From NCBI RefSeq assembly GCF_000003815.2, contig NC_049984.1, forward strand, positions 18,356,326 through 18,420,325: 64,000 nt of DNA, given 5' to 3'. Under the pieces are notes generated by a model that saw only the letters and a program-made list of their open reading frames with translations, was not told where the DNA came from and searched no databases. Within the stretch, counting starts at the first letter, position 1. Each line of letters opens with the position of its first letter. The stretch comes from Branchiostoma floridae (Eukaryota > Chordata > Leptocardii > Amphioxiformes > Branchiostomatidae). This document shows positions 1 to 64,000 of this stretch, piece after piece. The translations under genes and the position numbers were made by a program.

Positions 1-9
1 TTCACATGT

Positions 10-306
10 TGAAGAGTTTTATATATCGCTTCCTCGTTTAACTCGATACAACAAAATGTACGTAGAAATGAGCAGGCACACCTTGGCAATCTTAGATTTT
101 GAAATAATTATTCCGATAGCTGAATTCAAGTGCAATAGTTACACAAGAGTGTCAGTCCCCTTCCTCATCTTTCATGTATGCCTGTCTTCCCAAGTTTCGA
201 AGAGATAAAAGCGTGAAAGAATGTTAGACGTATCCTGCTGTCTTGTACTACATTTTGAAGAGTTTTTATATCGCTTCCTCGTTTACCTCGACACAACAAA
301 ATGCAT
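10..306 (+). repeat. Diverged direct repeat, about 52 bp, spaced 242 bp
   Basis: Two copies of a segment running from 'ttgaagagtttt' through 'atcgcttcctcgttta' to 'caacaaaatg' lie at about 10-59 and 250-303. They differ at a few positions. Function unknown; probably the remains of a local duplication. Confidence 0.6.
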
Positions 307-440
307 TTGTGGAACTTCATTAAAAAGCCAGACTTGTGCAATATGTTTCTGTCAACTTTTATGAATTCCCAAACGTGATGGAAGAAAGCCTTTATCCCAC
401 GTTATGGTCTGATATTGGTATCCAGTAAAGGTGTACTTCA

Positions 441-620
441 CATTACTAAAATGGGGCCCGGCCGGGCAGCTGTCGGGAACGAAAAATATGATATAAAAGA
501 CACCAAACTACACAACACGTAAAGAAAATAGCTGTGGGCATTATTTGTGTGTACTTTTACGTATACATTTCTATTTTCGTTTCCACAAACAGTCCGACTG
601 GGCCCCGGTGTAGAAATGTG
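441..620. mobile_element. MITE with GGGGCCCGG inverted ends, copy 1
   Basis: The left end (cattactaaaatggggccc) matches the reverse complement of the right end (gggccccggtgtagaaatg). A second copy at 62038-62198 shares the internal sequence, including 'gggaacgaaaa', 'tatgatataaaa' and 'tttttacgtatacatttct'. A third, rearranged copy lies near 14690-14800. Non-autonomous DNA element; superfamily not determined. Confidence 0.65.
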
Positions 621-1516
621 ACGTTAGCCAGAACCCTCCAAGAATCACTACACTATGATAATTCATAAGCATTTAGCAAGAGTGGGGCAGTTGGGAAACA
701 ACAATGTAAGCTTTCCCCTACGGACATCTGCTTGAAGGTTCTACCCTCTACAGCTCTAGGAGGGGGTCTCTCTATTCCTCAATACTAGTAATTGTACCCT
801 TGGTGTTTGTCTAGTTCAGTGTTCTGTTTTGCTATTTTGACAAGCCTACCGAACTGACGGTGTTTTGTTTTCCTCCATCCGACCGTGGAGCCATCCCAGT
901 TGGCAAACATCCACCTGTTCCCCTGCCGATGACCTCTGTGTCACTTCCTCCGGAACGATGTTAATCCGCATGATCTTTACCTCCGAGGCACAAACATAGT
1001 CTGGTGATGTTAGCAGTCAGAGGATTTGATGCTTGGTTGCATCCTGTAAGAAGAAAACGCCCACACATTATGCCAGTATTTAATTCGCTCACTCAGTCCT
1101 ATATCTAGTGTCCATAGGGGCAGTCTATCTGTCCATAGAGGATCTCCATCTCTGGCAATCCAGTCATCAGCCAGTATAGACTATTAGTGTTAGTATTAAC
1201 TATTGCAAAATTCGTTGACTCTTATTGATACATGAAGGAAGGGAAATGGTATCAAATCAAATTTTTAATATCAGTGACTATCCACCAAAGCGCACATGTA
1301 AAGCGGCATGTTTAAAAAAAACTGTTTCTTTTTGACACACTTCAAGAGCTGTATAACTCTCAAAATAACTTCAAAAGAAGGGCGCAGGATGGATATGTAC
1401 AGCAACTTCCTGTCAACTTGACTCGTAGCAGAATGGGATCTATGATATAAGGAGGTTCCTCGTCACAAAATTGAAACAAATTTCAATACAATAAAACACG
1501 TAAGGATGTCTATGGG

Positions 1517-1610
1517 TAGCCTGGGTATCTTTTGATTTCTACCGGGGCTCCTTGCACTCGCTGTCCTAACATTTTAGGGCCCTAGTAGAAATCGGATGGT
1601 ACCCAGACTA
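1517..1610. mobile_element. TAG...CTA MITE (TAGCCTGGGTA family), short copy
   Basis: Starts TAGCCTGGGTA and ends TACCCAGACTA, 94 bp. It is flanked by gtctatggg (1508-1516) and gtctacggg (1611-1619), a 9-bp target duplication with one mismatch. It shares its ends with the elements at 5816-6204 and 55711-55883. Confidence 0.65.
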
Positions 1611-2158
1611 GTCTACGGGCGGGACTGAATAGAACCCCCCACCCCCACGTTCCCCCAGCCCCTACGGGAAAGGTCTGTGTATAGAAATGAAACTTGCACG
1701 TAGCCCCTAGCTAGCTCGTCTGCTTGACAACATGGTTTCGGGCCCTCTCCGTATCCCTTCTGTTGTTTATGCAACATTCCAGGTTGACGCACTCAGCCTT
1801 GTTGGGGTGTCAATGGCATCAACACAGTTCCACTATATGTAAAGGCGGGTGCAATGACACTGGCTTACAGCGTTAGCAATCTTCCAATCTTTTGGTGACT
1901 GTCAACAGACGTGCTCTTTTCAATCATTCGACCTCATTTTTTAAAAGACTTTTCACCTTTAGTAAACATTTCACCTTTCTTATTCTCCAGACTAGGAGGG
2001 CACCTGTTGGGACAACAAAGGGGTGGAGCTGACAAGGGGTTGGTGTTGATGACCTCAACTTCAAGCACAGACCGACTCTAAGACCGAAACCCTTACCTGG
2101 AAAAGCACAGAACGGCAAACAGTTTTACCTGGGCACACTTGTCTCCTGACGTGCCAAC

Positions 2159-2789
2159 ATGTCTGTGGAAAGGGCTGCCGTTTTGCGTGCTGTGGTTTTG
2201 TTGTTGGTTTTCTTGGGGCCTGGAAGTGTCCATGGCTGGACGACACAGGGTTATACCACACGTCGTCCCGCCACTACGGACAGCAACTATGGCTGGACGA
2301 CACAGTCGGCTAATACACGCCGTCAGTGGGATACCACACGCCGCCAGTGGGATACTACTAGTACACGCCGTCCGTGGGATACTACTACTACACGCCATCC
2401 GTGGGATACTACTAGTACACGCCGTCAGTGGGACACCACACGCTCTCCGCGGGATACTACTACTAGTACACGCCGTCAGTGGGACACCACACGCTCTCCG
2501 CGGGATACTACTACTAGTACACGCCGTCAGTGGGATACTACACGCCGTCAGTGGGACACCACACGCCGTCCGTGGGGTACTACTAGTACACGCCGTCAGT
2601 GGGATACCACTCGCCGTCCGTGGGATACTGCTAGTACACGCCGTCCGTGGGATACTACTAGTACACGCCGTCAGTGGGATACTAGTGTTACCGCCGGAGC
2701 GGCAACTCATGCTGCGGTCACCGAGTGGAACACACAAGCTGGTCAACAGCAGTGGAGCACACAGGCTGACTACACCACAACTGATTCCC
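2159..2789 (+). CDS. Exon 1: signal peptide and Trp/Arg/Thr repeat domain
   Basis: Residues 1 to about 25 are a basic start followed by a Leu/Val-rich core ([16 protein letters not shown]), a secretion signal. After it, residues 26 to about 190 are tandem copies of [16 protein letters not shown] and TRSPRDTT type units, 8-12 residues each, encoded by near-identical 24-36 bp units such as 'acacgccgtcagtgggatac'. Thr makes this a plausible O-glycosylated mucin domain, but one Trp and one Arg-Arg pair per unit are unusual for a mucin. The donor is CCC|GTGAGT after 2789 (phase 1). Because the repeat lacks stops, other frames and the opposite strand are also open; those are shadows. Confidence 0.85.
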
Positions 2790-5700
2790 GTGAGTCTTTT
2801 TTATCATTACGTACATCCAATTAGAGTCTTAAACCGCCTTGGTAGGTTGCACCTTTCCATCCTTGGTATGCCAGGCAGATCTACCGACGGCATAAGGAGT
2901 TTACCCGGCCAACGAGTGCTCTGAGGCCCCGTCGCCCAAAACACTCCCTGGCCAGCTAAACTCCTTTTGCCACTGGTAGATCTGCCTGGAGACTAGGTAT
3001 GCCAAATGTAAGGGAACTTTTGCCTGACCAGAGTCTACTATAATTACCTCCATGAAATGTCATGGAATGGAGGTTATATTTTCTGTTATGTGTCTCTGTC
3101 TGTGTACAAGATTACTCAAGAATGGATGGATGGATTGGTTTCATACTTGTTGTGTTGGTGGGGTGTGATGAAAGCTCGAATTGATGAGATTTTGGGAGCC
3201 GTATCTGTCGTTATAATCGATGTAATAATATCAGAAATCACCCCTATATTTGAGATATATTGGTACAGGCATCATGCTTTATGTGTTTGTTAATGGGCTT
3301 AGCTGCAAGCAGATAGTGAGGTGACAGCTGTTTGGGGAACCCCCAATAGTTTTATTTATGTCTGCTTAGGACTGTTTGGAATATTTGTAACAGTTGGCAC
3401 ATTAGTGCCGCTGTTTGCCCAGCCCAACATTCTAGAACATCTGTTTTGGGAGGCCGACAATTTTGATTGTGGTAATAAAGTTTATTGCAAATTCATGCCC
3501 ATTGGGCTCATTGCAAGAAAAGAAACATGAGATACATGAGATGAATGAATGTGGTCTGAATACATGTAGATAAACTAAATTCTAACATACATAACGTTAT
3601 ATTAAGTGGATGAATATACATACGATACATAGGGTACTAAGTCTACGTAACTATTACAGGGTTTGACTTCTTTCTTGAAGACATTTGAAAATGAAATGCC
3701 CCATGTGTTCTATAATAGATTGATCCCTTGATGTTAATAGGAAGAGAATCTTTTGTGGCGTTTTTAACAATGAAAATGTTGGTGTGATTTCGGTCACTCT
3801 ATCAAATAGCCTTTTTCTTTCGGCTTCGAATTGGGGGCATTCACAAATAAAATGTGTTTCATTTTCCACTGCATTCGCTGTGCACTGCTTACAAATTCTT
3901 TCTTGAACAGGTAGCTTTTTGTATCTTCCTTTCTCTATTCCTAACGGGTGCGAACTAATTAAATTGCATGTATGTACTTGTGCGTTTGGGGACACAGTGT
4001 GTTATATTTCGTTTGTGTTGTTAGATGTTTTGTGGTGCGCCATGCGTAACGCGGAAGTTTCGTTAGTATGTAATTGGATGTATTACATATCTAATATGTG
4101 GATGTGTTAGGTTATCCCTTATCTGAACAGTTGTTGCGTATAGCAACTGGTTAAGGTAATGTAACAGTTAACTCCTTAAACGTTAAAGCAACTGTTTCCC
4201 GATGCTGGGCGACTGTTTCCCGATGCTGGACAATTTGAATATGATAAATAACTTTGTATTTAGCCACTTGTGCCTTTGGGGACCTGGTGTGTTATACTTC
4301 GTTTGCGCTGTTAGATTTTGTGCTCCGCGTGGCTTATGCTGATGTTGTGTTGGTAAGTACTTGCATTATTATATATTTGGCATCAACTTGTCCCCGTATC
4401 CTAAAGCTAGGTATTGGTTGTCGGATATTTCATGTCCTTTTGGTTGTGTTGATGATGTGTTTGTATCCTGTATTGTATTTCTTGTATTGCATTAGTGTAT
4501 TTGTCATATGTCATATTATGACAAAGCATACAGTTGCGATTTTACCCAGTATGTAGAACATTATGCCTGTCTTGGAAAATGAGTGGTTACTGTCTGTGGT
4601 TTTCGCACCTATATTTTGTTCCCGTTTGCGATATTGATATATGGTTTGGTGTGCCTGTACACAGTCGTCCTACGATGCACGTTGGTTCCTTGGTTTTCTC
4701 GTATGTGATATTATGACAAAGCATACAGTTGCGGTTTTACCTAATATGTATGACATATTGCCTGTCCTGGAAAATGAGTGGTTACTGTCTGCGATTTTCG
4801 CAACTATAGTTGATGTCCCCTTTGCGATATTCGCATATGGTTTTGGGGGATTACCAACTATAAACATACATACCATCCACAAAAAAGCAAAAAATATTCC
4901 ATGGAGGTTTGAGGTCCCCGTAGCACAGTATAATGCCTTCAAGTTGGTAGATTGCAGTCCCTCGGATTCTCACATAAGCTAGCGACCAAGACAGGGTGTT
5001 TTTCTCACGTTGTTGGGCAGTTTCCAAGCCTTCTCAATACACAACATCAGTTCACTCCTACGTATCTCCTACTAGGCTTTTATTCCTAACTTGGCCGAAG
5101 TCCCATATTTCTATTCGACCAGAGCGGAGTCTGGTGGAGATTACAAGCTCCCCACTTAAACCACAAAACCTACATTAAGGGCATGTCGGATATAATTCAT
5201 TACGTTGTAACTACATTGCTAAATGCTTCGAATTTGCTTGTTAGCATTACCGTAATGATTGGCGTGTACCTTGACTTAACCTAATTATTCTATTTATTGT
5301 CTCAGAAGCGTACCCATGTTTATTTTCACTTTGACACTGAGTTTTTAAACGAAATTAAAAGCTTTTCTCTTTTTAGTCAGAATTTTCAAAAGTTCAACGT
5401 CATTGGCACCGCAAACGTTTTATAAAGTCACACACAAAGGTCTAGAAACGACGACACGAAAATGAAAGTCCTTTGCGCAACCGGTGGCCAGGCGCGCAGG
5501 AAACATGATCACTTTATGTTGACAGTATTGGCTGTCATGTAGACAGTTAAGACGTGCACGGAGTAAGTTCTCACTACCTGTTTGGTTCACTGATGATGTG
5601 CCATAAATAGCAGCTGGAGAAAACGCAAAACAGTTTCTTCGTTTTCAAAACGATGAAAGAATTCGGTGCAAACACGTTCATTGATTCATCATTCGTAACA

Positions 5701-8700
5701 GCTAGGACTTTTTCGGGTATCAACGCTAGGTGTGATACACTGGCATAAGCCACACTGACCTAATTTTATGGAGGACATATGGAGGATCTTCTCCTAGATC
5801 CTGTTCTAAAAAATGTAGCCTTGGTACCATCCGAAAAGTAGTTCGCTGCGGCGTTTATTATACGCTATAGCTATCTATATACAGTCGCTTCTCGCTCTGA
5901 CATTTATCAAACACTATTGTACAATCTCTTCTCTGCTGTTTCGTCTGGGAACCCTGACCACATTAACGTCTGGAATCGTTCAAAATCTGGACGAGGGCGC
6001 ACATGAGCGAATTGAGGTTCAAGGGCTTGTTCGAACAGGTGTTCCAACCCCCGAAACGCCCTCTGTCCGCCTGCGGTCCTGTTATCTTCGAATGAGCGCT
6101 CACTGACATTACCACCAAAAGGTTTTAATGTGCAGGTCCCCAGACGGGTAGCAGAAGCGAACATATAATAGCAGCGAACTAAAATCCGGATGGTACCTAG
6201 GCTAAAAAATGGCCACATGTGACCCAATGCTTTTTTGCTGGAATTTTATTTCTTCGCCCTCGCGCATTAGTCTTGTGATCTCCAGAGGATGTTATCCATT
6301 AAGTTGAGTCAGTGTGTCCTAAGAAGATTGTACAGATCATATATAGATAGATAGTTAACTACACGGACTTCTGATAGACATACTTATCTAGTAGTACGAC
6401 TTAAAAACATTCACTTTTCTGTAGACTGAAGAGGTTTGTTTTCCCTCATACATGATAGATTTATATTTACAGCTTGTGTCTGTCCGTCTGGTGCCACTGG
6501 CAAGCGTCGCAAAAAGAGACAAGGTATCGTACAGTACAGAAATTGTACTTTTGTGATCGTAAGAGGCAGAACGTGTTTGAAAGAAAGCAAGTTGAGAAAT
6601 GAAGCAGTCTATTAATTCCGAAGATACAAGCGTTCACGGTAATTCATAACATTATGACTATGACGCTTTTAAAGATATGAATACTTTAATTTTTTAAAGA
6701 ATATGATTATATACATAACGTTACTATATAGTTTGTGCATTAGGTGTACGCATGGAAAATAAAGTATCTTAAGGTGGGGTCACACATGCGTATATATTCG
6801 AGTCCGTTTGAGGTGCGTATGAAGCTCCTAGTCTCTACCAGGCTCCACAGGTCGCGGGAGAAATAGTAAAAATTGGACAAATATAGATACATAACATGCC
6901 AGATTAGTTACCTGACCGAGAAGTATGGTTAGCGACCCAGCTAACTCGTCTGGCATGTTACCTGTTAACGTTTGTCCAATTTCTATTATTTTTACAACGA
7001 CCTGTGGAGCCTGGTGAAGGCAAACACTCCCACGCGTGCCTCATGCGGACTTAAATATATACGCAGGTGTGACCCCAGGTCGAGTCGCCTGAAAAATGAA
7101 TACTACATGCGATCTATGTGACTTGTAAAGCCGACAAACTGAGCAACAATGGAACACTGGTCACAGAGAAAAAAAAATGCTTGTCGTGAGTGTGAATATC
7201 AACACGTACCTGCTTGTTTGAAGTTTTTAACATACTGGTAGTGTTTACATTACCCTTAATAAGTCTTTTTTTCTTTTTTTATCACACCCGTTTTTGGAAA
7301 CCCGGTGGATTCCCTATCGACGTACAGTTCAATACACTACAGTTGCACAGGCATACCAAACAGATACACAGGCATACCAAACGGATACACAGGCTTACCA
7401 AACGGATACACAGGCATACCAAACGGATACACAGGCATACCAAACGGATACACAGGCTTACCAAACGGATACACAGGCATACCAAACGGATACACAGGAA
7501 TACGAAACGGATACACAGGCATACCAAACGGATACACAGGCATACCAAACGGATACACAGGCATACCAAACGGATACACAGGCATACCAAACGGATACAC
7601 AGGCATACCAAACGGATACACAGGCATACCAAACGGATACACAGGCATACCAAACGGATACACAGGCTTACCAAACGGATACACAGGCATACCAAACGGA
7701 TACACAGGAATACGAAACAACAGATGCACAGTCATACGAAACAACAGGTGCACAGGCATACGGAACAACAGGTGCACAGGCGTACCAAACAACAGGTGCA
7801 CAGGCATACGAAACAACAGATGCACAGTCATACGAAACAACAGGTGCACAGGCGTACCAAACAACAGACGCACATGCATACCCAACAACGGACGCACATG
7901 CATACCCAACAACAAACGCACATGCATACCCAACAGATGCACATGGATACCCCACAACCGACTCGGACGAATGTGTCTGTGAGGAGACAACGACAGTAAC
8001 CACAACGGTCTCAACTACCCCACCAGAAGGTAACGTATAAACCTGTGAATATATAGGATCCCTTTCGAATACATATATATCGGATCTGTTTTGTGATTTT
8101 GCATTTTCTATACACAGTGATAATGAATACACATATTAATCTATTCTTATAAATATGACACATACAATTGCAATGCATTTTCTCGTAAATGACTATGTAA
8201 AAAAAGACGATCCCAAATATCATTGTACAGGTACGTTAACATTAATGATAATTGCGACTAACCCTTTTAACGCGTCCCCTTACATAGTGGATGGGTGCAG
8301 CGAGACGTACAACCCCTGTGTACAGAACGCCACGTGTACAGACATTTCCGGTCCCGGAATCACCGACGCCAACTGCGCATGCGGGCCTGGACTGGAGGGT
8401 GACGGGAGAAGGGACGGGACAGGGTGCAGAGGTCAGCTTTCACAACTTGTACATGCGCAATGCAGATCGTTACAGCTGGTCTGAAACATCCTCACACGCA
8501 GAGACATCCAACGGCGCTAGCAAAACCGCCACTTTCTGTACTCTGCTATCTCAACCGTCACGATCAGTTCCTAACCGCCCTGCTTATACATATTGATGAG
8601 CGGCCTTTGCGAGATTCCTTTTGAAAACGGAAAGGCCTATTCTCTGATTGGCTTACAGCTGATTTGTGACGACGCCCACATAAACTGATGGTGACGGTTG

Positions 8701-11700
8701 AGATAGCAGACAATAGGCGGTTGGCTAGCGCCGTTGGATTCTCTGCGTAGGAGAATGGTGTAAAACTGTTTGATTGTATCATTGTGTGATAATCTCATAG
8801 ACAGATTGACCCTCATTGATTGATAATCTAATAGACAGATTGCCATATTGCAAATAGGGATCCGTTTACTATAATGATAGGGATGAATGCAAGGATATAT
8901 ACACTCTTTTGGAGACCACAATATGCTAGTTATAGAAAGTTGGACAGAGAAACATTGTTGCGTGGCCTGTCTGCAAATTGATGCATTAGGTAACTTTCTT
9001 TTGTATAGATCTAATGTCCTCTATTTGCAATTTTGTTTTCCATAGATATCGACGGATGCAAAAACAGCGCCAGTTTCTGCGCGTTCTACGCCACCTGTGT
9101 GGACAATCCCGCACCCCAAACGGGGGCGACCTGTCAGTGTGACGAGGGGCATGACGGGGATGGGAGGATCGACGGAACAGGGTGCATTGGTATGGTTCAA
9201 ACGTTGACTCATAAGCACCTCATTTCTCAAATGTTCATACCTAATGAAATCTTGCAAATATAATAGATCTAATGAAGTACATTTTGTAGTACCAAATGGG
9301 ACTGGTTGAGGTTGGTAGAAGTAAAGAGGTTGATCATTTGTGGGTCCTCTCGCATGTAGGCTTCTCAAACCATCATGACGTTTTATTACTGTAAACAAAA
9401 TGATGTAGAATAACAGACAAAATATCAGTAGTGGTAAAGTTTACGACGTTTACACTGAATATACGTTATGATTATCCTACAGTTGTGGACGACAGCCTGT
9501 ATCCATTTGGCCCATCGCAAAGAGACTTTGAGTACGTGGACAGGACCTGGTACTGGTCCCGCTGCGTTTACCAGTACATCTCGCCAGAAGGCTTCCCTTT
9601 CTTCAACCGAAGGCACCATCGGCTTTACGTGAGTACTAGTATACTCATACACACGACATACCAAAGATTTTGTTCATGGAATTTTTCCTTTCCGTACTTT
9701 TTAGTTGTAGGAATAAGTCTGTCCCATCCTGTCCCATCATTTCATACGTCATCACCGGCCTGGTCAAGGTTTCGTCACCGTACCTTAAACGCGATTTGAC
9801 ACAAAACTATCTGTCAATCTGTCTTTAAGATCTGCGACAACGGCGTGATCCAGTTCGACCGGAGCTACAGGAACAGCTGGCCGACCAAGTTTGGTTCCGC
9901 CTGGTACATGCGTTACCGGTCCATGATCGCAGCCTTCTGGGCATACTCGGACCCTTCTTCCTTCAGGTAAGGAATTGGACAAATTCGTTTAAAGCTAACG
10001 GCACATTTCCACAAAGGGGCCCGGCCGGGTAGGTTAGGGCCCGGGATGATTTTTTGCACTTTTGGTTCGCGGTCCATGTTTGCAGCCTGTTTCCTTGACC
10101 ACGTTCAAATCGGTTCAATTCATCGTTGCTCTTATCAAACAATCTTAACATCTCATTTTATGTCCGTTTCAGTCGTTTTGAAGAGGAGACGCTGAAGTCC
10201 CACATCTACTACCAGGTGTACAAAGAAGGTGATGGTAAGAACGACACATCTACCATCTTGTCCCGTGCCAGTGAAGATGCCCGGAACACTCCAAATACCA
10301 ACGTTCCTTCGGGTAAGAATATCAACAATCATCCTTAGAACTAGTAAAGCGTCTACATTGTCTTTCATAACGTCCTATGTATACGATACTTCGGAGAAAT
10401 CTCAAAATTCTTTTGAGCAAAACATTGACGTTTCTTCCGTGAAGCCTTAGAGTTCCTTCGGCGTTCCTCACCGCTTGTTGGAGTAATGAGCCCTCAGTGT
10501 TTCTTGTAGCAAAACCTCTATGCTGTCCAGCATTTGTTGAGCGTCTATGACATTCTGTATTTTCCCTGTAACCTTGAGCAGACTTCCAGGCTAACTGGGT
10601 CCTGGTTGTGACGTGGATCCGTCTGCCTCCCTATGTTGGGTGTCGGTCGTACTACACCAGATGGTGGTACAGTTACTACTACTGTAACAGAGATCTCACG
10701 GAACTCGAGGTGGGTTGACCGAAACGTCAAGTATGTGGAATACGAAATGGCATATACATAATGTCCTCACTATACTCTGGCTTCAGCCTATATTAGTCCT
10801 AATCTAGTTTCCAAAATCAAACTGGATTGTAGTGATGTTCAGAAACTAATTTTTCTTCCAGATAGTTTGGAAGATGTTTTTCTGTAGGATCATCTGCAAA
10901 GTTGCCACCGGAAACGCTTAGGCCATCAGGCACTTTTATTTAGTTCTATCATAGATATTCAATACGTTGTGTTGAGATACGAAATGCAATGATTATCTAA
11001 AATGATGTGTTTTAGGTGAACTCCTTCCAAGCCATCCTCATCACTGACGGCATCTACTCGTTTGCGAAGTTTGTTTACCCCAAGAACGGCATCAAATGGG
11101 TCTATCCTGGTAAGTACATACATGTACTTTGATAACGTTTCTATCAATATAGTAGCGATATAAAGTACACTTCATCTGTAGGTTTCTTATACGCAGATGT
11201 TGGCGGTGTCGGGAAAAACTGTCTAGATTGTTCCTATGCAACACCGGCAACTATTGCTAGAGGGCTCCAAAACAGAATGCGCCATGATTCCCCTAACCTT
11301 TTGGTAAATTCTAGAAGTTCCTTCAAATTGGAGGTAGACTGTAACTGTTATCACACAGTATTATACATGTATAAGCTTTCTAGATTATTGTCAAGAATGT
11401 TGAAAATTTGAAATTACTTTTTGGCTGTATGAGCTGTCTGTCTGTCTGTCTGTTGGTCGGTCGACCGGTTGCTTGGTAACTTCTCTTTACATCCTAGATG
11501 TGCAGTGGCACTACTACCGTTATTACGCCAATCTGAGGGGCCTTCCTGTAGCCGGGTACGGGGCTGGGGACTCGTACTTCTACAAGTGAGTCAGGGAAGC
11601 TTACGATGAATACGTATTTTATTCTGCCCAGTTAGTCTTCTTTGTTCCTTGCAAAGTTTTCTTTTGGAACGCTGGTGAAATACACATTTTACTTAACAAA

Positions 11701-14700
11701 ATGAATTATAGTAACGGCAAGCTTCATTATCAACCCAACAGCTACTACTACTATTACTGGTCGTGGGGCTACCGAGAACATTTCTACAACGTACCCAAAT
11801 CCGGCACACTGAACATGCGGAGTATTGATGAGGTTCCTGGTAACACAGGTAAGTGTAAAAGAATACATTTTGAACTGAAGTTATACCTTCTACATTTTCT
11901 ATGTTTGACCCAATTTCTTTATGCAAATGTCGTTACAAAAACAGGACTATACTAACCGGTACCCCATCCATCCAATAGGATTTCTGACACGTCTGACTCA
12001 TAGGTCACGTGTCAGTAAAGCCAGAAGTAATTTCTGGGGCATTTTTACATAAAGAAGGCTGCTGGAGACACTGCCAATTGGTTTTAAAGGTTCAATTCCA
12101 CATGTGTTAGATTGTGATCTTCGCGTCATTTTCAGGTGAGACAGGCGTGTCTATCTACCGTTTGGAGGACTCCGATGGTTCCATCCCGCCGACAATCTAC
12201 TGCCGCCGCTGGTACCACAGCACAACCCCGGCCTGGTACCACTGGGGGTACTCCCGCCTGACTCCGTGTCCGTGCAGCCGGCAGCAGGCGTGGTGGGATG
12301 ACAGGTGGGGATCGTTACAACAACCAAAGATCAGCAAACAGAATTTTTTTCAGAGCCCATTTACCGCCTCTATATTTGAAATGTACCATCATCCTCCATG
12401 ATCCAAATAGTTTTACTCTTTAGTAGTTTGTGATTTTATATTTGTCTGCTATTATCTTATGAAGGTATCATGAAACTCTGTTTTTTCTTGCTTAGGCCAA
12501 GGAGGTTAAAAATCACATTTTTAACCTCCTTGCTTAGGCTTAGGTGCCCGTTAGGAATGTAGCCCCGACCGGGCTCCAAAGCCACAAATTTGTCACTGTG
12601 GACTGTTAGATACCGGGGGTACCCCTCAGCGTTCCCCCATGGGTAGGCAACAGCGTCTATTTGTTACCGGGTCCCGGGTTCATTTTAAGTCTGACTGAAA
12701 TTCAACCCAGTGCCAGGCACGAAAATACCCCGTGAGCCTCAAGGTGTCCCACTGGGCCCCTTTTTCCTATTGGGACCTAAGCCTTGTCTTTTGATCCTTA
12801 GTTATGTACTTCATGCTACAGATACTTCTACATTGGGAACGATTGCTGGCAAACCCTCTCGAACCGGTTCGGCCTGCGGCAGAAGTGCTGCTACACGCAG
12901 TACCGCTGGTACTACATCCGCCGCTGGTTCTACAGCTGGTGGTCCGGCTGGCAGTACTACTTCTCCTGGTTCCGTACCGGAGGTTTCCTCATCAGGTACG
13001 GCAGCAACGCCGGACACGTCATCGTGGTGAGTGTTGTGTGTTGAGTATGTGGAATGGGCAAGGGTAAGATGGGACACTTCTGGAGGGAGTTTGCCTGTTG
13101 GGGTAGTGTGACGAGAGAAGAAGAATAGAATGGACTATATCTAAAATTTAGATCATGTGTCTTGTGAACTTGATTGCGAACCTAACAGTGGCGTTGTCGT
13201 CAGGATTCGAACCTGCGCGGGAAAATCCCAATGGATTTCCAATCAACAAGAAATGTTGCTATTGATTGTTTTGTTTTATAAGTCACGAAGTCGGTTGCAC
13301 TTATTATGGCGTCTTTCAGAACTGCCCGACAAAATTGTACTGTTCTGAATAATTTGTACCTGAGTGTACACCAGCCATAGAAACAAGAACAACATTACAA
13401 AACTGCCATGAACATATTTCTGCACACAGAATTGGAACGATGACCTGGTTGCCCAGCGGAAGTGCTGTCAGGAGTCCTACTCTTACTGCCACCTCTTCCG
13501 GTACAGACGGCCGACCAACCGCTGCTGGGGGTACAGGCCGCCATGGAGAAGTAAACAAAATATTCATACTTACCAATAGAGTAATATCAACACAGACTTT
13601 TTGGCTGCTTGTAGTTTCCTCTGTCATAACCTAATGAACTCTTCTATTCCATGGGGCATGGTGTTGTTGTAGCAAGGACAACATAGCTTCAAACGTGACT
13701 GTGCCCCTCCTCCCTGTTCATAAAATATCGTTTAGAATCACACACAATCCAATTGGAAGTTATTCAAATTTTTACAAAAATTCCGGTGCCTTTCCAATTC
13801 TAAGATTACCAGTTGAGACATGGTAGAAATCTTAAAGTTAAAACAAGACCCTTTCAATTCTAAGATTACCAGTGTTTAGACATGGTAAAATTTTAAAGTA
13901 AGACTTCATTGTTGTACTCCCATCACCTAGGATGGTTCTGGGGTGACCCACACATCATCACACTGGACGGGAAAGGCTACACATTCAACGGGCTGGGAGA
14001 GTACCTTCTGTTCCACGTGGACGACGGAAACTACACAGCACAGGTGCAGGCCAGGACTAACAAGGCACCAGGTAAGGCTTCTAGGAATCATTATCTCTAT
14101 GAAAAATTGAGACATTGTTTCGGGTGTCTTTGTGTTTGTGTTTTCGGATTTTTCTGGTCAGCCTAACATGATAACTCAAGAACTTCTGGATTTCGATGAT
14201 ATTTGGTATGGGAGAAGATAAAGTTCTAGGTCGATTTTGTATCTAGTAAATGTGGTCCTGCAGCAGAACTTCCGTTTTGTGTGTGTATATTTTGACCTGG
14301 ACATGCTATGGTCTTGATTTTTTTGGTGGCAGATAGCTTGTGATGTAAGCAAGACGTGGTGTGTGTTTGGGGCCCCCTAGCACTGGTTGAGGAGAGTGTA
14401 ACAACACCTTCGGGGCAGATGAAGCTCTCTGAAGCCGTGGTAATCTTTCATACCATGAAGTTCTGCTGCAGTACCGTAACAAGCCGCTAGAGGCCCCAAA
14501 ATCTAATCGTTTCCAGGTCTCATCAAGACCTACCTACATGCCGAATATCAAAACAATCCAGGCATTCAGGCATTCTAGAGTTATGCTGGTCATCGATCTA
14601 CACACACATACACACACTCGTAACACAAACTTTGCTACCGAAAACATAACCTTCTTGGCCAAGGTAAATAAAAAAAAAACAGCACCCTACGCCAAATTTC

Positions 14701-17700
14701 CAAATTTCGGCCACCCGGCAACTTTCGGGAACGAAAAGTACAATTTATGGTATATAAGACACCAAACTACAAAGGACGTAAAGAGAATCGTCTTTTCAGT
14801 ACCGATAAGTTACTCTCCAAGCAGAGGTTGAGTCTTACGAGGAGCGCCGGTGTAATTTTTCCGACTACTACTATATCTACGCGACTCAACCTCTGCTTGG
14901 AGAGTACCGATAAGTTATTTCCGGGCCCTTGGGGACACTCACGATGTAGCCGCTGGCTAAAATCGCGCCCCTAGCGGCCGGCCTTACGATTGCCGCCGCT
15001 CTAGGGAATTCTCGGGGGGGGGGGGGGGGGGTCATTAACCCCAACCAGCGAGTGATTGTGTAAACACAGGCTAACTCATGATGTACTAGTGTAGCCGTTG
15101 TCGTGGGATTAATTGTTTCACTGTTTTAAGCCTGTCTTGACAACATTTAGTACTCTGTGCTACTGGAAAGGAGAACTATATGTTGCAAAGACATGACATA
15201 ACAATATACAGTCCAAACGGAAATAATAGTTTACATGAAAGAATAAAAGGTATGTTGTTCACAAAAAAAGTCTGAACATCAAACTTTTCATCTGGTCGAG
15301 TATTAATCGTTCTAAGAAATAAACAAATTAGTTAATTAAAGGTAAGATCTAAAGAAACAAGAAAAGGTCTTAACTTCCAACATCTAATTTGGTTAAAGTT
15401 TAAATTATGGATTCTAGGAAACCAACAAAAGGTTAAAAATAAGGTTACTAGTACATATAGATAAGAAAAAGTCTGAATATCAAACTTTTAGTATTCATCA
15501 CCAGCTATGCCCTAATGAGTCTACGAAACAAAATACGTGTAGTTGACAAAAACACCAGGTTTAAACAAGAAATTATCTGACAATCTGACTTATAATACTA
15601 GTACTCATCACTAGCTACCAACAAAAGTCAAATATGAACTAGTACTACAAAAATCCTGACCATCTAATAGGACTTGTATGCTCTAATGGTTCTAAGAAAC
15701 AAAACAAAATGTTGATACAAAATACCGGGTTTAAACAATAAAAAGTATGCCCATCTAAGTTATAATATTCACCATCAAGTTCTAATGATTCTCATAAAGA
15801 AACAAAAATTACAAAAAAGCTGGTTTTAACATAAAAGGTCGACCAGCAAATGATAATTCTAGGAATGATTTTAAGAAATAACAGTTAACAAAAAACGTCA
15901 GGTATAAACTAGAAGTCTGAACAGCTAACTTGTGAGTTGGTGGAGTTATAATGACTGTATAACTCTAAACAAGAGCTTCTGAAAAAAGCTAGTCTTTCGC
16001 TTACTTATATTGTGTAGGTAAAATTGTTTGGCATAGTTTGGTCAAGCGTGGGTGCCAAGTCTGCAACGTTGGCAGCTCTGGCACAGTTTGGTCAAGTGCT
16101 AGGTTATATAACTGTTTAGTAAGGTAGTGGTTCTCACAGAGTATATTTTACTTGAACTGTATAATAACACAACTGCATGAATGATGTTAACTTTATTCGG
16201 ATTGTTTCGCTGTTAAGAACGGCTCTGTTACAGTACAACAGGGTTTTATGAAAGTGCACTGTAGTAATCAAATTTATCAGTAGATGTGTCCTGAATTTCT
16301 GCAAGAACAAACAAAGTATTGTCACCATAAACAACTGAACATAAAATATTAACATGGCATATACAGTAATGGAAATGTTTTTTTTAATGGCAAGATCATG
16401 TGAAAGGTAGATATTTTAAACTAAAACAGGTCCGTGGTATGTTTAATGGAACGTTTCGTTTCTTTTAGTAACGCAATTATGCTTTTACTTGACGGAGTCG
16501 TGACGTCACGCGTCAGACTCACTCCGTCGAGCTCGGTCAGAATCTTCCCTTTCGAAATTATAAATTAAATGTGGGTAATTCTATTTTCAACGCATCCGAG
16601 GGCTACTATTTTGCTGAAAGAAGTTTGTTACACGAAAATAGCCTGAAATTTCTTAGAGTAAGAAATTTCCGAATACGCCCCCCTCCCACACCATGTCAGA
16701 TGCGGCGCACGCATCTTACACAATTCTAGATTTTGTAGCGGTGATTTTCCATAAAACAAAGTAAATGACATGTCAAACTGTTCTCTACAATGTCTGTTTT
16801 ATTATAACCAAACAGCGAACATGTTAGTTTATAAATTGTATACAATCTTACGAAGAAATCCTCACCGTTCACATCCGTCTCTGCAAATTCCTGCTTATAA
16901 GCCATACAGAAACCAAGCAGCACATTCATGGTAGGCCGATACGTATGTCATAACGTTACATACCGTCGAATCTGCAGGGTAGAATATCTCGCTAGCACGA
17001 TATGGCATGGACCGCAAACCAAGCAGCACATTCATGGTAGGCCGATACGTATGTCATAACGTTACATACCGTCGAATCTACAGGGTAGAATATCTCGCTA
17101 GCACGGTATGGCATGGTCGACCCGGACGGACGGACGGACGGACAGACGGACAGAAATCTAATATCGGTCTGATTGCCTTTCGCCGCGGAAGCGCGGCGAA
17201 AGACAAAAAGCATAAAAGATAGTTAACAAACAAGGGGTGCAAATAAGAACAAACTTTAAGTCAAACCATCTAGAAAAAAAATTCGAAAAATGTTTTGCAA
17301 GAAAACGTCTGTACATCTAACTTGTAAAATACATCATGCTATGATTCTTAGAGCTATATTGATATCATTCAACATGAAGCTTTTCCTTTTTCCAACCAGT
17401 CACCTAGAGAATAAAAAGAACATTTGGTAATGATAGACATTATGTAGAATTTGTCTATGCATCATCTTTGACAAATTCTACATTATGTCAATCATTACCA
17501 AATGTTTTTTTTTTCTTTTTTTTTCTTGAAAGAACGCTTCTACATCAAGATGAAGTAGACTTCCCACTATCTTGTCATGTTCCTGATTAATATAGTGTGG
17601 ACTTTAAAATGCTGCTGCAGAATAGAATCACACTCGGAGTAAAACTTGTCTTCCTTGCAGTTCTCAAATTGTCAGCAGGTAATATGCTCTCACTGGCATG

Positions 17701-20700
17701 TTTATCAAGAATGGACATACTTTCAGAAGTGTCATAATAATAAAGCATACTTATGTTTTTCTTCTCTGTCAGTCCCTATATATTGGTTCATATGGAAACC
17801 TGCACTATTCATACTCAGTTCACTGGTGCACGATGGTGGTTTTCCTTGCTGCAGAATGGTCACACTCACAGGTCACATTTGTTGTAGCGTTATTTCATAT
17901 ACATGTATATGAGTTCTCAGGTACCTGTATCCTCATTCCCCACATAGGTAAGTTTTTTTGTCCAGAATGTTTTGCCTTTATGTGGTAGTACAACCTGGAT
18001 TTCCACGTTGCAGAAAAGTTGCACTGGTCACCCTTGCAGGGTTTCTCTCTTGTGTATATGGATTTTCATGTGAGTAGATAAGGTAGACTTTAGAGCTGAC
18101 CTGTACCCACACTCCCCACATATGTAAGGTTTCTTATCAGTGTGTTTTAATAGATGGTGTTTGTTCAAGCTGGATTTTTGTGATGTAGAATAGTCACACT
18201 GGTCACACTTGTAAGGTTTCTCTCCTGTGTGTTTCGCTAGATGTAGGTTCAGGCTGGATTTCTGTGCTGCAGAATAGCCACATTGGTCACACTTGTAGGG
18301 TTTCTCTCCCGTGTGGATTCTAATGTGAGTAGATAAGCTAGACTTTAGAGCTGTCCTGTATCCACACTCCCCACACATGTAAGGTTTCTCACTGGTGTGC
18401 TTCAATAGATAGTGCCGGTGCAAAGTGCCTTTCCGTCCTGCACAATAGTCACACCGATCACACTTGTATGGTTTTTCTCTTGTGTGTTTTGCTATATGTT
18501 TGTTCAAGCTGGATTTCTGTGCTGCAGAATAGTCACACCGGTCACACTTGTAGGGTTTCTCTCCTGTATGGGTTCTCATGTGCACTAATAGGCTAGACTG
18601 TAGAGCTGCCCTGTATCCACACTCACCACACATGTAAGCTTTCTTTCCAGTGTGTTTTGATAGATGGTGTTTGTACAAAGTGGGTTTCCCTGCTGCAGAA
18701 TAGTCACATCGGTCACACTTATAGGGTTTTTCTCCAGTATGAGTTCTCATGTGCAGAGATAAGCTAGACTTTAGAGCAGTCCTGTGTCCACACTCCCCAC
18801 ACATGTAGGGCTTTTCACCGGTGTGCTTTAACAGAAGGTGACGGTGCAAAGTGGTTTTCTTTGCAGCAGAATAGTCACACTGGTCACACTTGTAGGGTCT
18901 CTCTCCTGTGTGTTTTGCCAGATGTTGGTTCAGGTTGCCTTTCAGTGCTGCAGAGAAGTCACACTGGTCACACTTGTAGGGTTTCTCTCCCGTATGGATT
19001 TTAATGTGAGCAGATAAGCTAGACTTTAGAGCTGCCCTGTATCCACACTCTCCGCATAGGTAAGGTTTTCTATCAGTGTGTTTCAATAGATGGTGTGTTT
19101 TTAAGCTGGATTTTTGTGCTGCAGAATAGTCGCACTTGTCACACTTGTAGGGTTTCTCTCCTGTATGTGTTCTCATATGTTTTAATAAGCCAGCCTTGTA
19201 AGCAGTTCTGTACCCACACTCCCCACACATGTAGGGTTTGTCACCAGTGTGCTTTGCTAGATGTGAGTCCAGATGGCATTTCTGTGCTTTAGAATAGTCA
19301 CACTGGTCACACTTGTAGGTTTTTTTGCCAGTATGAGTTTTCATGTGTCTGGATAGGCAATACCTGTGAGCTGTCTTGTATTTACACTTGTCACATGCGA
19401 AAGGCTTCTCACTTGTGTGTTTAGCAAGATGGTGACGGTCCAACTGTTGTTTCCATGCTGTAGAATAGTCACACTGGCCACACTTGTAGGGCTTTTCCCC
19501 TGTATGGGTTCTCATGTGCGGAGATAACTGTGACTTCCAATTTGTCCTGTACCCGCACTGCCCGCACATGTAGGGCTTTGTTCCACGTTGTCCGTAGCTG
19601 GGATCTTCCATCTGTTATGCAAAAAGATTGGTGTAAATCATCATTGAACAACTTGTCCTATTTCTTTTACGTTGGATTGATATCGCAAAATAAAACAAAA
19701 TCATTTCTCCCTGTGACATACACACAATGAAACTGAGCTTCGAAGCTTCATTTAGTTAAACAGTACAATATCAGTGGCTGATTTTCAAAACCTGAAATGT
19801 TGTAATCGATATCATTCATAGTGGGCAGTTCCATTCTTTTACTACTACCAAACTGTTTCAACTGTGAATGTACAAAACCGGCTAATTCCGCCATTAGCCG
19901 GTTTGCCTAAAGCTTTTGTGCCAATCTGTCTGCATCTGACGTAAAGGTAACGCATACATCCCATCAGTGCGCTCTATGTTGTGATATACGGGAGCACACC
20001 GTACCAATTGCAGTTCTATTATTTCCTGCCAGGGAGCGTAGCTACACACAGAACAGGTCGGACCTGTTTTTCCGCGGTTTGGACCAGACCGGGTTTTCCG
20101 AAAACCCAATACATACCTTTGTCAAATTCAAAGTAACAAACAGCTGTGCAGAACTCTCACAGCTCGGGTCCTTTAGAACGGCACCTTCTGAAACAAATAA
20201 TTATAATGCCCTCAATTACCTAAGGCATGTCACAGATCAACTGTAAACGTTTCACGGATGTCGGTTTCAAGAGGTGTTGGCAAAACATCAAGCATGCCCT
20301 ACAAACACTATAAGCAGAAAACATCGTACAAACAGAGATAATCACGACATAATGACAAATTTTGTGGAGCAAATGTGCATCACTGGATTATCCATATACA
20401 TGTATATCAGGGGATATCTGGAGGACGTTATACGTAGATGATCAAACTCTGGTGGACACAAAATACAGATAAATTTTGCGAAAATATGAGTTGTTTTTGT
20501 AACGTTAAGTTGCCAAAATGTATAATTTCTCTCAGTCACACACGTCGCTAGATCTCTAGCATCACACGGTTTACACCCCCCCCCCCCTGTCCTATTTTAG
20601 CGACGATTTAAACTACCAAGGAACTTATCTATTGCTTTTCATAAACTTAGGCAAACATAATGGAGAATAAATTGTAAAATTTGTACCTCAAATCGGCGGT

Positions 20701-23700
20701 GAACTCTCCCCACGTCGGTTACACTACCCAATCACGACTCGTTCCCAGGACAGACTAAGTACTCGTTCCCAGAGTAAAGTAACACCGCTACTCTTCAATC
20801 TTCAAGTAGAGGTTAGATAGCGGCCTCTTTTGGCCTAAGCAAGCTCTTTTTTTTAACCTCCTTGGTCTAAGACATCTTTATAGACGTTTTTATGCTTTAT
20901 CCGTTTTTCATGGAGTTCTTTTATCTAGAATTCGTGTGCTAATATGCACTCAGAGAAACTGGCAAAATCACAACACCCATCAAACGCCTAAAACTGAGTA
21001 AAAGATTTACAAAACAAGCCGGGGCCTAACATCTGATTGAAGATCCTTTGAGAGTGAAGAAATCCGTTCCCGTTCTCAGAGTCTGGCTGTATTTTTCTCC
21101 ATACGGCCGAATAAATCATTGCGGTGTGGCCTCCTTCGCAGCTTGGGGGTTTCTTTTTAAAATTATGCCAGGAAAGGGATGTAAGTTTGACGTGGAAGGA
21201 AGGGCTGCCGTAGAAGGGAGTTTCGTACTCTCCAATCAGAGGTTGGTGGGAAAAATCGTGACCTTTTCCTTTCATAATTTTTTTTCGACCGACCTTCCCA
21301 CCGTAGGAGTTTCACCCCTCCTTCGAGCCAGCCTCCCCACCCCCATTTTTAAAAATCCTAGTAACAGCCAACCCCGCTGTAAGTTAGTCTCTACCAGACT
21401 CCGAATCGCTGGAAAAATCTTAGAAATGGAACAAATAGAGGAGTATTAATAATAAAGCCGACCAGAGGAATATAACCGGCCAGGGAACAGCGATCGCGAG
21501 CTGTTCCCTGGCCGGTTATATTCCTCTCTATTTGTTCCATTTCTACGATTTTACAGCGATCCGGAGTCTGGTAGAGACTAGCTGTAAATCTCAGAAGGAG
21601 CTACGAACGGTTTACAATAGAACATAAAATAAAAACATACAGGACAACACAGTATTACACATTTCACTTACTCTGAAGTTTCGGAATCGGGTTCTCCGTC
21701 CAGACCTACACCGAGCAGACTTCAGCCGACCACGTACAGCAAGACTACAGCATGTTATACACGCGTGTTCTACATTTGAACTGATCAGGCTGAAGGCTTA
21801 TTCTTTCGTAATTCGTAAACCAAATCTGGCGCTTTTAGCACATAGGTACGAAGTCTTGTCTCGGAGCCGACGCCTTTGTCTTGTATATCAGGCTTGGCAG
21901 CCGAATACGGATTAGTCATTGTACCTTTTTTACAAGGTGCTAACAAGACACAGAGACAAGGCTGCTGAGATCAAAGACACGGTTATCACATACTGAGCAG
22001 ATACATCTATTAGTTGTTACAGCGTAGGCGACTAATGTAACGGCCATGACCTTTGACATATGAGGTAATTAGGTAATGACTGTCTAGACCATATGGGCGG
22101 AGCATGACTAGCATACTTGGTATTCCCTGATTGGTTACCCCAAACGTTTCACTAATAGTATAAAATTGCAGGTAGTTGAAGTATTTGTTTGATCCATAAT
22201 CACACGGACAAGGACCCGGGGACATCTTCAAGTGTCAACGTGTGAACTGCAAGAAACAAGAATATTGGACGTTTCTTGCAAATTCCTACCCATGGGGCTA
22301 ATTGCAAGTGGACAAAAACAAACACATGAGTACTCGTCTTCCGGTATGAGGACAAGGACTTTTTGTGGCGCTGAACGGAAAAGATCTACAAATCAAGTAA
22401 TCTCCCAGCAGATCCTACGGTAGCATTAGATAGTATCAAAAGCTGGTAAAGGAGTGAAGCCGGCTTAGGAGTGTGTTTCGCTACCGGGGAAATGTAGCAT
22501 CATGGCTGACTATCTCCTGGCCAGTTTGGTACTACTAGTATCTTATGCCATTGTAGGATCTGCTTGGAGATTACAAATCAATGACTTTTATATCTAAAGT
22601 TGCTCCTTGGTTATTGCTACAACTTATTGTCTCCATGAAAATGGAGATATGAGAAATCTTTATTTACACGACAAAAGTACAGCGACTTTCATAAGGTCTA
22701 CATGTATAACAACTACTATTGTTTTAGGTGTGTCTGTGTGTCCGTTTGTGTTTCCAGATTTCCTCTTGATGATCCTTGATGGATTACGATGATATTTCGG
22801 TTTGTGGATAGGTGTTGGGAAAACGAAGGTCAAGGTCGATTTGGGGCCCCTTAGTATGTGATTGCGGGAGAATTTCTTTTTAAAAATCTTTTGACCTGGA
22901 AATGCTATGGTCTTGATCTTTTGGTGGCAGATAGCTTGTGATGTGAGCCCCTTGTGCCTTGGTCTGGAACTGCAGGGGCGTTTTTCACAAAATATTCCAA
23001 AGAGCAAAACGGAACATAGGAAAGACGGATTTCGAATCCGAACTCAAATACATGTAGCATGTGTAGTTTGTGGCAGGTGGAAGATTAGCAGATACCAATT
23101 ATGCAAATAAGTCTATAATTTGCATAATTGATGTAAAATTGCCATAATTCTCTTCTAAGTACATGTAGTGAATGATTGCATTGTCAACATTGTGACCTGT
23201 GTAAGTTAGTCAAAGGTTTGCATAACCAAGCAATGATTATGCATATGTGAAAGTCAATTGCATGTTCAGAATATTTGAGGTCTCCGAACTCTCGTAACAG
23301 TTATAGTTGTCTTCATTAAGGGGAGAACAATTATAACCAGACGGGAAATGAGATCATGTCTGTTTTCATGACGTTGCAGGAAGTGACAAAGCTACCGTAT
23401 TTACTGCTGTCGTCGTCAATGAGAACGACGGTTTGGGAGTCCAGCTAAACATCAACAACCAATCAGAAGCCGGCATGGATCTGTACATCAATGGGACTTT
23501 ACAAGACATACTCGGTACGTGGCTTAACATAATCTATTATGTGAAGCCAGCCTATAGCTAAGACTTTATCATGAATGTTAAAAATGTGGTGTCGCGAGTA
23601 GCGTAATTGGTAGAGCGTTCTGATCTAGAGGTTCCGAGTTCGATACCCGCCGTGCCCCCGACGTTGTGCCCTTCGGAAAGGCACTTTACATGACTTTCCT

Positions 23701-26700
23701 CACTTCATCCAGGTGTAAAAAAAGGGTACCTAACTTTGGTCAAGGTAAAAGTACTTACCTTCTGTCTGTACTGTGTATGGGGTACTAGTACTATTAGTAT
23801 AAGTTACTAAAACTGCCAGTGCCACATTGTCCTCGTCCAAAAGTCCAAAAGCAAATAGAAAAAAATAGAAATGTTGCTGTACCGAACGTTACTATGTTCG
23901 TTCTTTCAGGTTACTAGTAACGAAACTATTAGTGGTGATGAATAAAGCAAAATCTGCATGCTATTTGCCACCCATAATGCACATTTTATTTTCTATATGT
24001 GAGCTATCAAGTATAATTATCGAAGAGGCATTCATTGTTTCCTAGAGTATGACAACACTACCAGTAACCACACTCTGCTGGAGGACATGCTGTTCTCAAG
24101 ACCCACCACCAACTCCTTCAAGATACAGCTGTCGTCTGGCATCAGTCTAACCACGACCTCAGAAAAGGTAAGATATTTTGGTCTCACATAGATTGTAGCG
24201 ATGTATGATTTGATTTTAATATTCAGCAACGATCTTAGCCATTTTTATCGTATAAAGGTAACGCGAATATCTTCCATCTGCGCTCTAATAACATAGCCTG
24301 TCCTTGGTGCTGAACACGCTTTCAACAAAATGCACGTGTTAATGGTGCAAAACACGCCTATCAAATCAAATATGTATGCCACTGGTGCGCAACACGATCT
24401 GCACACAAACCTGTCCTTGGTACTGAACACACTATCTGCACGAATGAACATATCAGTGGTGAACAACACCATATCTATACACTTGTTCCTTGGTGCCGAA
24501 TACGCTATCAACACAAATGCGCATGCCACTGGTGCTACAAGTATTTTTCCGTCACGACTACTTTCATAACTAGATTGTAAAAAAAAAATCTATATATTCA
24601 CCTAAATAACCAGCATGCCTACAGTTTTGAACCTTGGATATGACTCAGTTTTGGTGTCACACTCTTATTTTCTTACACCATGACATCGATCTCACGAGCA
24701 CATCCGTTCGTTCTCCCCAGAACATGCTGGCCGTGGTCGTGTCGGCCCCCGATGAGTACATGAACAGTACCCAGGGTCTACTCGGCTATTGGGACGGGGA
24801 TGAGACTAACGACTTCACCGCCTTTAACGGCAGCGTCTTGGACGTCAACGCCAGCGAGAGTGACATCTTCAAGTACTTTGGACAGTCTTGTAAGTCCAAC
24901 CAGTCTGAGTATGAATCAGTTGCAGGGATCACGGTAAAATTTCTTTATCCTTGATCTGTACCCCTTTGCTTCGAGATTATCAAATATTGTCTGTTGTTAT
25001 ATCCATATTCAGGTTTAATAGTATCCAGATTGTGCCTTGATGTTCTTACTTATATGTCTTGTTTTTTTTACATGTTGTTACTTAAATGTTATTTACTGTA
25101 CGTTGTTGGTGTTATTTCTATGTGGGAGGGCAACTTGTAAAGATCGCTCTGGACATGTTTGCCCTCCCCATCGCTTTGTAGTGAATTCAAATAAACAAGT
25201 AAATTATCTATCTGGATTTTGGGGGAAATGTCGATATATGAAGCCTTTTGTTTACCTACAACTCAACATATACAGTGTCGAAAGAAATTCTGCCCTAAAG
25301 TTACCGAACAACTTGCAATATGGATTCGACGTTAACTTAGAAACGTAGCTGACGAATTGTTGATAAGCCAACATTTTCCACTGTAGTCCAGTTGACGGAG
25401 GCGGACGGCAGGTTGAAGACGAGGTTCCACTATCTGGAAGGAGAAAGTCTGGAGACCATGAGAGACACGTCCTTCTCGCCTCAGTTCACGGACGCCGTCA
25501 CCTTCGACGACCCGGAGTTAGAAGTGCAAGCCAGGCAAGCTCGATAGTTATGCTGTCTTTAGTTATTGTTGCTATGCTGTTATTAGTATATTCGTATGGT
25601 AAATAGTCCACCAGAGAGTCGATATTACCTGGCTGCGCACTTTTAACAGAGACTTGAATGCAATAGAGATATATCAAACAGACGTTGAAATTCTTTTTTC
25701 GAAGAGGTTGACTTTGTCACGTTGTCCGCGTTCTGTTTTGTGCATGGACGTAGGTTTCCGTGTTTTGTGTTGTGTACAGATTCAGTTAGACGTTTTCAGG
25801 GTTCTGTGTTGTGTACTCATTTAGTTAGGCGTTTTCCGGGTTCTGTGTTGTGTACAGATTTAGTTAAGCGTTTTCTGGGGTCTGTGTTGTGTACAGATTT
25901 AGTTAGGCGTTTTCCGGGTTCTGTGTTATGTACAGACTTAATTAGGCGTTTTCCGGGGTCTGTGTTGTGCACAGATTTAGTTAGGCGTTTTCTGGGGTCT
26001 GTGTTGTGTACAGATTTAGTACGACGTTTTCTGGGTTCTGTGTTGTGTACAGATCTAGATTTCTTTAGGGGTTTTCCGGGGTTTTTGTTATGCACAGATT
26101 TAGTAAGACGTTTTCTGGGTTCTGTGTTGTGTACATATTTAGTTAGGCGTTTTCCGGGTTCTGTGTTGTGTACAGATTTAGTAAGACATTTTCTGTGTTC
26201 TGTGTTTTACACAGAGCACTTTGCGGAGACGACCAGAACTGCCTGTTTGACATCAGCCAGACAGGAGATGTGAGTGTCGGAGAGACCACAAAGACACAGT
26301 CCGACAAACTGACGGAGGAAAACGCCCAGCTAGGTTAGTTGCCATCTTTGTATAGTCACAAACACAGACACACACATGTACACTCAGAAACAGTCATAGA
26401 ATTTTCATCAATGTATCATTATATACTGCATTAGGTTTCATGATTATCATACTTCAACTTTCAGCAAACTTTCCACCGGAAGTTGACGGCCCAGACGACA
26501 TCAACGCCACCATGGGGGAGATCATCAACATCCGCATCAACGCTTCTGACGCCAACGGTGACGACATCACGTTCGACCTTGATGAGGGCGTCCCGCTGTT
26601 CGTCAGCATGGCGTCTGATGAAGACACTGCCAACATCACGTGGAACGTCACTTCCGGGGAGGAGTTTGATTTGAAGGTAACCATGTAATGTCCTAGACCA

Positions 26701-29700
26701 TCGATATTACACACAAAAAGGGGGGGGGGCAAAGGCAGGGGGTAAAGAGCTGTATGTAGAAGGTATGTAACCACGGATTACGTAGACTTGTTGCAACCCA
26801 TACCTTGAAACATGACACTATTCTTAGCCTATACGTTTGACTTACTGCCTGGTGTTTCAATATAACAGATATACAAGAACACCCCAGGTGTGAATCATAA
26901 TAATGGAGACAACTCTTATTACTCCTTTGGTAATTTGGTACGAAGGACTGAACAGAGCCTGCTGAGAGTAGCGGATTAGAATCATTGAAAATACAAAGTC
27001 GGCACCACATGACCGCTTCAAATAACGTCATTAGGTCGTGATTGCCACCTTGGATGTAACATTAGCACAGCATGAGTAGGAACCCTCCGGCTCTTCTACG
27101 TCAAAGCAGATTGTCATTAGCGTAGATGTCGTCTGGGGTAAGCTGTTAGCATGGTAGCCATCAGCAGTAACGGTAGAAAGTTTGAAATTTGATAGATGTA
27201 CCCAAAAGAGTTTTGATGCTAAATTTCACTGACATTTCAATCATTGCTTGCCGTGTAGGTCATTCTGACCGACTCAAACAACGGCTCCATCCAGTACTGG
27301 CCGACTGTGCGCGTCTGCGCATGCTACAACGGTGGGACGTGTGTGGATAGCGATGATGATGATGATACATCATCTGACAACTCTACTGAAACAAGGTTTA
27401 ATTTGCACATCCTGTATATAGTACTTAACCTCCTCAGGCGAAATCTCACTGTTCTGCAAAAGTACATTCCATGTTTGTTTTTGGCTGCGGGAATATTTCG
27501 TGTCTACACGTCGAGAATGTGAAGACCATGACCCGTTACATATTGTTAGAAAAAGGCCTAGTTAAGCTTCAGAGCGTTAACTACAGCAGGAGTATCTATT
27601 AAATTTGTTGAAGAATCGCCCTCTTACACATTTCATTGTTAGTTCACATTTCATTGATTGTACAATGCGTTTGAAGTTAGAAGCGTTGATCCGTTGTATT
27701 GCATCCCTTACAATAGTTACGTATACTTTGCGCGTCCTTAGAAGTGTTAAATGTACAATGACAAATGTTTCGAAAGACGGAATCTTTAAAACAGTTCTTC
27801 TGCGTTGAGAGATACCAGTTTCATGGCACCAGACTCATCATTGGAATTCGCAAGGTCCTGATCAGTATTTTTCGAAGGCAAGATTTGGTAGACTGAGTTG
27901 AGACACTGGAATAAAAGTTAAGTTTCTCATCAGCCATGTGCCGGTTTCCCAGGTTCGTCCTACAAGCCTGCACCTGTGAGGAAGGGTACACAGGTGTCCA
28001 GTGTGAGAGCGACATCGACGCCTGCGAGGAAAACTCCCAGCCCTGCTACGAAGGTGTCCGTTGTAGGGACTATCCTGCGCCTGCGAACATCTCGGGATAC
28101 GAGTGCGGACCTTGTCCCACTGGATTCTCCGGAGATGGGGAGACTTGCGAGGGTATGTTGATGTTCAGGTTTTGGTGTGCCTTTTAGCCTAACAATTTAT
28201 GGCATGCTTACCACAATACTAGACACAGAACACTATATACCCAAATAACTTCGAACTTTTTTGTTTATCCGAACTTTTTGTTATCCAGCACGAGATGATT
28301 TCCTTAAGGAATATTGACAAATAGGTACCGTATTACTGTTTGATTATACTTAAGAATGGCACTAACAGCCCTCGTAAGTGCCAGGTCTCTAGAGCCAAAG
28401 ACAGGGATGGATTGATGTGTTTGAAAGACTGGAGTATTTGTTTGTTTGTTGAAAGATTATCGAGAACGTATCACATCTACACCTTGTCAATTGTCACCTT
28501 TATTACATTATATTCCTGACGATTGTTCGATCTGCTCTACGTTCTCTTACAGACATTAACGAGTGTAACGCCACCGACAGCGGACAGACATGCGCACAGA
28601 TCTGTGTCAACTACCCAGGATCCTTCACGTGCGACTGCCATTCCGGCTATCAGTTAAACGATGACGGACTGAATTGCGATGGTAACCTTTGGCGTTATCT
28701 TCTGATTCAAAAATGTTTAGACACAAACATAGGTATCTTTTACTCCAATCAAGCTACCATCCAAGCTATAGAAATAGCTGTTTGAATGTATTTCTGTGTA
28801 ACTTCAACAATCATTAGATTTAGAGTGTCACCTAACCCTAATCCTAACCCTAACCCTTGGATGTGAATTTTGTCATAGAATGACAGATAATTGTTTACAT
28901 ATTGTTGTCGTTGTTAATATTGTTTAGATGTAAACGAGTGTGAGCCTGCACATGACTGTGACCACCAGTGTCATAACAACATCGGCTCCTACCACTGCTC
29001 CTGTAACAGCGGCTTCGAGCTGAACAATGACAACAAGACCTGCTCGCGTGAGTGTTGCAGTTTACCAGATTGTTTTGGGGGTTTCTGGAAAACGTAGTAC
29101 AACCCCAATTGGTTAAATAATTAGACTGAATAGTTCAAGAGTGCAGTAAACCGGCCTTACAATTACGCATGGGTTAACTTCTCTTGTAGTTTTCGTTTTA
29201 ACAAAGATACAAATAGCTTCGTATCATTTTCATATTTCACTCAACTTGTTATTATTACTCTATTGGCACTGCCTCAAAAATTTATCCTGCTGTACATGTA
29301 CAATGAAACACTATACCGACGTTCCGTTTGCTCTATATAAATAACAGTGACTTCTAGACGGTTCGTTTGAAGTATTGAAAGGTTTGACATTTCACCATGA
29401 ACATTTCCATACCGACGTTTCATTTGCTCTATATACATAACAGTGACTGCTAGTTAAATGGTTCGTCTATTAAGTGATAAAAGGTTTGACATTTTACCAT
29501 GAACATCCCCAGCCACCGACCAGTGCACGGCGGAGAAGGAAGCGGTGTGTGACGGTGCGAACGGCGGCTGCTACCGCGAGGGGGGAACGGAAACCTGCTA
29601 CTGCAACAAAGGTTACACTCTGAACGGGAACGACTGTGATGGTGAGTTGAACAATAATGTAATGACGTTGCTGTAATTGTAACCGCATTGTGTAAGTGCA

Positions 29701-32700
29701 TTATGAAAGTTCAATGTGGTTTATGTGATAATTGTTACAATGTGCATGGTTCCTTCCTAAGACTTACGGCACATGCCAACTCTTATGTTTGGTACTAGAA
29801 TATATGATTCAAATGTACGTAATTGGAGCATTTTTTTCAATGAAATGTTTCGTATGACGCTTGCATTTCACATTGACAAATAAATCCCATCATTCCGCAT
29901 CTACGGCCGTGTTAATATGTACCCGTTCATGACTTGTACTTGTACTACTGAATTTTGTCGATCGGTTGAATGGTCGATTATTTATTTGATCGATCGATTT
30001 AATTGATAAATTAGCACAGATTGAAGTGATCATTGTTACTACTTGTCATCAAGAGCCAGGCCTCTCTCACCACTGTTTTGGAAGAGCGATAAGTACTGCA
30101 AGCACTTTCAACAATGTCCGCAATAATGAGTCAAACATTCAATTTTAAACTGTTTTCATGACCGACGCCTTTCTTCTGTTTTTCAGACGTAGATGAGTGC
30201 ACCAGTGGAGAGAACAGGTGTAACCAGGAATGTGAGAACACTGCAGGTGGCTACAGCTGCAGCTGTGAGGACGGCTACAGGACAGACGAGTCAGACCCCT
30301 ACACCTGCCAAGGTAAGGGGTAGCATACTTCGTTTTCCATGTCGCATAATACGTATAGAATGTACGACAAGCGCAAGTTGTATGAGTCATACACTGTACC
30401 AAATTATGACGTTTTTTTTTTGCATTGCAACGCGGTAACCATTTAATACGCATGCATACTGAATATTGGGCACTATGTAACTATGTTCATGTTTAGTCGA
30501 CGCCAATATAGAGAGAATTTTAATCTAGTTTATGATCAAAGGCACTCAGTTAATCTGTGATGTCCATCATTGTATTACTGATTTTGTACCAATCATTTCA
30601 GAAGCGGAGACACATCATGATTTGTTGTCTTACTTATAACCTTTACCAACCCACTTTTTTCAGATATTGACGAGTGTTTTGAAGATGACTACAACTGTAC
30701 GGACACGCAGCTGTGTGTCAACATTCCAGGCGACTACGCATGCGCCTGTCTGCCGGGGTTAGTCGAAGTTAACGGCGATTGTACAGGTGAGGTCATATTT
30801 GCTTCTGTGTCTGAGTTACTAGTATCTGTGATGTTAACGTTGTACCAATTAAATGGCTTGAAAGTCACCACAAGTGTTTATTTGAGGAAATAATGACAAG
30901 AAGCTCCAGGACATACACCTTGATGGAATAACAAAGAATGAATAGAAGCATTCTTGACAGGTAATGATATTCATCCAAATCGGTATAAGAAGAATATTCA
31001 TCATAATCATCATAGTGTAGACAAACATCGTTGAAGAATGAAATGTAGTTTATATTAGGAATACCTTAATTTTATGTGTATCCAGACTTACCTGACGATG
31101 AGAAACCAGTGCCCACGTCTAACAGGGTTCCTACAAATGAGGAGAAGAGAGGAGTTGTGGTCTTTACTGCTGAGATGTCCATCAGTCAAGTATGTGGATG
31201 TTTATTCCTTCATGTGTATATTTCGATCATAAAGACATTGTCTACTTACAAATCTAATAAATACAGCCATCCACATTAACCCTCTAATGAAGAACAGTCA
31301 AAGTAAATTCATCTTGTTTTCGTGACTTCATTTCTTTTTATCTAGTTTCATTTCAAATCAAATAGTCTGGATTTAACACTGCCTGTTTTCGCCATGTATA
31401 TTCACATCGTAAATTAGTTGAACTCGGCGCAGTGAGTTGTATTGTTACGTCTACGGGAAAGGTGGACTTAACTATTACAACGTTTTATAAGTTTTGTTAA
31501 GTTGTTATTCGTTAAGACGAACAAGAATCACGAATCGTTTGAACTTGTCCAACGTCTGTAGTACACGGTGTCCAGAGACCTGGCATTCTCCCAGGCCGTC
31601 GCTGCCGCCGCCACCAGCCACTGTAGCAGCCACGCTGCCGAGTGTGGTCTGAGGACGGACTCCTCACGTAAAAGGTACCACTGCACTTTTCGTGAAGTCC
31701 ATGGAAATTTATCGTTGAATAGATTCATTAGCCACGTATATACACAGGTAATGGAATTTTCATCAAGCAGTGACTACTTTCCAAAGGTAAACACACTATC
31801 GATGGCGGGGTGAGGGGCAGAAGATCTACCCAAGTCTCGACTTAGTTCTCGCGACTCTCGCGCGAACTAGATCACTCCGTGAACAAGATAGACTGATAGT
31901 CATCGAAAATTTGGAGGTCCGTGTGTTTACCTTTGAAAAGTAGTCACTGCTTGATGAAAATTCTATTAACATGGACATTTGATTTTCTATCATTGAAGAT
32001 TCATGTTTTAGCTTTCTGCGTACTACTTGATACTCACTGACGATGATAAAAAGAAGAAATGTAGAGTTCAAATTTTATCTGGAAATGAAAAAAAGCCCAA
32101 TTTCAATTTTATTTTTGGACTTTGCGCCTCAAACGACGGGCAGTCTTGCCATGAAATATTTCCAAGAAGGACCCTCCGGAATGGCAAAATCTACCTATCT
32201 ATTTGATATGAAAAGTGATACTGATTGTTTTTCTACAGGAGGCAGACAGTAGATGTGGAGTTTACGGAGCTGCACGTTCTGCGTCTCCCAGACTACCCGG
32301 TAGAGTTGAGCGGCTCCAGCCTGCAGTTGGCCCTGTACGTCCTGCTGCCGGAGTCTCTCCGGGCTGACAACATCACCACGGTCATACCTGGCCAGGAACT
32401 CATCACTATCATCGGAAATTCCCTCCAGGTAAAAGAACAATATTTTCTTGGCAATGTTTGAAATGTTTATGCTTATATGAGTTTTGGGGGAAAATGCTCT
32501 ACTTGGTTACATTTTCTGTTAAAGAATCAATGTATTCAGTCAGGAAAACGAGGGTCAAATTGGATAATGGACCCTAGCAGCTTATCTATGGTACTGCAGA
32601 GGTACTACCGGTTTTGATTTCTCGTGTTCTGGGCATAAGATGGTTACTTACTTCTCGTGTTTTGGGCATGAGATGGTTAGTGGCAGAGAGTAAGTGGTGT

Positions 32701-33570
32701 AGATTTGACATCCTGGAACTCTAGTTGTCCTTTAACGAGTGGCGTTCTAGCCTCATATGATACGTCTGTTACACAGCTTGTGTCTACAAATTCTTTGCAG
32801 GACCTGTCCGCTGCCCTTGGTGGTGCCAGTATCACAGACCTGTACCTGCTAGTCATCCCCACCACCACTCTCCCCCTCACCACCGTCAGACCTGCGGCCC
32901 CACAGGCAGACAACACCGCAGCCATCGTGGGCGGGACGCTCGGCGGACTGTGTGTTGTTGCCGTCATCGTGGCCATCGTTCTCGTTGTCAAGTAATGACC
33001 TGTTCGATATATTGTTACTCCGCACACGCTATGGTGTGCTTAAAACCTAAGAAAACTGCTGTAGCCTGCTATGAGAAAATAAAACAATCGCTTTCAGTAC
33101 ACCTTCATGCCTTCGCGGCACTCTTGATTTGCACATCCTGTTGATAAAGATGAATATGAAGTCTTAAAAACGGTCATTCATACCGATACCAATATTGTCC
33201 CGTCTAATGAATGAGTGATGGCAGTATTCTAGATACAACTTACAATATGATATGTAGAATGTCAGCTACTGAGATGATAATCTTGATACATTGACTATAA
33301 ATCTTGATAGCTCTTTCCTTTTCATGGGGAAACATATTTACGGGAGGAACTGAAGTCTATGGTAAGTTCTCGTACTACATGTCCTTCACACTACATGTGT
33401 GTATTTTTTCTAACAGGAAAAAGAAGACGCGTACGATGAAGGTGTCAGACAGTCAGACGCTGGAGCTGGCTGAACCGGGACCCTCCTCCACCGGCCGGCG
33501 GGCGGACGGGGAGGTCCTGCCGCCCAAGAACGAGGAGGTCCTGCCGCCCAAGAAAGAGCCGACGTTTTAG
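2159..33570 (+). CDS. MUC4-like NIDO-AMOP-VWD-EGF transmembrane mucin, 34 exons, about 1,932 aa
   Basis: Exons: 2159-2789, 6473-6523, 7328-8029, 8288-8431, 9046-9189, 9483-9628, 9830-9966, 10173-10312, 10582-10709, 11016-11109, 11498-11585, 11712-11848, 12136-12304, 12822-13026, 13430-13550, 13931-14071, 23380-23514, 24046-24167, 24721-24889, 25387-25534, 26215-26333, 26465-26676, 27259-27395, 27953-28152, 28553-28681, 28928-29047, 29513-29641, 30187-30312, 30664-30786, 31086-31189, 31562-31674, 32239-32428, 32801-32991, 33417-33570. All introns are GT-AG except the GC-AG intron after 25534. Phases agree at every junction and the sum is divisible by three, ending in TAG. The ATG at 2159 opens a clear signal peptide. 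NIDO, AMOP and VWD in this order are known from MUC4, SUSD2 and related proteins. Predicted role (inference): a cell-surface, probably epithelial, mucin. Exon boundaries are read by eye and a few could shift. Orthology to vertebrate MUC4 is not shown. Confidence 0.87.
2865..3004. mobile_element. TAG...CTA MITE with 9-bp duplication ggtatgcca
   Basis: Inverted arms of about 33 bp (ggcagatctaccg... and ...ggtagatctgcctgg) surround a short centre. The 9-bp sequence ggtatgcca flanks both sides (2865-2873 and 2996-3004). The right end reads ggagacta. The matching left TAGTCTCCA is missing, so the left tip is deleted. Confidence 0.7.
3654..3995 (-). mobile_element. LINE-type reverse-transcriptase C-terminal relic
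   Basis: The minus-strand ORF of 113 codons contains [28 protein letters not shown]. The pattern C-x2-C ... ENExHF-x3-CP-x-F/Y-x-x-R is typical of the zinc-knuckle tail that follows reverse transcriptase in animal non-LTR retrotransposons. No RT catalytic motif is seen nearby, so this is a truncated copy in intron 1 of the mucin gene. The assignment is by motif memory only. Confidence 0.5.
3965..4860 (+). repeat. Diverged tandem duplications in intron 1
   Basis: Two duplicated blocks are visible. One (acttgtgcgtttggggac..., then tgtgttatattcgttt-like) occurs near 3976 and 4264. The other (atattatgacaaagcatac, then ggaaaatgagtggttactg) starts near 4512 and 4708, a spacing of about 196 bp. Copies differ by many substitutions, so the duplications are old. 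No protein is conserved across copies. Confidence 0.6.
5816..6204. mobile_element. TAG...CTA element, TAGCC-ended, long copy
   Basis: Left end tagccttggtaccatccg and right end cggatggtacctaggcta are inverted copies. The next internal block ('gttcgctgcg' and 'cgcagcgaac'-like) is also inverted. It shares 'acagtcgcttctcgctctga' with the element at 55711-55883. Flanks share taaaaaatg, compatible with a 9-bp duplication although the A-run leaves the boundary ambiguous. The minus ORF at 5907-6227 lies inside it and is not a gene. Confidence 0.65.
6473..6523 (+). CDS. Exon 2: 17-codon micro-exon with a furin-type cleavage site
   Basis: Acceptor tttacag at 6472, donor CAAG|GTATCG after 6523, phase 1 to phase 1. 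It encodes two cysteines (CVCPSG) and then K-R-R-K-K-R-Q at residues 221-227. R-x-K-R|Q type sites are cut by proprotein convertases in the secretory pathway. Cleavage here would separate the Trp repeat domain from the rest of the mucin. The symmetric phase means the exon can be skipped without changing frame. Too short for ORF finders; the phase match on both sides supports it. Confidence 0.72.
6775..7076. mobile_element. Inverted-repeat element with GGGGTCACAC ends
   Basis: The left end ggggtcacacatgcgtatat pairs with the right end atatacgcaggtgtgacccc. Internal segments ('tggacaaa', 'taacatgcca', 'accaggctccacaggtcg') also recur inverted towards the right half. About 300 bp, in intron 2. 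Only a 4-bp AGGT is shared by the flanks, so the superfamily is open. Confidence 0.6.
7328..8029 (+). CDS. Exon 3: Tyr/Thr heptad and octad repeat mucin domain
   Basis: Residues 228-461. After a short lead-in there are 17 heptads of QAYQTDT type (two variants read QEYETDT-like) encoded by an almost perfect 21-bp minisatellite (about 7350-7710). These grade into about ten octads ([24 protein letters not shown]) encoded by 24-bp units, and then a Thr/Val-rich end with CVCEE. The acceptor at 7327 keeps phase 1; an alternative acceptor at 7342 is also in phase. Donor GAAG|GTAACG after 8029. Thr clusters suggest O-glycosylation. Copy number is expected to vary between alleles. Four other frames are also open because the unit contains no stop. 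Confidence 0.85.
8288..9189 (+). CDS. Exons 4-5: two EGF-like domains
   Basis: Exons 8288-8431 and 9046-9189 are both 144 nt and phase 1-1, so each is one EGF module of 48 residues. The first reads [10 protein letters not shown]...C..C.C and ends [10 protein letters not shown]; the second reads [12 protein letters not shown]...C.C and ends [10 protein letters not shown]. Six cysteines each. The near-identical C-terminal GDGR-DGTGC and equal length indicate a tandem exon duplication. They link the mucin repeats to the NIDO domain. Confidence 0.87.
8487..8757. mobile_element. MITE with CATTCTCCTACGCAGAG-type ends, long copy
   Basis: Arms of about 75 bp: left catcctcacacgcagagaca, then ccaacggcgctagc and tctgctatctcaaccgtcac; the right arm is the reverse complement with scattered changes. 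The flanking octamers gtctgaaa and gtgtaaaa match at 6 of 8 positions. A shorter relative at 43777-43868 has a perfect 8-bp duplication, so a hAT-like non-autonomous element is likely. It lies in intron 4. Confidence 0.68.
9483..11848 (+). CDS. Exons 6-12: NIDO (nidogen-like) domain
   Basis: Seven exons, residues 558-847. Recognisable NIDO features are [11 protein letters not shown] at the start, [47 protein letters not shown] and a closing GAGD...[10 protein letters not shown]. Three stretches are strikingly aromatic: [14 protein letters not shown] in exon 9, QWHYYRYY in exon 11 and SYYYYYWSW in exon 12. These look like loop insertions peculiar to this protein. Phases run 1-0-2-1-0-1-2-1 across the block and every junction joins in frame. 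Confidence 0.87.
12136..13550 (+). CDS. Exons 13-15: AMOP domain with a Trp/Tyr-rich insertion
   Basis: Residues 848-1012. The AMOP cysteine pattern is visible: CRRW...[13 protein letters not shown]...CCY, then KCCQE...C...[12 protein letters not shown]. This matches the adhesion-associated domain in MUC4 and other proteins. Directly after CCY is a stretch with about ten Trp or Tyr ([13 protein letters not shown], then GWQYYFSWF) that seems to replace a short loop in other family members. Exons 12136-12304, 12822-13026 and 13430-13550; the acceptor at 12821 was chosen because it keeps phase 2. Confidence 0.85.
12494..12537. repeat. Short palindrome with the AACCTCCTTG motif
   Basis: About 19-bp inverted arms (aggccaaggaggttaaaaa and tttttaacctccttgctta) around a 5-nt centre, in intron 13. 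The same taacctccttgg motif recurs near 20856, 58406 and 59100-59160. Confidence 0.6.
13191..13240 (-). pseudogene. tRNA-Ser 3'-half fragment
   Basis: Read on the minus strand, this gives ggaaatccattggga, then ttttcccgcgcaggttcgaatcctg and acgacaacg. That is the 3' anticodon stem, a long variable arm, the T arm with GGTTCGAATCC, and the start of the acceptor strand of a type II tRNA-Ser. The 5' half (acceptor strand, D arm) is not present upstream, so it cannot be functional. It sits in intron 14 of the mucin gene and could be a retro-transposed fragment or SINE head. Confidence 0.6.
13931..26333 (+). CDS. Exons 16-21: VWD domain and its C-terminal extension
   Basis: Residues 1013-1290. Exon 16 opens with [24 protein letters not shown], the VWD hallmark. 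Exon 17 continues [12 protein letters not shown] and [11 protein letters not shown], exon 19 has the typical [15 protein letters not shown] with FGQS, and exon 21 has [16 protein letters not shown], a pattern shared with MUC4-type proteins. The domain is split by a 9.3-kb intron (14072-23379) that contains a zinc-finger gene on the other strand. Exon 20 (25387-25534) ends at a GC donor, CCAG|GCAAGC. Only this donor joins in phase with exon 21. Confidence 0.87.
14100..14400 (+). repeat. Interspersed repeat, copy 1 of 2 in intron 16
   Basis: It shares 'gatgatatttggt', 'gacctggacatgctatggtc' and 'ggtggcagatagcttgtgat' in the same order with 22690-22960. The two copies are 8.6 kb apart, same orientation, moderately diverged. 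Class not identified; possibly the 3' part of a retroelement. Confidence 0.55.
14815..14905. repeat. Perfect 22-bp inverted repeat
   Basis: Arms ctctccaagcagaggttgag(tc) and its reverse complement at about 14814-14835 and 14882-14903, flanked by 'agtaccgataagtta' on both sides in direct orientation. It lies within the rearranged MITE relic. Confidence 0.65.
15014..15031 (+). repeat. Run of 18 G
   Basis: An uninterrupted poly-G follows 'aattctc'. It could be a true mononucleotide repeat or a sequencing or assembly artefact. Confidence 0.7.
15240..15960 (+). repeat. Diverged tandem repeat, about 103-bp period
   Basis: A landmark of the type 'gattctaagaaacaaa' recurs near 15308, 15412, 15515, 15686 and 15788, with 'gtctgaacatcaaac' and 'ccgggtttaaac' in between. 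A further degenerate unit appears at 17240-17360. Old AT-rich satellite within intron 16. Confidence 0.55.
16911..17122 (+). repeat. Recent tandem duplication, 106-bp unit
   Basis: Two units starting aaccaagcagcacattcatg at 16911 and 17017 are nearly identical over about 100 bp (differences such as ctgcag/ctacag and acga/acgg). The low divergence means a recent event. It is followed by a GGAC microsatellite (17127-17150). Confidence 0.8.
17175..17203. repeat. GC-rich hairpin after a GGAC microsatellite
   Basis: cctttcgccgcg / cgcggcgaaag arms surround a short loop, just 3' of (ggac)n. Probably the end of a mobile element. Confidence 0.5.
17420..17505. ncRNA. Candidate small-RNA precursor or MITE hairpin
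   Basis: Arms of 36 nt (17420-17455 and 17470-17505) pair with only two mismatches around a 14-nt loop. Size and shape are those of a pre-miRNA, but a tiny foldback MITE would look the same. No related miRNA is recognised. Confidence 0.3.
17830..18027 (-). pseudogene. Decayed zinc-finger relics downstream of the C2H2 ORF
   Basis: Reading on past the stop at 18028, a one-base frame change gives [13 protein letters not shown]...HIKAKH, a finger lacking its first cysteine. The next frame gives TYLCGE, a stop, then GYR, and further on [16 protein letters not shown], a finger lacking its last histidine. These follow the same alternating finger order as the intact array. The ancestral array was therefore longer by about three fingers and was cut short by an indel plus a premature stop. 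Confidence 0.65.
18028..19611 (-). CDS. C2H2 zinc-finger protein with 18 tandem fingers, nested in the mucin intron
   Basis: A 527-aa ORF that is almost entirely zinc fingers. I count 18 C-x2-C-x12-H-x3/4-H units joined by HTGEKPY-type linkers. Fingers mostly alternate between Y(M/L/I)[14 protein letters not shown]...H and YKCDxCDYSAAxKxxL...H, implying growth by two-finger duplication. There is no KRAB, BTB or SCAN domain. The ATG at 19611 directly follows an acceptor-like sequence (pyrimidines, then taacag), so a 5' UTR exon upstream (higher coordinates) is likely; a donor-like AAAG|GTATGT lies near 20117. Predicted role: DNA-binding nuclear protein, target unknown. It lies within intron 16 of the mucin gene on the opposite strand. 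Not recognised as a named vertebrate gene. Confidence 0.9.
   Translation of the reverse strand: MEDPSYGQRGTKPYMCGQCGYRTNWKSQLSPHMRTHTGEKPYKCGQCDYSTAWKQQLDRHHLAKHTSEKPFACDKCKYKTAHRYCLSRHMKTHTGKKTYKCDQCDYSKAQKCHLDSHLAKHTGDKPYMCGECGYRTAYKAGLLKHMRTHTGEKPYKCDKCDYSAAQKSSLKTHHLLKHTDRKPYLCGECGYRAALKSSLSAHIKIHTGEKPYKCDQCDFSAALKGNLNQHLAKHTGERPYKCDQCDYSAAKKTTLHRHLLLKHTGEKPYMCGECGHRTALKSSLSLHMRTHTGEKPYKCDRCDYSAAGKPTLYKHHLSKHTGKKAYMCGECGYRAALQSSLLVHMRTHTGEKPYKCDRCDYSAAQKSSLNKHIAKHTREKPYKCDRCDYCAGRKGTLHRHYLLKHTSEKPYMCGECGYRTALKSSLSTHIRIHTGEKPYKCDQCGYSAAQKSSLNLHLAKHTGEKPYKCDQCDYSTSQKSSLNKHHLLKHTDKKPYICGECGYRSALKSTLSTHMKIHIHKRETLQG
21376..21589. mobile_element. TAG...CTA MITE (TAGTCTCTACCAGACTCCG family), copy 1
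   Basis: Element 21385-21580. Ends tagtctctaccagactccg and cggagtctggtagagacta; internal palindromes 'ggaatataaccggccaggga' and 'aaatggaacaaatagag' recur inverted. Flanking 9-mers gctgtaagt and gctgtaaat differ at one base. Nearly identical in content to 56229-56418. Confidence 0.75.
22388..22581. mobile_element. TAG...CTA-like MITE (CTCCAAGCAGA family), copy in intron 16
   Basis: Ends gtaatctcccagcagatcct and aggatctgcttggagatt, with 9-bp acaaatcaa on both sides (22388-22396 and 22573-22581). The interior 'agtatcaaaagctggta' is inverted in the right half. Related to 59381-59544 and 63340-63527. Confidence 0.7.
22690..22970 (+). repeat. Interspersed repeat, copy 2 of 2 in intron 16
   Basis: Partner of 14100-14400, sharing 'gatgatattt', 'gacctgga-atgctatggtc' and 'ggtggcagatagcttgtgat'. 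Confidence 0.55.
23585..23765 (+). mobile_element. tRNA-derived SINE
   Basis: The head resembles a tRNA with a pol III A box (tagcgtaattgg) and B box (gagttcgatacc) about 35 nt apart. It is followed by a non-tRNA body, 'gttgtgcccttcggaaaggc' and 'tttacatgactttcctcact', of a type common in lancelet and other deuterostome SINEs. It ends near 'caaggtaaaagtacttacc'. Located in intron 17. Confidence 0.68.
24290..24545 (+). repeat. Degenerate tandem repeat in intron 18
   Basis: Recurrent 'ccttggt(g/a)c(t/c)gaa(c/t)ac' (24302, 24416, 24488 region) and 'ccactggtgc' motifs, with half-units of about 36 bp. Open on both strands, which explains the two overlapping ORFs here. Confidence 0.5.
25735..26214 (+). 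repeat. 39-bp minisatellite built from the intron's 3' splice site
   Basis: About 12 units, each reading gttttccgggttctgtgttg, then tgtacagatttagttaggc. The last, degenerate unit reads ttctgtgttttacacag at 26198-26214, and its final AG is the acceptor used by exon 21. So every unit carries a cryptic copy of the acceptor. The long plus ORF (25722-26273) over this block exists because 39 is a multiple of three; it is not coding in the spliced gene. Confidence 0.75.
26465..27395 (+). CDS. Exons 22-23: Ig/cadherin-like segment leading into an acidic EGF start
   Basis: Residues 1291-1407. Exon 22 (26465-26676) starts [18 protein letters not shown] and continues as a beta-rich segment with [13 protein letters not shown] and [10 protein letters not shown]. 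This resembles the Ig-like segment that follows VWD in NIDO-AMOP-VWD proteins, but I assign it only by position and pattern. Exon 23 (27259-27395) gives [13 protein letters not shown] followed by five Asp and a Ser/Thr-rich stretch, the first half of an EGF module with an acidic insertion. Several N-glycosylation sequons (NAT, NAS, NIT, NVT, NGS, NST) are present. Confidence 0.75.
27953..30786 (+). CDS. Exons 24-29: EGF array including calcium-binding EGFs
   Basis: Residues 1407-1682. Exon 24 (200 nt) completes one EGF ([13 protein letters not shown]) and carries a second (DIDACEE...[11 protein letters not shown]). Exons 25-29 are single phase 1-1 EGF exons of 129, 120, 129, 126 and 123 nt. 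Four start with the cbEGF motif: DINECN, DVNECE, DVDECT and DIDECF. The exon at 29513 starts ATDQCT and lacks it. Such arrays form extended, calcium-stiffened rods that hold the adhesive head away from the membrane (family knowledge). Confidence 0.87.
28831..28856 (+). repeat. Interstitial telomere-like repeat
   Basis: cctaaccctaatcctaaccctaaccc is four degenerate CCCTAA units in intron 25. A shorter stretch (cctaaccctaat) lies near 53202. Confidence 0.65.
29313..29510 (+). repeat. Tandem duplication (about 98 bp) of an intron 3' end
   Basis: 'accgacgttccgtttgctct' ... 'aggtttgaca', then 'ccatgaacat' occurs at about 29313-29408 and again, diverged, at 29411-29508. The second copy ends in the acceptor (cccc|ag) of the exon at 29513. 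Confidence 0.7.
31086..33570 (+). CDS. Exons 30-34: SEA-like region, transmembrane helix and cytoplasmic tail
   Basis: Exons 31086-31189, 31562-31674, 32239-32428, 32801-32991 and 33417-33570. Residues about 1705-1840 contain [11 protein letters not shown]...[11 protein letters not shown], then [15 protein letters not shown] and [13 protein letters not shown], arranged like a juxtamembrane SEA-type domain. I see no GSVVV autoproteolysis motif. Residues about 1857-1881 are a hydrophobic helix ([21 protein letters not shown]) followed by KKKTR, giving type I topology. The 50-residue tail ends in a duplicated EEVLPPKK-like motif encoded by a 24-bp direct repeat near 33510-33558. Stop TAG at 33568-33570. 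A possible ATTAAA poly(A) signal lies at 33935. Confidence 0.82.
31750..31968. repeat. Inverted repeat with 46-bp arms in intron 31
   Basis: 'aatggaattttcatcaagca' continuing 'gtgactactttccaaaggta' at about 31752-31796 recurs inverted at about 31921-31966. Foldback element; target duplication not resolved. Confidence 0.65.
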
Positions 33571-36500
33571 AATATATGTAGACCATCGAGACTTTGCTGT
33601 TTGTATAATTTCACTATTTTCACAAATTTGCTGTACATATCAGTGTGAGGCCAAAATGGCTACCAATGAATTTGGTGTGGTTTTTATTGCATTTTATCTA
33701 TCCAGAAATAGTTGCTAGGATACGAATCAGCTCAATGTTAGATAATTCTATCCAATCAGTACAGAAGCTTTTTGGGTGGATTTGTGTCTTTGATGTGTCT
33801 GCGTTCCATAATTACCACATGACCACATGATGCCGTGTGTTTTGTAATAATCGTATAGCACTTTTACACAGTACACTTTTTAGTTCTGTGTACTAGTCGT
33901 CAAATGTACTAGCAATTGCCGAATCCTGTCTATAATTAAATGAGGCATTTTGTGAGCAAAATGATAATCCAGATGGGATGTATATTTGTGTGTAATATGA
34001 GATGATCTGTCAATTAATGCAAATTTGAATATTATACATATATCATATACATAAGAGATATAGGACATATAGCACTATACGTGTAATGCCGTCCACGATT
34101 GTCTGCTGATGCAGCTCATAATGAGATTTACATAAACGTTACTTGAAAATAGAACAGAGCTTTTCCAAACGCTAGATTTGTTGCTGCAATTTTAGTATCC
34201 AATGCATGCATGGTTTGTCTTTTAGATAAGTATCATAGTTTTAACTCCAACATGCAATTGCAAACCTGTCCACAATATACTAACATTATCCAGTTACAAA
34301 GAACTCAAAGCATAATGCACAGTGGAAATGGTTTTGAAATATGTAAATATACGTGATGGCATGGACACGATATGTATTCATCACATGGCTTGGCTCAACT
34401 TGCAGCAATTGTGTGCTTTTGATTTTTGGAATCATCCCCTCTTTTGAATAAAAACCAATGAGATTGATCCAAAAGTGTTCCACGGGTTCATTCCACAAAT
34501 TATATCTGTTGGTAAGCTTGAAAGACATGGCGTACATGCAGTGAGGATCATGCCACAGTGTGAAGGATTGAAATGGCCATTTCGGATTGTGACGTATAGT
34601 AGAGCCAGCGACCTCTTGTGTTGGGGACCTTATGGTAAAAGCTAAAATCACGCGTCAAACATCTGCAAAAGAAGCCAACAGACTTATCGAGCCATGACGC
34701 ATTATGCCGTACTGGAAAATCAGCCACCTAAAGCTTTTCATCTGAAGAGGAAGAAAGATCAAAGAGTCACGATTTCCGCGGAATCAGGTTCCCAACAGGC
34801 TAAGTGCCTCACTCAAGGTGCAGTGGTCTCGTGTTTGGGACAACGGCTAAAGGGCTTATCAACCTTCTGTCATATCCAGTGACACTTTTCATATCCATCA
34901 GCGGCTGTATCTTGAGTGTTTTGTTACAAATCATACCAGGGCCACAATCCACGGAACTGTCTGCAGGTGAGCTGTCACTTTCCTGTGAAGTGTTACTCAG
35001 GTTGGAGAGTGTTGTTTGCTTGAAAGGGCGTCAGAGATTTGTTTGATGTCGTTTCTAGTATCACTTTAGTTCAGATTTCCATCGGGTTGGCAAATCAATT
35101 CAACCTTGCTTTTCTTTATACTCCTCTTAAACTCGACGGTATTCTTTCTAGGCCGTTTTGGCAGCTAACCTGCTACCGTAATCAGCCCACACATCTCCCA
35201 CACATCCCCCACACATCCCCCACACATCTCCCACACATCTCCCACACATCCCCCACACGCCCCCCCCCCACATCTCCCACATATCCCCCACACGTCCCCC
35301 ACACGTCTCCCACACATCTCCCAAACATCCCCCACACATCTCCCACACATCCCCCACACATCTCCCACACATCTTCCTGATGAAGGCAGAAGATCAGCTA
35401 GCGAAACGTCGACAAAGAAAAGAGATAAGGTTAAGTACAAAAGGAAGCTAAGCTAGTTGCTCTTGATTTACTTGCGACTTCACAACGAAATTTAGATTTG
35501 AATATACTATTTTCGCACCGTGAATAACAGTTACATTAAATATTTCTTCGTTTTCTATGGAAAAGATTGAATGAAAACATCCCGTATTTGCCAAGCTTCA
35601 CAGCACATAATTTAAATTGTGAATTTACCATTTCCTCTACTGTTGCAGGTTTAATGACATTTTGTGTATTTACATGACAGTAACATGTGGAAGCAAAAAT
35701 GATGAAACAACAATGATGAAACAACTTTAGTACATCACAAAGTTCTCCCATTCACAGTCTCTAATTCACTAGCCATTTCTGTTAAGACCAATTGTTGAAA
35801 TTACCGATGTATGACTGCATCCCTGCGATTTACGATATAATAATGAGCATCCCTGTGTGTTTGAAAATTATGCTGTCAATCTGACAATAATACTTGCGTA
35901 TTCAATGATTGGAATTATGGAAACAAATGCTCATTGGACAAAGCGGAACCCGCCATGAGTCTTGATTATGCAGGTCCAAATAACCATCTAATTTCAACGT
36001 GGATATTTTGTTATACTCATTATCTATTTCTGCTATTCTATGCTGAATACATTTAACACCCAATAACTTTTCCTATGGTGTTGTTTGACCATAGGGAAGT
36101 ATGCTAACATATGATTTACATTTGAGTGACTTTTGCATATGATCCTTAAGAGTTAGTGGCTCAACCAGTTTTTCTAGTTAGCTGTACTTGTATGGAATTG
36201 TTCTGCCAGTTCATTCTAGTGACCCTGAAGAAGAGTGATGGATGTCACTCGAAACGTCCGGAAGTGATATTCATTTTTTATCCAATTGTAGAGATTGAAT
36301 TGTATTTGAATATTGTTTACCTGGATGTCTAACCTTCATAAACGTATGTTGAATAATAGAGTATATAGCAAAGCCACTGAATCACTGACCCAATTTCTTT
36401 GTCCCTATGTCCTAGAAATTGTCTCCACGAAATATTATTAGGTGCCTTGCACAGAAAAAAACATGTTATTGTGTCAAAGCCCTCAAACACAATTTACTAC

Positions 36501-37351
36501 CCAATTAACTACCATAATAGGCTCTCCTGGCTGCCTGTTCACGACATGGAGTATGTAGGCTGTACGTAAGCATCGTACTGGTGATGAGTGGGATGTCGCA
36601 AAGGATGAATTTGATAATGACAGTTTTCCATATTTATTTCTTCCACTGATTACACCTGTCATATCCATATATATCAAATGCCAAACCTGATGAACTGTCA
36701 AATATCAAAACATAAACACTAGTACATAAATACATGGGTAAGATAATATACTACGTTGGCTTGAGGTACATGAATGTGAACAAAACGTCTCCAAAATAAA
36801 ATTAAGGCAAGATGACGGACCCATCTAGTAGTCCGTACCAGCCCCACGTCTTGGATTCAGAAATATGAGGAACATGTCAAATATAACTGCTACACCTAAC
36901 ACATGTGTACACTACATATCACCCTATAAAGCATTGCACTTCGTGAACGGAAACTACAATAAGACACTGTTCCGTTTCTGAAGAAGAACATGACATCGGA
37001 TGACACACAACTCAACTGACGATTTACAGTTCAGATATTCACATCAATAGTCTCGTCTGTGTTCTAGCTAGTGACAATGTTCATGAGACGTAATTCAAGA
37101 AGGCGAGAGCGACCTGCTAGCATAGTTGGTACAGACCTCATTGGCTACCTTACAACAGTGAAGTAGCAATATTCGCTGTGGATAAATGCCCAACCTACGT
37201 ACAGATGTATTGCACTCTACACTTTTCTTTCCATGAAATAGAAACATTTCGGAACGAATGGCTGTGGGCGCTTTATACAAATATTTACATTTCATTCAGA
37301 TTAAGTGTGCAAAAAGAATAAATCGTAACTGGTCAAAAATGTGGCCTTACT
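33571..37351. other. Intergenic region between mucin and GPCR genes (tail to tail)
   Basis: It holds the 3' UTR of the mucin gene, and at its right end the 3' UTR of the GPCR. Features seen are a C-rich minisatellite (35187-35372) and two 'ctgaWgaag ... gaaacgtc' motifs (35375-35413 and 36223-36262). The ORFs at 34286-34651 and 35536-35751 show no recognisable features. Confidence 0.55.
35187..35372 (+). repeat. C-rich minisatellite (ccacacatc(t/c)cc units)
   Basis: About 17 units of 10-11 bp alternating cacacatctcc and cacacatcccc. The minus strand is G-rich with regular GGG runs and could form G-quadruplexes. All ORFs over it are repeat shadows. Confidence 0.8.
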
Positions 37352-38644
37352 TTACATGTTGATCGGAGTTTTAACCGCAGACATTTTCACCGACTTTGTT
37401 GAGGCTACAAAGGGCACGTCTAGAGAGTTCGGGTCATGCGCGTTTCTCGAACTGTCCGTTGTTGTCTGTCTGTCTGTCCGTGCGGGAGACCGGCTGTCCG
37501 TACTCGGTCCTGCGGCGTCCACCGCACGGCCACTTCCAACGATGTTAATGTTCATCACATGATCTGTTGACCACCCGAACTTCTCGCGAACCGCGCGGGC
37601 GAGTCGCCTCGCCCCCCGCTTCACAACCCCGCGAACCTTCTTCAGACGGAACGCGTAGATGATCGGATTCGTCACCGAACCAAAGAGAGCGATCAACAAC
37701 CCCCAGTAGGGCTTTGCAGCGATCTCACAGTCTTCTCTTACAATGCACGAAATTTGCTTCACGCCTCCGATGCATATTGGCAGCCAGGTGATGATGAACG
37801 CCACTGCGATCATCACAACGGTCATGGACTTCTTCAAGCTGCTATTGAGCTGCCGGTGTTGTCTCATCGCGACTCGCTGGTCTCTGCGGCGCGCGGCGGG
37901 CAGATCGTCTCGGGGGTCCTCCATCGGCCTGGTCTTGGAGAGCCGTCGCTTTAGCGCGATCAGGATTCCGGCGTTGACGAAGACCACGAACACCACGGAC
38001 AGGAACAGGACAGTGTTCAGCAGAATCAGGTAGGCCACCGGCAGATATTTCGTGCAGTTCTCTGATGTCACATTGAAGCAGTTCCAGCCCATGAGAGGAG
38101 AAAGGCAGACGAGTGCACAGACTGGCCAGGCGATCCCCAAACTCACGGCAACGTGTCGTCCAGTCATACGGGTCTGGTAGAATATCGGGTGGAGGATGGC
38201 CAGATAACGATCTATAGACAGGAGGACTACTCCAACTGCTGATAGGACCAGCACGAAAAAGAAGAGACAAAACACGCCCACCAGTGTCAGATATGGCGGG
38301 AGCTCCCACTGCAGAACGCCGCAGATGAAGAACGAGAACAAGCCCGCCACGCAGTCCGCCGCGGCGAGGTTTGCCATGAACAGGTACATGATTCCCGTCA
38401 GATGCTGGCTTTTCAGGATGCAGGATAAAACCACGCCGTTAGTGAGGAGACTGATTGTCCCAACTACGGCGGCGGCGATCCCGACTTTCCTGTTTTCCTC
38501 CAGGAACGGGGTGGGGAGATGAGAACACGCGGCTATTGCCAGGTCGTAGTCGATGTCATTTTCGAGGTGCCAGCGGGTGCACGGCCAGAAGGTTTCGTGC
38601 TCCGTCCAGTTTCCCCCGGTGAAATTTGACATGTTACCGTTCAT
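37352..38644 (-). CDS. Class A (rhodopsin-like) GPCR, MECA/EDG-cannabinoid-like, single exon
   Basis: 430 aa with an intact seven-helix pattern. The N terminus has N-glycosylation sites (NMS, NFT, NWT). TM1 has TNGVVL, TM2 NLAAAD, TM3 ends LLSIDRYLAI (DRY), TM4 is followed by SPLMGWNC, TM6 has FIITWLP, TM7 NPIIYAFR. The usual TM3 cysteine is absent and ECL2 has two cysteines (WNCFNVTSENC). TM5 lacks the conserved proline. These three traits are shared by lysophospholipid, cannabinoid and melanocortin-type receptors, and GWNC favours the S1P/LPA/GPR3-like side. The Ser/Thr-rich tail of about 90 residues suits arrestin and kinase control. The first ATG of the ORF is used; a later Met at codon 5 is possible. 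Intronless in its coding region. Ligand unknown. Confidence 0.88.
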   Translation of the reverse strand: MNGNMSNFTGGNWTEHETFWPCTRWHLENDIDYDLAIAACSHLPTPFLEENRKVGIAAAVVGTISLLTNGVVLSCILKSQHLTGIMYLFMANLAAADCVAGLFSFFICGVLQWELPPYLTLVGVFCLFFFVLVLSAVGVVLLSIDRYLAILHPIFYQTRMTGRHVAVSLGIAWPVCALVCLSPLMGWNCFNVTSENCTKYLPVAYLILLNTVLFLSVVFVVFVNAGILIALKRRLSKTRPMEDPRDDLPAARRRDQRVAMRQHRQLNSSLKKSMTVVMIAVAFIITWLPICIGGVKQISCIVREDCEIAAKPYWGLLIALFGSVTNPIIYAFRLKKVRGVVKRGARRLARAVREKFGWSTDHVMNINIVGSGRAVDAAGPSTDSRSPARTDRQTTTDSSRNAHDPNSLDVPFVASTKSVKMSAVKTPINM

Positions 38645-40922
38645 CTTGTGATGTTTCTGAAGACAAGGAAATTGCTCGTCCGGGAGAACGCCAATTTCTC
38701 GTTCCTTAATCTTCCTCCCCCGACAGTGTGCCTGCCACTAACTGACCGCCCTTCACGCTGCGTGTAACAGTGTTCTTATTTAAGATGCTGCTACAGTTTC
38801 GCCCACACGCCCACGCGACTTGCCATGGCAACAACCAATCAAATTTTTAAAAAAATGAATGGACTACGGTGATGCTGTGATGTGGAAGAAAATGCAAAGG
38901 ACGATACTCATTGAATAGCTTGGGGTATGCGTGTAAAAGAAAATTAAATTTGGTGCAAACGAAGTTACCAAGCACCTTCCTGACACACATGTAACAGTTT
39001 GCAAATTGGTCGTATCTGGAAAATCAAACTTTTCGCCTTTTTTTCTGTCTAAAATCAAATGTGAAAACGCATTCTGGAAAGTACCACATCACGTGTAGTT
39101 GTTAACGAGAGCTACACACACACACACACACACACATCTAATTGAATGTAACTAGGGCACAGGACTCGAAGCATCATTAAGATATCTCAAAGGACGATTT
39201 CCCATTACTGACAAAAAATAAATTTAGAATTAGTATATCATCATCCAAATCTGAGTGATATTTCATCTCTTTCACAAAGGTGACTTTTTAACACTCAAAA
39301 TGCCCTGTGTCCTTTTCTTTGTCAAATTAGACATAAGATTATAACGTTAAGAAGTCAAAAGAGCGTCCAAAATACCACCTGCACACTTTAAATCCATGTC
39401 CTGTTCAAAATTCAAAATGTTTTAAATCTATGTCCTGTCCAGCGCGATGAAATCTTGAATTAAGTATTTAACCTGAGGAGTACCAAGGTCAAATCAAGGT
39501 CAATGTGAATTCAAGGTCCTCATCGACTCCCGATGGATGAACAATATCACCAAGGTCAACGGTGTGACATCGCTGAAGCGCCCGGAAAGATGTCAATTTA
39601 GCCAATTTTTCAACCTCCTTGAATTAGCCCACTTCATTAAAAGTACCATTACCACATTTGCGGCTCGAGAGTTGCTACAAAAAGCAATGATACCCCGTTA
39701 CGGAGTCGCTATAATACTGTTACTAATAAAATGTTTTTACTCTGTCGACTCAGTTAAAAGGCCACCAGACGGATCACATTGCACGGAAATCGGGGTTTAC
39801 CACGGCGCTAAATGTCATGTAACGGTCTTGTATTACATATATCAACCTTTAATGTTAGATTAGTCACGGATTTATTGCTTAAAGCATTGACCTTTTATCA
39901 CAACAGGATTACTTAGACATATCGCTTTTAGCTAGCCTCCATAGCAGGCTAAAATGGGCGGCTATGAGAGAGGCCAGCAATCAGCGACCCAGTACAAAAA
40001 GTGCCAAAAAATCCCATAGAGAGCCTGCTATGGAGGCTAGCTTTTAGCCGCCTTTCTCTTGACTTTACACTTTGATGTTTTTAAACTTGAAAGTGGCTTG
40101 GTGAAGATTTATTATCCTATTAGCTACTTAATTTCTCTATTTACAAATGACACAAATCGGTTTGTCACAAATAGTTCCCGCGTTTTAATAAAATTCGTTA
40201 TATCTATTAAATAAGATATTATCATCTCCAATTATCTATGAAAAACATTGTCCAGTTAAGTCAGTGAACGTTCACAGATAAATAAATAAATAAATAGATA
40301 CACAGTACATTCATAGAATGTGTAGGTTATGGCTGGTATATCAAATACATTACAAGACGGGAAGTTAACAAAGTTGTTAGAAATCTTTGCATGCTGTATT
40401 ATCACAACAACATTTCATTGACTGCATTTACAAAGGAATTGCCACTCACAGTAGTAGTATTTTCGATGCGCAAATGTTATTGAGTATCCAGTCGTCACGG
40501 CTAGTAAATAAAAGAGATCGAGATGGACCAAAACGTGAGGTATATGTAAAGAAGTGTGAATCGTACCGATAACATTATTCAAATTAGCTCTTCTACCACT
40601 CGTGACACGCCTTCCTATTCTGTGAAAACCTTATGTGAATAAACCCCATACACGTATGCAACATACAAAGTGAGGGTGTTTTCCGAATATATCATATACC
40701 CAAGATGTCCGATTTCTACTACTTCTACGACCGTTGAGAGCAATATATGGCCTATCTCGGTCAATATGGACCATGGTAAAATCCCAATTGATATCAGCCC
40801 TACAGCGTCGACTGTGGCTAAACAGCCCTATACAAGAATGACAGTCTGTGCCACATAGGGCACATCTGTGAGAGCATCACAAAAACTACAGTATTCACAT
40901 TCTTCACTATCTGTAGTTTCCT
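38645..40922. other. Intergenic region between GPCR and methyltransferase genes
   Basis: The GPCR promoter should lie at 38645-39100. A (CA)n repeat occupies 39114-39134 and a TAG...CTA MITE 39933-40039. No gene is supported. The ORF at 39537-39863 has no recognisable content. Confidence 0.5.
39924..40048. mobile_element. TAG...CTA MITE (TAGCCTCCATAGCAGGCT family)
   Basis: Element 39933-40039, 107 bp, with 18-bp perfect ends tagcctccatagcaggct and agcctgctatggaggcta. Perfect 9-bp target duplication gcttttagc (39924-39932 and 40040-40048). Confidence 0.85.
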
Positions 40923-43900
40923 TTACGTTGCTCGATGTTTGATCAGCAGTAGATGTAGATTTTTGACGTCACAAGGATCGACCATCTCGTCCCATTTGGG
41001 CAGGGCTCTCCAGTCTACTTCGTTCCACTGCAGACCGCACCGCTTGGCGGCTTGGTAGATCTCCCACTCGAAGTTGTGTGTCTTCTTCCGCGTCCGGTCC
41101 TTGTACGCCAGGACAAAAACTGCAGAGGGCTGAAAAACAGTTTCATGGATTAACTTGAAAGTTCATCTGTGTTGGTAGAAGTCATTATTGAATAGTTAAA
41201 CTGTAATATCCAAGACATAAATTGGACTCACCCACATTTTCGACTGAACACCACAAGTTTTTGTCAAGGAATGAACAATCCACTGCTGTCGTGACGTCAC
41301 ATCCCTGAACAGAGACGGTGGGTGCCATAACGTGACGTCACGACAGCAGTGGATTGTTCATTCCTTGACAAAGGCTGGTGGTGTTCAGTCGAAAATTTGG
41401 GTGAGTCCAATTTTGTGTTGTATATGACAGTTTAACTATTCAATAATAGTTTCATGGATTAATTCCTCGTTGTTGTGTTTTGTTGTATGTTCAGTTATTT
41501 TCCCATTCACTTATTTAGTTCAATTTGGGGCATTGGGAGAGTCCCTTACAAGGATGAAAGTAACTAGAAAGGCCGACATTTGCTTGAGAGCAAATACAGC
41601 ATATTTCAGCCATCTCCCTCAGGCAACAATAGGCCTTGAGGTCGTTGACCCCTTTGGCCATTGGAAAATGACCCAAAAAATTCCCAAATAGTGTTCCATG
41701 CCAAAAATTATACATGGGTCATTTGGATAAATATCTAGAGCACCCCTTTACCAAATGTCGGGTCATTTGGTTGTTAAACGAGGGAACAGGAGCCAAAAAT
41801 GTCAAATTTTTGTCTAAAAATGGCCATAAAATTGCAATATTAAGCATCATGTTGTACTGTATGGAAAAACTGTTATTGAATTCATGCGCACAAAATTGAA
41901 GGGCACTTTAATACCAAATTTCAGGTCATTCGGTTGTAAAACGACGGTACAGGAGGCAAAAATGTGCTTTTTTGGTCAAAAAATGGCCAAAAATCGCAAA
42001 ATCAAGCATTTTGTTGTACCGTATGCCAAAACTGTTATTAAATCTGGGTGGGCATATGATCAGGGCACCTCTGTACCAAATTTCATGTCATCCGGCTGTA
42101 ATACCAGGGTACAGGAGCCCAAAATATACATAAAAATTGACAAAAACCTCAATAAAATCATTTTAAAGGCAGATATGAAAAAAATGAAAAAAGTACCTGA
42201 GGGTATTGGCTTACTCTATCTTTGTGCCAAATTTCAAGTCAATCGGTTAAAAAACGGCGGAGTTGATTTGAGTTGAAGATTTGGCAGGAGAAAGAAGAAA
42301 GAAAGAAAGAAACATTACGAATACAATATATTTCACCATACCTATGGTATGGCTGAAATGGTATGGCTGAAATATAATGATGTAGACGTGAAAGTAATGA
42401 TGTAGATATGTATAGGATGTGTTTTCACCAAAAGACCGATTAAGGAACATGAAACTCATATAGCCACTAGCCACAAATCTGACCGACGCCTATATAGAAG
42501 TGCTACCGTGTAGGCTAAAACAGACTTCCACCTGTGCATTTGTGTAACGAAGGATTGAATTGTTGGTACGCGACAAAATTTCTTATTCTAGTTTTCTTTT
42601 TAGATAATATATATACTTCAGAAACAAGCATGTTGGGGCAGGCAGAGGAAACTAAAGGTGCGTTACCACCGCACTTGTGTCAAGCTTGCGTCACTGCGGG
42701 GTTCGAAAGATACTCAACTCAATTTCAGAGATAAAGAACGTATTTTCTTTCTTTTTGTGTATTTTGTCGTTTTCTTAATCATACTTTTACGTATTACGTA
42801 ATATCTAAATTATAAAAAAATCGGAGAAAAATTAAAAAAAAACAGTGACGCAGTGAACGAAGCCCGCAGTGACGCAAGCTTGACACAAGTGTGGCTTGAC
42901 ACCGTTAGAGTAACTGTTTTTATTTCTTTTCTCCGACGTCTTTACCACATGAATATGGCAGTTTTGAATACCTTTTCGGTGAGCAGTTCTTTGGCCGTCT
43001 CTATAAGTAGAGGGATGTCGGGACGGAAGTACGCCAGGTCAGCGCCAAGGATGACGTCAAACCTGCCGTGCTTCGCTCTGAAGGAAGTGACGTCATCACC
43101 CCACTGGAGGTGAGCACATTGGAACCGAGCTGGAGGGCAGATGGGTGATGGGAGGGGATAATCATAATTGTACCTTATCACTAGCGCTACGACCTGTACT
43201 TAGCTTGTTTGAGCACAAATGTACAATAAAGGTCATGCATTCATTCATTCATAAACATGCATCTTTTTTTAAATATATATGTCAAGGAATGAACAAACCA
43301 CTGCTGTCGTGACGTCACGTTATGCAGATAGAACACGTGACTCAGTGAACAGTGGATCATAGGTTGCACGACTTCTACCAATACAGATGAACCTTCAAGT
43401 TGGATAGACGTAATTTTTTTCGCGAGAAGACGACGTTCTCACCATCTATGTGTATTTTTGCACAGCGTTGGTACCTGCGTTCTAAAAATGTGGAATCCGA
43501 TGTATTTCAATATCGGAAACAAAGATTGAAATTCTGACGTGGAAAATGCGTTGACGCCCTACACTATTCAAACCTGTGAGTCTAAGTGCTGTAACAGGTC
43601 CACTGGCCAAACGTTATTTGGGTTACCAGCATCATGACAGTTGATCCCACTTTCATGCACCTACATCAGAGGAAGTTGTATTTCTGCGGATGTGTTTGAT
43701 GTTTTTATTTGACTCCGAAATGATAAAACATATATATGCTGTGTGCAGGTTTTCAAACCCAGGCAAATATTTGAGACATTCTCCTACAGCAGAGTACCGT
43801 CAGTCATTTATTCCTGAAACAGATGGAGTCCCTCTGACGACTCTGTTTCGCCTTTGCGTAGGAGAATGATTTGAGACGCAAATCGACGATACAGAAAGAC

Positions 43901-46900
43901 GGACATTTTGTCTCTATTGACAGACCTCTCTCTTTGGGGAAGTTTTTATCGATGTTCTTCCTCAGCAGCTTCAGCACGAGGTCCTTGTTGTCCGACATGA
44001 CGACTTTCTCGGCCTTCCTGCAGATCTGGGCGGCGGCAAGACCGGGCAGCCCCGGGCCCGCCCCCAGCTCCAACACCGACCCGGCAAAGTCAACCACATC
44101 GGGATGTTCTGCGAGATACAGTGTCAACACCTAGATGTACAATGGAAAACGTCCGTTACACACTGAATGTGATACATCTTCTGAAAACAACTGTTACAGT
44201 AACTACTCTAATGTGTTATCCATCAAAACTTACGCCATTGTAAAGATATCCCAGGAAGATTGACAGGAATCCATCAGGAAACAGGCATCTGAAATAAAAT
44301 TCTCCCGCTTCCATGATCATGCAGATTCAGGCCCCAAGTCTACCCACGTCGCTTGTCGTCAGTAGGCAGCTATTTTATGTAACTCGACAACTATCCTATG
44401 AATAAAATCATTTTAACATGACGATTCTAGATCTGAAATCTCATCACAACGGAGAATGGTCAGCCCTTAATTACTTAGAATTCTAAAGTTATTAGTTATA
44501 ATCTTTATATCAATGACTAAGCATGTGCATGTGCTGCATAGATGCTTTTCCCTGTATATGTACAACCGGTAAGTAGAAGAGTGCCTTTCACATGCAGTGG
44601 CCTGAGTGCAGGCTTAGATTGTATATACGGAGGTCCATCCGAAACCCGACCACCCACACGACGATCTGTTGCCAAGTTTCCAATTATAATAGTTCAGATG
44701 TTTCCAAGTCTTGTTCCAGTCAACCTACCCCCGGTATCTAGCCTACCGAAGCAGACGACTACGCGTCTCTGGTACAGCCAACCCGTTTCTGTCTGCATTC
44801 TACGGCGTTTTTTTTTTTTTTTTTGCTTTTTATCAGTCAAAAATATGGTGCCTGTAAATTCATCACAGGGTGACAGAAAAAAAAGGAAAAAAATAAAAAA
44901 TCAATTTGTCTTTTCATTTATCTTCCCTTCCTCATAGTTTTTATACTTCCTTTTTCATAAACCAGGTAAAAATTGTGACGAACCTATGAATATGTAAATT
45001 TAATGACGTCATTAGATATATGATGGCCACGTCATGCCATTTTCAGCCATCCGGCATCCCTGAGCGCAAGAGGCAATGACGTCAAAGCAGTCATTTTGTT
45101 CAGTTTGGTTGATATCACATTGCAGACAGGAAACTTGTAATGCGGTCCCAAAGACGCGTTCCGCCGCCTACCTGGGTAGGTTACGGTTGATAGATACCTT
45201 GGCGGCGGACCAAATCCTTTGTCCTGTCAGTATATGGTGGGCTGCGAAACGAGAGGTCGAGAACGATACAGAGGTTATCTCTCGAGCCACACGTCTGTTT
45301 GCCACGTGATTTTCCTGAACCATCCCAACCTTCAAGTGCTGAGGACCAAATCGAGCGCGTGGCTCATATTTTTTTCGTGGTCTAAAATGGGCCCATAGAT
45401 CTTGGAGATCGGGGTGGCTGACAAAAGACAACATGAACAGACATGAACACATCATGACGTTCTTTTCAGGGTCATCCTCACTCATTCGGGTCCGTACAGC
45501 ACACTGTGCTACCTCTGACAGCTCAGCCAGTCTCAGACAACTCTCAGCCAATCGGAGTTCCGCGAAAGGCGAGGTGGCTGTTGATTGGGTGGAAACTAAG
45601 GCCATACGAAGTAAGGGCATTTACCACTACTTGCTGATTGGCTGGAAACTAGGTTATTATACCAAGTAAGCACATTTACCACCTCCAGTTGATTGGCTGG
45701 TTACTAGGTCGCACCAAATAAGGCATGTTCGCGAATGTTGACAACCGCGACGACCACGAAGTAAAGTGTGGACGAGCTGACGTGTCGGGGTGGGCACAGC
45801 GTGCTGTATATACCTCAATGGGTGAGGATATATATTCAGGGCATGTTGTGAAATTTACGGTTGACAGAGACCGACGTGGACAGCATGCGTGGATCAGGGA
45901 CATCCGAGACCTGCAGATCTCTCTTGTTTACAACTTGATCCCGATAGTTTTTTCCATTGAAGAATTGGCTCAAAGCAGGGTAAATTCATTCCATGATCCT
46001 CGCTTGTGTGAATACATGTACGTACACACTAACGACTTAACGTACGACGCACATGCCGACTCTTAAAAACTGAATTCCGACCATGCTTAAGCTAAAATTT
46101 TCGTATAATTATGTAGTGGACGGCTGACCAAGGGTGGAAAGGTATCTCTTGCAAGCAACTGGCTAACTACTAGTATGTACTATGTCCAGTTACTAGCTAG
46201 ACACTAGTCTGATGTATTTGTCTACACTATCAATGTATAAGCACAATGTAGTATCTCTATACTATACTACACCACACTACATTACACTACACTGCACTAC
46301 ACTATACTACACTATACTACACTATATCATACTATACTATACTACACTACACTACACTACACTACACTATAAAAGCCGTCGTAGCAGGTCGAAGCTAGGT
46401 TGTTTACTTACACCAAACACACATAGTAGTGACTGATTTGTCACGGTGACACAGCGACAGACCGACACTACATTCCACAATTATAACATATTCCTTGTAT
46501 GATAGTCTAGTGCTACGTAACTGGTTAGGTCAGGCCACGGGTCTACACATGTCCTATACATATATGTATTCAAATAAACAGTTAAGTGACGACAGCAGTG
46601 ATCTAGATGCTATATATAAATCATGTGGAGCTGAAAACACGAGATCATTATGTACATGTATGTCATAATATGGGCATACAGGTTATGTGGTATGGCATGG
46701 TGATTTTCTAAAAGGATAGCGGACATTTATAACATTGCAAATGGCAGAATTTACCTCCCTTAGGAGAAATTTCACGCAACGATCTCATGCAATACAAATA
46801 ACAGATACATAATTCTACTACTGCCACTAATGGCAGATATTACCACCAGGGTGGTAGATAATAAAGGTCGGATCTAGACATACCAATAGGCAATTTTTTT

Positions 46901-47876
46901 GCAAAAGAATGCATACAAGCAGAGCTTTGAAAAACCGTAGTCACAAACGTCCTACGTTTTTTGGTCGAAGGATTTTTAACACGCTTGCATCAAAACTAAC
47001 TGTTGACTAAATATACGACAACATTTTCCGTCACGAATGCCGCCTGACGTTTGTACGACACTTTCCCAATGTGGTGTGAAACATGTGGTGCGACGTTTGT
47101 GACAAGGGTGAAAAAATATAACGACAATCTATCTGCCATTGCTGATGTTGTCATGTATCATACTAGATAAACATGGTCACAACTAACCTTCTTCGATGTT
47201 CAGATCGTGCACCGCTTGAATCTTCAGATGAACATCTCGGACAGCTATTTCTTCCACTGTGTACCTGTCAAAGGAGCGAAATGGTCAAACAAATGTACTG
47301 CAGTACCTGATGGAACCGCAACACCATTTTTCATCTCCATCTCAGGAATGTTGAAATTGTAAAGCCATTAAATTGGTTCGTGCTCTACCTTACTATCACG
47401 AGCTAGTCCGATACCGCTTTGAAAATATGATCAACTGTAAATTAAGGGTAAATTTTAATAGCAATCCTTCATACCTGGGGCAATCAACAACATGACTACA
47501 TTTGTATTTTCATGTATAAGAGCAGGGTCACCAACTAAACCAAATACGAGAGGAAGAGAACAATTAGGCAAAAAGGGAAGCCGTCAAGGATTATCATTGC
47601 ATTTGGGGTTTTAAAGATAAACTAAACGTCAAACTGTAATTCATTGCCGCCATTTTGTGTATCCACTTGGGACTATAAATAAAAACCTATGTAACCTGAT
47701 ACCAAGCAGAAATCCCGCCCCCGAGTAGAGACAACCGCAGCAATCTCCATAAACATTCTCACATGAATGAGGACTTCAGTATAAAAGCAAAAGGTTTATA
47801 AGCATACACAAATGTACCTCTGATAGGGAGGGTTTTCGGCTTGAGCTGAGGGGCAGGCTCCTTGATAGATAGACAT
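40923..47876 (-). CDS. METTL21-like protein (lysine) methyltransferase, six exons, 249 aa
   Basis: Exons in transcript order: 47876-47818, 47264-47188, 45241-45198, 44130-43926, 43129-42972, 41129-40923. All are GT-AG and in phase; 750 nt in total ending in TAA. It is a Rossmann-type SAM-dependent methyltransferase of the Methyltransf_16 family. LTGQRIWSAAK leads into the fold, motif I is VLELGAGPGLPGL (residues about 79-91), the acidic loop SDNKDLVL follows, then LQWGDD, and FDVILGADLAYFRPDIPLL (about 152-170) matches the post-II (D/E)xxY region. The last exon gives FVLAYKDRTRKK...FEWEIYQAAKRCG and ends LHLLLIKHRAT. Vertebrate relatives methylate Lys on chaperones, eEF1A or VCP (family knowledge); the substrate here is unknown. 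The exon-4 donor (GAGAG|GTCTGT) is weak. The exon plan (44, about 205, 158 nt) equals that of the plus-strand paralogue. Confidence 0.85.
41139..41463. mobile_element. Palindromic element with a CRE-like core inside intron 5 of the methyltransferase
   Basis: Inverted arms of about 115 bp (41183-41300 and 41331-41448), each holding aaggaatgaacaatccactg, then ctgctgtcgtgacgtcac. 15-bp direct repeats agtttcatggattaa lie outside (41139-41153 and 41449-41463), like a target duplication. A partial second copy is at 43279-43405. Each arm contains TGACGTCA. Confidence 0.7.
41740..42260 (+). repeat. Diverged tandem repeat, about 163-bp period
   Basis: 'accaaatttcaggtcattcg' like landmarks start near 41750, 41913, 42075 and 42226, each followed by an 'acgacggtacaggaggcaaa' like block. 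Periods are 163, 162 and 151 bp. The overlapping plus ORFs have no stable frame between units, so this is not coding. It lies in intron 5 of the methyltransferase gene. Confidence 0.6.
43279..43405. mobile_element. Partial copy of the CRE-core palindromic element
   Basis: Contains caaggaatgaacaaaccact, gtcgtgacgtcacgttatg and, inverted, gacttctaccaatacagatg, all found in 41139-41463. Intron 4 of the methyltransferase gene. Confidence 0.6.
43769..43876. mobile_element. Short MITE with CATTCTCCTAC ends and an 8-bp duplication
   Basis: Element 43777-43868, 92 bp, starts cattctcctac and ends gtaggagaatg. Perfect 8-bp target duplication atttgaga on both sides. Same ends as 8487-8757. The 8-bp duplication suggests hAT ancestry. 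Intron 4 of the methyltransferase gene. Confidence 0.75.
45580..45728. promoter_or_regulatory. Tandem ATTGG/CCAAT-box array, about 55-bp period
   Basis: Three units (gttgattgggtggaaacta at 45580, tgctgattggctggaaacta at 45632, gttgattggctggttacta at 45688), each followed by an 'aagtaag' and 'catttaccac' block. Another agccaatcgg lies at 45547. Each unit holds an NF-Y type CCAAT box on the minus strand. The array is in intron 2 of the minus-strand methyltransferase, upstream of exon 3, so it could serve an internal promoter. Activity is an inference. Confidence 0.4.
46236..46372 (+). repeat. ACTAC-type minisatellite/microsatellite
   Basis: Degenerate (actac)n and (actatactac)n run between a 'gtatctctatac' lead and 'actataaaagccgtc'. 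The short ORF over it is a shadow. Confidence 0.8.
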
Positions 47877-49279
47877 CGTCGGCGAGAATGTGACAGGCTT
47901 GTGTATCTCAGAGGATGCCGAGAATTTTAACCACGAATACCTTCGTCCAAAAGAGCGGGAAAGGGCAGTTGCCCCCCATGTGTTTCCAAATCAAGAAATC
48001 GCCTTCCCTGTAAATTTTGGTCCAATTCGTGCCTCTTGGGAGTTTCAAAATGCCATATTCATGAATAGCATGGTCTTCAGTTCAGCACTAGTGGGGGATA
48101 CGGACGTGCACTGGCAATGTGCCCTCGCAAAGATCACAACATTGAACACAACGTTGAACAGCCTTGAACACAACGTAATATGACCGTTGTTATCATGCGA
48201 TACCCCGATTCCTCTACCCTTTGCAGTTATTAACCTACCCTGGGGCCAAGAACTTGAAGAAGGGTTATCTACCATTTGCCGTCCGTTCTAAGCCTACCAG
48301 CTGCAGCTGATAATTACAGATGACAATAATTGCACTGGGTTCTACTTCTAGACTTTTGTTTTGTGAGAGGAAAAGAAATGGCGTAGCTCTAATTAAAGAC
48401 AACTAAGTCTATAAACGTTTTATGACACAGCAAAGGCCACAAGCGATCCGTATTTCTGCAATCTTTGTTCAATCTAAAAACAAAAGACCTACATACTCTA
48501 ACATTCACAGCAACCTTACGTTAACCCAACGCTAACGTTGAACTTGTGTTTACCTTTGTAACCCAATCTTTCCGAGGTTGGAGGTCCAAGGGTCTTTTGT
48601 GCCAGACTTCTTGTCATCTTTCGCCGTCATGCTTATACTTGAAAAACGTTCCTTCAGACGAGTCGATGTGTCAGTATACACGTCAACAAGATGGCGGGTG
48701 TACTGACGGTATGCAGAACACCTTCCAGTGTGCGCTGGAGCACCTGTAAGGCTTCAGAACCCAGCAGAAGAAATGCGACGACGGATCCGTATAGGATCTA
48801 ACAAGAAGACCGCTCCTCTTCGTTTCTGAAATAAGTTCTTTGAGAAAACTTTCTGCACGTCTCGTTTGGCCAGTGGTCTTTCTCCGGCGTGTATGCTATA
48901 ACCGCGAAGACTATGAGGTCTGTTTTTATTTAAGGCTCGAATTTCAGGGATGTCAGCTATGCCGGTGGGTTAGATGCAGTAGGTCGGCACCGCAGCATAT
49001 TGTAAACCCCATCGGTATATCTGTCCCCAAGCCACTTTACTCGGTCAGATGCAGGTGACGAGGCCGTGGAATGTACGGGAACCTAAAGTGGTACAGTGGT
49101 TGGCAATCCAGCTTCAGGACAACACATTCGATGCAAGTGTTCTTTACTCCTATGTAAACCGATGCTAGTAGCGTTAGGGACTACAGTTGTGAGCTATCTT
49201 TCCCGTGACGTGTTACGGAACAATACGCACATGTACGTACAAGACGTCTAAAGCGTCGACATGCCACGTGATCCCAACA

Positions 49280-49510
49280 TACAGTCAAACCTGTATTAGG
49301 GGCCACCTCTACAGAGGGGGCACCTGTCCATAGTGGCCACTTTTTGTCGGTCCCTTGATTATTTTATCTACAAGTTGTCACCTCTATACAGAGGCCACCT
49401 GTCTACAGTCAAACCTGTATTAGGGCCACCTCTATACAGAGGCCACCTGTCTATAGTGGCCACATTTGTCCGGTCCCTTGAGTGGCCACTATAGACAGGT
49501 TTGACGGTAA
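49280..49510. mobile_element. Foldback element, 'cagtcaaacctgtattag' family
   Basis: 'cagtcaaacctgtattaggg' followed by 'ccacctctacagagg' occurs near 49282 and again near 49405; the right end reads 'ctatagacaggtttgac', inverted. The sequence type is widespread in invertebrate genomes as a MITE. Confidence 0.6.
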
Positions 49511-51869
49511 CTGAGATTGCTTGGTAATACCGGTTGTGTTAGTTTCTTCTTTCCATATATTTCACACAATTCCCTTAAGTCAAAGACATTTTTTTCTTGT
49601 TTGTTTTTTACTTCCCATCTTAGCTATTTTCTTCAAGGTTACCAAATTTTCCTCATCAGTTGTCGAAACACCTGCTAAAAGACAGAGGGAGCCGCGCCTC
49701 CGTTCTAAGATAAAATGGCATGATCTATGTGAAGAGCTAGAATTAGCAGTACGCGTTTTCTAAGTCTTACGGTAACAATTTGAAATATCACATAGGAAAA
49801 GATGACAAAGAGCTCACTTGGGTGGAGACAGTGTTTAGAACCTGCACGCTTGACTTTACCGTGGGGAACACCGAGAGGTATCCTGCGATATCCTGCGGCA
49901 GTCCACCGAGACAAATTTGTGGTTTTGGAGCCCGATCGGGGGCTACATCCCTGACGGGCACCGGTGTCTAATTAGCCTTCCAGTCCACAGATTTCACAGA
50001 TTCTGATATAGCCTACTGTGGTGAATCCTACCCTAAATATGCACTCCTGAAGGTCTGTTTCAAATGTTTGCTGATGTCAGGCATGCGATACGAAAATGTG
50101 GTAGAACATCTGTGGGGGTGACGTCACTGAGCATTACCGAACTCCCCCTGACAATGCCAGAGTATTGCCCTGTGATTGGTCAGGCTGTTCCAAAAGGTAT
50201 CGGCAACCATTTACAGCATTGGAGACTACTAGTGCTTTGATGTTGAATTTTAACAAACATGCAACACATAGAAACATTTTTTTGGTACGGTTAACTATGT
50301 TACATTATAAAAGGATAGTACTACATAACTGCGTGCACTAACTTTTATGGGTATATTTTGTTTTAAATATCACTTTTGAAATTTTGCTCAGCCCGACATG
50401 GATATAGCCGGGGAATTTAGGCGACCACAAAGGTCTCTATGATAGTCCTCGTTCATGATGCAAAAATCAAGCCGGCTTAAACTTGGTAGCCTTTCAATCT
50501 GCAGAAAACATCCATTGTACGGTTAGCAATTTGACAAGGAATAAAGGCCCAATTCGCCCGTTAGACCATGTTGATTTGACATCCATACGTGCTTCAATTT
50601 TCGACCGTTTCCAAAAAAAAAAAAAGAGAGAAGTTTTCAACCATACTGTAAATCGTACAAAGCAGCTTCAATATAAGCAAATATACGCCGTGGATTGCAA
50701 AAACAAATTTCGGAGAACGTATACTAATGTCATAGAATATTCCATGGTCAAAGAAGATCTGACAGACCAAAAATGAAGAATCTATTGGTGGTGTACTTTG
50801 ACGATCATAAATGGACAGGATTTGGAAAATGAAGGCCTTTTTGGTGATAGTGGACTACATGGTAAATGAAGCGTGAACTCGTTCAAACGAAATGGAAACA
50901 AATAGAATGACAAAGTATTACTGCAGCTTTTATCTACTTCATTCAATTAATCATTTTTTTTGATAAGATGAATTACTAGAGACTGTAGAATACGAACTTA
51001 CTTCTTGATGTCATACAATACAATTATTATAGTGAACCATTGCATGCGTTTTTTCGTGCTAGATGGAATATGACTGAAACAGTCACAACTGTGGTCCATA
51101 CTTGCTACGTGCAGTTGTCACCTCCACTAGGATTTGAGTTATATAAAAAGATATGTTATCTCATTTCATAAGCAGAGGTCTCATACTACAGCCATACATG
51201 TCACAAGCAAGCACATGTCTAACTAGGAAAGACCAGGACACATACTTCCGCCATACCATGCCCATAAGGACTCTTCTTCATCAATTATGTTTGACAGCTT
51301 CGCAAGCCTTTTAGGAAACTGCTTCGCCTCGTACTGGAATGGCAACCATGGTCTAAAACTGAGCTACAAGGAAATCTCGATGAACAGAAACAATAACATC
51401 ACCAACGCTTCAACACACGCCAAACCGCAAAGTAGTCAGATCCGGGTATATTTTCATTCTGCGGGTTGCTTTGCATTGGGGTCTCGTATTTTCTGTCCCA
51501 TCACGTATCAGTTGTTTGGATATGCCTCGGCAAAGATTGATAAGCTGTAACCCCGGTGCTAAATGTGGGTGCCACAAGCCCTGTCAAACCGCCACAGTCT
51601 GGCCTCTGGCATGTTACCTCACCACCTGCTCGCTCACTCTCAAGAACCGCAACAAAACGCTTGAAAAGTCAAGGGTTGTCTGCCACGAATCTGCTGCATC
51701 GTAGTGTTTTATTTAAATCCTGAAATGGTTCTACCAGTAGCAGTTTGTTAACTTCATCGTTTGTATTGCTTTCGAAGCCTTTGAAACTTTGACAGACAGC
51801 CCTTTTGTAGCTAAGCTGCGTACTTCAACCGTTTCCCGCCATTTCTGTTTCAAACGGTTGTGACAGAAA

Positions 51870-51960
51870 CAAGAATTTGTGGAAAAAAATTTTCGACCAA
51901 TAAGAAACCAGGCACGGGAACTAAAAAATCCCGATTGGTCCAAAGAAGGGGGAGTGTCCC
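51870..51960 (+). promoter_or_regulatory. Paired CCAAT boxes upstream of a candidate first exon
   Basis: cgaccaataagaaacc at about 51894 and the inverted cccgattggtccaaag at about 51928 are 35 bp apart, 300-360 bp before the ATG at 52256. A plausible proximal promoter, without direct evidence of a start site. Confidence 0.35.
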
Positions 51961-52255
51961 TGACGACGACTTCTCCTTTCTAGGAAGTTATTTCGGCCCA
52001 GTATCTAGTACTGACGTGTTAGCATTCAGCAAACAGTGGACACCAAAATAACCTACAAGCATCCCCGGTGGAACCAAGTTTCAAAAAGTCGTAAATACGC
52101 GTGGAAAAAGAAGCTGTCAAAATCTTCCCTGCTTTTGATATCATTGCCTCATAAACAGTACTGGGTTACCGTTGGAGGCATTTTGGATTTCAACCTTGTG
52201 TGTTCGGTGGTGAACTTGTGGATTGTAACGCTGTCTGGGAGCAGAATTGTACAAC

Positions 52256-52335
52256 ATGACATCCACGGGGGACGAACAACCTGATGTCAAGCAAAACCCT
52301 TTGGATAAGAGGACAGGAACTCTGGGTCTTCAGAA
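52256..52335 (+). CDS. Candidate first coding exon of an unidentified gene
   Basis: An ATG in a fair context (acaacATGa) opens 26 codons starting MTSTGDEQPDVK and ending TGTLGLQ. These run without stop into a very strong donor, CAGAA|GTAAGTAAG (phase 2). The hydrophilic composition and upstream CCAAT boxes are typical of a real first exon. I could not find a following exon in the window, so it would need a long first intron or exons past 64000. Not recognised. It could be a chance ORF with a good donor. Confidence 0.35.
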
Positions 52336-52357
52336 GTAAGTAAGGTTATGACAATCA

Positions 52358-52495
52358 TAATAATATCGGGTGTATTTGCAGCCAATAGGCACCCATTGTT
52401 TTTAGTAATGAGGCTGATATACGTGATCTAGGCGCCTCCTCGAACACAGGACCCCCGTTATACGTCCCTTCCAAAAGACGAATTCGTGAATTCTT
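52358..52495 (+). mobile_element. SINE body, copy 1
   Basis: It shares 'aataat...caggtgtatttgccagcca', 'gtaatgaggctgat', 'gcacctcctcga' and 'gacccccgtt-tacgtccc' like blocks, in the same order, with 56085-56215. Copy 2 is attached to a 5S-like head; copy 1 lacks that head. Confidence 0.55.
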
Positions 52496-53529
52496 GGTTA
52501 TAATCTTGACTTGCGTCCGCATGTAGCATTTTAAAACCTTGACCTCCTTCAGGCATGGTTGTTTGTAGAGTGAATGCCCTTCTTTAGCCTTGGCATGGAG
52601 GCTTGCGGTATCTGCAGACTCTCTTATCTCTAGTGAGGAATTCAGATTAGAAAACTCATGACGCACTTGCGCCACTCTTGTCTTTCTATTGGGACTGACA
52701 AAGGAATATGTAGGGCTGTGTGTAATCTTGTTTGAAGTGACATATGTCCGAACCCTGTGGCTGATAACAGTAAGACTAAGAGAAAGTACTAGTGCCGGTT
52801 TCGGCTACCACTTTATCTAGAGTATCAAGTTCAGAAGCATTCGGATCGCATTTGTCAACACGTTCATATGAAATTGACTATTAAAACAACAGCAGGGGAA
52901 ATGATTAGGTCCTGAGTAGGACCACATGTTCTTAACGAGCACTGAAATCACTTCTGATTATTAGTCTTAGACTTGGCCTCCATAAGATGTCTGTAGATTG
53001 TCACATTCGTATGAAATTCTGAAATTTAAAGTGTTACACGTACGTTAGTGTTGTGTTACACGTTATGTTAGTGTTAAATGTACGTTACTTATGGGTTATG
53101 CAATGACCAAAGTGGTACAGCAATAACTGTAAACAACGATTAGCTTCATGTATCATAAAATCATTTGAAATGTCAAACAACGAAAAAACAGTATCTGCCC
53201 TAACCCTAATCAACCTATGGTAAACAAAAATGCAAATGCCTTTATTGTCAAATTTTACTTATTTCGAATGCTAATATTGTTCGAATGCCAACTGTATCCA
53301 TTTATCAGATATCAGGTTTCGTATCGTCTGACAGTGCAGATAACCTTGAGATATCGGTGCTAAAGTTGTTGGTGCTAAATCTCATTAAGGCCACAACAAG
53401 TAAATTTTATGGATGACATCCTATGCAGAGTGAAAAATAATGATATAGCGCGAAAAAAAAAAGAGGGTATAAAAACAAGATGGCTAAATTTTCAAAATAG
53501 ACACCAAAAACGTCGTAACAAAGTTTGAA

Positions 53530-53561
53530 CAAGGACGTTATATCATGATATAACGTCCTTG
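53530..53561. repeat. Perfect 32-bp palindrome
   Basis: caaggacgttatatca followed by its exact reverse complement, with no spacer. Perhaps a fused pair of transposon ends. Confidence 0.8.
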
Positions 53562-55289
53562 GTTTGAAGTAACAAAAGGTGGCATCACAACTAACAAGGC
53601 ATTCATTCCTGTATTATAAAGAAGTGAACTAGTGTAGTAAAAGTGTGGTACACTGGTATCACTTGCTAAGCTGGCAACTAGTCATGGCTTCCATATAGGC
53701 GGCCCTTTTACAACAATCCCACAAGTTTCACTTCTGCAACTATAGTCATGGCTGTACCCTCCCTGGTGTCACTTCTACAAGTATGTTTATTAGGCAACAA
53801 CACAACATGTTTGCCTACTTTGGTCTATGTGGCCATCCCCAAAGAGGGAAAAAATCTTGTTGTTTTTTTCTCTGAAATCAGGCAAAAATGAATGAGCGCG
53901 CTGATGTTATCCATAAGATTTACTTGCTGTAGCCTAATCGTGGTGTGGTGGTGTGGTGGCTTTCGGGTGGTTTCGCGCCATTAGCTTGGCATTTAGAGTG
54001 CAGATAATGAGACATCTAATTAGCTGAAAACACTTGTTACAGACAAGTAACGCCACTTGTAAAACAGCTCGATCTAATTATAAGATTAAAAAGAAGATAC
54101 TGAGAATTGGCCATGGGCAAATCTAGTTCAATTTGCCGCTAAATGGACAGTCGTGTAATATAACTTTTCAATAGAGAATGCAATTTATCCTTTATTGGTC
54201 ATGCAATTAAAATATGATTATATTACTATAGCTAAGCAGAGCATTTCCGAATGCCAGACATGTTTATTCAAAGTGGTCAGTGCTTCAAGGACTATCGCGG
54301 ACAAAAATAACGGTGCTAAGTATGATCCCATTTACAGCACACTCGCTATGTGGTCATGACCTCCGGCTAGACCGAACGCTGGTAAGCGGCTTGTTAGTCC
54401 AGACCGACAGAAAACTGCGTACGCTATTCAACGTCAAAACTTAATGTCGATGTTACCAAATTTTGGCGCTCAGTTGTAGAACGATATCCCTCTAGAACAC
54501 CTTCACCCTTGCTTAAGTTCAGCATATTTAAATATAGCCTTCTCAATAGTAACCATAGCTGATTGCCACCATAGTAAATTTCCCACGCTTTTCTAATGTT
54601 CTATTATATTTATGATACAAATGATAATTGTTATTGATATTTTGTAGACGTATGTAAACATTTGGCGTTAAAGTGTTAACATTTACTATGTTGCTATTTA
54701 AATGCAATGCAAAAAGCTGTAGATTCCTGTATAGATGACTAAAAAAAGAGATAAGAAATTTGCAATCCGTCTATCTCTTGAAAAAATATAATATCAGATT
54801 ACATATCTATATATGTAATATGTTTTATACAAATCAACAATAGCAGCGTTCAACTATATTCACAGAACGTACGGTCAAAGTGTATCCAATTTCCTAGTAT
54901 ATCAGATCGTTTTATCCTAATGTATTACGGTGTGAGTACCGTACCATGGTTTAGTCATGGGAGGGCCGGATTTAACTTCAGGATGCAAATTTTATCTTTT
55001 TATTTATCTATGATACAAATGATAATTGTTTTGATTTTTGTCTTCAGTGGATTGCCAAAATATATCATACGCGTCTTTGAGCAGCATTTTGTACGTCTCT
55101 TTTTATTGGTGACGAAACGTTTGAATTTGTCAACACTAGGAGACCAAACTGATGATGCCGCAAAACACTTCTACAAATTAAAATCAAGACGGGGAGGAAC
55201 ATGCTTTGAGACTATGTTCCAAATGATGTTTTGACGAGTAACAGACGTACCTCCCAAACGTAAACAGAGATATGAAAATTATACAGTGA

Positions 55290-55560
55290 CCTCGCTTCAC
55301 CCAGTAGGGCGGGTGTGACAGTATTCCCCCTAAATGCTGCTCGGTGCTTTTCGTAGTATTAAGAATGTCGGTCAGACATTCTGGTCGTCTCCGATGACAG
55401 CCGAGCGGAGCCGACGGGGCGACCATGTCCACCTCCGAGCGGTTCCTGATCATCGTGCCTGCGTCGGGCCCGGCTAAACCCCGCTTTCCTCGGTAACTAT
55501 GCTGCTCATGACGACAAGATAACACTGCATGGTATTCACCTTGGCACCCGGCCAGGCCTT
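55290..55560. other. GC-rich block of unknown nature
   Basis: A sharp GC-rich island in an AT-rich surround, open on the minus strand for 113 codons (55184-55525). I do not recognise an RNA or protein family. Possible structured RNA relic or repeat. Confidence 0.3.
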
Positions 55561-55701
55561 CTTGGGACTTTTGGCATTATACCCGTTTTAGTGGAGTGAC
55601 GTTTCAGTAGCGTTACACAAGGGGACACTTCTATTTTTGACTGACATGGTATGATCTGGCCACGCATATGCGAAGTCAAAACAAGTTCAGGGACAGAACA
55701 C

Positions 55702-55892
55702 GGTTACGTTTAGCCTGGGTACCACCCGAATGGTAGCTCACTTCAACTTTTATTATATACTAGTACAGTCGCTTCTCGCTCTGACATTTATCATACACTA
55801 TATACAGTCGCTTCTCTGCTATTTGACGGGCAGCAGAAGCGAACATAGGAGCGAACTACTTTATCAGGATGGTACCCAGGCTAGGTTACGTT
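55702..55892. mobile_element. TAG...CTA MITE (TAGCCTGGGTACCA family)
   Basis: Element 55711-55883, 173 bp. Ends tagcctgggtaccacccg and ggatggtacccaggcta; 'gtagctcacttc'/'gaagcgaac..' inner parts also pair loosely. Perfect 9-bp target duplication ggttacgtt. Shares its interior with 5816-6204. Confidence 0.85.
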
Positions 55893-56084
55893 GGCACTGC
55901 ATGTATTATCATCGTGTTGTTTTCATCTTTCTGTTTGAATATCAGTAATGAAATGCCTTAATTCTGGGCTGCCAAATAGCAGTGACAAGCTACCCAATCA
56001 TGGCTACTACAGCCTCGGACTAGTCACTAGTTATTCGTAGTAACCGCTGGGTATGAGTGCATGAGGCCTAGTTTAATAATAATC

Positions 56085-56219
56085 ACCAGGTGTATTTTGC
56101 CAGCCAGTAGGTACCCAGTATGAGTAATGAGGCTGATTAACGTGGTCGAGGCACCTCCTCGAGCACGGGACCCCCGTTTTACGTCCCTCCCGGAAGACGA
56201 TTTCGTGGAAAGCTTCGTG
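56085..56219 (+). mobile_element. SINE body, copy 2, next to a 5S-like head
   Basis: Partner of 52358-52495. If the MITE at 56229-56418 is removed, this body runs straight into the 5S-like sequence (…cgtg-aggctacag-caatccggac), so body and 5S head form one 5S-derived (SINE3-type) element. Confidence 0.55.
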
Positions 56220-56427
56220 AGGCTACAGTAGTCTCTACCAGACTCCGAATCGCTGGAAAAATCGTAGAAATGGAACAAATAGAGGGGTAAGCCGGCCAGA
56301 GGAATATAACCGACCAGGGAACAGCACGGGATCGCGAGCTGTTCCCTGGCCGGTTATATTCCTCTCTATTTGTTCCATTTCTACGATTTTCCAGCGATCC
56401 GGAGTCTGGTAGAGACTAAGGCTACAG
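56220..56427. mobile_element. TAG...CTA MITE (TAGTCTCTACCAGACTCCG family), copy 2, inserted in a 5S-derived element
   Basis: Element 56229-56418, 190 bp. Ends tagtctctaccagactccg and cggagtctggtagagacta. Perfect 9-bp duplication aggctacag (56220-56228 and 56419-56427). The duplicated bases are part of the 5S-like end, showing that the MITE landed after the 5S-derived element was in place. Confidence 0.87.
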
Positions 56428-56538
56428 CAATCCGGACGTCCTTGGTTGGTCTCCCATCCAAGCACTGTCCGGACCGTCGCGTTGCTTAACTTCCGAGATC
56501 GAGGGATCGGGTGTACCAACGCGCCACGCGGCCGTAGC
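56421..56538 (-). rRNA. 5S rRNA-like sequence (probably the head of a 5S-derived SINE)
   Basis: On the minus strand it starts gctacggcc and ends gctgtagcc, so stem I pairs. It contains cccgatc...cgatctcggaagttaagcaa and cttggatgggagacc, the 5S internal control boxes A and C. Length 118 nt fits 5S. Several positions differ from common animal 5S, there is no T-run terminator after it, and it continues into a SINE body, so a SINE3-type element or pseudogene is more likely than a working gene. Confidence 0.65.
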
Positions 56539-58166
56539 ACGAAAATGAACTACAACCTAGTGCAAGTGGTCTACGTAAATTATAAATCAAATCTTAAAAC
56601 ATCTATGATCTAGTTAGAGAACGCTACGTCTACAGTGATATACCTATGGCCTTCAGCTGGCCAGCAGGCGGATCTGATCATTAGATCCTCGTTTATAGAG
56701 CTCTACTGCGGCATGTTTCCCCTTACTAAATATTTGCTGCCACAGTCCTAATCAGCTATGACCACATCTCAAATATCCTTCCCGCTGCGACGATCACGTG
56801 TAATACAAACAAAACGGAGGGACGTCTGAAATCCGAAAATTCGTCAGTCAACATGCAACCGTGCAAGACGTTTGCGATATACAATGCTAGTATATTGTGG
56901 ACAGTACCCAGCCAAAAGTTCATTCGGAAGAATAGTGCTGCCCAGGATTTCTTACGCGTACGGTTCCAAGCAGAGGTTTCAGTCTGGTGGGGTGGGGGGC
57001 TATCCTCTACCACTACCAGGCTCGGTGAGGAAATGACTAGTCGACTCCTCTGGCCGGCCGACTCTAGCCTGGAATCCAGCCTTGTTAGCTTTGTTCCGCT
57101 CCCTACTCGCCAAGCGACTAGGCTAGCTAGGGGAGTCAGTCGGCCGAGTAGGGACATTCTCCTAGAGGCTAGGCCGACTCCCTTAGCGCACTATTGACTC
57201 TGTCCAATTTCTACAATTACTAATTAGACCACCAACGGAGGTGGTAGAGGCTGGGGGGGGGGTAGGGGGCGGGTTGGAGCTGGATGGAAAAAAAGAAGAG
57301 ACGTGTTAACTGGATGGAAAAAAAAATTGGCCAAATAGGCCAAGTAAGTTGTCATGGGATTTCAGTCAGTCGTTTGCAGTCTATCCGGCCAAAGTCCCTT
57401 ATTACAATTCGGCCAGCCAGAGACTAGGGAAAAGTAGAGCCAACCACCCAACCACCGCGACCGACACATCTGCTTGAAGAATACAGTATGGACGCCACAT
57501 GAACAATGTTGTTACATTGAATTTTGCGATCAGTCACTGTCGTAAGCAGTTTCATAATTCACAAAGCTTTAATGGTCCCCATACTGGGAGGAGTTTCATT
57601 TAGTAGCTTAAATCGACATATTCTCCCTAGACACTGCTGCAAATATCCAAGATAGGGAGAGTTGATCTTATCAATTTTCTTCTGGTCGTTTCGGATAACG
57701 TTTCTTTAGATGCAGCAGAAATTTGTTTATCTTTAGTTGTAAACAAGAAAAACGCGGCCAGCTTGGAACGCCCATGTGTACATGTTTAGCGAACGGCATG
57801 CTGGGAAATTACTGCTAGCAGGGAAAGATTGAAGTATCACCTTTCATTTGTCTTTGCAAAGATGTATTGAGCAACATGGTAAAGTTTGTCTGTGACTAGT
57901 ATTTTCGTATCACTAAGGCAATTTTGACTTTGTACTTCGGACGTATTTCCACAAAGAAATACTGTATCAATAGCGTGAAAACCCACCCCGGATTAAATCG
58001 TGCTACAGATTACTGAATTGTTACCGCCCGCTAGTGTGAAAGCTCCGCCCCACCCACGATCAACAAAAACAAAACCTTGCATGCATTCGACAACAGAACA
58101 CAGCTGACGAGAACCATGTACTGTCTGTTCCCCCCTCTGCTCTACCGTAATACGGCTACCGATAAC

Positions 58167-61100
58167 ATGGAGCCTAATGATGAGTTGTTACAGAGTGTGG
58201 CGAGTGACCGGTTCCAGCATAAAGTCCATCATTCTCCACACAGGTACACGTTAGAGGAGGTGAAGATCAAAGATGTAGCGCTGAGACTGGTGGCCGTTCA
58301 TCAGATGGAGATGCGGGAAGGTAAATTTATTATTGCAAGGCATAATTTTTGTGTTAGCATGGATACCAGACTCCGGCCCGATCTAAATATCTATATCTTT
58401 ATTTTTTAACCTCCTTGGTCTAACTCAGTAACTCAGGGGGCCTGGTGTAGAAGTTCCTTGTGGGCACGTTGTACCTCCGGAGCCGAAAACTCTGTAAACA
58501 GTCTGGCATCCAGGCTATAGTAATCTCTGCGAATAAGGTACTGTTTCTGGTATGTTTGTGTGCTAAGTCAAGATTCTCTCTCTCTCTGTGTTTGTGTGTG
58601 GTAGGTAGGCTATTGTTGAGTTATCAATGAAAAATGTCGATTTGGGGCATCGTACAGCAGTATAATTTTTCAAAGTCTATTTTATTTTTAATCCAGCGGT
58701 GCAGGTTACGATTTACGCTGAACTCGTATCTGGCTGCAAAGTTTCAGCGATGACTGGCGTGATTACGCCGCTTCAAGTTTTAATGATGTAAACTGTAAAC
58801 TGTTATATACGTTGTCTGACCCTTGCCTCTTCCCTCATGCCTCAATGAAAAGCGGTCTGCAGGCCGATTTGAGCTTTCATGAATAAACAAAGGTTCAAAC
58901 CAAACAAACAAAATATATTGTGTGATTTTTCTCCAGAACACACGCTTGCCGAATGCTTCTTATCTATAACAAATTCTAAGACATTTTTTCACTCCATCAC
59001 AGTCTACTAGTATCTCCTAGTATTTCAAAAGGCGATCAGCATAAATTATGCGCTAAAGGCTTCACTTCATATGTATTTGATTGGTCACACCAAGGAGCTC
59101 CTTGGTCACACCAAGGAGGTTAAAGAAAGAGACCTCCTTGGTCACACTGAGGGGCATTTTTACATCCCTTGGTTACACCAAGCATGAACAATGCTTGGCA
59201 AATGCAGCACAAAACCTCCTTGAATGATCAACAAGATCTTGACAAGATCAACCATGTAGCTGTCAACATTTGAGATGATGTGTCCATAGTCTCCGTACTA
59301 TAAAAAGTACCAGCTTTCATTCACGATATCTTCGTTGTTTGTTTAGGCCCCCATTCCACTAGGCGATCGCTCTGCAACCTAGTCTCCAAGCAGACCCTAC
59401 GGTGCCTTAGAAATAGTATCAAAGCTGGCAAGGCACCAGGTGCCCGTTTGACTCCCTTAGCCGGCTATCTCCCTTTGGCCGGCTATACTCCTTTGCCAGC
59501 TTTGATATTGTTTCCAAGGCACCGTAGGGTCTGCTTGGAGACTACTGCAACCTCGCTGTGAACTCAAATCGGATTCGTGTCACAATTGACTTACTTGCAA
59601 AATGTAAAAGGGTGACTAAAAGTAAAACGACAACGAAGCACACAAAACGTGGAAGTATTCGTTATTCATGTACGAAAGTCGTTGAGCGCTCTGTAAAATT
59701 TTAGATTCGATTCGATTTGGATGAGATAATCTGATCCTAACTTCCTGCTGAACTGGTACGGGGGTGTTGGGGGATTTCAATAGATGTTATCATTGCAAAT
59801 TTGCCCAGTCGCACCCATGAAAGAAAGTCCAACCGGGTCATGAATATTCCCCGGGCAGTGCCTTTACATCAAGCTGTGTAATTGCCGTTTTTTTTTACTT
59901 CATTACGTCCATTTTCTCGTTAGTCAATGTTATGCAAATGTGACAAATCCCTTGTCAATGTTGACATTTTACACAGAAAAGACATATAGAAAAGCAACAG
60001 AAATCGACACTGTATACTAGTAATTCTAACTGATTTTCCCGCCACTCACTGAACACTGTAATTGCACCATGCAAGACACAAAGTTTACCCATTGGATTTG
60101 TGGTTCGCAAACAACATCGGTGCTAAAACCACTGTAATGGAGTTCCATATAAACAGACAACTACCCTCTTAAACAACTCATTCGTGATAGGATTAACAAA
60201 AAGAACGGTCTCTATTGTATTATAGAGTAACTCATGCACACTCTATGCGTGCATGGGCTAGAGGAACATATGCATGGATGAAACGAAGGGATATTTCCGT
60301 TACAACCTGTCAATAAAAGTGCATATACCTGTCGATAAAAGTGTACACGTGCATTCACTTTTATACCTGGCACTTCTAGGTGAGATGTACCAGATCCACT
60401 GGTTTGTAAAAACATAAACGACTGTAATAATTGGAGATCTAATCTGTCCTAATGAGATCAATTAGGGCCAAGAAAAGTAGTTTCATGGATAGCGTCAACG
60501 CGCGCATTGATTTTGCACAGTACTAGAATCCAAAAAAAAAAGGAAATCACTTCTTTCAGACGAAAAGCAACGACTTACGATCGACAAAAGTCGTACAGCG
60601 ATAACTCAACTAGCGGTGACAATCCGTGAAGTCTCCGTGGGTGGTATTACAGCTATTTCTAAATACGGTGTAGGCTACACTAATGTGTCAAGGACTTCGG
60701 GAATTTCATCCATAAAATTATTGTTATGCGACTTTTGGACCATGTGGGGTTCGATGCATAAAGCTATGCATATAAAATCTGCAGCACAGCTGTGTCCCTC
60801 ATCTTCGAGCAGATGTTGACTTCAGCGTTCAGCCTGCTTGCTTTGCAAATAAAAATGCATGTGCTTTTGTTGAACGTTTCAGGCGTACCCTACCTTTTGT
60901 ATGTATATAGGTTCCGATCCGCATCCACTTCTCGACAAACGTGCAAAATGCTGCAAAACACGAATATTATTAAAGCAATTCAGAGCTGCCTGGAGATTAC
61001 AGCATCCATACATAAAGATAATACAACTCAACCCCAGTCCCCTAGTACCCCCTATTCCCCATGTATCTGGGTCCCCTAGCATCCACCAGGCCTTCCTACG

Positions 61101-62929
61101 GGGGGACGGGGATCGTAGAATTCGGCAAAAAAAACATAGAGAAATTGGTCAGGGGAGTCAGTCCACGCTATATTAAAGCTCCCAGTTTCTTGCGCGGCCG
61201 GCCAAATCCTCTGGAAGCAAAACTCCCCTGGCAAATGGCCAGCGTAGTCAGTCTGGTACAGACTGTGAGTCCCCGGCAATCTGGACAAAATAAGACTATG
61301 GAGATGTTGTCAAATTCTTCCTTATAGTGCGACTTGCCTCAGATGACCTACAGTGCCAGTTTGGTGCGGAATTCTTTCCGTCACCCAAAAAGAGAGGCAT
61401 GTTTGTGTGACAGTGGCATTCCTTTCCTATTCTAAGTATGGAGCCACCAAATCAGGAGCTAACAAACTTAAAGATAAACCTCTGAAAGATGTGTGTCGTT
61501 AAAGGTATCATTAAAGCTAAGCACTGTAAAAGTCCAACATAATGTGCTCAAGATTTCTTCTGTACCAAGAGTTTTTTCCGAACCACGGACCTCAAGGTTT
61601 TGTTGGATTTGTGTTATTTGGTCAGGTGTTGCTTATATGAGCCAATGAATGGGTGGATGAATTGATGGGTGAATACAGATGGATAGATATGGATGGATGA
61701 ATAAATAAATAATTGATCAGTGATTGAATGAATGAATGAATATTTAAACGTCTCAACTTTCTGTTTCACTCCCAGCTCACCTTGTGCTGACGGGACAGCG
61801 GATATGGCCGGCTGCTAAGGTAGGGGAATGTGCGAGATTTGAGGGAGATGTAGTTAGAACGTGTACAAGCATGAAGTGTGGTACATTTAAGTTGCAAGTT
61901 TGTATGAGCGTCCTTGCTTCAGCTCTGGTCATTCATAAGTAACCTTACAAAATCTTGCTTCTATACTATCGCGGTACGCCTGACTACTATATATGACCTA
62001 TACACATTTTCGGGGCTCTCTCGGGTAAGACCTACGCCACATTTCCAAACCGGGGCCCGGCCGGGCAGCTTCCGGGAACGAAAAGTATGATATAAAAACA
62101 CCAAACTACACAAGACGTAAAAAGAATAGGCATGGGAATTATTTGCGTATATTTTTACGTATACATTTCTACTTTTCGCTTCCACATGTACATTAGCCTT
62201 GAGTACTAGCTATAGTTGTCCTCGCCAGCGAGAGATTTTGTAAACTTAGGCTATATGTCATAAGGACAGATTCCAGATGCATAGAAAGTTGTTTGTTTCC
62301 TCCATCTCCAGGTCCTGGCGTTGTATCTCGTGGAGAACCCTGACATCCTGCAGTCTGCGGGGTCCGTGCTGGAGCTCGGGGCGGGCCCGGGGCTGCCCGG
62401 ACTGGTGGCGGCAAAACTCGCGCCCCAGCCCGACCGGGTGGTGCTCACAGACAACAAGGACCTGGTGCTCGACCTGCTGGACAAAAACATCGTCAAGAAC
62501 TTCGACAACGGAGACCCGATGGCAGGTGAGAAGATTTCAACTTTATTTCAAAGACACACACCACAGTTTTAACCATTTTTAGCCACCTTCAGGAGTACTG
62601 ACCCACTCACTTATGTACTAGCACGTGACCGGATAGGAACATGACGTCAGTAGTGGGTAGAAAGTGATGACAGACCACGTCAGAGTAATCCCTTCTTATG
62701 TTTCTGTGCCAGAATTTGCATTAGAAATTAAAGTATAAGAGAAAATTTTCGGTAACTTTGTGCCTTCACAGACAAACCGCGCTGTTGCCATCTAGAGTGG
62801 GGAAAGGGCGTGACCGACTTCCGGGACCAATATGGTGGTTTTGACGTCATCCTAGCCTCTGACGTCATCTACCACCGGCCGGACATTCCGCTTCTACTTC
62901 AAACGGCCAGAGATCTACTCAACGACAAG
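58167..62929 (+). CDS. METTL21-like protein methyltransferase paralogue, partial (last exon outside the window)
   Basis: Exons 58167-58320, 61776-61819, 62312-62525 and 62772-62929, all in phase (1, 0, 1, 0). 190 codons are present. Exon 1 gives MEPNDELLQSVASDR...RYTLEEVKIKDVALRLVAVHQM; exon 2 AHLVLTGQRIWPAAK; exon 3 motif I VLELGAGPGLPGL and TDNKDLVLDLLDKNIVKNF; exon 4 CHLEWGKGVTDF and FDVILASDVIYHRPDIPLLL. These match the minus-strand gene exon for exon (44 and 158 nt are identical lengths). The C-terminal exon expected after the donor at 62930 is not found before 64000. In-frame upstream ATGs exist at 58077 and 58116; 58167 is chosen because it gives an N terminus close in length to the paralogue's. 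Substrate unknown. Confidence 0.82.
59085..59225. repeat. Cluster of CCAAGGAGGTTAAA / AACCTCCTTGG motifs
   Basis: 'cacaccaaggag', 'ctccttggtcacaccaagga' and 'gacctccttggtcacac' overlap in inverted orientation. Related short palindromes occur at 12494-12537, 20850-20880 and 58403-58425. Confidence 0.55.
59372..59553. mobile_element. TAG...CTA MITE (CTCCAAGCAGACCCTACGG family)
   Basis: Element about 59381-59544. Arms of about 55 bp: agtctccaagcagaccctac ... 'agtatcaaagctggcaa' and the inverted right arm ending ggtctgcttggagacta. 9-bp duplication ctgcaacct on both sides (59372-59380 and 59545-59553). Related copies at 22397-22572 and 63340-63527. Confidence 0.8.
62038..62198. mobile_element. 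MITE with GGGGCCCGG inverted ends, copy 2 (right end deleted)
   Basis: Starts cacatttccaaaccggggcc and shares the interior of 441-620, but the right 'actgggccccggtg' tip is missing. Sits in intron 2 of the methyltransferase gene. Confidence 0.6.
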
Positions 62930-63339
62930 GTAAACTCTATGCTAGTCGGGACAATCGCCAGTGTTGTTTGTTACCTATAGCTAAGTCACACCTTGAAAAC
63001 TTGGCTCTCTTGGGTCGCGGCTGTTTTCTATGTAATACACAAATTTATCCTATTAACAGTACTTAGGCTGTAATGCTGCAGTATATTCACATAGAATGTT
63101 TGTACATTACGACATAAGACCAGTATATGTACTAGTGGGTTGTACCTAAGAGAGTGAAAACAATGAATTATTACCTGACAAAAAGGCACAATTACGTGAC
63201 TATATTTACATACAATTACATACAAGTGTACATGTACAGATGTAAAAATTTACTTGGTACCTTCTAAGTTTACCTATAAGTTTAAACAACCAATATGGCG
63301 GACGATACTTACGTCATAATCACGTGAGTGAAAATAAAT

Positions 63340-63527
63340 CTCCAAGCAGATCCTACCGTGCCATAAAATAGTATCAAAGCTGACCTAGGAGTATAGCCGA
63401 CTAAAGGGAGTCAAACGGGCTCCAGCAGGTACCGAAACACACTTCTACACTCGTAGTACACGCCGGCTTCACTCCTCTGCCAGTTTTTGATATTATCTTA
63501 TGCTATCGTAGGGTCTGCTCGGAGATT
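63340..63527. mobile_element. CTCCAAGCAGA-family MITE, third copy
   Basis: Left aatctccaagcagatcctac, right gtagggtctgctcggagatt, interior 'agtatcaaagctgacctagg' inverted as 'gccagtttttgatatta'. It also shares 'ccggcttcactcct' with 22397-22572. No clear target duplication. Confidence 0.65.
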
Positions 63528-63540
63528 AGAGCTATGTCCA

Positions 63541-64000
63541 GTATCAGGGTGAAGTGCACGAAGTTAGGGTGTACGAAGTTGTACTAAGTTACAACCGTTT
63601 ACCACTGGCTTTGAGGCTATATCAGGAGTCACAGATGACGTCAAAACATTTATTGGATGACGTAATCTAACTTCGTACAGTAGGCAGGGTAGGGTGTCAA
63701 GTGTACGAAGTTGTCCGAAGTTGTGCAAAGTTACGTGACGTCATCTAACTTCGTACAGTAGGCAGGGTAGGGCGGCATGTGTGCGAAGTTGTCCTAAGTT
63801 GTGCAAAGTTACGTGACGTCATCTAACTTCGGACAGTGGGCAGGGTAGGTCAACAAGTGTGCGAAGTTGTCCTAAGTTGTGCAAAGTTACGTGACGTCAT
63901 CTAACTTTGGACAGTGGGCAGGGTAGGTCAACAAGTATGCGAAGTTGTCCTAAGTTGTGCAAAGTTACGTGACGTCATCTAACTTTGGACAGTGGGCAGG
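63541..64000 (+). repeat. 78-bp tandem array with a TGACGTCA palindrome per unit, running off the right edge
   Basis: The landmark t(a/g)ggcagggtaggt starts at 63681, 63759, 63837, 63915 and 63993, an exact 78-bp spacing. Each full unit contains ttacgtgacgtcatctaact and two or three 'aagttgt' motifs. Neighbouring units differ by few bases, fewest at the right, and the array continues past the window. Confidence 0.88.

Follow-up and report, generated by a model that had tools for sequence, protein, structure and literature searches.

Short TAG...CTA-tipped MITEs with target duplications of about nine base pairs in a 64-kb stretch of the Branchiostoma floridae genome

The window, that is the whole stretch of 64,000 nucleotides of Branchiostoma floridae analysed here, contains about ten short non-autonomous copies with similar tips, each of which duplicated about nine bases of its target. 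The elements measure 94 to 389 bp, most of them carry inverted ends (TIRs) together with a target duplication (TSD), several are palindromes over their full or nearly full length, and three of their groups have two or three copies each in the 64 kb. We consider it probable that they are non-autonomous MITEs, many of them fold-back, which a single DDE transposase lineage, most likely Mutator/MULE, cross-mobilised. The common tip and the 9-bp TSDs are most simply explained by a single transposase type, and the length of the TSD makes a Mutator-like enzyme the most likely candidate.

All nine elements listed in the initial annotation are present with the flanks that it described; two of its coordinates were off by one base (22398-22573 instead of 22397-22572, and 59380 instead of 59381). 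No strand is assigned to the elements unless stated. BLAST within the window pairs the 389-bp MITE at 5816-6204 with that at 55711-55883 (F1 group). The latter is flanked by ggttacgtt (9/9); the former has about 200 bp more in its interior, and its TSD measures 7 bp when parsed from the tips, or 9 bp (taaaaaatg) if the two bases TA were lost at the right end. The F2 group joins 21385-21580 (gctgtaagt/gctgtaaat, 8/9) and 56229-56418 (aggctacag, 9/9), two near full-length hairpins of 90.5% identity, the second having landed at the 3' end of a sequence that resembles 5S rRNA, to part of a degraded copy at 6829 to about 7013, which is devoid of a right tip and of a clear TSD (2/9 as placed, 5/9 by eye with the end shifted by one base). 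The F3 group unites 22398-22573 (TAATCTCC...GGAGATTA; caaatcaag/caaatcaat, 8/9), the fold-back element 59380-59544, whose TSD is ctgcaacc (8 bp, exact) when parsed from the TAG and 9 bp (ctgcaacct) given the loss of one T, and an old copy at 63335-63528, about 70% identical to the 22398 element and without TSD (4/9). The copies are unequally diverged. F4 is represented in the window by one copy at 39933-40039, with an 18-bp TIR and the TSD gcttttagc (9/9).

Other elements resemble these groups by their ends. The fold-back MITE at 2874-2995 (ggtatgcca, 9/9) has an F3-like right end and two short BLAST matches to the 22398 element, and it is deprived of the 9-bp left tip; its left edge is the coordinate of the initial annotation, and pairing with the right arm starts there. 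A 9-bp microhomology deletion would be possible at this place, because the TSD and the expected tip both end in CCA. The MITE at 1517-1610 (gtctatggg/gtctacggg, 8/9) combines the F1-like ends TAGCCTGGGTA / TAGTCTGGGTACCATCC with a different interior. A scan for inverted repeats beyond the nine elements adds a tenth clean one at 14811-14906, with the tip TACTCTCCAAGCAGAG, a perfect 24-bp TIR and the TSD ccgataagt (9/9). The same scan yields three degraded or single-ended copies, namely 6829, 63335 and a solo end at 21226-21245 on the + strand, which resembles an end of 14811-14906 (95% over 20 bp) and whose partner end was not seen. It also yields 58355-58517, an inverted-repeat element with TAG...CTA ends in which no TSD was found (4/9), and a doubtful element at 57065-57171, with TAGCCT/AGGCTA tips and ggccgactc on both sides (9/9), whose TIR (8/16) is continuous only over the six-base tip and which is surrounded by local repeats.

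In a tally of 12 elements, the duplication is 9/9 in five, 8/9 in three, shifted by one or two bases in two and absent in two; among 13 elements, it is absent in three (6829, 63335 and 58355). The claim of a shared tip and a 9-bp duplication holds, with qualifications for three of the nine listed elements: 2874 is without its left tip, and 5816 and 59380 reach 9 bp only with a small deletion.

The initial annotation also proposed at least five unrelated families behind the common tip, which is too strong: some groups have 7 to 13 bp in common beyond the tip, and others have no such stretch. No BLAST match of 1517 or 14811 to the F1-F3 groups was found within the window, and the list of ends reveals a likeness (GGTACCATCCG) of the 1517 ends with those of 5816/55711 and another (TCTCCAAGCAGA) of the 14811 ends with those of 22398/59380. 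These relationships were evaluated by a run-length test restricted to the bases beyond base 6 and made, on 21 group pairs, after the 58355 match had been noticed. The left end of 58355 and the 21385/56229 group share a run of 13 bp, a maximum reached in 0 of 1000 shuffles; 14811 and the 22398/59380 group share a run of 9 bp (p 0.004); four of the 21 pairs give p values of 0.02-0.06, and 15 are at chance level. An earlier sum-of-pairs test on the tips gave p values of 0.057 and 0.045 and is therefore too weak to conclude that all groups share sequence beyond the tip. Similar ends accompany different interiors when 2874 and 14811 are compared with 22398/59380, 1517 with 5816/55711, and 58355 with 21385/56229. 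Both the BLAST groups and this comparison of ends support the earlier description of MITE-like elements having different interiors behind similar ends.

Could the whole set result from chance inverted repeats flanked by chance repeats? Inverted-repeat pairs are abundant in the window (1436-1455 at the same threshold), and some matches of the scans are indeed spurious: 41195-41436 is discarded because it is a longer palindrome in which each flanking 'TSD' is the reverse complement of the other, and 13478-42111, with an 8/9 repeat and a TIR of 5/16, is attributed to chance. For the main set, a chance origin is refuted by the shuffle test on TA-tipped pairs, and we regard it as extremely improbable. 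In the window, 6 of 71 TA-tipped pairs (TIR of at least 13/16) have a 9-bp TSD of at least 8/9; in 40 dinucleotide shuffles, with about 24 such pairs per shuffle, there were none, and none were found when flanks situated 10 or 20 bases further out were compared. Random pairs at the same spacings attain 8/9 or more at a rate of about 0.00065. With other lengths, the TA-tip scan gives one pair for 7 exact bases (5816) and one for 8 bases at 7/8 or better (59380), and none for 6 exact bases, for 10 at 9/10 or better or for 11 at 10/11 or better. When any tip is allowed, exact repeats of 5, 6, 7, 8, 9, 10, 11 and 12 bases number 11, 4, 7, 3, 4, 0, 1 and 0, respectively, many of them being the same elements with ends displaced by one or two bases. 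Furthermore, related copies occupy different sites. The 9-bp scan also returned tip-less matches, such as 9017-9265, with the exact repeat gatctaatg, a TIR of 11/14 and no TAG tip, and others at 49308, 41203, 24949, 41339 and 16301.

Two other origins of the elements have to be weighed against a single Mutator-like lineage. Several transposases could each have moved their own MITE family, the tips being alike by short convergence; the 15 group pairs at chance similarity beyond the first six bases agree with this proposal, but a 9-bp TSD is found in all four groups (F1 at 55711, F2 at 56229, F3 at 22398 with 8/9, F4 at 39933) and the 13- and 9-bp runs are common to some of them, and we find it very doubtful. 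The same MITEs could otherwise depend on a non-Mutator transposase, be it a Merlin or hAT/P-like enzyme or one from a lineage not yet described that combines a TAG tip with a stagger of 9 bp; we hold this to be possible but rather unlikely. The TSDs of hAT elements are 8 bp long. The tip is not tied to MULEs and 59380 fits an 8-bp TSD, but at the tip parse the duplication is 9 bp in 8 of the 12 elements and exactly 8 bp in one, which departs from hAT and from the 8 bp of Merlin (PMC10045372). The IS3EU/GingerRoot elements have TA..TA termini like those of the window, but their TSD is usually 6 bp (PMC10045372), whereas the TSD here is 9 bp and no TA-tipped pair has an exact 6-bp one. The TSDs of MULEs extend from 8 to 11 bp and are often 9 bp, and their TIRs are long (PMC6446971); the lengths observed in the window fall within this range.

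In the preferred model, a DDE transposase, most likely of the Mutator/MULE type and supplied by another locus of the genome, would recognise and cleave the element ends at a motif close to TA(G)(Y)CT together with subterminal bases. The excised element would be joined to its target with a 9-bp stagger, the filling-in of which would produce the 9-bp duplication. The interiors would be free to change, and several short families with similar ends would therefore arise, amplified at different times. Of the 49 listed ORFs with a length of at least 110 aa, 30 were compared with Pfam and gave no transposase match, in accordance with the initial annotation, which had placed none in the window; the four ORFs with matches encode EGF-type, 7-TM or zinc-finger proteins. 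One ORF overlapping 5816-6204 has no Pfam match, the small size of the other elements suggests that they carry no transposase of their own, and no long autonomous copy with these ends was seen within the window. Six tip strings were not found in the literature searched, and the degenerate tip pattern gave 0 matches in viral contigs, a collection from which records of the own genome may be excluded.

All 10 sites, of which 5816 and 59380 are taken at the shifted parse, have A or T as the middle base of the TSD, with a p value of 0.004 before correction for nine positions; an A/T preference at the centre of the duplication is suggestive only. In the case of RescueMu in maize, a G/C-rich 9-bp TSD lies inside CCT-(TSD)-AGG (PMC545602). 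As for the hairpins, those of F2 match RF03893 mir-4879 with 31.6 and 37.3 bits in a short-stretch search, the gathering score being 100, and mir-4879 is not listed by a search of the whole window with E up to 10. What is shared is mainly a run of 8 bp per arm, and the hairpin 2872-2988 scores 44.6 against MIR8788, below the gathering score of 124; perfect hairpins alone can therefore yield such matches. With scores below gathering and short common runs, the miRNA families are rejected as support. Lancelet miRNAs with names in the 48xx series appear in PMC6775235, which agrees with the host but is little proof of anything, and mir-4879 was not found in the literature searched.

Lancelet genomes reportedly contain autonomous elements of no fewer than 40 TE superfamilies, most of which seem to be active (PMC4284660). 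If the ends are those of MULEs, they would bear on the MULE transposases of B. floridae, which PMC6446971 was unable to confirm despite one report claiming MULEs in this species. If they are not, the elements belong to the ordinary MITE landscape of a TE-rich genome. A bolder proposal, which we judge clearly unlikely, is that the 9-bp stagger and the TAGYCT tips reflect one undescribed transposase lineage, either a new superfamily or an unrecorded chordate MULE clade, that repeatedly moved at least four MITE sets differing in their interiors. The end sequences provide a handle for finding the autonomous element.

Among known systems, LanceleTn are amphioxus MITEs, reportedly described by Osborne and others in 2006. 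The elements of the window are likewise lancelet MITEs, and some of them may correspond to known LanceleTn members. PMC5802833 refers to an intronic LanceletTn-2 insertion. Elements of the MULE type, Phantom and Rehavkus among them, and the MITEs derived from them resemble the window elements in their 9-bp TSDs and their TIRs, some of which are long (PMC6446971); they differ in that the TAGYCT tip matches no MULE described in the literature searched, and in that no transposase was seen here. The Tm1 Mutator/Foldback elements of root-knot nematodes, which offer a precedent for the Mutator-like reading, share with the window elements fold-back ends, MITE-like members and TSDs that are mostly of 9 bp (8-10 bp, in 45 of 53 elements), and are associated with a Phantom-type MULE transposase (PMC3169594). 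Tm1 differs by its asymmetric 7-bp outer motifs, the tandem repeats in its TIRs, its host and its known transposase-bearing copy (PMC3169594).

The nine short MITE-like elements with TAG...CTA tips and 9-bp target duplications claimed by the initial annotation are all present in the window, and the set could be extended. A scan for terminal inverted repeats (TIRs) matching in at least 13 of 16 positions, 60-1500 bp apart and with TA at both ends, returned 71 pairs, six of which carry a 9-bp duplication at 8/9 or better; none of 40 dinucleotide shuffles, which averaged 24 pairs apiece, yielded such a hit, nor did displacing the flanks by 10 or 20 bases, and the other duplication lengths tried recovered only the elements starting at 5816 (7 bp) and 59380 (8 bp). 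When the tip condition was removed, the real window gave eight hits, against three in total over 40 shuffles; of the eight, one is element 5816 placed anew and another, at 41195-41436, a palindrome. The latter extends over about 260 bp (41186-41445) and is another type of fold-back. Exact 5-, 7- and 8-bp repeats are also found without the tip condition, many of them being the same elements with their ends shifted inward or outward, and the length of 9 bp therefore depends on the tip parse.

Twelve elements, named here by their start coordinates, were positioned by tip or by homology. The duplication is perfect (9/9) in 2874, 14811, 39933, 55711 and 56229, is 8/9 in 1517, 21385 and 22398, and is missing from 6829 and 63335. 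Element 59380 is flanked by an exact 8-bp copy, or by 9 bp if one lost T is allowed, and 5816 by 7 bp, or 9 bp allowing a lost TA; judging from the letters, the loss of this T and of this TA could explain both oddities. In the same manner, 2874 could have lost its left tip when 9 bp between two CCA triplets were deleted; the left edge of this element is the coordinate of the initial annotation and agrees with the start of arm pairing. A thirteenth element, 58355-58517, has the tip and a duplication of only 4/9. A fourteenth candidate, 57065-57171, has a 9/9 duplication and is kept as doubtful because its TIR matches at 8/16, is continuous only in the six-base tip and lies among local repeats.

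Thirteen elements were folded with RNA parameters, each being compared with 40 length-matched stretches drawn at random from the window. In twelve the energy is below the stretch mean by over 20 kcal/mol (in 58355 by just 14), and in ten it is below the lowest stretch, the exceptions being 55711, 63335 and 58355; folded as DNA, 56229 reaches -88.9 kcal/mol (z -21.9 versus its shuffles). Several elements are therefore near full-length palindromes, like fold-back MITEs.

BLAST within the window groups 5816 and 55711 (F1; 76-80% identity in two pieces covering 55711, 5816 being about 200 bp longer), 21385 and 56229 with the degraded 6829 (F2; 90.5% identity between the first two), and 22398 and 59380 with the old 63335 (F3; about 66-70% over the copy length), and leaves 39933 single (F4), its sole other match being 34 bp at 10050-10083. 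Two short matches connect 2874 and 22398. Neither 1517 nor 14811 matches F1-F4 by BLAST in the window; set side by side, the ends of 1517 resemble F1 and those of 14811 resemble F3. Past base six, a 13-bp run is common to F2 and 58355 (left end), a maximum attained in 0 of 1000 shuffles; F3 and 14811 have a 9-bp run in common (p 0.004), and four further group pairs give p between 0.02 and 0.06. Likeness in the remaining 15 of 21 pairs is no greater than chance, and one extended tip for every group is thus not borne out; a sum-of-pairs test of the ends is borderline (p 0.057 and 0.045). Terminal likeness being uneven and present in some pairs, the "at least five unrelated families" of the initial annotation is too strong, while its MITE-like elements, similar ends and 9-bp duplications stand. 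Similar ends accompany more than one interior, the pattern that cross-mobilisation would predict. Some of these elements may already carry names (LanceleTn MITEs).

A 5S rRNA-like sequence (RF00001; 56419-56539, minus strand, 51.7 bits, gathering score 38) has element 56229-56418 placed precisely at its 3' end. The right duplication of the element, aggctacag, makes up the final nine bases of the 5S match, which reaches the last position of the model; the 5S-like sequence may be a copy of the gene, a pseudogene or a 5S-type SINE head. In searches of short stretches, the loops of the F2 hairpins match mir-4879 (21461-21530, E 3.2e-06; 56295-56368, E 1.3e-04), weakly, far under the gathering score and absent from the whole-window search listing; this may be a MITE-derived miRNA or hairpin bias alone. 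Another weak match, to the mir-2060 family (24364-24451, minus strand, 31.9 bits, gathering score 54.5), lies in a stretch holding variants of a repeated ccttggtgctgaacac motif. Lancelet miRNAs include names of the 20xx and 48xx series (PMC6775235).

The genes seen in the window are those of an animal. C2H2 zinc fingers form an array at 18031-19614, a rhodopsin-family GPCR lies at 37355-38737, and EGF domains occur at 28453-28782 and, scoring under the curated cut-off, at 8140-8481; no tRNA was detected by ARAGORN. The style of the zinc-finger repeats, together with the weak mir-4879 and mir-2060 matches, suggests that the host is a lancelet (Branchiostoma). By eye, an imperfect 11/14 inverted repeat at 9017-9265, flanked by the exact 9-bp direct repeat gatctaatg, surrounds an EGF-like exon; it could be an ancient element or a chance arrangement. 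The inverted-repeat element at 42689-42874, which starts CGTCACTGCGGG and has an exact, palindromic 8-bp flanking repeat (caagcttg), is of another type than the tip-bearing MITEs. A further one at 46935-47108 has the ends CCGTAGTCACAAACGTC and GACGTTTGTGACAAGGG and the exact 7-bp flanking repeat tgaaaaa, and a 78-bp tandem unit (63658-64000; 4.4 copies, 94% match) reaches the window end.

The evidence fits best with cut-and-paste transposition, in which a transposase acting in trans would cut at the TA-type tips and join with a 9-bp stagger. The copies have diverged unequally, least in F2 and most in F3, and the enzyme would therefore have been present for a long period or on repeated occasions. 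No transposase was found in the 30 ORFs scanned, out of 49 listed with 110 aa or more; the stop-to-stop ORFs reaching 75 aa total 177. As to the class of the enzyme, we infer that a Mutator-like element (MULE) is to be favoured: MULEs have target duplications of 8-11 bp and often long TIRs (PMC6446971), those of Merlin being 8 bp and those of IS3EU 6 bp with TA..TA termini (PMC10045372). The Tm1 set comprises fold-back and MITE-like MULE elements whose duplications are mostly of 9 bp (PMC3169594). Against this assignment, MULE transposases could not be confirmed in Branchiostoma floridae according to PMC6446971, and the TAGYCT tip was not found reported for MULEs in the literature searched. 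In conclusion, the elements are real, and the reading given by the initial annotation holds in part.
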